From positions 124,001 through 188,000 of the forward strand of contig SAUG01000120.1 in the NCBI GenBank assembly GCA_011316305.1: DNA of 64,000 nucleotides, given 5' to 3'. The notes beneath the pieces were generated by a model. It was not told the DNA's origin, searched no databases, and worked only from the letters and a program-made list of their open reading frames with translations. Positions within the stretch are counted from its first letter, which is position 1; each line of letters starts with the position of its first letter. Below are positions 1 through 64,000 of this stretch, piece by piece. The position numbers were made by a program, and so were the translations under genes. The stretch is from Rusavskia elegans. Its lineage: Eukaryota; Ascomycota; Lecanoromycetes; Teloschistales; Teloschistaceae.

Positions 1-287
1 CAGAGAAATATAACTTTGGTCTTGTTTGGATAACGGTGAACGGAGGGGAAAGCTTATTCTGGAAGTTGGCTGAGTTGGGGACTGAGAAGGGCGAGAGGAG
101 CGAAACGGGAAAGGTCTATAGTTTCATGGTTTAGCTACGCCGTCGCGTGTTAGGAAGTAAGAAGAGAAAACCTCAGAGTCAAGCTAGCAAACTCAGGAAT
201 ACCTAGGACATGATAGCCGACCCAAAAAGAAGAAAATAATGTGACAATCTAAAAGGGACAGGGTCCCATAACATGATGAATGACTGG

Positions 288-3002
288 TCAAAACCCTCTG
301 TTCCTCCCCTGAGCTTCATTGTTGGCGCGCTGCTGCTTACTGTAGTCTTGTAGTGACTGCTGGAACTCTTTCGTGTGATTCAGGACTGATTTGATGTCAT
401 CCCAGGTTATTACTTTGCTCTCTCTTCTGTTCACCATAGCTTCGGCACAACTGATCACATTACGAATCTGTCGCCCATTCAGAGCGCCTCCAACCGCCAA
501 CCCCACAAAGAGTTCGATATTGGACTCGGAGAGCTTGTGGACACGCTTTGCCAGGTGCACTTCGATGATCGAGCGCGTCTGGTTTTCGTCGAGGTCGTGA
601 AACATCACCGCAAGGTGGATACGGCTCTGGACGGCCACATCAAAGGAAAGTACGCGGTTCGTGGTAAGAATGAGTATACCCTCGTAGTATTCTAGGACAC
701 GTAAGAGCACTGAGACCAGCGCGTTGCGTTCCAGGGTTGAGTCGGTTGAGCCTCGTTGTTCCATGAACACATCGGCTTCATCGATGAGAAGGACTGCGTC
801 CCATTCTGCGGCAAGTGAGAAGAGCTTGTTCAATTTTTCCTCGACAGTCTTCGAATCGGTCCCAATGTCAGCGACACCAACCGTAAACAGAGGTTTCGAG
901 GTTGCTTTTGCCACACATTCGGCAGTCAAGCTCTTGCCGACTCCTGGAGGACCGTGGAGAAGAATAACCAAGCCGTTCCCTTTACCTTCGACTATATCTG
1001 GTTGTCGCTCTTGAGCCATCTGCGCATGATTTTCCACCAGGGTTCGAATAATCTTCTTTTTTTCCTTGTTCAGTATTAAGTCGCTGTTCCAGACCTGGTC
1101 CTTGTTCTCGCCCCTGACACCCGACAAGTGCCTGACAGCAAGCTGAGCAAACACCCTCTTGACAGGTATATAGCCAAGTAGTCTTGGGGGTAGCAGAGCA
1201 TACTCATCGTTCAACAGGTTTCCGTCCTTGCACCTATTTTCGAATGCTCTCGAGGCCATGGAATGCAGGCTGTACTTGTGAATTGGGCTTGCAAGCCAAA
1301 GTTTGGCATTCAAGGGGAAAGCGGTTACGTCCCCCATGTTTGGAATCTCGTCACCAGGACCCCAGCGATTCCAGGCTCCATAATCGACTATGACTTGTCC
1401 TTTCACCTAACGTTTGTGTCAGTCGGTCCTGGAATAGGGCTGTGGCGCATGACTAACGTTTATCGTGTTCCTGCTCTGACTATCCGAGCTCCGCTGCGTT
1501 CCAATCGAGCTTGGAGGATCAGAATCACTTGAAGTATCGAAGAAACTTATAGTACTGTTGGACTGTGAGCGGTCAGCAGGCTGTTTGTGCGCTGATCGCT
1601 CAGAAATGACAGGACATATAGTGGGGGGGATCACTACCGATGGCTGCGTCCGAAGCGGTTGTTGGGCCTGGTTCAGGCCCATTCCCGAGGAAGTCGCATT
1701 ACCCTCATAAAAGAACAGCTTTGCAGCACCTTTCAATCCGAAGCAAAAGCTTTTGAACTTCCTGCCTTGTTCTTCACAGAGCTTCAAGAATTTTTCTTCG
1801 TGATCCATAAATTTGGTCGGATAGCACTCTAGGGCTTTTATTGGGATCGTATCGTCGAAGCTCTTCACTTTGAAGAGTACCATCCGACGACTGAATATTG
1901 TATCGAAGTCAAGGTAGATGCAAGCGACTTCCCAGTACGGTTCATTATTGTATGGAGTCACCTCGACTTCTTCAACATCTTCAACAAGAAACAATTGCCG
2001 AGTGCCCATGAAAGGCGAAGCAACAACCGTCGTTGCAGGAGCGAAAAGAGTCCAAAGATACTTGTAGGATGTTATTTGCCTAGTGATATTCGTGTCGCGA
2101 GTCTTGAAGTAGTCTTTTAGCTCCCGCGCTGTCCTGATACATTCGAGCAGGTCTGCTAGTGCCTCGCGGGTCTCTCTTGCTCTTTCGCTCTCTGAACCAG
2201 GGCCTTGTATTTGCGATGCCTCGGAGGCCACAGTATGCTCGATGAGCTTATCCCAGGAGTAGACAATCGACTTGTACGGTGACCGCAGAGATCTATCCGT
2301 CTCGTTCCAAATTTGGCCCCAGTCTTGTCCCAACGTTTCTTTCAGTTTGCTGACAAGCTCTTCGGAAAAGATCTCAATTCCCGAGTAGTCGTAAGTTCGC
2401 TGATGAGAGGTTTCCCTGTAGTACTCGATGAACTTGAAGGAGCATTGCATGTCAGGGGCTGGATCCTTCTTGACTTTGGTGCTTGCCTCGTCTTCAGCTT
2501 TTGGGGTTTCTTGTTTCCATGTATGTTCCAGTTCATCATATATCCTGACGGTCTTCCGTCCGTGGGACTTGGAACCCACTTTACACCCTAGGTCGGCCGA
2601 TTCATCGAACTGAACTGTCAGTAGGCGGGAGATGTCGCGGGAGCAAGAGACTTACCCCCTTGGTGGTATCACTGCTGCTTTGCTTGTCTTCCGCGTCCTT
2701 CTCTGTTCCGGAAACCACCGTATCGGCTCTGGCTTCCTGCCGCTGAGTGTGAACAGTGAACAAAATCACCAACATCTGATGTTAGATCCTACCTTAGCAG
2801 GCTCAATCGAAGCTAGTTGTTCTTCAAGGGCAAAGATTCGGCGCTCAAGAAGCTGCTGGTAACGAGCCTCCAACTCTATGCTGCGGGTGGACATGGCCAG
2901 TGCTGATTCATTGGTAGGAATGTTCGTGGACTGTGTGGACTCCGTGGACCGTGTCGTGTTGTCAATACCAAAGACTTTGTTATCCTCCTCGATAGCCACC
3001 AT
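288..3002 (-). CDS. AAA+ family ATPase with N-terminal DUF7025-like region
   Basis: Four exons: 3002-2793, 2742-2656, 2609-1458 and 1406-288. All introns are 46-51 nt and phase 0, giving 855 aa. The N-terminus is a Glu/Gln-rich probable coiled coil. The middle contains the ACIYLDFDTIF...VKSFDDTIPIKALECYP stretch typical of fungal DUF7025. The C-terminal ATPase has Walker A GPPGVGKS (about residues 635-642) and Walker B VLLIDEAD (about 687-694), followed by an arginine-bearing lid segment. The start was taken at the first ATG of the open frame, in a good CCATGG context; the frame upstream of it has no ATG. Proteins of this layout are common in filamentous fungi and are related to Bcs1/CDC48-type AAA modules, but their substrate is unknown. 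It lies on the far side of a repeat from the PKS cluster and is probably unrelated to it. The family assignment is firm; the cellular role is not. Confidence 0.88.
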
Positions 3003-3407
3003 GGCAGAGAGATGACGTTGTCTCTTTCGAAGGAGACGAAACCAATCCAAGGGCGGGGCAGAGTCCTGTTTGTCAAGGAGAACATGATGAGGACATCCGA
3101 CATCCCCTTGGCTCTTCTCGATGCCAGAAGCTAGCCTCACAGCCTGTGTTCATGCCGCCAAGACCTCATGCGCGCATGGTCCTGTCCCTTCCGTGGCCAA
3201 CTCTGCGATGCGGTCGAAGCAGTGTGCGACTGGTTAAAAAGCGTACAGCGAGCGGTAGGAAGAGGCACCAGGAGGGTGTCGGTTGGTTGGATCAGGTTGA
3301 CACCCACCAAAAACCTACTTGCATAACATTCCATCGCAGGGTTCGACATAGAAGCAGGGCGTCCAAAGAGAAAGAAGCCGTGTTCCACGACAGCATGCGG
3401 TGTGATG
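3003..3407. other. Intergenic stretch upstream of the AAA ATPase
   Basis: No convincing gene is seen. The frame of the ATPase first exon stays open to about 3140 but without an ATG. Short open stretches on both strands have no recognisable domain. The region presumably carries the ATPase promoter. Confidence 0.5.
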
Positions 3408-3463
3408 GCATGGTTGCTCGCCGACGGAATGTCTCGGGAGCGCGAGATCATAGCGCGAGATAA
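3408..3463 (+). repeat. Left terminal inverted repeat
   Basis: 56 bp. Matches the complement of 4288-4343 with two mismatches, both in the inner GATC-xTAx-CGCG part. Confidence 0.75.
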
Positions 3464-4287
3464 GGGTGAGCGCTACACGGTTTAAGGTGGTCCCCCTACC
3501 CACAATCTTGTACTATCATCATCAATTTTCGTGCCGCTTATCGCATGACGTCACCCTACTAAGAAGTTATCTCAGGTTTATCAGACTACCGGACGCTAGC
3601 CGGATTGAGGACTAAATCCCGTCGGAAATCTAAAAGAATTTCGTATTTTTAGTATCGTTTTAATCTTCTAAGCTAAGCTTCGCCTAAAGGTCCTCGCCTA
3701 CGATACGTCTAGAATATTACGATCGGAGTTTCGAATACTATAATTAAAATACGACCGTAGAAAAGTTAATATCTAATCTATAATTTTAAATTTTTCGATT
3801 TTAGTAACGTTATTAAAAATAAAAATATCGTAATTCATTAGTTTTAATAAATATAACGGAAAAATTATATCTTTAATTATAGAAGAATATAGCTATTTTA
3901 AAATAGTAATCGGAAATATATTTATATAAAAAGATATTAAAGAATTTTAGACGTTCCGCTGAAAATATTGTACGTAACCGTCCGTTTTGTAAACGTTACG
4001 TCATCCGAGACAAACTAAAAAGCAATTCGAGAGTTGATTTAGAAATATTTCGATAAAAATCTCTACGATAGCGATAGGAATACAACGGCGGCGACGGCTA
4101 AAATAGTAAAATTTTTTAAACGAATAATCTAAAGCCTAATAATAATTTTATAAACTCGATAATATTATTAGAATTTATATTGGAAGTCAAATTGAACAAG
4201 CGCCTAATAAACGGTAGAATGGTAAATAATAATGGGCGGGGACCACGTTAAACTGTAGAAATGCCCCCCACAATTCTCGCGCTCCTA

Positions 4288-4343
4288 TTATCTCGCGGTA
4301 AGATCTCGCGCTCCCGAGACATTCCGTCGGCGAGCAACCATGC
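4288..4343 (-). repeat. Right terminal inverted repeat
   Basis: Inverted partner of 3408-3463. An extra copy of the inner TCTCGCGCTCC motif lies just inside it. Confidence 0.75.
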
Positions 4344-4938
4344 TCCAATCAAAATCCTCGCATCTCCGCTTAGTAAGCTGTTGGGTTGTAGAAGGGAATC
4401 AAGGCAGAATTGCACGAGACACATCTCCCCCCACCCATCCAATAACATGCACTGATCTCGCAACCATCAGATCATCATTGGAGGAGCTTTCATGATTTCG
4501 AGGTGAGGCTGGCGCTACGCTTGTTTTTCCACCCAAATACTTTCTCGAGTATGCCTAGCCTTAAACCATATCAGATGGTACTCCACTGTAGCTGTACTTC
4601 TTCTCATCTCGGTAACGTATCACAGAGTCTGTCTCCTGGAAGCGCGACCACATCATCTCGGATTCCCTCGGGCTGATCTATGATTAGTTATGTAGCTGGC
4701 ATGAAAAGTACCATCCCGCCACCCGTGGTCTCGCAGATCGATGAGCACAGCACCGGCCGCCACACTCGAGGCAAAAGCACATTTCCATGGGGGGCCCGGA
4801 AGAAGCACAATGCCATTTCCATTGAGAAGTGGTATCCTTTCCATAAATTGGAAGGAAGGCTGAGTCACTCGGAGACGCCTTACCATTTCTGTCTTTGTGA
4901 GCTTCTATGTCTGGGCAGCAGTGCCCGTAAAGTCGAAG
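4344..4938. other. Intergenic, no gene seen
   Basis: Only short unconnected open frames. Probably contains the promoter of the downstream STAND-like gene. Confidence 0.5.
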
Positions 4939-6739
4939 ATGTGGGGTCTTTGTGTAACGAAGGGTAAGTCACAACGTGAGTCCGTCAAGCCTGAAAAGTC
5001 GGAGCTGTCTTATCTCTCGTACGACGAGCTCTGTCAATCCGTTCGTCACAATCAAGAACAATACACGGTCGCGAAAGCAGAGCATGTCGCCAAGCATGGT
5101 ACGCAATTCGTGGACTCCGCTCTCAGGTTTGGTCGCACGGTGGTATGCCACTCGTCTTAAACAGATTCATTCGCAAGCTCATTCCGACGTAGGAGCAATT
5201 CCTCAACGACTTCCCAGAGGTCCTAGGCCCAGCACATGCCTTGGATAATCAATACGGTGGTGTTGTCCTTCCGGCTATAAGTCTTGTATGGCAGGTAGGG
5301 ATTGGTGAACGCATGTTGTCTGGATGTCCCACGCTAAGTCCAGGATAGCTTGTCTCGAGCAAGCAGCGATACGAAGAGCAAATGCAGCAGCAGCTAGATG
5401 GCCTTTTGGAACAATTCAAATATCTCCAACGTCAGTCTTTGCTCTCATCCCAATTTGATTTGCCAAGTCTCTAATCCGTCGCTATACTCAGGGTTCGGTG
5501 TTATTTATCGGGGTAGAGGAGATAAGCAGACGGACGAAGAAGGCAACGATCTACAGGAGTTGTTAAAGACGGCGTTCCAGGGCATTGCAAGCTTTCTTAG
5601 TTCTTCCGCAGAATACTACCAGAGGTTGGATATTCCCACAGCCAGGTCTGTGACAAGACTAAATCTGAGTAGTAAGCATGGCCACACCAGATTTCGGCGA
5701 GCTGCCGTCTCCCCTCATGGGCCGGACCTGAATGATGTCCGCAGTCTGGTACAAAAGGTGCAAGACGAACTTGCTTTCCTTCTGTAAGTTGCTTCGCACG
5801 TCTCTATGTGTACGACTCATCTCTGATAGCTCAAATGATGCTCGTCAATCAAGAATCACTACCATGAGGATCACACAGCAATGTGCAGAGCTCGAGAAGA
5901 GATTGCGAGCCCAAGACGAACACAATATTGCTGACCGGTTTTCGCATTTGAAAAGGCTCCTCAATTTATCACATGTCGAAGAGAAACAGCCAAAGACGCA
6001 GTATGAGGTCGACCTCCACCGGGCGTTCGAGTTCAACAAGAAAAAAGTGCCGAAATACCATGACGTTCTCAAAGTTGTAGAGAGAGATCCTTCGTTCCTG
6101 ACCTGGAAAAATTCTGATACCTCCGCCGTCTTAGTCTTGTCCGGAAACTCCTCTGGAATACAATCAAGTCAGCGCTTCTGCTGGCTCTCGGCTGCAACCA
6201 TGAACCTCATCGACACCCTGCAAGCATCGGACTGCCCTGTAGCATTTTTCAACGCTCAATTAGGCACGACGCTTCCAAACTGGCAAGCCAGGTCCACTGA
6301 CAAGGAGGCTTTGCATAGCATAATCAGCCAGATCGCGAGCTGGGACCCGTCTCGTCTCCAAAAGATCGACCATGAGCAGCAAATTGTCCACAAAGACTGG
6401 GATTCAGATAATCTGGAAAGAAAGACCAAGTTCTTGCAAGCATTGCTCGATCTCTACAGTGCACCTGGGCCTGTATATCTGATCTTCGACAATGTGAATA
6501 TGGACAACGAGGCCTCCACGACGCTTTCCAAAAGCTCGCGACCGGTATTGATCAGGCGGCTACTCGAGCTCGTTCGGGACGTTCAAGGGGTGGTGAAGAT
6601 CTTATTGGTAGGTCTGAAGGAGGACTTTGATGAGGTTGAGCTCGACATTCTCAAGGAGACGATCGATGGCCTCGACCCTGAGCAATTGCTATGTCGACTT
6701 GCTTGGGATTCAGCAAAGGTGCAGCGGATCCAATTTTAG
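4939..6739 (+). CDS. STAND/NACHT-like protein fragment without a recognisable P-loop
   Basis: Five exons: 4939-5142, 5193-5294, 5349-5430, 5492-5783 and 5830-6739. Introns are 46-61 nt and all phases agree, giving 529 aa. The first part (DELCQSVRHN..., EQFLNDFPEVLGPAHALDNQ, then a Gln/Glu-rich helix) resembles the helical N-terminal region found before NTPase domains in fungal NLR-like proteins. The second half has an YLIFDNVN segment (about residues 443-450) in the place of a Walker B. The position expected for Walker A reads LSGNSSGIQSS (about 334-344) and lacks the usual GK(S/T). No repeat domain follows; the frame stops at 6739, although open frames continue to about 7025. The start is the first in-frame ATG; earlier exons are possible. 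It could be a truncated allele or a member of an atypical family. The product name is tentative. Confidence 0.6.
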
Positions 6740-7632
6740 TATTTCAGAATTCGGTACACAAATATCCAACGAGTTTCAGCGCTTTCTGCTGTCTAATGTC
6801 AACATTGCCTTTGCGGGGCGTTCTCGCAGCAGATGTCGAGAGCTTCGGATGTTGCACTGTAATCTACTGGTTTCAGTTGCATGTACAATGCAAACTATCG
6901 GCATACCACCTCCTGATATCTCTATCGCTGCTGGGGTCTTCGATTCAGGGGCTTCTCAGGCGGAATCCGTCCCCCCAAGACCCAATCCAGCAGCGGAAGG
7001 GAGACTTTTCAACGCTATATGTTAGACCTGATCGGCTGGTGTCTATCGCACAGATCTCGACTTGAGTAGCTTGCTAGGTGCAGGATCTCGATGAGCTTTT
7101 GAGATGACGACCAGTCTTTTCGCTTTTGGCTAAGGTTATAATGGGCGTCTGTCTCCTTTCTCACCATATGATAGGAGATAGTGATTGTTGTCAGTACGAT
7201 CGATTGACACGTCCACCTGTCGTTACCCAGTGCTCGTTCAGCGTTTGCTAAGATATTATGCTAAGTCCTAGGCTAATGAAATGGTCACATAAAAAGTATC
7301 CGAGCTCTACGAAATCGTCTCGACAGATAAAGATTTGTGCTTCGCTGATAATCACACTGATTATTTTCTTACCCCTGGAGCGAATGGTGAGGGTATTCCT
7401 TAAGAAAGCTGCGTGGCAATAATATTTCATTCGGGCATGGGCCCTGCAATGTTTCCTCAGATGGTAGAAATCGGCGCGGGTCAAGGTGTCAGTCAAATTT
7501 CTTAGATATTTAGTACTACATGGTCATTCACTACAGAGCTGATTGCTGCTTGTGTCAATTGGCTGAAACTCCGGATCCCAATGAACCTACGCCATCGCAC
7601 CACCGCATGGCGATATCAGTCATCTCACCCCA
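6740..7632. other. Intergenic, no gene seen
   Basis: Open frames to 7025/7065 follow the preceding gene but could not be joined to it with convincing splice sites. The remainder is featureless. Confidence 0.4.
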
Positions 7633-9207
7633 TCAAAGGCCCAGAATCCTCCGTCTAATACCTGCTCTCCTCTTGTCATGGTCAGTCGCCCCATCAAGCT
7701 GATCCCGCTCTAAAGCATTACTCTCGCCTCCCCTCTCTGCAGTAGGTAAATTCGGCCTTGCATCAAAGCGTACTCTGAGTGGCGTTACCGGAAAAGGTAA
7801 TCGAATATATGGTGTCTGTAAATCGGTTGGACGAGTATGGACCTCATGTCCCCAGCTGAAGTTAGTATCTGGAACAACCGAGAAGTTGCATAACGTGACA
7901 TGGTATGCCAGAAACCTGGTTATTAAATTCGCGTCATGCTGTGTGCCGATGCCCTGGCAGCCGTTGTGGATAGCTTGCCAGACATTTGGGGGCGGGTTCG
8001 AGGTGCCGAAGGTAGGGAGGTGGTTTTTTGCTAAGCGGTCGTTGTGGAGGTAGCGGCCTTGGTGGTGGCGGAGGGGAGATACAGGACAGTCGGGTTGAAT
8101 GCAGTAATTTTGGGTTTGTTGTGATGTCGTCGCCTTTGCGGCGTTATGCATTGCTTTTTCGTAGATGGTTGGCTTCACATCTGAGGCGGCAAAGGGAAAG
8201 ATCGCTTCGGATCGTGGGGGGATGGTTATGCCTTCCGGGAAAGGCGCTGTGATCGTTGCTGTTTCCAGTTCCGGCTCCGACTCTAGCTCTACTCCCACGT
8301 TTTTTGAATCGAGTGAGGTCTCATGATGCTGCATGGTGCGTTCATACAAATCGTCGAACAGCCATTCATGTTCTGGTTGGGGAGGCATACACCACTTTGC
8401 ACGATTTCCCATTTGGAGTTGCGATGGTGGAGATAGAGAGCGTGAGCCAAGATTGTCTCTGACCCATTCATCCATGTCATCCGGGACAGTGAAGGGGTTT
8501 GAGAGGTGATCGGCATGGCGCTCTTCGTGAGGTAGGGAGAGAAACCACTGCATTTCCCGTTCCATTGCTGTACGTCGAGTTGGGATGGTTGTCGTTGTCG
8601 CTGAGGCAGGGTTATTAGGACGGATGTTAATCGGCTGCCTATCGTTCTCCGCACTGGTGAAGGGCTTTGTTGTAGGAGCCATGTTTTGTTGCCCTTCATT
8701 GTTCAGTGCGAGGACTCTGCTCACAGTGTGCGCATCTTTATCCTTGAGATCCTGCTGCTGATTGGTCGAAAGCAGTGATGGAGATACTCTGTCCTGGTTG
8801 ATTTGAGGTGCAAAAGAACCTGCTCGTTTGAACTGGTCCTCGATAGATGTTTGCGGAATGTCTGGTAGGCTCACAACTCCAAACGTTCTCCGGAAAGGTG
8901 TACCAGGACTGCTTTCGAGGCTTACGGCAGGTCTCCTCTGGCGGGACCCAGGTTCAGGTGGGATACCAGTATCGTTTGGCAGATAAGACCGACCGGAATG
9001 CGTGGAGGAGTGACCTGAATCATTACCGCCAATGCTTGAAGAGCCAGAGTCTGATAGCCTTGACCCAGAGGGAGTATGCGGAGTGGCGCGAATTGCGGAC
9101 GGCCAATCTGGACGACGAGATGGTGTGACTGCAGCTGGAATTGTCGCAGCGGAGGGCGAGGCTGATAATCGAGCTGTGGACCTCCTTGGGGGTTTATTTG
9201 GCGCCAT
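7633..9207 (-). CDS. Hypothetical intron-less protein, largely disordered
   Basis: Single open frame of 524 aa from an ATG at 9207. The first 200 residues are rich in Ser, Pro, Arg and Thr with basic patches and look intrinsically disordered. A more ordered middle part (EREMQWFLSLPHEER..., about residues 215-290) is rich in Trp, His and acidic residues. A Pro/Arg-rich tail ends ...RRRILGL. No known domain, signal peptide or membrane segment was recognised. The length, and the absence of stops over 1.5 kb, support a real gene. The function is unknown, and nothing nearby suggests one. Confidence 0.65.
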   Translation of the reverse strand: MAPNKPPRRSTARLSASPSAATIPAAVTPSRRPDWPSAIRATPHTPSGSRLSDSGSSSIGGNDSGHSSTHSGRSYLPNDTGIPPEPGSRQRRPAVSLESSPGTPFRRTFGVVSLPDIPQTSIEDQFKRAGSFAPQINQDRVSPSLLSTNQQQDLKDKDAHTVSRVLALNNEGQQNMAPTTKPFTSAENDRQPINIRPNNPASATTTTIPTRRTAMEREMQWFLSLPHEERHADHLSNPFTVPDDMDEWVRDNLGSRSLSPPSQLQMGNRAKWCMPPQPEHEWLFDDLYERTMQHHETSLDSKNVGVELESEPELETATITAPFPEGITIPPRSEAIFPFAASDVKPTIYEKAMHNAAKATTSQQTQNYCIQPDCPVSPLRHHQGRYLHNDRLAKNHLPTFGTSNPPPNVWQAIHNGCQGIGTQHDANLITRFLAYHVTLCNFSVVPDTNFSWGHEVHTRPTDLQTPYIRLPFPVTPLRVRFDARPNLPTAERGGESNALERDQLDGATDHDKRRAGIRRRILGL

Positions 9208-11104
9208 TTAAATCTGACTCCTCGTGTGGATTACGCTCCGGTGAGTACGATGCCGAGAGTCCTTGGAATTTTAGACAGTGATGATCTTACACCATACGGC
9301 AACCTTCAATCTCCTAGAGAATGAATATGTACTAGAAACATAGGAAAGAACAGGAGCATTGTATGTAGCCAGGTAGCCCCTGCATCATATTCTAATGTGA
9401 CGAATTCGACGACGCTATTGTGCACACTCCGTCGTTCCTTGTGATGAAGGAATTGAACGACCTTCGACATATCTAGGACCAAAGGCATTTCGCCGAACCA
9501 AAAATGATGAGCATGCAACAGGGAAAGGCAAATCTGTGAACCGCAGAGTCAGAGATGTGAGGAGGGAGAATTAGATCTTACAGAGCTCAGGAAGCGGACT
9601 TCGTACAGAGAGAGTTTGGTTAGAGGAAGAGCAGCAACGTATCCCGTTGCCTACTACGAGAGGGTTATCGTTGCGAGTATCCATCGACGTTGTCGGCTAT
9701 CACTGGAGATGAATGAACTCGCTTTGATAGTGCACCCGGTGGCGTCATCCTCAGGATACGATTCTAGATCGAGTCAATCTCCAAGTCAGAGTTGTAGCAT
9801 CGCAGGGTCTTCTCCACGCCAATTTCATGAGAACGGTCTCCACCGTCATTCGGGCGATGGCACCATGAACCAGCGTGTCTTTGCCGAAGACGGAAAATAT
9901 CGTCCCTCAACGTAAGACCCATACCTCTGAGTATAGAATTGAGATGCGCGGCTCCCTTAGCGCTTGTTGTGCCGAACATCCTTCTCGCTGATACGAGAGG
10001 TCGACAAGATCGGTTAGGCGTGGGATTCGTCAGAGGTCGAAATGGTAGCAAGGTCGAAATGTTAGCAACTGCAGCCTCAAGAGAGAATAATAATCGAGCT
10101 GTTCCAAAATGTTCGGCTTCAGTCTTGAATCGATAAGTTCGAGTTACTCGACCAATGGTCAGAAACAATTTGGTTTAGTCCAAGCCAGCGATAGGACTGG
10201 TCTCTGGCATATCCCATCTCGGTCCATGATGGTTCGACTAGCAGAAGTCACAACTCGGAAGCTGGGAATTGTAGCTATCTGTTTGGGCAGGATGCTACAG
10301 TCATCGAGGAATATCGATACCCTAACACTGAAGGACCTGGCCTCAATCTGGGCAATGAAAGTTGATAGACTATGTTTGCTGTTTGCGGGCCATTGCGGTG
10401 CTGTACTTGATGCTGTTTGCTACAATTAACTTACCCCAGAGATACATGATTGCAAAAACAGCTGCGACGTGGGGAACCATTGTTGAAAAAGCTCCAGTAG
10501 TCGATATTATTTCATCGAGCTCGATCCACGACAAACGACCGCGGAATCGTGAAGTTAATTGGACGGTCTCGTGCTCATACCAAGGAAGGGGAAATGGTTG
10601 TCCAAAGTATGACGAGGCGGAGTGTCGGTCAAAAAAGGGGCAGAAGATAGTATGCCGAAAGCGGCCTAGCGGTCTGACTGAGGCTGAAACGTCACGTGAC
10701 ATGGAGCGCTAAAAAAAAGGTGATCTTGACTCTTCTACCCAATCGTCATCCGTCCTTTAATCTCACAGGATCTCCAGAAGCGACTTCGCCGTCGTGGCCG
10801 CTGTCGATCAGGGAGCTTTGCCTCGCTCCTGCCGATGTGACAATATGCTTCTTGTTGTTGGTCCTCTACCTCAGGCACAATGGGCCCCGTGTCTTTGTTT
10901 GCTTCCTCGGTCGCCCTGACTAGCATTCTTATCATATCCCCTTTGGGGACTTTCCCGGAAGCTCACGCTCTAGAGCACCACACCAATGTATCTGTCACAA
11001 AAACCAGAAACAGCATTGTGATAGCATCATTTGGAACCCCGACTCCTGGCTCTCGTTGAGCCTGCAACCTCTCTCGGCTCCCGTTGACACCTTCATCCTC
11101 CAAC
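9208..11104. other. 1.9-kb stretch without a confident gene
   Basis: Open frames of about 100-135 codons exist on both strands (for example minus 9764-10168 and minus 10370-10702, the latter with a short hydrophobic segment before a GTAAGT). None could be joined into a credible spliced product or matched to a family. Confidence 0.4.
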
Positions 11105-11920
11105 ATGAAGCTTTCATCTGTTGCTGCTAGCCTCTTGTTCCTGCTGCCACTGGCCTCAACTGAAGCGCTTCCCGCACTGGATCCATGCTGGCGGCGACTG
11201 GCCCTGTGAGTCTTCCGGCGAGAGACCAATCCCCCATCTGTTGTACTGACTGGCTTAGGTTTCTGTCGCAAAGCCCGTCAAACCTCCCTCATTACCGACA
11301 CAATAGCCTGCATTCGCCAAACGTGCGCCGGCGACCGTCCCTTCGATCCTAACGCCCTCCTGACACCTTTCACCGAGAATTGTCGAAAGCCCATCCCGTC
11401 CGACGTCCTTGCCAACGCCAATGCTCAGGCTGCTCATGATACCGCCTCCTCGGATACTTCGGCCTCTTTGAACAAAGCTGCGGGCGATATTCCGGGTCTG
11501 AAACTCGCGGCTACGACCACCAACGCCAATGGGGAACAGGAAAATTTTACGGTGCCTGCCCTTGTCGGGCTGACAGGGACTATTTACGGGAGCCCGGTCA
11601 CGAAGATTGAAGGCACCGCTACGCCGACGAATGTGGTTACCCTGCCTTGGCCGACATTACCTGTCGGATACTTCTTCACAACTTCTCGGTCTGGAATCGT
11701 TACGAAACCACCCACTTCGGCGACCCCAAGTTTGGGGCCCAATGTTGGCGTCACGACGCGGACAACGGCCATACCTGTGGGAACATCGGGAGCAACTAGT
11801 CCAGATTCAGGGGATGCTGGGGAAGGCGGGACCGTGCTGGAAGCGAGTGAGGGAACAAGACAAGGTGCAAAGAGCTCGCTAGGACTGATGGTGGTGCTGG
11901 TCGGTGTCATGTGGTTCTGA
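11105..11920 (+). CDS. GPI-anchored CFEM-like secreted protein (exon junction unresolved)
   Basis: Exon 1 (11105-11205) encodes a typical signal peptide (MKLSSVAASLLFLLPLASTEA) and the first cysteine (DPCWRRL). A clear GTGAGT donor lies at 11206 and a CTGAC...TTAG acceptor at 11258. The downstream open frame (from about 11261) encodes FCRKARQ, ACIRQTCAGD and NCRKPIP, a cysteine pattern like the CFEM domain of fungal cell-surface proteins, then a Thr/Ser-rich stretch. It ends GAKSSLGLMVVLVGVMWF, a typical GPI-attachment signal. Expected location: plasma membrane or cell wall. The obvious 53-nt intron leaves the two exons out of phase by one base, so either the junction differs, the sequence carries an error, or the gene is broken. 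Only five of the eight usual CFEM cysteines are visible. Confidence 0.55.
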
Positions 11921-12071
11921 TACCCCCTTTTGCATGGCATTTCGAAAAGCGGGCGTAGGCTATATCTCAGTGATGGATGATGAATTAAACAGCCATAATG
12001 ACAATGATAGTTCCATCTCCATGAAACCTTATACCTCAATGACCATCCACCACCTCCCTACCACCTCCCTA

Positions 12072-12680
12072 CTAACCCTCCGGATCCCCATATATATCCA
12101 TCGCACTATCCAACAATATCGCCGCCGGTATCGTCTCCATAACCACATCCACAACCACACCCCCCGGCCCCCTCAACCACCCCTTAAACTGCGCCGCCAA
12201 ACCCCTCTGCGCCCGATACCGCATGAGCGTCACAAACTGCCTTACCATAAAGATCTGCACCCTGGCATCGGGATACATCCAGCGATCGCGGACGCGGAAC
12301 AGCAATTCGAATGTCTCGTCGCTGATGGAGAGGGCGCGGGTGTCGACGGCGGCGTTTTCGGGGTCGTAGAGCGAGTCGATTGCGAAGCGGTAGAAGTCGT
12401 TGAGGGCGGTGGCGGCGGAGTGGATGTTTGTGAAGGCGGAGGCGGTGGCGAGGGTGAAGGTCCAGCCGCCGGTTAGGTAGGTTGCGTGGGCGCGCTTTGA
12501 GAGGTTGTTGTGGGGGGAGGGAGGGGTGGTGAGGTGGGTTATGGGGATTGAGAGGGATGGGTCTTGGGGTTTGGTGGCTAGGGAGAGGGAGGGAGTTCTT
12601 GTTGTTGGGGTTGCGTTGGTGGTGGGGAGGAGGGAGAGGAGGAGGAGGAAGGGAAGGAAGATAAAGGGGGAGAGGTGCAT
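12072..12680 (-). CDS. Small secreted hypothetical protein
   Basis: Single exon, 202 aa, ATG at 12680. A strongly hydrophobic leader (residues 1-23, ending ...LLPTTNA) predicts secretion. A Lys-Arg pair (NLSKRAHATY, about residue 62) could be a Kex2 processing site. The mature part is mixed alpha/beta without cysteine pairs and includes FAIDSLYDPENAAV and FRVRDRWMYPDARVQIFMVRQF. The coding strand is C-rich in wobble positions, which also creates a long antisense open frame. Such proteins are common, lineage-restricted secreted proteins of ascomycetes. No catalytic motif was recognised. Confidence 0.65.
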   Translation of the reverse strand: MHLSPFIFLPFLLLLSLLPTTNATPTTRTPSLSLATKPQDPSLSIPITHLTTPPSPHNNLSKRAHATYLTGGWTFTLATASAFTNIHSAATALNDFYRFAIDSLYDPENAAVDTRALSISDETFELLFRVRDRWMYPDARVQIFMVRQFVTLMRYRAQRGLAAQFKGWLRGPGGVVVDVVMETIPAAILLDSAMDIYGDPEG

Positions 12681-13692
12681 TCTTTCTTTACGCGGTTTCC
12701 TCCGGCCTTGATAGGACTGACATTGATTTTGAATTGGATTACGATAGACTGGAAAGTCCGCCCTTCCTTCATAACTATGCCAGAGGCAGAGGTACCATCA
12801 TGCGATGAAAATCGCTATATCTCACCGTAAGGATAGAAGCGGACGAGATTATTATTATTACTTATCGGAAGATCGCTGACACTTACTCCTGACAGCCATG
12901 TAGCAAGAAGCGAGGAACAAAGCTATACCAATGATTCCCCTGCATGGAGGGAGTGAAAAGCCATATGCTCCGAGATGCGCATGAGCGCGTGTTGCCTTTC
13001 ATCTCCCACTGAAATGCGCCGATGCGCAGAGGATTTTCGTCCGATAGATAAGGGCGGGTGGTGTATATGCGACCTGGGTGAGGTTATAAAAATTTTCATC
13101 GAATAGAGAGGGTTTTGGCTAAGAAATCTTATTGCTTATTCGGAAAGAATATACGCGTCGAAGACGACTCGAAAAAGAAAAGTCGACTTCCAAAATATAT
13201 AGAGACTACCTTAAAGATATCTCGCATCGGATATTGATCGAGAATCCATATCTCTATTCGTTAAAGAGATTTATTATTTAGTATCTAAGTTTCCATCATT
13301 TTACGGGGTACTATACAAGTAAACGACTTCTGCGGCAACGCCATTTCCGCCGTCAATTTCTGGTATTCCATTTCGATCGACCTTTTGGATTTCGTCGGAC
13401 CAAGTCCGGACCCAAGCCTACAGCTGTCGCATGGCTTATATATCTCCTTTTATTTTTAAAAAATAATAGCAGCTTCTATAACTTCGATAATATCGATACC
13501 GTTATTATAACGGACATGATAATGCTGCAGGCACCATCTTTCGATGCTCCATTAGCTTAAACCGGAGTGACTCTCCCAAGTAAATAATCGCCAGTAGCCT
13601 CAGAACATAAGGAAACCTAAAATGTGACACGACAAAGTCGACACTTAGCGCCATATGAGATGCTGATCGATTAACGATCCGCCATAGTCAAT
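12681..13692. other. Intergenic with AT-rich block
   Basis: From about 13080 to 13520 the sequence is AT-rich with many TpA steps and no open frames, resembling the interior of the 3.4-4.3 kb element. This is possibly a RIP-degraded repeat relic. No inverted ends were identified. Confidence 0.4.
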
Positions 13693-16471
13693 TCAGCCCC
13701 CATACCCCGTCCAGCTCCAGTCAATGTCCGGTTCCATCGCCATAATCGTTTCTGCTCCCACAGCATTGTACTGCGTTGTGACTGAAGAAGCCGTAGATGG
13801 CATCGACCACGCATCGGCCATGGGGTTCGTGGCTGCCGGTCCGCTCGTAGTGGGGATACCCCAGGATTGAGGGTGTGAAGGCCATTGCACAGAAGGCCCG
13901 CTGAACGTTCCGAGTCCAGCATCAATGCTCTTCTCCAACTCGCTCTCGAAAAGGCTGAGATCCCAGTTGCTTACCCCAATACCCTGCAAACCCGGGCTCA
14001 CATTCACATCAGTCCAATTATCCAACGTCATCCATGCATCAGGCACCTCCATTTGCGGCGAGCTTGGACTGCGATCTGAATGTGAGTACGGTGGTGTCAG
14101 TGATGGATTCGCTGGTTGATCAAAGATGTTGCTCGTATCGGTCGCCGTTGAAACAGTAGGCTTAGCCATCTTGGTTGGACCAGGGAAGAAATCGTCTTGC
14201 GTGGCAGAATCTTGCTCACTAACGGGTGAAATGGGGAGACGGGCAGCGGGAGCAGTAGGCCCTGCAGCTTTTCTCTTGACACCTTGTGGAGCTGCTTCCT
14301 TGAGAGCCTTGCTAGACTTCTGGTCATCCAGCTTAGCCATGATCTTCTGCAGTAACATCAAGCCCGTTCTTGCAATTGAACTGACTTCGCTGAGCATCCT
14401 CAGACGTGCTATCGATAGCTCCATCCTCTTTCTTCCCTGTTCGGAATAGTGCTGCAGATCGGATGGTTGGCCCTTGGTGCTCTTCGGGGTTGCCCCTTGC
14501 TTGGTAACTTTCAAATTGGACTCCAAAGAAAGGAGGCACATGCCAAGCAGAGCGGCCGAGTGGAAAGTGAAGAAACTTAATAGGAAGAACCGATTTTGCT
14601 TGCCCCCCATGAGCGTATGCAAACGGCCAACACTGTCTAGCAGTCCCATGATAGCTTCTATCAGCGCAATTTTGAGTCGGGCCACAAGCTTCTTGCCCGA
14701 TGCATTGGCGACCTGTGCTTTGTTCGTCGGCGTAAGAATAAGAGGTTTGAGCAGAGAACACAGCGTGGCGAAGATGCTGATCCGAAAGATTTCCCTCTGA
14801 CGTTTCAAGTTCGGAAGGTCGTGATCCCACTTGAGTTCAGGATCGTTAATACGGAAAGCAGCTGGCAGAGTGTCGATCATTTCGGCATAGAATCTCTTGA
14901 CATTTTTGTCAATGATAGCTGGATCCGTGGTCTGTGTCCCATCCGTGGGTGATAGAAGCTCGGCTGCGAGTTTGGTCAATTGAATTTGGAGCCTTCGCTC
15001 ACAGAAGGTGTCGGGTGCATTGATATCAGGTGCCGTAGTGCCAACCGCAGCATGGGGAAGAGAAACGGTACATCGTTGATCTGGTATTAATGGCCACCGA
15101 CCAAGGATGATTGACATGAACCTTTGATTTGGAGTCAGTATCGTCTTGATCAGACAGGGCCAAGGAGCTCAACGGTGGTGAGACATACTTGTCCCAAAGC
15201 CAGAGGTTCCAGTACGTGCGCTTTCCCATTTCCACATCGTACTCGCTGGTAAACATTCCTTGTCCTTTGCGAAGGTCAAGGTGTAATCCAAGCTCTTGTG
15301 CTTCTCTGATCGCTTCACTAAGTACATCCCAGCTCCCTTTCATGTCGCCCTCGTTCTTTAGGTAGCAAGCGCGGAAGAAGAGCTGATGGATTCGGACGAT
15401 GGATCTGGAGCTTGACTTGAGAAATTGAGTGGAGGCCAGGGCGTTAGCAGTAGCATCGCAATCCTGCCGTATGGTACTTAGAGAGACTCCGAGGATAGTA
15501 TCTGCTGTGTAGCTCTGGGATGGGAGGAATTGTGCCGTGTAGGAGCACAGCCGAAGTAGCAGCGCAGCAAATTCGACGTCCTGTACGTTGCGGCAAGGAT
15601 GGGACCACCAGTCATCGTAGCGCACCAGGAATGTTGTCGGGTCTACCATTTCGTAGATCCAGTTGGCTTCGGTGAGGAAGTGCTGAATTAAGATATCTGT
15701 CACAGTCCGATGGGGTACTTTTGAAAGCAGCTCTGATACTTCTGATGTGATCTTGGGAGGTGGTGATGCAGATGACGTTGACTCGAGATCGTTATCGTTG
15801 TATAGATCCATCTGCTCGTTGTCAGTGATTATGTACCGTCACTCACAATTGAGTAAGGGCTGGTGCTCACAGTCTTCAGATATCCCAGCAGGTTATCTGC
15901 ATTATTCTGCAGATACCCAAGCCCATCCAAACTCTTTCGATCACACGAAAAGGACTGGAGAGACGCGACCGATGGCGTTGTCGAGATGTGAAGTGGTGAA
16001 AAACTGCCTCTGGTGGTCTCCGTACGGGGCTCATCATCGTCTGACAGGTCTTTCGATGAGTCGCTATCACTGTCGGTGAATAGGTTAGCTTGCAAAGCAA
16101 AGATGATGGATTGACGCACGCTGTATCATTATGGGTGGAGTCAATTGTCTTGGACTTCTCAGCAGTCGTGTTGGACCGAGCATTCGGCTTTGGGGTAGAG
16201 AATTGACAGAGATGGCCAACCCTACGGCCAAAGCAGTGATTGCAGGGCCATTTGCGGTTGCACTAGAAGATCACACGAATGAGTCCGGTCTCAAACCCCG
16301 AGCAGTCTCACCGGATGACTGGATAACGAACAATGGAGCAGAGGTAGCACTTACCTTCTGTTTTCTACGGTAGCATTCAATACAGGATGCCTTGGAACGG
16401 TTCCTTGATTGCTTGGGCGCCGCCGGGCCTTGCTGCTGTTGCGTCTTCTGTACGGCGGTGGCAGAAGGCAT
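13693..16471 (-). CDS. Zn2Cys6 transcription factor with fungal-specific MHR domain
   Basis: Five exons: 16471-16355, 16262-16120, 16069-15871, 15811-15189 and 15121-13693. Introns are 50-92 nt and phases agree, giving 836 aa. The DNA-binding cluster CX2CX6CX5CX2CX8C is complete (Cys 30, 33, 40, 46, 49, 58) and is itself split by an intron after RRKQK, a frequent intron position in this family. The central part shows the fungal transcription-factor homology region (HFLTEANWIYEMVDPTTF..., YWNLWLWDK then FMSIILGRWPLIPD across an intron). The C-terminus is Ser/Pro/Trp-rich, as in activation domains. It is a nuclear regulator of unknown targets. It is the only regulator in the window and lies 4.6 kb from the first cluster oxidase, with only a pseudogene between. 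It may control the polyketide cluster, but this is inference. Confidence 0.9.
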
Positions 16472-19312
16472 GTTTGGCTACAGAGGGTGATGAGCAAGAG
16501 TCGTTGGTAACAAGTGTCGTAGGGCTCAAGAAGGGTGGCTCTTGAGGTTTTTAATGCAAGGGTGGTCCCGTATGGTGGTGTTGGTATGTAAGGTTCAGGT
16601 AACGCATGATGACCGAGATGGCTTGCGGAGGAAGCGTAGATTGAGAGACAAATAAGGCTATGAGATCTAAGGAAGTGGTGCTGCTTATATGGAAAAGCGA
16701 AAGCTGTTGTCAGCTCAGGCAGCCCTCTGTACGGAGGATGGCACCAATAGTCCTCACCGCGCGCTAAAAGCCGCCCGCAGCCTACTCGTACGGTCGCCCG
16801 GGGTTACCTGGAGCCCCCGAATTGGATGGGGGCCAAATAAAACGGCCCCACTTGTTTCAGCTGATACCTTAAATCGGAGAATTTGCCAGGGCTTATATAT
16901 ACTTCGTTGCAGAATATCCTAATCTATTTACTTTTTTCGCTATTTAGCCTGCGCCAGCCTCGTTAAATCGTCAAAAAGTTACTAAAATTTCAAGCTATTC
17001 TATCATTTATCTTAGTAGGCAGAATATCGCTGTTCTGCTAACAGTGAAGTTCACTCAGCACCTTTTGAACACTGCAGGCCGAATATCTTTGTATTCGGAA
17101 TCGTTGTAGGAAGGTCTGACTGTATCCAATCTGACACTAAGCGAAAGCTTCGTCCGCAGGGATATTAATGCAAGATCGGCTGCTTCGACGCCTTGAGGCT
17201 CGTGAATCACTGACCGACTTTTGCTCCGTGCTACTTACTATTACTACACTCCTTGAACCATTTCGGGCCACACCCACGTCCCCTCATCGACGCATGTCAG
17301 ATCACTCCCAAGCCTCACCAACTCCATCGTTGCAGTGGCTGGCTTGGGAGCAAATGCATCGAGAAGCGAGGATCCATCACTGGACAATGTAAGCGATCCT
17401 TCAAGTCTCTGGCTTACTACGACCTGAACCAATGCATTTCCTTGCCAAGCGATGCAAATAGAAGCCAACTGCACCCAGGCGAACAGCTCGCTTACTATTG
17501 ACCTCGACCATTGCGGCACCCCTGCCATGAGACTTCCCGCCCCCAACAACGCCGCTGAAGTCACTGCTGGAGCTGAAGGTCTCTGCCATCATGACCATAA
17601 CCCCTTCCATGGGGCCGAGACGGGTAATTGCAGAGTGACCACTCTCCATTGTTGGCAAATATCGTGGTCCACTCATAATCCTCTAGTAATCCGCCATACT
17701 TGGCATGAGCGTAGTGTTGACAGTCATAATCCTCGGATTACCTCGCCCTGGAACGAACCTACCTCGCGCATGTTCGGACAGCTAATGCACTAGTCTTATT
17801 CGGCGTCGTGCTTGTTCAGCTTTTCCGTCTCAAGGACGTCGACTCTAGGGCTGGTCTTGCATTGGGCCCTGCGTCCGCTGGCGGATGAGTGATCATCGTA
17901 TTTGTTGCCGGTTAGCGCTATTTCCTACAACAGAAACAGTTGAAACGTCGAGAAGCTGTAGCAAGTGGTCCAGGAGCTTGAATTGGCTGGGTTATTATCG
18001 TCAGAATGATTGGATCTGGTTTTGTGCTTGACCTCGCTAAGCATTGACAGGTATTGATGTTATGGTGATGTCAAGATACCAAGGAAAGGAACAATGAAGT
18101 CGCAGATCTTTGAAAGAAGCAAGACTGGCAATGAGGCATCCAGCTGACGATGTCTTCTATGCCCTGTATGGGGAGCCCATGACAGAGGTGAAGAAGCCAT
18201 GTCAGAGTTAAAATACCTCAAACTAGGATCGGAATCCGCATTTTTGGTACCAGGAAAGGGACCCTGGCTCTAAGGACGTGGACGCCAATGGTGACTTCCA
18301 TAGCTTCCACTAAACCAGAGAAAAAAAAGAAGGATGCTTTGTGTTGTTGCCGATATGTTTGACGGGAGTAATGAAATAAGCTTGACGTGAGCAAGTTTGG
18401 GAGGCTTTCATGTCTCCACCGTTGACGATGTACTGGCGCTTGGTAGGGTGTAAGACCACGGTCACAAGTCCATTTGAGAGGATCTGGGTTGTCAACATTA
18501 TGCCCTGGCCACCCGTCAGTGATGTCTGGATCCACGGAAGGTTCCCGACTGTAGAACTTTGTGGTGCTATCGTTGTCGCGCTTGCCTTTGATTAAGCGTG
18601 ACATGCTTGCCTTTGGTTAAGCGTGACAGCATTACAAGCTTGATAGCTGTACTTGGTCCTGTCTGGGGACCTGGAGCCATGCGGGAAGATCACGTCGAAT
18701 GGCTGATGAAAAATATTCGTGCTAAGGGACAAGGCATCGAAAACATTGAGAGCAGTAGCTGCTGCACAGAACAAATCTTACGGCATGTAGTCAAAGATTC
18801 TTACTACTCATAGAGTGCGAAAGTAGCATTGCACTCCCCATTTGACGATGTTGACGATCATCCTCATTCTCAAGCCATGAGTCGTGTCAAGCATGGACGA
18901 GCCCTTGTTCCGCCTTGGAAGGCTGGGAGTTATACTCTATTGGAAGTCCCAAAGAACTGGCACATTACATCGGGCATGAGGGACTTTGTACGAGCTTATT
19001 CGACGGTAAATAAAGCGAGTGCACAGTGATCTTGAGAATAATGAGTAGAACTGAGGATCATGCTAGAGATATGTGTGCAGGACGAAGGATATTCTGCTAA
19101 GCCTGGGGCTAGCCCTATATCACGCACGGACCACCATCGATGAAAATGCACAAGCCTTGCATAAAGATGTACATCATCATCATCTTGAGCCTCACTACGA
19201 AGCTTGGCATGGACCGATGCACCTTGATCTCCACCTCTCCCCTCCATACTTGGTGTCCGAAGGGTCCCTCAAGCACAGCGCTTCTCCAAAAACACCATAT
19301 CCACCGTTCACA
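16472..19312. other. 2.8-kb stretch without a confident gene
   Basis: Contains the promoter of the Zn2Cys6 gene at its left end and an AT-rich patch (about 16850-17100). A 24-bp imperfect tandem duplication (GCTTGCCTTTGATTAAGCGTGAC..., about 18579-18627) and a copy of a dispersed repeat near 19.0 kb are also present. Open frames are short and carry no domain. Confidence 0.45.
19015..19118 (+). repeat. Dispersed repeat, copy A
   Basis: Starts GCGAGTGCACAGTGAT and ends GGCTAGCCCTA. Aligns by eye with 41498-41605 at roughly two thirds identity with small gaps. Probably a fragment of an old transposable element. Confidence 0.5.
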
Positions 19313-20115
19313 GTGTTCAAAAAATATTCAGTGCCCCCCCAATACTCATCGGACCCTTTCCCGTTCATCTCCACTAACAATTCACAGCATCTCCCCCGGT
19401 GCCAAAAGTAAAGTCAAATCCTCCGTCCAACGCGCCATCCGCACAGAGACCATGGAAATCTATCCCCTCCTCATCCCACATATCGACGAGATAAACCCCA
19501 AGAAGGGTGAATTGGATTTACTCCAACTGTTTGTTCCTCCGTCCCACTTCCCTCTCCATCCCCCTTCGCCCCGCAAGAACCACACAAGCTAACCACCTTA
19601 TCCCCTCAACCCTACAGACCCGACAGAACAAGCCTCTACGCACTCGACAACCAATATCTATTCTTCTAACACATGGACGACCCTATGACCCCACACCTCC
19701 CTATCATCCACGCCTTCCCCGCCGTATTCCCCCGCATCCGAATCGACCGGGGCGCGATCCGCTTCATGCTTTCCGGCACAACACTCATAGCTCCCTGACT
19801 GACGAGTGCAGGGGGCAGACTCCCTAGCGAAATCGCCGAAAGCGCCAAAACCGATTATAAAAACAGGGGAGAAGAGAGGAGGCGGCGAAAGAAGGGGAAG
19901 AAAAGGAAGGGAGCGAGGGAGAGGATAAAGAACGGGGAGGAAGAGATCTCGAAAAGGGCGAGATCGTAACGGTGTATGCTGAAGGGAAAGAGAATACAGG
20001 TCTGGTAGGACAGTTCCTGCAGAGGATGGGGGAGATCAAGGAGAAGGAAAAGGGCGCTGTAATAGACCGGGGGCATTATCTATGAGATAGGCCATGGAGG
20101 ATGGAGTTGGGATAA
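19313..20115 (+). pseudogene. TMA20/MCT-1-like pseudogene
   Basis: The reading frame shows the hallmarks of the ribosome-associated factor TMA20 (MCT-1): KVKSSVQRAIR, YPLLIPHIDEI, SLYALDNQYLFF, HLPIIHAFPAVFPRIRIDRG, AIRFMLSG, VYAEGKE and, near the end, VIDRGHYL. The C-terminal half corresponds to the PUA RNA-binding domain. It is clearly broken. The presumed start reads GTG (19313), the donor of a first intron reads ATATTC, and there are in-frame stops after LFF (TAA), after LIAP (TGA) and after GHYL (TGA). A frame change lies inside an expanded purine-rich AAG/GAG stretch (about 19860-19950). A normal-looking 89-nt intron (19529-19617) survives. Since TMA20 is normally a single-copy housekeeping gene, an intact copy is expected elsewhere, and this would be a decayed duplicate. 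Confidence 0.85.
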
Positions 20116-20378
20116 CAATACAAAAAGCTTGAATCTGTTATGCAATGATGATACAAGTCATGACACACGACGGTCTAGGCAAGCGTGAAGAAATATCGAT
20201 CGGTTGTATGGAGTGATTCTATTTGCTTATGAGAGTCCGATCTGGTTTGTTCGGTTTACCCTCTATCGACGTTCTACACGATATATGTACGATTCATGAT
20301 CCAAGCTACAAAAAAAAAAACCACCTACCTACCTACCTACCTTGCCGAATCATTTTCCGTCCGACTGCACAGATCCCC

Positions 20379-20419
<41 letters not shown>

Positions 20420-21035
20420 ATCATCCTTCCATCTTCCTCCACCGCTTTCTCTCGTCAGCAACGCCTATAACTCGTATATCCAGAATCCCAATTAATATCC
20501 AACAGGTCAGCCGCCACTTCTGTTTTTCTATACCCGAGCACCCGGCCACTCGCTACATCCATGTACACCGATTACCGGCACCACTATGCCCGACAGGCTC
20601 GCCTCCCTGCCGCAGACCACCATGATAGCATCTGTCGGACTGATATCACTGGCTGAGATCACGTATATACTGATACTTAGGGACTTTCGGTCTGACCCTA
20701 AGACATGGGGGATGCATATGTTTGGCCTGAGTAAATCATCGTTGGGGTACTCAAAGGATAACGCTTTTGTGACTTAATAGCGAAAACATTACCTGCACAA
20801 CCGCAGACGAGTTTGCATATTGTTAAGGAGTGTGATACCTAGTTGGGAAAACGAAAACGTAGACACATAAGAACGGCCTCCAAGTAAGAAAAATGTACTT
20901 GTACATCCGACAACGAGAGACGTTCAATACACCCCATCCCGAAAATGGAATGCCCTATTGTAGCGAAGCCATGACCAATTTCGGTATATCCTACCATTAG
21001 TATCCGCCAGCCAGCCAGCCAGCAAAAAACAGCTC
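20116..21035. other. Intergenic with simple repeats
   Basis: No gene seen. Holds an A-run and (CTAC)n at about 20310-20342 and the trinucleotide tract below. The tail of FAD oxidase 1 follows. Confidence 0.5.
20380..20420 (+). repeat. (TCA)13 microsatellite
   Basis: Thirteen uninterrupted TCA units. The open frame across it codes for a His or Ile run and is not considered a gene. Confidence 0.95.
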
Positions 21036-22747
21036 TCACACTTTGATAGGTTCGTAAAAGTTAAACTTCCCTCTCGGATCATACTTCTTCTTCAAACCCC
21101 TCAATCGCTCCAGTCTCCACGGTTCATACCCATAAACCATCTCCTGCGTCTCGTCTCCAAACGCATAATTAACATACGCGTTCAATTTGCGCCCTGGCTG
21201 ACCCGAGTGCATGAGATCGCGGATCTTGCGGGCCCAGGGGATGGCGATGGAGTCGAGGGATGGGTTAGGAGCGTAGACTGCTAGAATGGAACTGCGGGGA
21301 AGGAGGGATATTAGTAGGGTTGTGGAAGGAGAAAGATGCAAGAAATTGGACGTACGCTAGGATATTGTCTTCACGATGTGGGTACGCCGTCGATGCCGCC
21401 GGCACCGCCTTTACGCCCTGGAGCGAGTACCCCTCAAAAACGACGGTGGAAAGGTTGAGAGCTGGAACAGCGACCGTCTGCTCTTTGAAGAGGTTGTAGA
21501 CGGCTCTGGTGTTCGAGACGTTGTAATTCAGCAGGCCAACAGGATACTGCATGCGGTTGTAGCCGTGGGCACAAGAGAAATCTTCATCGCCGAGGCCAGT
21601 GGCGCTGGCGAGATCTGGATAGGCGACCATGGAATCATTGTGGAAGACGGGGCCGAGGTCAAAGTAGGGCTTTGTGTATTTGGCTGCTTGCTCTTTGGTG
21701 CCGATGTAATAGATGGTAAAGATAACAACTGGCTCGGTGGTACTAATTGCCGGGTTCCAGGCGTAGAGGTAATAGTTCATCAGCTCTCTCGGCTGGTTGC
21801 CGTTATTCATCATCTTGTTGACGAGTCCAACCATCTTCTCGAGCTTGTCCTGGGTGAACACAAACTGGGCAAAGTACCAATTCTGGGCAGGGGAATCGTA
21901 TATTTTCATGGTGAAACGAGTGACGATGCCGAAATTGTGACCAGCTCCACGAAGACCCCACCAGAGGTCGGAATTGGACTTTTCGGAGACAGTCACGGTC
22001 TCGCCGCTAGCCAGGACGACGTCTGCGTCGATAATATTGTCTGCGATGAGACCATAAAAGCCCTGATATCGTCCTAGACCGCCACCAAGGCCTGCTCCCA
22101 TGATTCCTACGCATGCACAGCTCCCCGACGCAGAGGCTTTGCCTTTGCTCCATAGGTTGTCGATAAGTTCCTGGTTGTAGGAGCCGCCACCTATGCTTGC
22201 AGACTTGCCATCAGCATTGATGGTGATGCTGTTCAGTGATCGAATGTGGATCTCAATTCCATTTTTGACCGCACCAAGGGTACTGGTTGAACCGTGACCT
22301 TTATTCATCGCCAGGTACGGGATCCCGAATTTGTTCGCGAACGATACCTAGATGATTGACTGTTAGCTTCTTATGGAGTTTCTGAACCTATTAGCGATAT
22401 CGTACCGTCGTAGCCACATCCTTGGCGCTGCCCGGTTCAACCACAACTGCAATATTAGGTGCAGCATAGGTGCTCCAACGGCTGGAAGCCTCCTGGAATT
22501 GAGGAGTACCGGGGAAGTAAAGTGATGCTCCACTGGCAAGGAGAGGACCGAGCTGGCGTTGGACGTTCTGCGGAGTGGGTGCTAGAGATGTTGTGTCATT
22601 GACGGCCCGATCGAAGATATAAGGAAGAGGCGACGCCTGGCTAACAAGTATTCTCGAGGCGACAAACAAAGAAGGTAGTAAGGAATACATTGCAGAAACG
22701 AATGAACGAGATGGATGTCTTATAGATGCGGACTTCAAGGGAATCAT
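21036..22747 (-). CDS. FAD-linked oxidoreductase 1, berberine-bridge-enzyme type (bicovalent FAD motif)
   Basis: Three exons: 22747-22406, 22347-21356 and 21291-21036. Introns are 58 and 64 nt and phases agree, giving 529 aa. A hydrophobic leader follows a short N-terminus; a second in-frame ATG (22690) would give a cleaner signal peptide, so the enzyme is probably secretory or vesicular. The FAD-binding (PCMH) fold has His132 in KGHGSTSTLG, and GSCACVGIMGAGLGGG with Cys191, matching the GxCxxVGxxGxxxGGG pattern of flavoproteins that hold FAD through both His and Cys. SNSDLWWGLRGAGHNFGI and the C-terminal BBE segment (YVNYAFGD..., LRGLKKKYDPRGKFNF) are present. These enzymes oxidise alcohols, C-N or C-C bonds with O2; in fungal pathways some also catalyse or enable pericyclic ring closure. 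It marks the left edge of the polyketide cluster. Confidence 0.88.
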
Positions 22748-24148
22748 GCAGGCCAGGGTGTTCTTAAGTATGTTTACTGGGCCACTCCATCGACTATTAT
22801 CCTAACCTGCAAACCTAGACATGAACGAGAAGGAAAGGATCGTTTCTCTAAAGCTTGAAACATCCAGAAACCAATCATTGGGGCACATTCATTCTCAAGC
22901 CTCGTGGCAGTTGAGCTGAGATCGGACGAGAGTGAGTTGCAGGCCCTATCGTAAAATGCTTGTCTCTGACCCGTCTGACATTCGGGGATTCTGACGAGTC
23001 CAGAGCATCATTGAGGCCTTCTGAGCCAAATTTGCAGCGCTAGATGCAAGATCCTGTTTCCAAGGTGCTGATCTCAGCTCTTCACCGCCTTGCAGTAAAC
23101 GAGTAAGATCAATATAGTAGGCACCTTGCCGTACGCCTCGTAGTTAGTCTACAGTGCCGCCTTGTAGATGGAAGCGATGATGGCTGTGGGTACACTAGGT
23201 TGACTTGGAGGGTCTCATGGAAATACTCGTAGCGAATTCATGTGCATCGGCTATGCGAGGTACGCGAATTATGATAGGGACGATCTTGAACAGTGCATAA
23301 CCGAACATGCATGCCAATGGTCTCGAGCCGAGTGTGAGAAGCTTTAATAAACGGGTTTTGGCGGCTTACGACCGACATTTGATCAGCCAACGTTGGCCAC
23401 AATTATGCCAAGCTCGCCGTGAGTGGAGGGTAGGCAATAAAGTGCATGGTCCAGGATGTGTTGGCATAATCAGAATGATGGGAAGAATGGAGGGTCGATA
23501 TCCTGAGGCTGATTCCGACCCCAAGGATCATCTGGAAAAAGATGGACCAAAACGGAAGCAACCGCAATAGGTGGTTACACTGAGGCTGATGATCTGTGGT
23601 CAAGAGAGTAAAGCCGATGGGATTCGGCCTTGATATGCTCTCGATAGGCTCTTGTCGCGACAAAAGGCAATCACTGATGACTCAATACAGCCAGCTGAGT
23701 GAGACGTTAGTAGACTTGTCATAGCCTCAACACTTTACAGGTACCATGAGTAAACTCATCGAGAAGTGCAGTCTGTACGGAGAGGTTGTGCTTATGTAAG
23801 GTACTACCAAGGCAATTGAGATCTACTCTTATCTAGGTAAGGTCCAATAGTGGTAACTGAAGTAAGGTACCTAATGGATTCCACTTTGGCGCCTTGGCGC
23901 TGAGGCCCTGCCAAGCCATGCCAAGCCTGCGGTTACCGGTCAGGCCGATCCCTTCATCAAGAAATTTCATCTGTACATTACTGTACAGCAGTCAATAGCG
24001 CTTGCGGTCTAACCAACCGCCAGACCGTCGAGACATGCAGTTGCAGCTCGTCATAGTCTCCGTGGTCGGAGTTTGGCGTGAAAGTCGTTACCGTTGAACC
24101 TACACCAACCATCAGCAAAGTATCTTCAGTCACCAGGACCTCATCCAC
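22748..24148. other. Intergenic, no gene seen
   Basis: Short open frames only. Contains the promoter of FAD oxidase 1 at the left and the 3' end of P450-1 at the right. Confidence 0.5.
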
Positions 24149-25904
24149 TCACAGCATCAGAAGATGATCGGTCCATGCCATGTCTACCGCCGTCGTCTCA
24201 TAGATCTCCACCTCGTATCTCAAAAACACCTTGGACATCAACAGATATAATTCGCACCACGCCAGACTACGTACCCTCATGGTCAGCCGCTTGCGCTCAA
24301 GCCAAGTTTCCACCGCCGCAAGACGGAACACTTACTTCATCCCCAGACATTGTCGTGATCCCTTGTAGAAGGATGTCATGTACTTATCCAGTGTCTGAGG
24401 TTGCTCAATCAACCATCGCTCCGGCTTGAACTGCCAACTGTCCTCGCCCCAGACCGACTTGTGCCGGTTCAGGAGATATGCTGAGGTGTGGACAATGGTG
24501 CCCGGAGCAAGATCGATGCCGTCAATAGATGCACCTTCGGGAGGTACAACACGTGGCAAGCGGCCAGGAAGAGGATTGGAGCAGCGCAAGACCTCCCGGA
24601 GCACTGCCGTCAGGTATGGGAGTTGCTTCGCTTGCTCAAAAGTGATGCTTTCATCTCCCTCGGGGAACGCCTTCTGCAATTCTTCGACCATTCGCTTCAA
24701 TACCTCGGGGTGCGTGCAAATCAGGTAGGCGCCAATGATCATGGCGTTTGCTGTTGTGTCGTTCCCTGCTGTAAGTAGTGTCAACGCCTCCTCGTTCAGA
24801 TCGTACGCGTTTGGCACCACGTGTCCACGGGCAGCGTTCGGATCAAGCAGTTGCTCAAGTACTTCCGAACGGTTCTTTTGATCTGGCTTGCTTCTGTTGA
24901 TAATATAGCTGTCGATGCGTTTCCGGCATACCTTAGCAAGCCCGCATCAGCACTCGTATTCTCTACTCGTCGAACAGACTTCAACGAACTGACCTTGCCA
25001 AACTCAATGATTGGAATTGGAAACAGAGTTGAGGATACCGAATCAGGTAGGTTCAAGGATAGCCAACCAAGGTTCGGGAATGTCCGGAAGACCCAAGCTT
25101 TTTTGACTGCATCGTGAAGTGCGTCTAGATGGGGATGTTGGAACCCTGCAGAGTCCATTACGTGGAAGCTTTCTCCAAAGACCATCTCCGAAACGATGTC
25201 CATGGTCAAGCTTTTGAAGGCTGCATAGAGATTGACTGGAGAGTCTCTGCTCGCCAATCCATCAAATTTCTGGCAGAGATGCTCAACCTTGCTTTGAAGC
25301 ATGGGAGCAATAGTTTGCACTCGACTGACGGTAAAGAGTGGGTTAAGGACTTGGCGCCGTATCCGGTGAACATGTGGGTCGGTCAAGCCTATTGACGAGC
25401 TGGGAAACGAGATGCCGCGGTAGAAAGTAGGTTCTTTGGTGAATTTGGACGAGACTTTGGTAACTTCTTGGAAATAGTTGGGAGAGTTGATGTGCAGCTC
25501 ATTGACACCAATCCGTATAACAGGACCTAATTATCACGCCTCTTGTAAGCTTCTCATGTTCTTCCTTTTTGGTATAGATCTCAGCCTACCCTGTTTTTCA
25601 TGAAGTCGCTCTATCTCAAATAACAGTTGACCTGGCTTGTGAATATTCCAGTACCATTCGTACCTGTTAATACTTCAATTCATTTCCTATTCACTGTCGC
25701 ATTCTTTACTTCTTTCCGTTCTGTAACAGATACGACCTACCATTCTGTTGATGCTGCCGCAAGACGTGATCCTGGGTATTTGGCCAGTGGATGGAAATAT
25801 ATGCGGTAAACGATGCGGAGAACGTAGAAACCACACCACAGGATGACGAAGCTAAGAGGAGTTATCCATTTCGTGCCGGATACGGAAAACTGATGATTCT
25901 CCAT
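24149..25904 (-). CDS. Cytochrome P450 monooxygenase 1
   Basis: Five exons: 25904-25741, 25663-25590, 25526-24994, 24931-24336 and 24266-24149. Introns are 62-77 nt and all phases agree, giving 494 aa. An N-terminal membrane anchor (about residues 13-35) precedes the hinge HPLAKYPG. Then come EWYWNIHKPGQ...HEKQGPVIRIG, the I-helix AGNDTTA, the K-helix ExxR (LREVLR), and the haem loop FYKGSRQCLG with Cys452 as the iron ligand; the last intron falls just behind it (CLGM-NLAWCELYLL). The start is the first ATG of the frame. It is an endoplasmic-reticulum haem-thiolate enzyme that oxygenates a substrate using NADPH-P450 reductase. It is divergently arranged with FAD oxidase 2, separated by 848 bp, which suggests shared regulation. 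The substrate is presumably a polyketide intermediate, by context only. Confidence 0.92.
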
Positions 25905-26752
25905 CTTGAGAGTAGGCAATGGCGGTTGGGCTTAGAATCAAGCAATTGTACAACAATTGTCTACAGAAAGAATTTTGCCAGAATCTCAGGGCAAGATTGT
26001 TGACAGCTTTACCGAGCGTGATCCAAGGAGCGGGCGTGCATCCATTTCACAAGGTTTGGCTAATTCTGACGGCCGATGCGAACTTGACACATCCCAGATC
26101 TACCACCACGTTTTTTGTACAGGAATGAGATACAACCGTGCGTATCCGGGCTTTGTTATCCTGCAAGGCGGCCACTGCAACGCTGACGTACATCGCCAGC
26201 CAGCAAAATCGGTCGAATGGATTCACGCTCCGAACATGTCCTCAGCTAAGCTCGGATGATCCTTCCAGGCCAATACTCGGCATTAGCACCGAAATTTGTC
26301 GGGCAGAAAAGCAGTGCCTCGGCTAGCACCTGTAAGCACCAATGCGCAGGGTACCTGCAGTGGATGATCCACTGTGCCTTAGCCTTGCAGCAGGATCAGC
26401 TACCACGCGATGAGGCTCCCTCGGCTCCTCAGCGTAGCATCCTTCAGCCACCTTCGGACTATGATAGCCAAAAGGGATATCGCCTTCGAGTCCTGAGTTG
26501 TATTCCTGAAACAACAGCTCGAGATGATCATCCGTGGCGTGGTCAACGAGATGACTCGTACAGCTGCTCATCCGATCTGTGAAGGTGCAAGTGATGATCG
26601 GAGAATAGATAAAAGCCACGAGGTCCCATGGACTTTCGGCAGCATCTCGATCTTCGCCGTTCAAGCTCCTCCAGTCTTTCTGAGCCATTCGTCGTTTGTC
26701 ACCTGCTACTGCCGCTAAAATCCCCGAGCCGTTCGTTTGGTTTCCAGCCAAG
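25905..26752. promoter_or_regulatory. Divergent promoter region of P450-1 and FAD oxidase 2
   Basis: 848 bp between two oppositely directed cluster genes, with no gene of its own. No specific binding site was assigned. Confidence 0.55.
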
Positions 26753-28566
26753 ATGCAGCGTGCATTCGCCATGCAGCGACCCACTTATACTCTGCTTCTC
26801 ATCGCCACCGCTCTTTCATTCTTGGTCAACGCTGCCCCACAGGACCTGTCGTCTAGGGTTCGAGCATATCTGCAGAGCCAGGGAGTCAACGCCAGTGTCC
26901 CCAATACCGCATATGCACCCCAGACCAAAGGTGCCAATGGGGATCTGAACACCGCTCTTACCTGCGGTATCTTGAATGCATATCGTGACGCAAACCTCGT
27001 CACCCCTCAAGATGGCCAGCTCTACACAGTCCAGGCCGAACAGCACTGGTAGGTAGCAGCCTGCAGCCTAACACTTGATCCATGGCAGCGATGCTGATGC
27101 AGGCCTGATAGGTCACCTACTGCATGGGGACACCCCAACTGCATCTTCGAGCCCACCACCGTTAGGGAGGTCCAGTTCTTCGTAGGCTTATTGGGTATCA
27201 CTGGCACTACCTATGCAATCCGCAGCGGAGGCCATTCGCCATTCAAGAATTTCGCCAGCACGGACAAAGGGGTTCTCATTGCTATGCACAAGATGAAGGG
27301 TGTGGAGTATGACTCCCAATCTGAAACTGTCCGACTTGCCATGGGAAACACCTGGGGAGACGTCTATGGGCATTTGACTCAGTATAACCGCATTGTTGTC
27401 GGAGGCCGTCTGCCGCCCGTTGGCATGGCTCTTGTCACTGGAGGTATGTTTTCGCCCTCGTCATTATTCTTGACTCCATGGGTGCATAACGGCGATCCCG
27501 CTCATGCATGATCTCGTGCATGAACTGAAACTAATACATTTTCTGCAGGAGGGCTTTCTCACTCCTCCAACGAGAAAGGGTTTGCTGGTGACAATGTCGT
27601 CAATTTTGAGGTATGACCGACCCAGTTGTGACGCTTGAACAAGGCGCAATTGACACTCGGACACAGATGGTCCTCGCCGATGGCCGCCTCATCAACGCCA
27701 ACGCGACATCCAACAGCGATCTCTGGTGGGCCATGAAAGCCGGCCAAAACAACTTCGGCATCACCACCCACATCACCACCAAAGCGTACCCCATGGGCGC
27801 CGTATGGGGTGGCCTTCGGGTATGGAACGCCAGTCAACTCGACGCCGTTTCCGATGCCTTTGCCGAGTACCAACGCGAGGGCCAACTGGACACCAAATCG
27901 TCCGTCATCCCCGACCTCGTCCCCACCAACGGCACCCTCTTCATCACGCTCATTTACTTCGCTCCCGTCACCACCCGCCCCAAGGCCTTTGACGCTTTCT
28001 ACCGTATCCCGGCCGTCTCCGACGACAGCAGAGCCCACCCCAACTTCCTGGATCTCATCTCCGTCGGCCCGCCTCAGGTGGTCCCCCGCTTCAGCTACGG
28101 CTTCAGCAGCCTATATCTCGACAACTCGACCATCTACCGGGACGTAATGCGCCTATGCGCGGCGCAGGGCGAGAAAATGCGGCAAGTCAACGGCGGCACC
28201 CAAGTGCTGATCCCGCAACCCATCTCGAAGAGCATGGTCGACTACGCGGCGCAGACGGGCGGACGCCCACAGACACTGCAGCCGCGCGCCCAGCTGTGGA
28301 TGAATATGAGCTGGGGGTGGAACCTGGCCAAGGACGATGCCTATGTGTACGCGCTGATACAGGAAACGTATGAGATGGTGGATCGGTTGGCCAAGTCGCG
28401 GGGCCTGTACGATCCGTATATTTTTTTGAACGATGCGTTCCCTGCGCAGAAAGTCATGCGGAGTTATGGCCACGAGAGCTTCAGGCGGATGCAGGCGGTT
28501 AGTCGGAAGTATGATCCTACGCAGATGTTTCAGAAGCAGGTACCGGGGGGCTTCAAGTTGGACTAA
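26753..28566 (+). CDS. FAD-linked oxidoreductase 2, berberine-bridge-enzyme type (monocovalent FAD motif)
   Basis: Four exons: 26753-27048, 27112-27443, 27549-27610 and 27667-28566. Introns are 63, 105 and 56 nt and phases agree, giving 529 aa. A signal peptide follows the start (TYTLLLIATALSFLVNA). FAD is expected on His140 in RSGGHSPFKN. The second attachment site is missing: where the bicovalent enzymes have GxCxxVG this protein reads GGRLPPVGMALVTGGG, so attachment should be monocovalent. NSDLWWAMKAGQNNFGI and the C-terminal BBE tail (FLNDAFPAQKVMRSYG..., SRKYDPTQMFQKQ) are clear. It is distinct in sequence from FAD oxidase 1. Likely role: O2-dependent oxidation of a cluster intermediate, possibly in the secretory pathway. 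Berberine-bridge-type oxidases are recurrent in fungal polyketide clusters; the actual reaction is not predictable. Confidence 0.9.
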
Positions 28567-29254
28567 AAGGGGGGCGCGAGGAAAATGGCTCTTGAAGTTT
28601 GCTACGAAAGCTATTTGCATTTTCAAAGTTTTGGAGAGCGTGGCGCGGTGGGAGATGTGGTGGGTGGTTGTTATGCGATATGTTTGTTTGTTTTGAAGAT
28701 GCGCAGCATTTTTTCTTTCTTGATTCTCTGCTGCTGCTGTCAATGCACCACTTCGGTCAAAAAAGCTTGCTCTTATTTCTTTTTCTCTTCTCTTGTCCCC
28801 TTGCTGTATATACACCGTTGCCAATTCTCATTTGTCGTTATACATGGCATGGAAAAGGACTAGAAAGTACGAATATTGTCGAACATAGACAGTATAATCA
28901 GCACGCTGGTGAATATTTGGGCGGGATGCTACGTTGCGACGGACGGCTTGTTATATATATTCCGATAGTTTCATAGCTCAGACTCAGTTTGTAGATAATG
29001 TATATCACTATACTCTGATTCCTCTCTGAAACGTTCTTGTGATCTGAGATGCGTGCTGAAAGAATCTACTATGGTTGGAAGACGACACTCATCCCATCCC
29101 TAATCATTGGCAGTTGGCCCATGCGTTACAACAGCGTTGAATTTTAGCCAATCCGCTCGGAATCAGGAAATATGACACACTCCTAGTAGACATACTTGAA
29201 CCTACTGTATGTAATACACAGCAGTAAGTGCGGACTACCTACCACAACTGCTGC
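28567..29254. other. Intergenic between convergent cluster genes
   Basis: 3' flanks of FAD oxidase 2 and SDR-1. No gene seen. Confidence 0.5.
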
Positions 29255-30368
29255 TTACGATGCATACTGTCCAACTGTCTGATCCCGACTCTTCAACTCC
29301 GCAACAATCTCGCGCCAAATCCGCTTTTGCATCTTCTTCCCTTCATCGCTCTCAACCAAATGACTACGTCTGCATTAACCGCATAAGTCAGCAAGAAACC
29401 ACTTTTATTCGCGAAGCATGACAAGAAGAAAGAAGGGCAGCTCACACCACCAGTGCATCATCTTGCCAGAAGCCGCCATGGCTTTCCTTCCCCAACGCAC
29501 ACGCGCTCACAAGACTCCTGCTGCCTTGCTCTGCCGTGCGTGCTAAAAGATTCAGGTAGACGTACGCGACAATCCGCAAGATGATACCCGTAACGTTCCT
29601 GGTGAGGTTGGTTGCTGTCGCTCCTGGGTTGACGCTATTGACAATCACCCTTGACGATGTATTCTCCGTTTTTTCGCCAGCATGTTCCACCGTCGCGGCA
29701 AGTTCGTTGGCTGCATACATGAGGAAAAGCTTGGAGATGTTGTACTGAGGCTCTGGGCCGGGGAACGTTTGCTTTTTGTTGCAATATTGGAGGAGGTTTG
29801 GCGATGATACGGCTTGAGGGGACAATTCGGCGGAAGAGTAGTTGCCGGAGGAGACAAAGGCGAGATTCTTGGTTGATGCACTCGTAGCTGAAGTCGAGGA
29901 CCGTTCAATGAGGAGAGGTAGCAACAGGATCCCCAAATACGTCGTCCCTAACACATTCACCTGCAGCGTCTGCTCCCACCCTTCGTCTGAAACTTGATAC
30001 TCGAATTGCACCACCCCTGCATTCAGCAATGCGACATCCAGCCCCCCTTCTCTTCCAGTCACCTCCCGCAATTGTGTCACGAATTCGCGGATACTGGCAT
30101 AGGAACCCATATCCAGCTGCATTACTCTTACAACGCCCTTGGCGCATCCTGTTCGCGCTTCGATTTCGGATCTTGCGTCTCGGCCTTTTGATGGGGTGCG
30201 GCAGGCGAGGATGACCGTTTTGGCGCCGAGAGACACGAATTTCAAGGCGGCTTCAAAACCGAGGCCACAGTTTGCGCCGGTGACGAGGACGGTGCGGTTG
30301 GCGAAGGAGGCGGTGGGCTGGGAAGGCGGGTGGAGCTTGTCGTAGAAAAGCTGATAGAGGAAAGACAT
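29255..30368 (-). CDS. Short-chain dehydrogenase/reductase 1
   Basis: Two exons: 30368-29446 and 29369-29255. The intron is 76 nt (GTGAGC...GCTGAC...GCAG), giving 345 aa. The Rossmann NAD(P) motif TGANCGLG starts at residue 30. LLNAG and the catalytic YxxxK (YNISK) are present. The late exon adds the usual charged C-terminal helix (SHLVESDEGKKMQKRIWREI). The start is set at the ATG opening MSFLYQLFYDKL; the frame upstream is open but atypical. The protein belongs to the fungal SDR group related to retinol dehydrogenases and probably interconverts an alcohol and a ketone on a cluster intermediate. It is a paralogue of SDR-2 in this window, with the same exon layout. Confidence 0.9.
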
Positions 30369-32032
30369 TGTTGTTGTTTTAATGGCTAGATCGCTGTTGT
30401 TTCTGCTGGTTGACTGCTGGTCTGGATGGGTCGAGGTGATGGTGAAATGGAACCAACTCACCTCACAATTGGAATTCTTACAAGGGGAGCAACAACGGAC
30501 GGTCGCAAATGAATCGGCTGTCGAAGATGTTGAGAAAGAACAACTTGCATAAGGTATTGTTACCAAATTGGGCTGTAGATGGTGTAAAGTCCGAAAACGA
30601 GCGGTCTTATGGGATCAACTCCATGACCGAAGACGTCAAACATAAGCGTTTGCGAAACAGAGTACATGACTCAGCTTTCGGTCGATTCAACTTGGATCTT
30701 GACATGAGTGGAGTAGAATTAGATCTGGATGTCGTCCATCCCATACAGCCAGGCAAGTAATGAGGTACGATTTGTGTATAGCATTACCGATTGGCTGGCG
30801 TTGCCTCAAATAGGAAACAAGACGATCAGTCTATCCAAAGCGGGTATACCCTTGTGGAATACCCCTTTACGATACCGTATAGCATGCCTTGTCGTTCATG
30901 AGGGGATTGTGGTTGGACTTCCATCGAGATCAGATACCAAGACGGCAAGTGCAGCCGAAACCGAGAGTTCAGCTCTCGATATCTGTCGGACGAAGGTTGG
31001 GACAAAAGTCCGGTCCAATCCAGGACAAGGCAATCTGTTACTTGAATCGGACCTGACCAGTGTCCCCAACCCTCGGAAGGCTCGTAAAAAGGCAAATTCA
31101 CAATACACATCTTCTCCGACAACAACAGTGGTCCCATACTTCGGATCAGAAACAGTGAGTGGCCCAGTTGTCTATCGACCCTGAACCCTACGAACTTCTG
31201 GCTTATTTGTCGGACCTGAACGGAAGTTTCACCAACGACCCAAGTCACCGAGGGGACTTACTCGGCCACACCTTGTATACGCTCAAGCTTCTCCACTCCC
31301 TAAGCGCTAAGGAGATACGCTTATTTAAACAGACACAAAGGAAAGGAGGGGGACAGGGTTCGTGGACGAGATCGGGATGCGAGGGCTGCGGAAGGGACAG
31401 GAGTGGGCGAAGGCAAGAGAAAGGAGGCATGACGTGGTAATGAGGATGAGGACGACAGTAATATTGGTATGTGCATGTTCGAATTTATATCTGTTGGGTA
31501 GACATCATGATCATATGCCCGATGCACGCGAATCAGCATGACATTCAGATGCACGGAAAATGATAATCGATCGCTTGCTTCTGCACACGTCATACCCGTG
31601 TGAGAATCTCGATGGGGAATGGGGCCAAGGAACGCGGCTTACATTGTTTACCACCCTACGTCCATGAGGAAGGTGTAGAAGTCCATGTGCGGTGACTGAG
31701 CGTACTGCACGCCGTGACATCCATGGCCTGGCATTGTAAGATCCACAGAGGCTTGCACAGGATTCATCTTCAGAGATGATAGTCGGTCTAGATATTCTTT
31801 CGCTGATGCTCTTGACTCACAGAGCCATCTCAATCCAACTAATGGCGAACGATGTTAGAAAGCTCCAAGAGAAGGAGAGGAAACCATATGCTGGGAATTA
31901 AAATGTCTATATACGCCGAAAGAATGATCCATCAATGGCTTATTCTCATTTATAAAAGTCCCTTGCTGTGTTTGCTACCACTGAATAACTTTATTCGATA
32001 TGTCGGAATCGCAATATGATCCTCACCCTCGC
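30369..32032. other. 1.7-kb stretch without a confident gene
   Basis: SDR-1 promoter at the left. A minus-strand open frame 30826-31248 (140 codons) has no ATG-led domain or recognised motif. No other structure was noted. Confidence 0.4.
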
Positions 32033-34295
<2,263 letters not shown>

Positions 34296-35109
34296 GTTGC
34301 GGGTTTGAGAATATCCAAGGAAGAGAGGAGCTGGATTGCACTATTGAACTTGCAATTCTTTCGAGCTCAGCAGTCATGGATGTTCTGGTGTATAGTAACA
34401 AAAGAGAATACTTGACCTTGCTTGTGAATGAAAAGGTACAGGATGCTTGATGACGATGGTTCATGTGTATAGGATAACCAAAGGGACCGGGACCCCGATG
34501 AGCGTCGGAGCTAGGATTGGAGAAGCGTGGCATGATGGATATCATTGCCAGCTCTCCACTGACAGTATCTGTGCCCATTGCATTAATTGAGCAGCAGGGG
34601 TAAGCTGTGCATTGCGGATCAAAAAAAAACATCCATACTCCAAAAACAAAAAGAAAAAGCCGTAGGATTTCGGGCCTAAAGCGTCGGCTGTAAGGCACCT
34701 GTTTCTATATTAAGATCCTTCGATCATTCGGGTAGCGGGACCGGGCGCTAAACCCTATTCATTTCGGTCCTTCGACTCGATGTGTCGGTTTCATGATTTC
34801 ATTCCTTCCTCCTTCCCGCTGCGCTGTTGGAACATGGTTGTCAAAGGTTCCTTTATGCAGCACCTTGACGTCTTCGGAATGCAGCTACCCACGCCAATAC
34901 CAAGTTTGTCATCGGACAAGCTCCATTTCCATATTAACAACCCTCTACCCTTCGGGAAATCAATACAGCATCCTGAGAGTCACAACTGGTAGCTGGGAAG
35001 TCGCCAACGCTCTGTGGCATCCATTTGATCTGTCCCACCCCTCGAATACTTCTTATCAACTACATCTCGTTTTGAAGCCATCAATCTCCCTGAAGACCAC
35101 CCATCAACT
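34296..35109. promoter_or_regulatory. Divergent promoter region of MFS transporter and SDR-2
   Basis: 814 bp between oppositely directed cluster genes. No competing gene and no assigned binding sites. Confidence 0.55.
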
Positions 35110-36137
35110 ATGGGTATGCTTGGCTTCATGTACCGTCAGAAGACGGCTCACCCCGCTCCCGTTCCCTTTCATGATCTCTCGGGCCAGACCGTCCTTGTCA
35201 CTGGCGCCAATGTCGGCATCGGGATGGAAGCTACTCGTCAGCTCATGGCCTTCAAGGTCGCTCGCGTCATCATGGCCGTTCGTACGCCAGCCAAAGGCGA
35301 AGAAGCCAAAGCTCAGCTGCTGAAGACCAACCCGACCTGCGATGTGCAGGTCTGGCCACTCGACATGGATTCCTTCGACAGCGTCATCGCGTTCGGCAAG
35401 CGCGCCCAACAGCTTGATCGCCTTGACCTCGTCCTACTCAACGCTGGCGTGAAGAAGCAAACCTGGGAGCAGAACAACGCAACCGGTCATGAAACCACCA
35501 TCCAAGTCAATCATCTCGCCACCGCCCTCCTGTCTCTCCTTCTCCTGCCACCCCTCCGTCAAACAGCTTCCAAATATGGCAAGCCCTCTCGGATGACGCT
35601 CACTGCCTCGGAAGTGCACATGTGGGCTGCCTTCAAGGAAAAGGCAGCACCGAACATCATCAAGGAGATGGATGACAAGACCACTTGGGCCATGCCCGAG
35701 CGCTACAACACGTCCAAGTTGCTCAACGTCTTGTGGGCTCGTGAGCTGGCATCCAAAGTCAGCAGGGCCGAAATCATCATCAATACCGTCAACCCGGGTC
35801 TGGTGAAAAGTAGCCTTCACCGCGAGAACACCAACGCCGCCGAGAAGAAGTTCACCGCATTCTTCGGATGGACGCCCGAGGAAGGTGGAAGAACGTTGGT
35901 AAACGCATCGGTGGCTCAAGGCTCCGTCACTCATGGCCAGTATATGAGCGAGTGCAAACCTACAGCGTGAGTACCATTGAACGTGATCCTGGTGCTTGCC
36001 CCTAGCTAAGCTCGATTCGCAGTGAGAGTCCCTGGGTACGCTCGCCCGAAGGAGAGCACATCCAGAAGAAGCTCTGGAACGAGACGATCGAGACCTTGCA
36101 GGAAGACACGCACACCTCTTTGACGGGCTACGTGTGA
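35110..36137 (+). CDS. Short-chain dehydrogenase/reductase 2 (C-terminal frame break)
   Basis: Exon 1 (35110-35966) encodes the complete catalytic core: TGANVGIG cofactor motif (about residues 31-38), LLNAG, catalytic YxxxK (YNTSK), VNPGLV and GQYMSECKPTA. A GTGAGT donor at 35967 and CGCAG acceptor at 36024 join it to exon 2, which continues ESPWVRSPEGE in phase. Then the family-typical helix (IQKKLWNETIETLQ..., stop at 36137) lies one base out of frame, around 36050-36060. Read straight on, the protein instead ends in unrelated sequence well beyond 36137. All catalytic residues precede the break, so activity may be kept. A sequencing error, a natural frameshift or an unusual splice are all possible. 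It likely acts on a carbonyl or hydroxyl of a cluster intermediate. Confidence 0.8.
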
Positions 36138-36916
36138 GTGTCGGTGGTCAGTCATCCGGATCACATCGATGTCATGGATAATGACTGCTGTATTTCATCT
36201 CGCGTGGAAGCCGGGCTTGGAAATCCACATGCATCATGGCAAGAGATTTCTTTCCTTGTGTCCTTCTTGCTGCGACTGTCGTTTGCCCGCTGAGATGGTG
36301 GGATTTATTGATACACCTGTACGATAGAAGAATCGAATAAGCATGCTTGAGGGGAAATTGCGCTCTGTGAAATAAAACCCTGCTTATTCCTATGACGTCA
36401 CTCAGGTATCCTGTTTCCCTTGCCCTGGAAGATGTATCACGCATTACATGCACCGGATCATCTGATCCCACCATCTCCAGCCGACAGAATTGTATGCATT
36501 TACGGTTTGAAAAATATAAGAATACCCAAATCCATATATAGTCAGTCGACTTCAGGATTCCACGCTTATGAGATTGGGTAGTAGATGGGATCCACAAAGA
36601 TATTGGTATGTAAATTAGGTTTCGGGGAATGACATATGAGGATGCCAATCTTTCTCGAATGCGTTTGAGAAACAAAAAGGAAATTTGGCCGAATCGGGTG
36701 AACAAGGGCGAGAGTGCGTAAGTGGGCCAGTTCAAGGGGGTTGGATGTAGTCGAGTGGAGAGACCCAAGGGGCGATAAGCAAGGGAGCTCATAGCGGAAA
36801 AAAGCCAGCCAACAAGTCAGTTGCATTTACTATATTCCCTCTTCTCACATCTATATATATATGACAGTCTTTTTGGTTCGCTATTCTCACAACACCACCA
36901 CCATCAGCACAAAATG
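36138..36916. other. Intergenic between convergent cluster genes
   Basis: 3' flanks of SDR-2 and the O-methyltransferase. A 206-codon minus-strand open frame (36172-36792) has no recognisable domain and was not called. Confidence 0.45.
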
Positions 36917-38315
36917 CTAACGCCGCAGATAAATCTCCACCAACCCCATCCGCCCCTCACTATGCACCTTTTTGACCTCAAACCTCGCATCCGCCTCCTT
37001 GACCAGTTTCCGGAACTCCTTCTCCGTCCGCTGTTTCGCGTTGATAACCACCAACATGGCGATATCCAACTGCCGCAACATCCGCTCTTCATACCGCGTC
37101 CGGGTCCCGAGTTTCGGAAGCACGGTATCATTAATAATAAGCGGTGTGCCCGGGGCCGCGGCCTCAAGCGCAGGGATGAATTGGCGGAGGATGGTAATAC
37201 ATTCCGCGTCAGGCCAATTATGGACGCATTGGCGGATGAAGAAGGCAGAGGCATCATGCACGGGTTGCGGGTGGAAGAAATTGTGACGCATGTAGGAGAC
37301 GCGGGAGCGGATCGATGGATCGGTTTTTGCTAGGAGCGGTTCGCCTTGGGCGATCATGGCGGGGGATTCGTCTTGCACGATGAAGGAGAGCGTGGGGAAG
37401 TGTTTGGCGAGGGAGATGGAGACGTGGCCGGAGCCGCCGCCGACGTCGACGATTTTGCCGGCGCCGAAGCGGGCCCAGGGGTAGCCGTCGCGGAGTTCGG
37501 AGATTTGCCGGTCCACTGAGGAGGAGGAGGGATGGATGAGTATTTGATGGCTTTCTTTTCCGCCGGGAAGAACTTACTTTGGGAGACGCCGGCCATGGCT
37601 TGGGCGAAACGAGCGGCTTTCGAAGGGTTCTTGGCGTAGAACTGGAAGGTATGGAGGCCGAAGCGGAATTTGAAGGGAGAGTCGTTACTATGGGCGCCCG
37701 ATGGGTTGGCCCTGATGGCGTTGGAGGTCTCAGACGCAGCCTTGAACATTTCATCCATCCTGGCGGGCATGGTCAATATTGAATCTTTGGGAGTAGCAAA
37801 TGGAGTGAGGCTCACTGCATGCCGGCAGCGCTATTGACCTCGGGATCAATAGCCAGAGCTATAGATGCGGCAGTGTGCGCGAAGTAGTCTTCCTTGACCT
37901 CCTTGAAGACTCTCTGAGTAGCAAGGAGTCGAAGGAATCGACCGGTTCGATCCTCGTCCATGCCGATGGTTTCCGCCAGCTTGGCGACGTGGATGGAGCC
38001 TTGACGGGGGACATTCTCGAAGAACTTGAACTCGATGGCGGCTTGGTAGGCAGCGAGCTCGTAGTGAGTGGTGAGGAAAGTGCGGAGGAAGGTCTTGGGT
38101 CCGTTGATCAGAAGGAGAAGGTCATTGGCGGCTTCGTTGACGGCGTTTTTGAGCTCCTCGTAATCGGCCGAGGTCTCGATGCGAGGGTCGACGATGGGGG
38201 AGTCGGCTTCGAAGTTGGGCTCTTGCTGTTCGTGTTCACGGAGGGTCTTGGCGATTTGGTATGTCTTGCTATGGATGTCTTCGGCGAGCTTAAGGAGCAT
38301 CGATTGAGGTGCCAT
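36917..38315 (-). CDS. SAM-dependent O-methyltransferase (class II, plant-COMT-like)
   Basis: Three exons: 38315-37816, 37759-37578 and 37515-36917. Introns are 56 and 62 nt and phases agree, giving 426 aa. The N-terminal half is the helical dimerisation region (LAAYQAAIEFKFFENVP..., LAETIGMDEDRTGRFLRLLAT). The C-terminal half has the SAM-binding loop VDVGGGSGHVSISLAKHFP, the acidic ribose contact VQDES, and CVHNWPDAECITIL, in which the His is the presumptive base of this family. The closest functional class is fungal polyketide O-methyltransferases. It should methylate a phenol, enol or carboxyl of the pathway intermediate. It sits between SDR-2 and P450-2. Confidence 0.92.
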
Positions 38316-39015
38316 GGTGGACTGTGAAGGAGAGGTTGAGATCTCTATGGTGACAAATAGAGAAGGTAGGAATGGGGAGAAGGTGGCCTTAGTAGGTTGG
38401 AGTTGTCTTGACTTGGAATGACTGCATTGTCGTCAAGATAATGCCAATCTGAATGCACTGCATCGTCATATCGAGCGTCTCAGTCGTCCGAATCGATAGA
38501 GGATGGATCTCACGTCGGCTTCGTGATTCCATCGGTCAGTTGTCCTTGGCCTGTTTCGTGGTTCAGCTTTATGCCCGAATATAGTCGGGCGAGATCTTAC
38601 ACGACCCCTGTGGGGTGTATGAAAGCCATGCCCGAGATCTGAGTGTTGGGTAGCATGAGAAGGATCATTCAAGGACTGATGTGCATATCGACACCATCAG
38701 CACCAACACCCGGTACGAATGGCCCCCAAACCATGTGCTTATGGGCGAAAGGCGGTGTAGTCTCGCAGCTGAGTAAGGTACAACACATCAATGTACACGC
38801 CGCAACCTTATCGGCCAGGTGCTGAAGCTGAGGGTGTCGGTCTGAGATCGGTGGAGATTGGTGGTGTTGCGGCCGAAACTGGAACATACGCACAATGACG
38901 GATTCTATCGCGAGAATTGACGAGACCACTAAAGTCAATGCGGACCGGACAATGACTGGGAAAGAAAGGTACTGGCGATGACTATGCTAGGCTATGCTAG
39001 GCAATGGTATTTACT
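38316..39015. other. Intergenic, no gene seen
   Basis: O-methyltransferase promoter at the left and 3' flank of P450-2 at the right. Confidence 0.5.
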
Positions 39016-40857
39016 TCAAGGAGCCCGTCGCTTGAACAATACCTTGACGTTGGGATCGGGGAAACACGCATCTGCAAATACCATGTTCTTCGGCCTTGTC
39101 AACTCGGCGCCCCTCTCAGTTGGCCCACCCTTTTCTGCGTCCTCGAATCGGACCTCGTACTGCAAAAGCAGAAGTGCAAGGATGATTTTGCTCTCGTTGC
39201 TTGCAAAGAAACGACCTGGGCACGCAAATCTTCCATGTCCAAATGTCATGCTTTCTAGTCCAGTCGTCACGAATTGGTGTGACTGTGCTGATCCTCCAGG
39301 GGCGGTCCGCATGCGATGGAAACGGAAGCCGTCAAACATCGCGGGCGACTCGTACACTGATTCCGACGATGAGATTGGTCCTGCGGCTACAGCGATGTAG
39401 CTATCCTTGGCTAGTGTGTAAGGTGGACACGACGACGGGATAGTGTACGATGTCTGGATTTTGCGATTGAATGACACTGCAAACTTTAGCAGAGCTATCC
39501 AAAGCCATGGCATGATGAAGTGCATCGCAACATACGAGCACTGGGCGGGTTCAGCCGCTGAGACTCCTTCATGAACGAATCCATCTTGGAGAGTTTGGTC
39601 AACGTGGTCTTCTTCCACTGGTGGTCCGTCTCCGTCAAGACCTCTTCTACTTCAGCACGCAGTTCAGGCCCATACTCATCCCATCGGGCAGCTAAATCAT
39701 AGATGACGTTGGTGAGATGATTGGTTGTCGTGTGAATCGCGGCAAAGCTCATTCCTAGTTGACGATCCACAATCCTCTCGGGCCTCGCGTCCGCGCCTTC
39801 TGATGCGTCTTGCAGCCACTGTATCATATCATTCGGCTTCTTGGCTTTCCAATCTGCTGTTGCTGCTGCTTGTTGGCGACGACGAAGTATCTCCGGTGTC
39901 AGAAGTTTTCTGGCGTTCCGATGATGCCGTCGTATGCGCCACATGTATGGAGAAAAGAGTGCTACAACAGGCCGGATAGCCGCCGGAACGACCTTGAGGA
40001 TCCCGCTCCCAAGAAATATGCACCTCGCAAAGTCGATGGACGTCTCCAGCCAAAGAGCGTTGCGACCTAATTCTTTGCCAACGAATATTCTTGCTGAAGT
40101 TCGACCGACTATCTGAAGAAACGTAGAGTGTACAGTGACGGGAGTCCAATCTACGCTTACGTCAGTGATATCGGAGCCTCTGGGACAGAATTCCAACCTT
40201 CACAGGCGGGCATTTCTCGAGCAAATCCATATACTGATTCATCAACAAGTGGTCCAATGTGGTTCCCAAGGTTCTGTGTCAATTGGCCTCTGGTGACATC
40301 CCACACGATATGGCCGAACAGATGTATCTGCAGGGTGGTGTAAGATCCCAGGAAGTACTATCTTCCCACTCAGTGTTTGTTTGATAGACCCTCAAGTGGC
40401 GGATGGAGCACCTACGTCTGCAACGGCATGGGACGAGCTCATTGTCGTCTCGGGAAGACTCTTCAATTCGTTCACGTATTTGGTAGGCAGAACCAAAAGA
40501 TTCTGATTCACTGTAGGGATCTGGAAGATGGTATCGGTGTACTATAAAATATTCGCCTCAGCTTACCAATAGCAGCAGGCTTCCTAAACCGACCTTGCGA
40601 TAGCCCTCGTGGATCATATCCACGCCCTGGGTGATATATCGGAGGCGGGCCCGCCAGATGGGCAGGATTATGGCCGCGCCCTTGCCCATGACAGGCAAAT
40701 TTTGACGATCATGATTGATGAAGCTCTTAGCGGATGAAGCCAAGTACCATAAGAATGGCAACGCAAACATCAATATCACTTGCTCGAGGATCGAAGTCTG
40801 AGAGAAGAGGAGCCATAATTCTCTAGCAATACTCGTGGAATTTACAAGCAGCCCCAT
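39016..40857 (-). CDS. Cytochrome P450 monooxygenase 2
   Basis: Five exons: 40857-40594, 40541-40416, 40327-40198, 40150-39536 and 39476-39016. Introns are 47-88 nt and all phases agree, giving 531 aa. An N-terminal hydrophobic anchor (about residues 25-45) is followed by EGYRK-YTDTIFQIPTVNQN and DWTPVTVHSTFLQIVGRTSARIF. The I-helix reads FAAIHTTT; the usual acidic residue before Thr is His, as in many fungal P450s of the group that includes ent-kaurene oxidases. ExxR (KESQR) and the haem loop FGHGRFACPG with Cys464 follow. It is not closely similar to P450-1 and so should perform a separate oxidation. It is transcribed away from the PKS gene across a 1.65-kb shared promoter region. Confidence 0.92.
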
Positions 40858-41376
40858 AATGTTCAGGATATGGGCAGTGATTCTGGCACTTCCAAAGGGA
40901 AGAGGATGAAAGAGTAGTCATGGAATGGGGGTTGGGTTGCACCGACTCACTGATGTCAGTAAAGTAACAGATGTCGGAGTTCACGGACGTGTTGATAAGG
41001 ATGATATGCTAGGAGATTGTGTTAGCGCGTTGATAGCAGCTTGTCAACGTGGACGGTAGGTCCGAAACTATCAAAGTCGCATGGCTGGTCTTTATGCCCG
41101 ATGAGCTGCTGTGCGAGCGCATTAGGGCGGTGGGACTTCAGCTGCTGTTGGGCCAGCATGACAAGCCGGATGTGATGCAAGACCTTGGAAGAGATGTTGA
41201 TCGCCAACAAAGTACCGCTCAAGCGGATATAATTCATTCGTCATCGATCTCATACTTGCAGCCAGCTCCCGAAAGGATTGGAGAAGATGAAGCTAAAGGC
41301 ACAACCGAGAAGCCTACAGCCGAAGTTTGATCGCCAGGGCCCACTGGGATCGATATGACGCTAAACTCAAATCACA

Positions 41377-41498
41377 CCTAAGTGCGAACCAGGAATCGGT
41401 TGGATCTACCTACGCTAGGCGCTTGCTTCCGGAAGATTAAGATCGGAAGTGAGCGCCTAGCTTCGATCCCCCGCTAACCGATTCGTACTTACCTTAGG
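41377..41498. repeat. Imperfect long inverted repeat (hairpin)
   Basis: Arms run inward from CCTAAG/CTTAGG through GAATCGGTT/AACCGATTC and GCTAGGCGCT/AGCGCCTAGC to CTTCCG/CGGAAG around a roughly 15-nt loop. MITE-like. Confidence 0.65.
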
Positions 41499-41605
41499 CG
41501 AGTGCACAGTGATTATGTGTAATAACGAGTGTGTATTCGATAATGATCGAGAGCTATGTGCACGAAGGAAGATGGAGTATTTGCCAAGCTCAAGGCTAGC
41601 CCTAC
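41498..41605 (+). repeat. Dispersed repeat, copy B
   Basis: Begins GCGAGTGCACAGTGAT at the edge of the hairpin and ends AGGCTAGCCCTA. Resembles 19015-19118 along its length. Confidence 0.5.
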
Positions 41606-41660
41606 GGCGCTAGCCTATTACGGTTATCATACGGCCGTCGCGGTGTATCAAATCTTCCCG

Positions 41661-41693
41661 ACTCGACCTCTCGACCTCTCGACCTCTCGACCC
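41661..41693 (+). repeat. Short tandem repeat of CTCGACCT
   Basis: Three to four adjacent CTCGACCT units. Confidence 0.85.
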
Positions 41694-42511
41694 CCCGAGC
41701 TCACGACCTCCACCCTCGTCCTTCCCCAACAACCACACCTCAACTACTACCTCAGCTCCCTCCCGCATCCCCACTCCCACCTTGGATGCGCTGACCTCAT
41801 ACCGTGCCGTGCTTCGCGAATAACAGTTGCCCGCTGATGTCCCACACCAGAACTTGCCTCATATTGTGCAAGTAAGTTGATACCATGGCTTGATGACGTT
41901 GCTTACGATTCTATGAATCCCACGAGCCATGATGATTCCGTGATGTCATATTGTTTCCGCCCCCAATGCCACCTTTGTACCTGGCCAAGCCCCAGATCCT
42001 ATCGGCTTACTGCTGTTCCTCCATGCTCAACATGCAGCCTGGGTTACATCTTCCAGCTATCAGAGCTTTCAGACGCGTCTCACCGCCTCTTTTCGGAGCT
42101 AGGCTTTGCAGTAAGCTGATACACTTGGAGATTAGCGAACTCTTGACGGCTTTGGGTAATACACTGACTGCTCACTGCCTTATACCCGTAGCCAAGGCTT
42201 CCATGTAACATTGTATCGTGGTTAGATCCTCCATACTTTCAATCGATTCCAATCCGAAGTATTTACCATAAGGAAGCAGCAGGTAATGTCTCATATTTAT
42301 TTCTGAGGAACTGCCTCGATCTTTCCTTTCTCTCCATGTAGACTTGTATCATACCTGTCTAGACATCTCTTAATAACGGTGAACGAACTTCAACATTCTT
42401 GTTCATGATCTTAAAGATTCATCCATCATATCAGTCTCCCATACACCAGATTTGTTTTGATATACCCTGTCTTTCAGCACTTGTACATAGATTCTGTCTT
42501 AGATCCACACA

Positions 42512-45500
42512 ATGCCTGGTTTCCCATCCACTACCAAGGTCTTTGGAAAAGATCCCAATCCCTCAGAATGCCCGGAGCCTATTGCCATTGTCGGAATGGG
42601 TTCGTTGTTTATTCTTGTGACCCTCTCAGTCTCATCCGCAAAGAACTTATTACCACCCCCTGCATGATATGAGCTCCTAATACCCAGATACTCTTGCTGA
42701 CATTAGTCAATTAGCATGCAGATGGCCCGGAGATGCATCGAACACATCGAAACTGTGGGACCTGCTTGAACAGAAACGTTCGGGCTACACCCAATTCGAT
42801 GACAACAAACTCCATCTCGATGGTTTCTACCATCCCAATCAACATCGCCCGGGTAGCATCTATACCAAGGGTGGTTACTTCCTCAAGGAAGACCCTAAGC
42901 TGTTTGACCACAGCTTCTTTGGCATCACCCCTGTCGAAGCAATGACAATGGATCCGGCTCAGCGTAAGCTGCTTGAAGTTACCTATGAGGCCTTTGAGAA
43001 CGCCGGTGAGTCTTGGGAGAACTTCTCTGGCTCAAACACCGGCGTCTTCGTTGGCAACTTCAACTACGATCATCAGTTGGCGCAGGTCAGAGATGCTGAT
43101 CATCCACTTCCGTATGTGACGACCGGTGGCGGAATCACTATTCTCAGTAATCGTCTCAATTATGTCTTCAATCTTCACGGGCCTAGGTACGTTGCTCCTA
43201 ATGCTAGGTGAGGGGTCAACTCTGACAAACATTCAGCATGACATTGGACACTGCGTGCTCGTCCTCCATGTACGCATTGCATCTCGCCGTATCCTCGATC
43301 AGATCGGGAGAGTGCAAATCAGCTATTGTCGGAGGTAGCAATCTTGTGCTCGGGCCAGAAGCACAGCTCTTCACCACCAAGCTGGGTGCAATCTCACCCA
43401 CGTCCACGTGCCATACGTTCGACGCGTCTGCTGATGGCTACGCACGCGCTGATGGCTTCGGCGTTCTCTACGTAAAGAAGCTTTCCGACGCTCTTGCAAA
43501 TGGAGATCCCATCCGCTCTGTCATCCGAACGACCTCCATCAATGCTAATGGTCGCACTGGAGGCATTTCCCACCCGAGCCCAGAAGGTCAGGAGGCCGTC
43601 ATGAGACGCGCCTATGAGGCTGCTGGCGGTCTTGACCCTGAGCTTACCGGCTACTTCGAATGCCACGGTACCGGTACCGCCGTTGGTGACCCCTTGGAAG
43701 TATCTGCCGTGGGCAAACTCTTTTCATCTGGTCGACACCAAGAGCCCTTACTCATCGGATCTATCAAGCCAAATCTTGGACATTCGGAGTCCTCGAGTGG
43801 TCTGGCTGGAGTCATGAAAGCTGTCCTGGCAATTGAACACGGCCAGATCCCTGCCACCATCGGTCTTGTCAATCCCAACCCGAACATCGACTTTGAGGGT
43901 GCTAAGGTGAAGGTTGTGACGGAAACAACTCCATGGCCTGCGTCGAAGCCTATCAAGCGTGCTAGCATCAACTCCTTCGGTTACGGAGGCGCCAATGCCC
44001 ACGCTATCATCGAGTCCATTGACTCCTTTGTACCTGGGTACAAGGCCCATGCCAGTCGATCATCGAGCAAGTCTTCAAGCACGATCTCCAGCAGACCATC
44101 AAGTAGACTGGGCAGCAGCCCTACCAGTGCAATTTCGACACCGCCGGAGACCGCTACTGACTCGGGAGTGACGTCCGTGAAGGGATACCCTGACAAGGCA
44201 GAACGCGGTCATCACGTCGAATGTGCCATCAGCAAGCTCAACGAGCAGAACTCGGTGACGGCTGTGTCCTCGCAGGCTGGCGTGGCCATCACTTCCTGGG
44301 GTGACGACGGCGCCTTGTCTCTGCGACAGGCTTCCAACACTCGCAGACTGGTCCTTCTTCCCTTCTCTGGGCATGACGATCATTCGTTGAAAGCCAACAT
44401 TGCTGTCATTTCCGAAGTCGCCGACCAATATGATCCTGCCGACCTCGCCTATACTCTAAGCGCCAGAAGATCGAAGTTCTTCCAGCGTGCGTTTGCTATT
44501 GGCGAGCCGGAATCCCTAGCCTCGGCACTTGATGAGTCTCAGATGACCTTTGGAAAGAGTTCTGCCTCCGTACAAAAAGTTGGGTACATCTTCACCGGTC
44601 AAGGCGCACAATGGGCGGGTATGGGAGCAGAATTGTTCTCCGAGTTCGAGCTCTACAGACAGTCCATCAGATCTCTCGACAGGATCCTCAGCAAATTGCC
44701 AGATCCCCCGACCTGGAACTTGGAAGCTGCTCTACTTGAGCCAGCCGCCACCAGCAGGATTCAGGAGCCTGAATTCTCCCAGCCTCTATGCACTGCTCTC
44801 CAAATAGGTATAGTCGACCTGCTGTCATCATGGCAGATCAAGCCTGTGGCGACTGTTGGCCACTCCTCTGGAGAGATTGGCGCTGCCTATGCTGCAGGAA
44901 CCCACACGGCAGAGGAAGCGATTATCATGGCGTACTACCGGGGCAAAGTCCTTGCAACGCACACAACTCCAGGTCGCATGATGGCCGTCGGTTTAGGACC
45001 CGAGGAGGTAATTTCCTACCTTGCAAAGCCAAAAGGAAAGGTCGTCATCGCCGCTGTCAACTCACCAGGCAGTGTCACCCTCTCCGGTGACGAAGAGGCG
45101 GTCCAGGAGTTGAAGATGATTTTCGACGAGCAAAAGATTTTCGCAAGGCTTCTGCAAACCGGTGGCAAAGCATACCATTCTCATCATATGGCCCCGTTGG
45201 GCGAGACCTATGAAGGCCTCACCAAGACCGCTCTGAAGGCCTTGTCTGGTGACATCGCCAAGGGTACCCGACAGGAAGCTGCCGTATGGGTGTCTTCAGT
45301 CGATCCCTCTATACTTCAGACTACGGAGACCCTTACTCCAGCTTACTGGCGCAAGAACTTGGAGTCCGCAGTACTTTTCAGCCCTGCCGTGGAAACACTC
45401 GCCAAAGACAAGAATCTTGACCTTGACCAATTTGTTGAAATCGGTCCGCATTCAGCTCTTGCAGCGCCGCTCCGCCAGATCCGCGCTGAGTTAGACACCA

Positions 45501-48500
45501 AGGACAAGGTTAAGCTGGCACCCTGTCTCCCCAGCATCATCCGTGGCGAAGACGGATTCAAGAACTTGCTTTCACTTGCCGGCAATCTCTTCGTTCGCAA
45601 TGTCAAAGTCGATCTCGCGGCAGTGAATTCGACCGAGACCCCTGCCAAAGGAGCTGTGGGCACTCATAGCGGCAAGATCATCGCCGACCTTCCCAATTAC
45701 CAGTTCCACTATGGTACGCCAGTGTACTATGAGAGTCGTCTCAACAAAGAGTGGCGTCTTCGAAAGCATCTTCGTCATGATATCCTTGGAGCCAAACAGG
45801 CTGGTGGTGCAAAGGGAAGACCCGCATGGCGCAACATGCTCCGTCTGAAGGATGTGCCATGGTTGGACGATCACAAACTTTTGCCAGATCCAATCTTCCC
45901 AGCAGCTGGCTATCTAGCAATGGCCGTTGAAGCTATCTCGCAACATCATCATGACGAAGACGGAGCTCCACAGATCAAGGGCTTCTCCTTCCGCAGTGTT
46001 GCCATCAATTCGACTCTTGCGGTCCCTGATGACGAGTTTGGTGTCGAGACTATTCTGAACCTGCAGGCAACAACATTGACGAACTCGAAAGCTTCCGAGA
46101 AATGGCATGAGTTTAAGATCAGCTCGCTGCAGAACGACGTCTGGACCGAACATTGTCAAGGGATGATCTGCACTGAAACAGAGGCTCGTCGTCAAGATTC
46201 CGACTTCTTCGTTGATCCCAAGTCCAAGCCTGTAGATTCCGCTGCGTGGTACAAGAAATTTGCTGAAGTTGGTCTCGGCTATGGTCCTTCCTTCCAAGGC
46301 TTGAGCGACATCAAAGCACGAGACGGCCTGAACCGGACTACTGCTAATGTTGCACTTCACTCAACCAAAGACACGGTGAAATATGGTGAGTCCCCATACG
46401 CGATCCACCCTGCCACCATCGATCTTTGCCTCCAGCTTGCTTTGATGGCTTGTCATGCTGGTCAGATAGAGAACGTGAACAAGGCGTTCGTGCCTGTGGT
46501 TGCGGATGAAATGTCTCTCTGGATCCCCAGCGAAGAGGACAACGCCGCCGATTTCGGCTACGGCCAGGCATCAGGAGAACTTCGAGGCCTTCGTGGGGCA
46601 TATGCCTCAACTGAGCTGTACGGCAAGTCCGGTCAAACCCTGATGAGCATCCGCCAGCTACGCTGCGTAGCTTACGATGGTACATCTTCGGAGGATTCCG
46701 AAGCTGTTGCGCGTGCTCGCAACCCCTACCTTCGCCTGGTCTGGAAGCCAGACGTCGACTCCTTGACAAATGAGGAAGCCCGAGTGCTCTTCCCCCCTAC
46801 CACCGACATCGAGGTTTTGGCACCGACTTTCGACAAGTTCGATCGACTCTCAGCGTGTATCCTGGTACAGATATTCCAGGGCCACTCCCATCTGTTCACT
46901 CAAGACCACCCAGAGCATCTGGACAGATTCCTCAACTGGGTGCGCAGATGTTACGCTAGAGCACAGAAAGGTGATATGCCTCATGGAAAGACCGCTCTCC
47001 GTTACACACCGGCTCAACGCAAGGCTGCTATCGAGCAGCTATCCAATGAGCTGGGCACGATTGTTGAGGCGCAACTAATCAAACGCATCTATGACGCTCT
47101 ACCGCAAATCTTTTCCGGAGAGACCAGTGGCCTACACGTCGCTCTGCAAGACAGCCTCCTGACCGAGCTCTACGTCTCCGGTATTGGGATTTCCGGTGGA
47201 TACCCGCAACTTCTGAGGACGATCGACTTGATCGCCCACAAGAATCCTGCAATGAAGGTGCTTGAGATCGGTGCTGGGACAGGAGGTGCGACACGTCTCA
47301 TCATGGACACTTTGGAGGGACGGTCTCAATTCAAACGCTACGGTAGCTATTGCTTCACCGATGTGGGAACTTCGTTTTTATCCCAAGCCCAAGAGGAATT
47401 CGCAGAATGTGCAAATGTCGACTATAAGCCATTGGATATCGAGCGAGATCCATTGGAGCAGGACTTCGAGCCAGAGTACGACGTGATCGTTGCCTCCCAG
47501 GTGCTGCATGCTACCACCACGATTGCGGAGACGGTGCAGCATGCGCGAAGCCTCCTGAAGCCGGGCGGGAAGTTGGTCCTATTGGAAATTACCAATGTTC
47601 ACCTTGGCACTGGTCTTGTCTTGGGTACTTTCCCCGATTACTGGAACGGTGTGGGTGATGGCCGTGTCGACAGCCCGCTCCTTACCAAGGAGATGTGGCA
47701 ATCAGTCCTGTCTCAGAATGGATTCGGTGGCATCGATATCCTCCTTGATGATCACGAGGAATCTGTTTCGATGGCCTCGGTCATTGTCGCAACGGCTGTT
47801 GGGCCAACGACCCTCCAATCAATGATTCAAGCTCCCGAACCAAGCCTTGTATTGGCTCATGGAAACGTCCGACCATCTTTTAGCTACACGCTCGAAGAAT
47901 CTGCACTTGAGAAGGGACTCAACGTTACGCACTGCTCTATCCGTGACTCGGCAAACATCAAGGAGAATTCCAGAATCATCATCCTCGCTGATCTTCTCGA
48001 CAGCTACCTGACGACGATGAACGCAGATGACCTCGCGTCCCTGCGCCGACTCTTCAGCAAGGCTTCTTCACTTGTCTGGGTTACTGCAGGTGGTCTGATT
48101 GAGGGTGAAAAGCCCGAGAACGCATTGATCGTTGGCATGATGAGAGCCATCATTACGGAGATGCCGCAGACCAAGATCATGACCGTGGATCTGGAAGCAG
48201 GCTATGATCAGCTGAGCCAAAAAATAGCGAACACCATCTTGTCCAAGGAATTTGCTCTACAACAAGTGAACGAGCAATCCAAAGCCGTCGATGCCGAATA
48301 TACGTACAAAGATGGTCTTCTTCACAGCAGCCGACTGGTCCCAGATACCACTTTGAACCAGAGATTCTTGCAATCAGAAGGCACTTTGAAGGATACGAAG
48401 ACAGTCACCCTTCATGGTCAGGCTCCTCTGGGCATCAGCTTCGATCAGGCAGGTCTCCTAAGCTCTCTGCACTTCAAAGAGGATAAGAGCTTTTCGGCCC

Positions 48501-50676
48501 CTTTGCTTGATGATCAGATTGATGTCGAGGTTCGAGCAGTTGGCCTCAACACTAAAGTGAGTAATCGCAAATCCACTGGCCCTTGATCAAATATTAATTG
48601 AAGTCACTAACAATTCTCAATGTGTAGGACCTTGCCGTCGCCCTCGGCCGATTTGACTGGAACAGACACAGCACTGAATGCTCCGGTATCGTCAGTCGAG
48701 TTGGCAAAGACGTTACCAACGTCAAGGCCGGTGATGCAGTCTTCGGTGCTGCCCCTGGAAACTTCGGAAACTATGTGCGAGTACCTGGACGGTCAATGCA
48801 GAAGATGAACGCCTCCGACAAATTTGAGGATGTTGCATCCATGCCAGTCGTCTTCATGACTGCTATCTATGCTTTTAATCATCTGGCCCATCTCCAGAAA
48901 GGTGAGACTGTCCTCATTCAGTCTGCCACTGGAGGGTTGGGTATGGCTGCCATGCGTCTCGCGAAGCACATCGGTGCCGAAATATATGCCACCGTTGGTA
49001 CGAAAGAGAAGACGCAAATCTTGATGAAGGAATTCGGCATTGCTGAAGATCACATCTTTAATTCTCGCGAGTTGTCCACCCCCTCAAGGATCCTAGCGGC
49101 CACCAATGGCAATGGCATCGATGTCATCCTCTGCTCAGCGGCGGGAGAGGCAATGCACGAGAGCTGGAGGGCGATTGCACCCATGGGTCGTTTCATCGAA
49201 GTCGGACGTACAGATATCCTCGAACACGGCAAGCTCGGCCTTGAAGTCTTCAAACGCAACGCTACCTTCTCTTCGTTCGATCTCGGCTTGATGAACGTGC
49301 AGAAGCCGGCCTTCGTGGCAAGCCTCATGGCCGAACTCGGTGATCTCTACCGCCAGGGGGTCATCCGACCCATCGACCATATCACCAGCTTCGACATCTC
49401 CCAGCTGGAGAAAGCAATGATGCACTTCGCCAAAGGCATCCATCTCGGCAAGATCGTCGTCACCTTCCAAGATCCCCAAGCAGAACTCAAGGTCCGTCCA
49501 ATACCCAAACAAGTCACTTTCGACCCCAACGCAGCCTACCTCCTTGCCGGCTGCCTAGGCGGTCTCGGCCGAAGCATCAGCATGTGGATGGCTTCCCGCG
49601 GCGCAAAAAACCTCATCTACCTCTCTCGCTCTGGAAACGCCAACGCCGGCTCCAGCGAGATGCTCTCCGACCTGCGCACTGCCGGCGTCTCCACCCAAGT
49701 CGTCAAATGCGACATCACCTCCTCCTCGTCCGTCACATCCGCCGTCTCGCAGATCAACCTACCCATCAGAGGCGTCATCCAAGCCGCCATGGTCGTCAGC
49801 GATTCCACCTTCGAGAACCTAACCTACGACTCCTTCAAAGCCGTCACGGACCCGAAAGTCAAGGGGACCATCAACTTACATAAAGCCACCCTGAACCAAC
49901 CCCTTGAATTTTTCACCATGACATCCTCCATAGTCACCATGATCGGCACCGCCAGCCAAGGAAGCTACTGCGCCGGCAACGCCTTCCAAGACGCATTCGC
50001 CCGGCACCGCCACTCCCTCGGCCTCCCCGCCCAAGCTTTCGCACTAGGCATGATCCTCGAAGTAGGTTTCGTCTCGCACCTCCCCGAAGTCCAGAAATCA
50101 CTCATGCGCAACGGCGTCTACGGAACCGGCGAAAAAGAATTCCTCAAGATCTTCGAAGCTTCTTTCTCACAACAATCTACAAACGCCAACCCTGACAGTA
50201 ACAGATGGGGAATTGAAGATAAGGGCGCTTCAAGCCATCTCCTGACAGGGCTGGAACCAATCAAACTAGATGAGCTGTACAAAAACGGGCACGCGGCTGA
50301 CTTCACCTGGCACACCGACGCGCGCTTCTCCCTCCTTCTACAATCCATCCGCGATCTTTCTGCCTCCACTTTCAAATCCTCATCCAGCAGCGACTCCATA
50401 ACCGAAACGCTCAAATCCGCCTCCGGGCCGGATTTTCGCCGCATCGTGACAGGGGCTATACTAGAGCGCTTGGGGAAGTTATTGTTCACCCCGAGCGAAG
50501 AAATGGATCCCAGCAAAGCGGTGAGCGAGTATGGGATGGATAGCATGATCGCGGCGGAATTGAGGAATTGGTTCGTCAAGAGTTTTGGTACGGATGTGAC
50601 GTTTTTGGAATTGTTGAATCCGAGTACAAAGATCTCGGATTTGGTGGAGAAGGTTGCAGGTGTGTGGAAGATGTGA
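42512..50676 (+). CDS. Highly reducing polyketide synthase (KS-AT-DH-CMeT-ER-KR-ACP)
   Basis: Four exons: 42512-42599, 42715-43186, 43237-48556 and 48628-50676. Introns are 115, 50 and 71 nt and phases agree, giving 2642 aa. KS (about residues 24-450) has Cys194 in DTACSSS, His330 in ECHGTGT and His369 in NLGHSE. AT has GQGAQWAGMG and Ser729 in GHSSG. DH has His1065 in DHKLLPDPIFP and Asp1248 in HPATIDLCLQ. The C-methyltransferase has an intact SAM motif LEIGAGTGGATR (about 1528). ER has QSATGGLGMAAM (about 2058-2069), KR has AGCLGGLGRS and the S..Y..AGN set (Tyr2407), and the ACP attaches its arm at Ser2599 in YGMDSM. There is no thioesterase, condensation or reductase domain at the end, so the chain leaves by pyrone formation or a separate enzyme. 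An active ER and CMeT predict reduced, methyl-branched segments. It is the core enzyme of the surrounding cluster. Confidence 0.96.
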
Positions 50677-53600
50677 AATATTACAAGAAATGTGATTGTG
50701 GGTGATTAGAGGAAGGTGGGAGGAAGGAGGAAGGGGGAAGGAAATGAGGGTTTGTTTCTCTAAGGGGATGTATGGTTTGATCTTCTCAGGATGTTTGGAA
50801 TGAACATAAGATATAGTTTGGATGAGAAGTAGCAGCAAATCTCTTGATGTGGAAATGAAAACACAACCAAGAAGTGAAACCCCTTCTTAACTCGATTTTT
50901 TCTTAACACCTCCCTCCCTGCCTTTCCCTTCCTTCTTTACTTACTTTCCTCGCTATCCCTTCAAAAGATAATTATACCCTTTTCTGCGTACCCCCTTTGT
51001 ATTTCTTACTGTGTATTTTCCCTTTTATGATAATGGTTCGTTTTCAGGAAGGGTGGTGGGACCGGTAGAAAGGGCGTAAAAATACATAAAGACTTACTAC
51101 TGTAAATGCTTGATTGATTGATAGGATATATTATAAGTATCAGAGCATGAAGGTCACGTACATATAGGATAGAGGGATGTGGGATTATTGATAACGCTGA
51201 GGAGATGGAAGGGTTGCAGCAGCGGCAGCAGCAGCAAAAGAGAGCCACCAAAAAGTAATTCTACTTCTAAATGCTCCTTTCTTCGCCTGATACCTTATTT
51301 TCCTCATCTTCTACTTCTCAGCTGCCTCTCTTTCCGTGTCTCGTCACCCTTACTTAACATCCACTCCGGCTATGCTATGGTTACCCACTGTTCGTGTACG
51401 AATCTAACTTCTATACCGCCCCAACAGAAACACCATGGCCCTATACCGGCTAAGGATAGCAGTACTCGTTGAAAGACTTTGTGGCTTGACTGTTGGGTCT
51501 CTCAGTAGGCTGCCGAAGGGTGCTCTCCGATAATCGGAGGGAGCCTCTGTTCCTGCGGGAGAAAAAAGGGACTGTTATAAGAAGCTGGCTCGATCCAGTA
51601 CTGCCTGAAATGTGCGAGGGAAGAAGCTGAAGGAGCACCAGGTGTGCCAAAGAACGACAGGAAGCAACAGCAAGGTGTGCTGTACGTCCATGAAGATTTT
51701 TGTGGATTTTTTCTATGGGTATATCTGCTGAAAAAGTCGTTGTAGCATTGTTTAAGAGATGTTCAGGACAATCCAGATGCGAAAGCCCCAGATATACAAC
51801 GCTATGACGGTGTCTTCGGAGCTTTTTTCATCGGCCATCGCAACTACAGTATTATACAGCCGCCCTCGGTACAATGGCGTGTTACGCCCGAGACTCCGTA
51901 ATTTGGAGAGTCACCACCGCAGAATCGCTCCGAATTCAGGCTGCAGCATATGGGAAATGGTTTTTGTTATCCGCGTATGCAAATGTATCTTTTCCTGCGC
52001 GTACAACGAAGCTATTATGGGCCTACGGTCATACGGGCTCTTAAACAGGCAGATAATAACATGGGTTCCGTGCCGTCTGCAGGTCCAATCACATTCATCC
52101 TCAACCTGTTTATATTGAGATTAATCCGCTCAGGGAGATCGTTCACTATGTACTACTGCGTATTCTGTTTCTCTTGAACACCACAATAACTCCTTTTTAA
52201 TACTCTGCTACCTGTAAGAATCTTACGAGCCTTCGCAACACTAAGAGTCTATCTATGATGCATGTAATCACGAAACGTCCCAACGAGCTACTTGTCAAAA
52301 ATTCCTCCTCAACCACCAACCGAGTCGGAAGATCATCCAATTCTGCCGCCTTTCACACCAGTTGAAACATTGCTTTCCGGATCCCTGAGTAAAGCCTATA
52401 AATCCATCTACGGCGGAGATCCTAGTCTTTAAGCTACCGAAGAATAAAGCTAGGTTTTGGCTTAGAGCCGACTCTCGAATAAACTAGGCCATATATATTA
52501 GCTATTTCAAAACACTATATATTATATTGTTTATTACCAGGACTAGGCTGACAGATCCCACGTATAGGAATTTATTTATACGCTGTACAGCGATAGCGAC
52601 CTCTAAGAACGAGGTTATTACCACAATATATTCGCCGGACCACGTCTTTATGATTTGCCGCAAGGCTGGTAGCTTCGGAGAGTTCTTTATATCTGTCGAG
52701 CTTCCGAAACTACCGTTCCCAAGGATTATTGACAGACTAATTCGTATCGAAAAGCTATCGTACGAGCAGCCTTCTGATGTCGCAACAAAAATGATATCAG
52801 ATGAGGACCCAAGGTTAAGATTTCCGTCCCCAAAGTCATCCCACGAAGATCTTGAATGTCGTCTAAGCTTATTTCTTATGGATGAAGGCCCCTGAGTCCG
52901 CAACATATTTGCCCTCGTTCAACCAGAAAAGGGATTGAGAGGGGGCATTGTTGATGAAGGTGCTTGGCCACCTTTTATAAACTCTGTATAGTGAAAGGCA
53001 GGATAGAAATCTGAAGACTTTTTTCGGGCGTTGGACATAAATTATTTACCTAGTATCCGGCAGGCGTTGTTATCAGAAGTAGGTACCGTCTGTCAACCTA
53101 ATATACCAACAGACAAGGAAGGGATCTAGAGGCTTTTTTGTGGTATTGATAACGATAAAATAACCTGGTGGTATACGGTAGGCATTTTTGTCAAAATTGT
53201 ATACCGTCGGGGAACTCAGTGTGATAAAAACCAAGGAAGGATCTTCAACTTGCATGGTTGGTTTGAACAGAACCCGATTGCCGTGGACGGACGGACTGAG
53301 GGTCTCCAAAGAAGACCAGCTGGTATGATCTAAAAATACCCTATCAGTTAACGACAAGTTATTTATGCACCGTAATAAATTCTCCGTGGCCAGCTCTAGA
53401 GGCAGCAACCGCAGGGGGATCGTCTTGGATTTCGATAGGTCTGGTGCCCAGCTCTTTAATCCTTTGAACTGGACGTCTGCTATAAAAGGAACGGGGTATA
53501 GCTTATTATCCGTGGCCGGAAAAGCGTATAGGGTACTGTATGTCCAGCGGAAGTGTTTGTCCGGATAACGCAGTTTTGCGGCCGAAGCACCGTCTAGGAG

Positions 53601-54934
53601 CTAGCCCACTCGGCCTGTACAGTCTAACCCTAGACTTAGGTATAGAGCGATTAGCATCGGCTATGATGTGTCTTCGAACGTCGCTATAAATGGCACCCAG
53701 AACACTGTATACAGCTGGCGAGTGATATCCGTAGGAAGCACAATTGATTTGGGCTTTTGCTCTGCTGCCACGAGTCCCTGCGAGAGCATGGGACCCAGGA
53801 TGCAAGTTGTTGAATATGGGGCTGGTCAAAGCTACGTACTTTACGGCTCTTGCATAGTAGTCCGATGCTACCACGCTGCTATGGAAACCTCGAGAGGTGA
53901 ATTCTAAATGTCTCCATGGTATAAATACGCCAAGGTCACTTAGAAAATGCGAAGTCTCCGGGCCTTCGGCGGTTTTCTTGACGCTATAGCGTAAACAGAA
54001 TGCCGATTCGCTATAAGTTATGTTCTAACATTATGCTACATCAGCTGAGCTTCCTCATTTCTTTTGGCTGGCTTGCCTTCCTGTGGGAGTCTCTTGGCGG
54101 ATACAGCCTTCCAAAAGACTACTGATCCTTACCACCCTCCAATAGCTTGTACTGAGCTAGGCCTATATATCTGTCCATATTCGAGTCGAGTCTACCCGCG
54201 AGGTCGTCTCGTGGTAACAACTTTTTTTTCAGTCATGCAAGCACTCTGATACGTGAGCTTTCATGTTTTGGGACTCAGCCACATAAAGAGCCAGAAGCTT
54301 TTTTGCCGGTATCCAAATCTTTGAGGTCTGACTCTTGGAGTTTCCAAATCGTACCTCAAGCAACTCTTCCCAGTTGATTGATCTGGTACAATCGCATCCA
54401 TACTCGCAATCCTTGAATTGTCTTATGGAATGAAGTCCATAATTAGGTCGTTCTTCGTGGAGTCCTTGCCTCTTTAGCGATATTAAAGTCTCACGCAAAT
54501 TCTAGAGCTTCTAAATTTAATCGTGTTGGCGAATAATTTTTATCATATTCATATCTTGATCTAGGGGGCAAGGGACTGCTATCGTAGGAAGAAAAGGGAC
54601 TACTGCAACCCTCTGCCCTATCCCGTATTGGATGCCTCGTAGGTAATAGTCTTCGGCTTTTCAATTATAAATATCTATTTCGCCGCTTTGATCTTAGGGG
54701 TATCCGTATCTCTTTCTGGAAAGTCGATATCTTATCATTTCCCTCAGGCGCTGCTTTTCTCTTGGGCAGGTAGAGAATGGCATTCGCAAGATCTATCGTG
54801 CACATGGAGGCTCTCCGCATTGTCTGAGTGCTTTGGTTCTGTGAGTATCCTCGCTGCTTATCGCTGGCTGGGAGCCATCGCTGTGGAGGTCAGGAATTGG
54901 GGTGATTAAGTAAATTGGATGCCAACCCGCCACG
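50677..54934. other. 4.3-kb gene-poor flank of the PKS
   Basis: Open stretches such as 52527-52895 (+), 53073-53408 (-) and 53506-53874 (-) have no starting methionine in good context, no recognised domain and no convincing splice partners. AT-rich patches occur near 51000-51150 and 52400-52530. Confidence 0.45.
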
Positions 54935-55318
54935 CTATCGCTTTGCTCTTTTCGAAGAGGCATGGCTCGCAGTTGCCAATGTACAGAATCCCTGAATGAA
55001 GATTCTCCCTTCGGTCCGCTCCAGCGGGACGACAAGGAGTGGGCCCTGCAACACTGGATATCTCGGCGAAAATATTATTGTTGTTGAGCCATGGTCGTTT
55101 TGTCGGCGGCGAAAGCCTATGGAGTCGATAATTCTTGCGATCGCGGCATGCAACTGCCCCGTGGTCATGTCATCGTTGGCGTGTGGCTCACGCCACGCAT
55201 CTATCGCGACAGCGACGTCAGTAGAAACGCGAGCCTGGATCATTTCCGGGTCGTTGTTCTCTCGGCGGAGGATGGCAACACTCTGTCGGGCGAGTCCCGA
55301 AAGCTTCTCCCCCAACAA
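54935..55318 (-). CDS. Possible fragment of an unrecognised protein
   Basis: About 127 codons open, no ATG at the upstream end (bounded by a TAA just upstream). Composition looks coding (helical, mixed charge; LSGLARQSVAILRRENNDPE, then GPLLVVPLERTEG). No family recognised. Could be an exon or a relic. Confidence 0.2.
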   Translation of the reverse strand: MLGEKLSGLARQSVAILRRENNDPEMIQARVSTDVAVAIDAWREPHANDDMTTGQLHAAIARIIDSIGFRRRQNDHGSTTIIFSPRYPVLQGPLLVVPLERTEGRIFIQGFCTLATASHASSKRAKR

Positions 55319-56971
55319 AGGATAGAGGCGGCTTTGCTTTTAGGTCGCCAGAGTTACTTGCTCCGCCGAAATTTGCCACATCTTTGAATCAATCGAGTGT
55401 TGTTTCGTGGCGACACCTTCAACGATGCCCGAGGGTTCAGACTCGCCGACACGCCGTACGTTCGCGAAAGAAGTCCCTGTTTAACTTCTGCATCGCCATA
55501 GAATGAGGTGGTGCAGCATATGCCTTATTGCGTTGGGATCTCCTTTGCTTCAGTCAAGGACGTCCTTAAGTTCGTTCTCTTCCACCTTTGCCTCTACCTC
55601 AACGACCATGTACTGGGAAGGCTGAGTCTCAGGGACTCAAAAGCTCTAGCTGACTTTAAAGAGATCGATGATATAGCTTGCGGAAGCGATCAGATTCTAG
55701 AACTGCGGATAACGAGAGATACTATTCCAGGGGTTCGACAGCGACGGTTTATCCGTTATCCATTGATGCATGTGGAGCGTTGACAGAAAATGACGCGGCC
55801 CTATTCAGAAACCTGACTGGTTGAAGTCGCCACGCATCACGCCGACAGAGCTTATGAGATTCTGGATATTATTGGAAAGATAGATCCGCCAGCCATCTCT
55901 AGGGGGAAAGTGGGTTCTGCCAGAAGCCTTTGTGTAAAGGGTCGGTTGCAATGAGGTATGTAGAATCAGGCCTTTAGAAGTACAGAGCGACACCAAGGTA
56001 TCAAATAGGTATGATAGGCGAGTTTGACACGTAATTAGAGTATTGCTCTATAACCAATGACAAGGGCAGCTTGTTTTTATACCATTTGGTAGCTGGAATA
56101 GAGTATCAGGGATCTAGGTTCTTGCTGGATAGCGTTTGGGAGAATGAGCATTAGGAAGTTATTGGCTATACTGACGTCCAACCTATTACGCTTTGCTTAA
56201 CAGCTTCGATCATCGTAGTCTCCGTGGTTGACGAGGTAAGAGGATAATCTTGCTATCCGCCGGTATGGAATTGTTGAGAGTTGCCATAGAGGTACGCTTG
56301 CGTAACGCCAATGGTCATAGCAACCGTAGTAGATGTTACTGAATAATCCTCGCTTGAACGTGTTCAACTAGCAGGAACCTCGTTTTCCAAACGAGCTTTA
56401 CTTCTCCTTCTCTTTCCTCTCTACGAGACTTTTCTCAGCCTCTCTCCGCTTAATTTTCTTATCCTAAACATTATTTCTTCCGGAAAGCCTCTTAGCAAGC
56501 AATTTGCAGATTATGGTAAAACTGACCGTGAAAGATCGAGGGACTGCACTAAGAGAACTGTAAGATATATAGCACTTCTGATAGTAGGGAGTATACAACC
56601 GTTGAATGGCTTCTCTATAGGCATCTGGTGATTGATCTCAGAACCTTGAAATCCCCCTGTCAGTCCACAAATGGGGGCCCCAATAGGATCAAATGATGTG
56701 CTCCATGAATGCTCAAAGGTGACCTTGTGAAATGCTATCACGTAGTAAGAATCCCCATTCGGAACAGTGTGTGACAACAATCCCGATATTCCCAGCGACA
56801 CCTCGATTTATCTTTTGACAGTCAAGCCACGCACCAGTGCCAGTACAGAAATCTAGCCCGTGGACGAAGTGATGAAACGATTTTACTCCAACAGAGTGAG
56901 TTTCTCAGTCTCAAGCGTTGACAGTTCTGTCTGGACTTTGTCGAGAAATTCTGCTTGCTTGGCTGCTTCGT
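55319..56971. other. Gene-poor stretch
   Basis: Only short open frames (for example 56511-56801, minus). Nothing supportable. Confidence 0.4.
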
Positions 56972-57568
56972 TCACGGCTGCATCGGCGACTTCGAAAATC
57001 GCCGTGATGAACCAATCAGGTCCACCGATTCCTGTCCTTCAATCTCTTGTCTATCTCTACCCAAGGAATAAATCAACTCCTTATCAATATGCATTCTGGT
57101 CTCAGAGAAGGCGCCCGTGAACTCGAGTGGTTGGGGTCCGGACACCTCTGGCCCACTCGAGGCCGCACGAGAGACGGTTAGCGGCGACCAGGACGGGGCC
57201 ACAGGGGACAAGCACACTTCCTTCTCTTCCTTTATGGCGCGAGGGGGCGTCGCCCAGTACAGCTCATCGTCGTCGTAGTCGTCAAAGGCGCGAGGAAAGA
57301 ACCCACCAAGGGGTGTTACCGAATCCTGTAGAGCGGGGGGTGGCGCCACTTTGGGAGGGGACTGACCAACGGACGACGGGGGTGTAGTTTCGCGGGACGA
57401 GACCTCGATGAGAGACGTTGGCTGCGCAATCCTGGGGGTGGGGTGGCCAACCGTGGGTGTTTGGGTCTGCGAAGGCACATTCATCCCATCATCCGAGGCG
57501 TCGCGGACAGTGCTGGGAGGCGGGACGATGGAGGCTATATTAACGTTGTCTTTACTGACTCGAATCAT
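56972..57568 (-). CDS. Hypothetical disordered protein with possible C-terminal coiled coil
   Basis: 198 codons from an ATG at 57568. Pro/Ser/Thr-rich with acidic patches (FDDYDDDELYW), no known domain. In another frame just downstream (about 57030-56885) lies GGPDWFITAIFEVADAAVNE, then a heptad-like Leu/Glu helix ending TLLE before a stop. This looks like the true C-terminus, joined through an unresolved intron or separated by a frameshift. Function unknown. Confidence 0.3.
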   Translation of the reverse strand: MIRVSKDNVNIASIVPPPSTVRDASDDGMNVPSQTQTPTVGHPTPRIAQPTSLIEVSSRETTPPSSVGQSPPKVAPPPALQDSVTPLGGFFPRAFDDYDDDELYWATPPRAIKEEKEVCLSPVAPSWSPLTVSRAASSGPEVSGPQPLEFTGAFSETRMHIDKELIYSLGRDRQEIEGQESVDLIGSSRRFSKSPMQP

Positions 57569-58065
57569 AGACTGCAGCTTGCACTAAGTCCAGAACGTAA
57601 CCTTCCACTGCAAACGACTCGTAGGTATGTCTTTTCGGTCTATTGGAATCTTCATCCTTCGATCCTTCGTTAGTCTGTGTCTCAGCATGTGTATATCTCA
57701 GATCTTAGGACTCAGGTATACTTTGAGGCACTGGCGGCTTGTGTTTTGTCTGTAGCTATCGACGCCTTCGACTGCTGATGTTCGGGGTTTCGTCTCGCTC
57801 GCCAGTTCAATACATTCTTTGGTGGAACATAGTCTGCATCTTCAACATGTCCCGAAGAACGTCTTCTACACTGATTCAGATCTGAGCTGCAACGGCCCCA
57901 TAGAGCTGTCTCGCCTCCTTGCTTCCAAGTGTTCCGTGATCTGCGGTCAAAGGCGCCTGGGTGTTAACTGGAAAATTTGCACCGGTCGTCTTCTCTTTAG
58001 CTTTCGACTCGACTACAGGTCCTTGACACTCACGCTGCTGCCCTAATGGTGAGTCTTTCAACGAC
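57569..58065. other. Intergenic, no gene seen
   Basis: Short unconnected open frames only. Confidence 0.4.
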
Positions 58066-58386
58066 TCACTTCTCAAAGATGAACAAATAGACCAAAATAT
58101 TCATCGGGAAGAATAACACCGCCACGACCACGACCACGACGACCACGAGAAGTTGTTGCATTGGTCTGTGTCCAGTCTCTGCTGCCATTGTGATCATGGA
58201 GTGGCCATACGGGCTGCTGGGGCCGCCGCCCCCTCCAGAGCCAGGCCTCTGGTTCATGCTTCTGATCAAATTGATTCCTTTAATACACTGTTGTTGGGCC
58301 GAAACCCCATTAGCGAAACGCCCCAGACGAGGGCCGACAACATCTGTGCGGGTAAGGCGACGATTTGAAAGATCAAAACTGGCCAA
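58066..58386 (-). CDS. Possible small membrane protein with Gly and Val runs
   Basis: 106 codons from an ATG at 58386. It contains a Gly run, then a Val-rich hydrophobic helix near the C-terminus encoded by a (CGACCA)n-like repeat, ending FIFEK. One membrane span is plausible, but the low-complexity DNA may have created the frame by chance. No family. Confidence 0.2.
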   Translation of the reverse strand: MASFDLSNRRLTRTDVVGPRLGRFANGVSAQQQCIKGINLIRSMNQRPGSGGGGGPSSPYGHSMITMAAETGHRPMQQLLVVVVVVVVAVLFFPMNILVYLFIFEK

Positions 58387-58797
58387 CGATCAGTCTCTGC
58401 CGCAATTATGATCAGGGTATGATATACGCGTGCTCATTGCTGCTCACCCCGACAAAAGATTTGACAAAGCGAAAGGGAAAAGAAAAACGTATCTGCGGAA
58501 TGCATGAATCTCATGCTCATTATACTTGCGCTTCTCTCCATGACTCCCCATACTCCAAGGAACGCTTGTCTCTGGCAGCCTTGAACATCTCAACAAGACC
58601 AGTATGAAAGATCTCCATCTTTTTATCCATTCCTATCACTTGCTGAAATAAAGGGCCCGGTTGCGAGAGTCATAGGCTCTGTGGAAGAGATTAGTATCTC
58701 CAGCGTCTTTGCAAAATCCAAGTGTGTAACGTTGGTAGATGACAAGGTAGCGTGTACTTCCTTTCGATCGTCTTCAGTTCAGCTGTGATCCACCGGG

Positions 58798-59172
58798 CTA
58801 TGCGGATCTCGTTTCCAAGAGTCTTAAGAGGTTGTACCATTCATCTCCAGAGTGAAATATATCGTACGTCAGATTTGAGTCAGAAGGAGATAGGTACAAG
58901 TGCAAGGTTTGATACCCCCTAACAAACGGTTTCTCTTCATCAAGATTGGCATCCCTACATTCGCTGTGTACCGTTTTAAAAAAACACGGCATGGCTGAGA
59001 TTGGTTTCTCAGGGTGATCTGAAAATTTCTTGCCGCCCACGATGCATTCCGAATCATCAGGTTTAATACAGGGGGCACACCGCGCCTCTATTGTCTTGTT
59101 ACCTCCTGTTCTGATCACTATTAGACGGGGTAGCCAACAGCACTTCGTGGATGCCCAGTCGATCCGCGTTCT
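58798..59172 (-). CDS. Possible exon of an unrecognised Cys-containing protein
   Basis: Open from a possible acceptor (TTAG at 59173) to a stop at 58798, 125 codons. Reads as a coherent, coding-like sequence with cysteines (WASTKCCWLPRL, ARCAPCIKPDDSEC, PCFFKTVHSEC). Upstream exons were not found. No domain recognised. Confidence 0.25.
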   Translation of the reverse strand, partial: RTRIDWASTKCCWLPRLIVIRTGGNKTIEARCAPCIKPDDSECIVGGKKFSDHPEKPISAMPCFFKTVHSECRDANLDEEKPFVRGYQTLHLYLSPSDSNLTYDIFHSGDEWYNLLRLLETRSA

Positions 59173-60589
59173 CTAACATAGCTTCCTTCCTCTGTTTTGT
59201 GAATAGTGTAGTGGACATGCTCCACAAATGCGTCGTCATCATCCTGCCGTTCCGTGTACTAGATATGGCAGCGTATCCCTCTGGGGTTTAGGACTGAGTG
59301 CAGCCCCGAGAACCTGGACGTAGGGGCGAGCGCAGCTGGAAGGTGATTCGGGATGGTGCAAGGTCTACCGTTGAGATTGGTGAAAAGAGTACAAAATGTA
59401 GTATTGACGGAGTTGAAAAAAACGGAATTCAATCAGAAGAGACGTACCATCGATATGAGCGAAAAAGGTGATATTCGGTGGCAACAGGACGGTTGTACTC
59501 TATATCATCCTCCCAAACATGACAGAGTTTCGCGAGGTGCTCTAACTCATCCGCCGCGTGCAGACATTGATCTTTGTGCTGTGGCAAGGGATGTAAGCTC
59601 TCCAACGTTGGTTCCAGCTTATTGATACGTCCCTGTAGGAGACGTTATAACTTGTCAGTATCGTTCTTGTAATTGTCTTTGGTGGCCACCGGTCAAGAAC
59701 TATCCTTGGATAGGTCTGGACACATCCATACATCGAGGAGAGGGTGACTCTCGTCGGTCTTAAGAGTTCTGCTGGAGACTGTAAGTCCATGTCAAACGCT
59801 AGTAAGGCGATACCTCAACTAAGGGTGCAATCGAATGCCCTGGTAGATCAAGGGATATGGCAAGTGCTTACCTCTGGATACGTGGTGATCTTTGCAGTGG
59901 AATGAGATGACGCAGCCGCCTGATACTTGACTCGAAAAGGCCAGCACGTGCCTATTACTAAAAAAAGAAACAAGTCATAATTTATCTTCGCTCCAACCAA
60001 GCACAAAGCGCACAAGTGGTGTGGTTAGGCAGGGGTTTTGGTCTCTTTCGTGTCCCACGTATTCTGGTCCTTTGACGTCAATGTAGAAGAAACGCTCGAC
60101 ATAAAATTTATACCGGCTGATCTTTCAATGCTCGCTTGTCCTGGTCTCCCTTGTAGCAAAACCAATCACTCATATCGACGTTTAAGCAGGCGTCTTTTGC
60201 TTGGAGAAGGAGGTTCATCCCATAGCCCTTGGTGAATGGCCACAGAACTGCCTCGTCTGAACTTCGTGGAAAAGACTCGAGCTGGAGCGTCAGTATGGTA
60301 GATAGAATCAAGTAGCCTCGACAAGGAAGCACTCGGTTGTCAGTTCTCGTGAGCTGACCGTCAGGTTATCGACAAATTTTCAATGCCCTACTATCGTACT
60401 GTACCATGTGGTTGATGATCCTGCTCATGCGCATTCGCATCCAAATCTTCTCACTCTTACCCAACGTATTGGGATCTCGCAGGTACAGAGTGTGAATAAC
60501 AGAATTACGCTTTTGGTTGTACGACGAACCGGTAGATTTACCTGTACGCCTTCGCCGTGATGGCGAGAGCGTTTTCGCTTGGGGGATTC
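59173..60589. other. Intergenic, no gene seen
   Basis: Short open frames only. Confidence 0.4.
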
Positions 60590-61675
60590 CTAACCGGAGG
60601 GTTGGCGTCTTTTGGTTTTGGTTCCCTGCGGTTTAGGTTGTTTAAGGACCTCCAACGACGACAGGAAATTGTTCCATCTTTCAGCTAGGATAGATAACCA
60701 GCCGGGATCGCGGCTGCGGGTAATCCGAAGGGATTTAAAGCTACGTATCTTTTTTAATACCTTTACGCTATCGAGGTATTTGTTCTCTCCTATATAGTCT
60801 CGCTGGAAATAGAACGCGCTCGGGTTAAAATCGATTACCAGCTTCTCTAAGCCGGTATACTCCTGCAAGAAGACTATCGATTAAGCAGGGTATTTACCGG
60901 TCTACACGACGTAGATAGATTTAATTAATAGACGGTATTCCTTAGCGAGTTCTCTAATCCAGGTAAGGTAATTATAGTTCGGGAAAAAGAAGGTAATACC
61001 GCCGATAATAATAAAGGCCGCTATACTGCGTACTAAGGGGCTAACGGCTAGTATAGCTATAGTTTCGGCGAAAGACTATATAATATCGATACCCTACCCG
61101 CCGTCTATAAGCCCGATATAGCGACCGTCGCGCCGGGTAATAAAGACGTCGAGGATACGTCCGCGCAGGGTTAGTAGCCGGGTGGCTCCTATAAATTTGC
61201 ATATCTCGTTTTGGATTTCGCCAGGGAAATTCGAGAGATCGAGAGGGCCTTTTGGAGGTTCGCCAGGGAGGTCCGAGAGTTCGAGGGGGTCGTCTTGAGT
61301 TTCGCCGCGTATATCGCACCCTCCTTGTCGTCCTCGTTATTACGATTGGTGTCGTTGTTATATTCATCCTGGTAATCCTTGGTAGAGAAACAGGGTCTTA
61401 TAGAGATTGCCGAGTCTCCTTACCTGATGGATCGAGGACCAGATTGATCGAATACTCAGGTCTTCCCATGCTTTCTTATAGTCCGACTTGAACAACTTCT
61501 TCAGGTCTTCGAAGTTCACGCTCCTCTTTCGCTTCTGGGTACTCATTATCGGTGGTCTTGTTGTGGGCGCTGTGAGCGGGGAGTCGGAGGAGACGGGTTG
61601 ATCGTCGAGGTGGCAGGTTTTGGATGATTTTCGGGATGGAGGTAGATAGCGGTAGTAAGGAGGCCGAGTGGCCAA
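60590..61675 (-). pseudogene. F-box-like protein pseudogene with RIP-type stops
   Basis: A continuous frame from about 61305 to 60590 reads SDLPGE..., NFPGEIQNEICKFIGATRLL (F-box-like start), TWIRELAKEYRLLIKSIYVV, EYTGLEKLVIDFNPSAF and SFKSLRITRSRDPGW, the layout of fungal F-box proteins of about 250-350 aa. It is interrupted by TAG at 61094-61096, 61076-61078 and 60902-60904 and by a TAA near 60882. The last two may lie in an intron (GTAAAT...TTGCAG); the first two do not. CAG-to-TAG changes fit RIP. An upstream segment (61546-61383, MSTQKRKRSVNFEDLKKLF...) is in another frame. A short internal duplication of the LPGE region is also visible. No longer expected to make a full protein. Confidence 0.6.
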
Positions 61676-61948
61676 GTGGTCTTTTCGACATGAGTCGGAT
61701 AGGAAAGTAAGATAATAGTACTGTGGTATATAAAGGGAAGGTTTGACAGAGTTTGATTTTGTGTGCAGTATTAGTACGAGACATAGCCAACCGCGGCGTC
61801 TTCATTCGTATCTGCACGCGTGCTCTTCATAGGACCCTACTCCACAACTCCTGTCTCGAACCCGCTGAAGTGAACAGCGATACTACGCGTCATGGTAAAT
61901 GTATTACCTTTCTGCTCAAGCTTGGCCATCTCCGACACCAATGCAAAG

Positions 61949-62317
61949 TTAAAGCTGTCCGTTGACTGCAAAGTGATTCATGCTGTAGTAGATCTGACTC
62001 CAGAAGATGTAATATTTGCGGCACACAAGTAGGAATAGATTAATCTCGTAATGGCTATGGACACCGATGATATATGTGTTTACTGTCCTGTCCGTGTTGA
62101 GGTAGAAAAGTCTTTGATGGAAGTCGAATATCTGCCGTTTTGGTTGATTATGGTGGAGACCAAGATGTTCATGGACTCCATCGAAGCCTCTATATAATGT
62201 CCCGTTCATATCGATATAGATGCACTCGTTGATCATTGTCCGAAATCGACCATTTTGTGTAGATGATGGAGAAAAATAGATATACAGAGATAAAATCAGT
62301 AGGAGCTGGAAGATCAT
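61949..62317 (-). CDS. Possible small secreted protein
   Basis: 122 codons from an ATG at 62317. The first 20 residues are hydrophobic like a signal peptide (IFQLLLILSLYIYFSPSS), and the rest is rich in aromatic residues and His. No family, and the region is AT-rich, so a chance frame is possible. Confidence 0.2.
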   Translation of the reverse strand: MIFQLLLILSLYIYFSPSSTQNGRFRTMINECIYIDMNGTLYRGFDGVHEHLGLHHNQPKRQIFDFHQRLFYLNTDRTVNTYIIGVHSHYEINLFLLVCRKYYIFWSQIYYSMNHFAVNGQL

Positions 62318-63432
62318 GAATAGAAGTTCATGAGGTGGAGTACAGATTGCGTATCTACGATTGGATGGATAGGTTTTATCGTTCGCTTCCTGCTTCTGTT
62401 AGGCGAACGAGGTGGGCGTAGTCGGAGACGGAGCTTGCTGGTGATATACGAACCCCATTCCCTCTCAACTCAACTCCTCAAGAGAGGCGTACGAAGCTCC
62501 TTGAGCCGATACCGCATCGATTGCACTCGGTAATGCCAACAGTGACATCGGCCAAGCTCATCCCACAATTACATCACTTTTGGATTCCTCGACAATTTTG
62601 TCGCAGATTTACCAAAGTTCACCGAATCTTTCTGAAAATCTCAACGGAAGATCAAATGTAATTGATTTACCTTTCCCAACAGACCACGAGAAGGCTAAAA
62701 AGCTCGTCAGCCATTGTCCAGATTTGTTGGAGGGTTGAGGTCATAGTGTCACGTCCGAAGCAGCGAGGGCGACCAACCCAAGCCCAGGTCCGACAATGTT
62801 TCGAACAGTGCTGTATTGACGGAACGCTTAGCCATCAACAGATCATGTTCATTCTTACCTACCCGGCCCCGGAGTAACTCCTCGACAAAGTTCGGCCTGT
62901 ATCATGGTCTTGGAGGCAGTATTACTATACCGGAGACTCAATAGTATCATCAAAGTGTCAGCATCTTGAACTGGTAGATTGGGACCGTTCTTTAAATCTA
63001 TGCGCTCCAGCTCTCGTCCCTGGGGGTCCCAAAGCAACAATGTCGAGAGATTGTTTGTTTAAGTTGCTCTTGCAGATGGTATGACTGCTGCCTGGATAGG
63101 CTGATCATCGACCGGTCCATGATGTTGGTAGTGACTTTTGTATCTCGCAGCCTCAAAATCATTACCAACTCAATTATCTTTCCAAGCAGTTATTGTGGTA
63201 TCATAGTCATTGATAGTATGGCCGTATTATTGCTACCGAAATAAAAAATTGTCGGATAGCAATAAAAGCTCTCCAGATCTTGACGAGGAGCTTTGTAATA
63301 TTAAAGCGGAGCGTGGACGACTGGTCCATGACTGGGATGATACAGGGAGATGTTAATAATAAGCTCTCGGTAAAAAGAATAGTAATATACGTACCCTCAA
63401 GTACCTGACGGGGAAGGCTTCAACAGCAACGC
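62318..63432. other. Intergenic, no gene seen
   Basis: Short open frames only. Confidence 0.4.
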
Positions 63433-63957
63433 TTAGACGCTCGATAGCAGAGTCGCAAAGCGCAACTTATGACCTCGAAGAGAAAAGGCTATACCTGACC
63501 CCATCTCTTGATAGATTAACTTTACAAGGCGGACGAAAGGCGTCCGTAAGCGCACAGTATTGACACTGAAGATGCCAGCGACTTTTTCCCATTCGTACTG
63601 CTGATGTAGTATTGGAAATAACTCAATTACCCAGACATAAAAGGAAAACGGATCTAAATCTTCTGCGATGATAAATATATTGAACCGCATTAAGGTATTC
63701 TTCTTAACCCTACCGGACCGAGAAGCATGATGCTCGTTACTTGGACGACATCTCAAGAGAATGCCACGTAAATGGCCCTCAGCTGTGGTGATGAACCTGT
63801 GTGTGGGCAACTTGGACAGATCCATTAAAGCATGCCGACTTGAGCGTGAAGTCGTGCTTACAAGGGGTTCCCAGACCCAGCAAATTGAAGAGAATTCGTC
63901 TCGATTGCGTGGTAACGTGAGATCCTCCCTAAGTGAGATACAGTAAACGTTATTCAA
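63433..63957 (-). CDS. Unrecognised open frame near the window edge
   Basis: 174 codons without a recognised motif. Might be an exon of a gene extending beyond the window, or a relic. Confidence 0.2.
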   Translation of the reverse strand: MNNVYCISLREDLTLPRNRDEFSSICWVWEPLVSTTSRSSRHALMDLSKLPTHRFITTAEGHLRGILLRCRPSNEHHASRSGRVKKNTLMRFNIFIIAEDLDPFSFYVWVIELFPILHQQYEWEKVAGIFSVNTVRLRTPFVRLVKLIYQEMGSGIAFSLRGHKLRFATLLSSV

Positions 63958-64000
63958 CAGAAATGGTTTGGCCTTCCCAACGATTGCGAAACACTGGAAA

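What the first reader, a model, noticed from the sequence alone, without database searches (positions are those of the whole stretch)
21036..50676. Nine-gene highly reducing polyketide cluster with two flavo-oxidases, two P450s, two SDRs, an O-methyltransferase and a transporter
Nine consecutive biosynthetic genes with three divergent promoter pairs and no unrelated gene between them. The set (HR-PKS with CMeT and ER, O-MeT, P450, berberine-bridge-type oxidase) overlaps the solanapyrone pathway, where such an oxidase also forms the Diels-Alder product. It adds a second oxidase, a second P450 and two SDRs, so a more oxidised, possibly new cyclised polyketide is plausible. The product itself is not readable from sequence.
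Basis: partly seen in the sequence, partly recalled or inferred. Interest (0 to 1): 0.8.

Follow-up and report, generated by a model that had tools for sequence, protein, structure and literature searches.

The report
Lichen-fungus polyketide gene cluster
Nine neighbouring genes in a lichen-forming fungus appear to be switched on together and to make a modified polyketide of unknown structure; parts of the same gene group are linked in other lichen fungi too, which hints at an old, kept function.

Summary
In detail: nine intact biosynthetic genes at 21036-50676 (two FAD oxidases, two P450s, two SDRs, MFS, OMT, and an HR-PKS with cMT and ER but no thioesterase), three divergent pairs, no unrelated gene between. 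The genome is a lichen fungus near Xanthoria/Rusavskia/Calogaya. New evidence: (1) the PKS sits in a 22-row clade (65-98% identity) whose eight named members are all lichen fungi; the next full-length listed PKS is 49%. (2) In 9 of 13 named lichen genomes with at least two of four searched genes (PKS, BBE1, SDR1, SDR2), these are linked by contig or consecutive tag; four are undecided. Five genes were not searched; no close BBE2 relative was listed. (3) A CCG-N8-CGG repeat occurs in 5 of 6 promoter regions as first tested (0 of 200 control sets), and in the sixth when its whole intergenic region is read, so co-regulation including the outer genes is likely. The solanapyrone analogy is type-level only; Diels-Alder chemistry is untested. 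The OMT's top PDB match is a pericyclase, but its SAM motif is intact. Best guess: an O-methylated, oxidised alpha-pyrone, perhaps finished outside the cell. A new member of a known kind.

The parts
21036..22690 (-). BBE1: FAD-linked (BBE-like) oxidase, 510 aa, 3 exons; His113 and Cys172 at the positions of a bicovalent flavin; hydrophobic signal-like N-terminus
24051..25904 (-). P450a: cytochrome P450, 506 aa, 6 exons
26753..28566 (+). BBE2: FAD-linked (BBE-like) oxidase, 529 aa, 4 exons; His140 kept, no Cys at the second linkage position; signal-like N-terminus
29183..30368 (-). SDR1: short-chain dehydrogenase/reductase, 348 aa; TGANCGLG, YNISK
32033..34124 (-). MFS transporter (MFS_1/TRI12-like); model lacks one internal exon
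35110..36137 (+). SDR2: short-chain dehydrogenase/reductase, 323 aa; TGANVGIG, YNTSK
36917..38315 (-). O-methyltransferase (Methyltransf_2), 426 aa; intact SAM motif DVGGGSGH and HNW motif
39016..40857 (-). P450b: cytochrome P450, about 533 aa, 5 exons
42512..50676 (+). HR-PKS, 2642 aa, KS-AT-DH-cMT-ER-KR-ACP, active-site motifs present, no thioesterase
23614..23627 (-). CCG-N8-CGG site, 924 bp upstream of BBE1 (outside the 800 bp first tested)
   Evidence: not significant on its own: 20 of 150 control tiles as good
26289..26302 (+). CCG-N8-CGG site in the P450a/BBE2 divergent promoter (a second, weaker one at 26136)
30591..30604 (+). CCG-N8-CGG site upstream of SDR1
34660..34673 (-). CCG-N8-CGG site in the MFS/SDR2 divergent promoter (another at 34495)
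   Evidence: in the leave-one-out test a different site, 34752, scored best here
38575..38588 (+). CCG-N8-CGG site upstream of OMT
42083..42096 (-). CCG-N8-CGG site in the P450b/PKS divergent promoter
   Evidence: leave-one-out alone not significant: 24 of 150

Best explanation
This is probably a working, co-regulated highly reducing polyketide cluster of a lichen-forming Teloschistaceae fungus, inherited mainly by descent from an ancestor shared with other lichen fungi. Shown: nine intact genes, linkage of several of them in relatives, a shared promoter motif. Inferred: the PKS builds a C-methylated, largely reduced chain; with no thioesterase or other release enzyme in the cluster, the chain leaves by closing an alpha-pyrone (or similar lactone), whose enol is O-methylated by the OMT; the P450s place hydroxyls; the two FAD oxidases, which carry signal-like N-termini, oxidise them to carbonyls in the secretory pathway or outside the cell; the SDRs adjust or reverse the oxidation state in the cytosol; the MFS exports the product. 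A Zn2Cys6-type regulator probably reads the CCG-N8-CGG sites.
For: Pfam classes and intact motifs. PKS clade of 22 rows, eight named members all lichen fungi, Xylographa outermost as descent predicts. Linkage in 9 of 13 named lichen genomes that hold at least two of the four searched genes; in Flavoplaca cf. flavocitrina the PKS-SDR1 tag distance (6064-6059) equals the window's spacing. Motif: 5 of 6 regions against a control mean of 0.29, 0 of 200 control sets reaching 5; among CCG-Nk-CGG with k 0-20 no other gap gives more than 3 sites there; 4 of the genome's 224 CCGAAAN5CGG sites lie within 15.8 kb here. Pyrone release and OMT role by analogy with prosolanapyrone synthase (passages of PMC11686517).
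Against: Pyrone release, order of steps and secretion are not shown; signal-like N-termini rest on hydropathy alone. Only 4 of 9 genes were effectively traced in relatives; no close BBE2 relative was among the 120 hits listed of 531. In 4 of the 13 genomes the genes are on different, short contigs. Tag spacing differs from the window in Fulgogasparrea, Letrouitia, Gallowayella and Xylographa. Two of six motif regions fail leave-one-out on their own, and six further CCG-N8-CGG sites lie inside cluster genes. No expression data.
Confidence: 0.6

Rival explanations
1. A solanapyrone-like pathway: the PKS makes a pyrone with a diene side chain; OMT, a P450 and one BBE oxidase act like Sol2, Sol6 and Sol5, and the oxidase triggers a [4+2] cyclisation to a decalin. 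The further P450, oxidase and SDRs decorate it.
For: Four gene types shared with the sol cluster (passages). Two listed PKS relatives (47% over 100%, 42% over 80%) bear an annotator's name prosolanapyrone synthase.
Against: No sol sequence was compared. No regulator gene sits among the nine, while sol4 is in the sol cluster. BBE-like oxidases do several other reactions (passages of PMC11375781).
Confidence: 0.15
2. An activation/protection shuttle as in A26771B biosynthesis: secreted oxidase(s) turn an exported alcohol into the active ketone, and cytosolic SDR(s) reduce any that re-enters. Two oxidases, two SDRs and one exporter would serve this.
For: BerkD (secreted oxidase) and BerkC (cytoplasmic SDR) work so (passage of PMC9854587); BeklD, given as 96% identical to BerkD, is called bicovalent (passage of PMC11375781), as BBE1 appears to be. 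Signal-like N-termini on both oxidases.
Against: Secretion is not shown; no acyltransferase like BerkF among the nine; the A26771B product is a macrolide; SDRs are common in ordinary tailoring.
Confidence: 0.2
3. The OMT-like protein is not a methyltransferase but a pericyclase (LepI/HpiI type) that forms a ring, an SDR preparing its substrate.
For: Top PDB hit is HpiI (122.9 bits) and third 7bqj (105.2 bits), with a matching N-terminal region. That these are pericyclases is recalled.
Against: SAM motif DVGGGSGH and HNW are intact and align with 8pha (HNW) and GedA (HDW); HpiI reads DLSGITGH and HKE there. Known pericyclases of this type act on PKS-NRPS products (recalled), and no NRPS is among the nine.
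Confidence: 0.08
4. Two neighbouring clusters: an inner PKS-P450b-OMT-SDR2 group and an outer oxidase group that only happens to adjoin.
For: In Fulgogasparrea only two tags lie between PKS and BBE1; in Letrouitia PKS and SDR2 tags are consecutive. The motif near BBE1 is not significant on its own.
Against: PKS, BBE1, SDR1 and SDR2 lie within ten tags in Xylographa; the motif is in the P450a/BBE2 and SDR1 promoters too.
Confidence: 0.1

Closest known systems
Solanapyrone cluster (sol1-sol6)
   Same: HR-PKS without a release domain, O-methyltransferase, P450, BBE-like oxidase (passages of PMC11686517)
   Different: Here a second oxidase, a second P450, two SDRs and an MFS; no regulator among the nine (sol4 there), no check of sol3; orthology untested
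A26771B/berkeleylactone pathway (BerkC/BerkD)
   Same: BBE-like oxidase plus SDR with an exported polyketide (passages of PMC9854587 and PMC11375781)
   Different: Macrolide pathway with acyltransferase BerkF; no evidence here for secretion or for an active ketone
O-methyltransferase-like pericyclases (LepI, HpiI; function recalled)
   Same: Among the nearest solved relatives of the OMT by sequence
   Different: SAM-binding and HNW motifs intact here; no NRPS among the nine
Squalene synthase clusters conserved in lichen fungi (PMC11457338, abstract and passages)
   Same: A biosynthetic cluster kept across lichen-forming fungi
   Different: Terpene/sterol genes, 80 and 94.6% of the species studied there; the breadth of this HR-PKS cluster was not measured

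Membership tests
Fungal highly reducing type I PKS | KS-AT-DH-(cMT)-ER-KR-ACP with intact active sites | tested here: met
   (motifs recalled)
Fungal highly reducing type I PKS | No C-terminal thioesterase or NRPS | tested here: met
   protein ends soon after the ACP
Solanapyrone-type cluster | HR-PKS, OMT, P450 and BBE-like oxidase together | tested here: met
   against the gene list
Solanapyrone-type cluster | Regulator gene within the cluster | tested here: not met
   none among the nine; nearest is a Fungal_trans regulator at 16471-13693 with no CCG-N8-CGG site upstream
Solanapyrone-type cluster | Genes orthologous to sol1, 2, 5, 6 | not testable with these tools
   no sol sequences at hand
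Solanapyrone-type cluster | Oxidase-triggered [4+2] cyclisation | not testable with these tools
   needs product analysis
BBE-like FAD oxidases | FAD_binding_4 domain and covalent-flavin His | tested here: met
   BBE1 His113, BBE2 His140
BBE-like FAD oxidases, bicovalent subset | Second linkage Cys | tested here: met
   BBE1 Cys172; Cys in 36 of 42 aligned rows (BBE1, BBE2 and the first 40 of 120 hits), 3 gaps, 2 Ala, 1 Leu; BBE2 lacks it
OMT-like pericyclases | Degenerate SAM motif as in HpiI | tested here: not met
A26771B-type oxidation/reduction shuttle | Secreted oxidase | tested here: inconclusive
   signal-like N-termini by hydropathy only
A26771B-type oxidation/reduction shuttle | Cytosolic SDR reversing the oxidation | not testable with these tools
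   SDRs present; activity unknown
A26771B-type oxidation/reduction shuttle | Acyltransferase like BerkF | tested here: not met
   none among the nine

The most novel reading that the evidence does not exclude
An HR-PKS pathway present in the common ancestor of the Teloschistales and Xylographa lineages and kept as a gene group since, which would make it one of the most widely conserved polyketide pathways of lichen-forming fungi, working by a shuttle in which exported alcohols are oxidised outside the hypha by two secreted flavin oxidases and reduced inside by two SDRs.
Probability: 0.2. Interest if true: 0.7.

Novelty: new member of a known kind. Interest (0 to 1): 0.45.

Why it matters
Lichen polyketides linked to genes so far come mostly from non-reducing PKSs (PMC9964704, passages), and a 2024 paper says that widely distributed, conserved biosynthetic pathways were not known in lichen fungi before its squalene synthase clusters (PMC11457338, abstract and passages). 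An HR-PKS gene group with linkage in Teloschistaceae, Letrouitia and Xylographa, and a shared promoter motif, gives a concrete and testable candidate for a long-kept polyketide function in the symbiosis.

Tried and rejected
Pericyclase reading of the OMT: not the main reading because the SAM motif is intact. Recent duplication: the best-scoring other matches of BBE2, OMT and SDR1 in the genome are 33, 31 and 37% identical. Exact shared 7- to 10-mers in the promoters: no more than in controls. The Fungal_trans regulator at 13.7-16.5 kb as the cluster's regulator: possible; its Zn2Cys6-like N-terminus is my reading (Pfam listed only Fungal_trans), no CCG-N8-CGG site lies upstream, only a weak half-like match at 16815, and relatives were not searched. 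NCBIfam scan of the OMT: nothing near the cut-offs. MIBiG could not be searched. No structure prediction was run.

Literature: seven searches touched this question; I saw listings and, of papers opened, passages and one section. Nothing in what I saw describes this cluster. PMC9146135 sorts the reducing PKSs of 23 lichen genomes into groups and proposes two new ones; whether this PKS falls in one of them could not be told from what I read.

BBE2 in relatives: the two-sequence search listed no close BBE2 relative among 120 of 531 hits, although BBE2 itself scores 1022 bits against that profile and the same kind of search returned both SDR types (61 nearer SDR1 and 59 nearer SDR2). Yet Variospora has two tags between SDR1 and BBE1, room for P450a and BBE2. 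Left open.
Full report
WHAT IS THERE. The window is bases 124001-188000 of contig C26 (192,039 bp) of a 44.2-Mb fungal genome in 217 contigs. A gene finder written here found nine spliced genes without internal stops between 21036 and 50676, refined by reading the sequence. PKS active-site motifs of all domains are present (the motifs are recalled knowledge). Three pairs are divergent: P450a/BBE2, MFS/SDR2, P450b/PKS.

WHOSE IT IS. In the PKS search 7447 of 7986 scored candidates matched and the best 120 were listed. P0001-P0020 and P0025 form with the window's PKS a clade of 22 rows (local support 100; FastTree, KS-AT part, 71 of the 122 rows at hand used). The eight named members are Calogaya, Flavoplaca, Fulgogasparrea, Seirophora, Teloschistes, Gyalolechia, Letrouitia and Xylographa soralifera (92, 91, 82, 81, 80, 79, 75 and 65% identity), all lichen fungi; thirteen rows are unnamed contigs. 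The next PKS aligned over its full length is 49% identical; a few others show higher identity over part only (67% over 17%, 52% over 52%). BBE1, SDR1 and SDR2 are closest to Xanthoria steineri (94%), Xanthoria sp. 2 (96%) and Rusavskia elegans (97%), so the window comes from a Teloschistaceae fungus near these genera. In the PKS, BBE1 and SDR2 trees Xylographa falls outside the Teloschistales rows, as descent predicts (the relation of these lineages is recalled); in the SDR1 tree it falls in a separate group, and SDR1 branches are longer (SDR and BBE1 trees are rooted at the midpoint for drawing). Lecanorales are suggested only by SDR1 of Alectoria and Mycoblastus (about 55%); no PKS named from them was listed.

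IS IT ONE CLUSTER IN RELATIVES? I take locus tags to run along contigs, and equal contig lengths in the hit tables to mark one contig. Of 13 named lichen genomes with at least two of the four traced genes, nine show linkage: Flavoplaca cf. flavocitrina (PKS 6064, SDR1 6059), Fulgogasparrea (PKS 2041, BBE1 2044), Xylographa (PKS 305, BBE1 310, SDR1 311, SDR2 314), Variospora (SDR1 897, BBE1 900), Flavoplaca limonia (SDR2 4094, SDR1 4096), Squamulea squamosa (7385, 7387), Teloschistes peruensis (6543, 6545), Gallowayella (SDR1 963, SDR2 969) and Letrouitia sp. 1 (PKS 93, SDR2 94; consecutive tags, but the listed contig lengths differ). In four (Seirophora, Calogaya, Wetmoreana brouardii, Teloschistes flavicans LQ352) the genes are on different contigs of 8.6-32 kb, which does not decide the matter. 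Five unnamed contigs (20,930; 34,482; 32,970; 216,610; 37,359 bp) hold two of the genes each, judged by equal contig length. Tag spacing agrees with the window in five of the nine (both Flavoplaca, Variospora, Squamulea, T. peruensis), not in Fulgogasparrea, Letrouitia, Gallowayella or Xylographa. P450a, P450b, OMT and MFS were not searched; no close BBE2 relative was listed. Outside lichens a related PKS and a BBE1-like gene have consecutive tags in Pseudomassariella (42% and 48%) and lie two tags apart in Parahypoxylon (47% and 45%), but those oxidases fall outside the lichen BBE1 clade.

IS IT ONE REGULATORY UNIT? Of 95 gapped CGG/CCG patterns tested on six promoter regions, CCG-N8-CGG occurred in 5 of 6; in 200 control sets of equal tiles the mean was 0.29 and none reached 5. 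Controls came from the rest of the window, coding and non-coding together. Of 16 CCG-N8-CGG sites in the window, seven lie in those regions, one (23614) in the BBE1 intergenic region but beyond the 800 bp first tested, six inside cluster genes and two right of the cluster; the left 23.6 kb has none, and the five flanking loci (44 kb) hold five. Other gaps from 0 to 20 give 0-3 sites in the regions. Six of the eight intergenic sites read CCGAA(A/T). In a leave-one-region-out test the best site was rare in control tiles for four regions (0-3 of 150; for MFS/SDR2 it was another site, 34752), but not for BBE1 (20 of 150) or P450b/PKS (24 of 150). Genome-wide CCGAAAN5CGG occurs 224 times (the reversed control pattern 329 times), of which four within 15.8 kb here, all in cluster promoters, where about 0.08 would be expected (100 of the 224 places are listed; the motif was derived from these sites). 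CCGAAWN5CGG occurs 729 times, self-complementary sites counted twice. Such a pattern suits a Zn2Cys6 regulator (recalled) and ties most outer promoters to that of the PKS; the tie of BBE1 is the weakest.

HOW IT PROBABLY WORKS. The PKS lacks a release domain and no hydrolase or acyltransferase is among the nine; prosolanapyrone synthase likewise releases its chain by pyrone formation, followed by O-methylation by Sol2, hydroxylation by the P450 and oxidation by Sol5 (PMC11686517, passages). I infer a C-methylated, O-methylated pyrone that is hydroxylated and then oxidised. BBE1 has both flavin-linkage residues (His113, Cys172), BBE2 only the His; a bicovalent flavin has a higher redox potential and allows a more open site (PMC11375781, passages). 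Both have hydrophobic N-termini, so oxidation outside the cytosol is plausible, and with two SDRs and an exporter this recalls the BerkD/BerkC shuttle (PMC9854587, passage). None of these steps is shown here. The OMT's top PDB match is HpiI (122.9 bits; GedA 103.3), a pericyclase by recall, but its SAM and HNW motifs are intact, so methylation is the likelier role.

WHAT IT IS NOT SHOWN TO BE. It is not filed as a solanapyrone cluster: no regulator is among the nine genes, and orthology and Diels-Alder chemistry could not be tested. It is a new member of a known kind, fungal HR-PKS clusters, with a set of two BBE oxidases and two SDRs. Its interest lies in its recurrence in lichen fungi rather than in the gene list.

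Noticed in passing
G000:C26 113.6-114.4 kb KS; about -16810 to -9606 in window coordinates (L011/L012): A second reducing PKS on the minus strand about 10 kb left of the window; its model has ten introns and at most 40% identity to the 70 PKS rows it was aligned with. One CCG-N8-CGG site lies about 1 kb upstream (L012:1397), not among the 25 best PWM sites.
   Followed up: partly
16471-13693 (-): Fungal_trans regulator with a Zn2Cys6-like N-terminus by eye, 4.6 kb from BBE1; possible cluster regulator, no CCG-N8-CGG site upstream.
   Followed up: partly
50.7-64 kb: Gene-poor stretch right of the PKS; at 52-54 and 60-62 kb TpA/ApT is 1.06 and 1.11, leaning towards repeat-induced mutation.
   Followed up: partly
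288-3002 (-) and 4939-6739 (+): AAA ATPase with DUF7025, and a protein with a weak NPHP3_N match.
   Followed up: no
SDR1 29183-30368 and its relatives: SDR1 diverges faster than its neighbours: 67% to Flavoplaca cf. flavocitrina where the PKS is 91% (SDR2 is 90% to F. limonia); Xanthoria calcicola has a 73% relative in another branch, possibly a paralogue.
   Followed up: partly
L013 (contig end): The contig ends 4 kb right of the window in a run of C, so the right flank beyond that cannot be read; an EMP24/GP25L gene lies at 65469-66211 in window coordinates.
   Followed up: no
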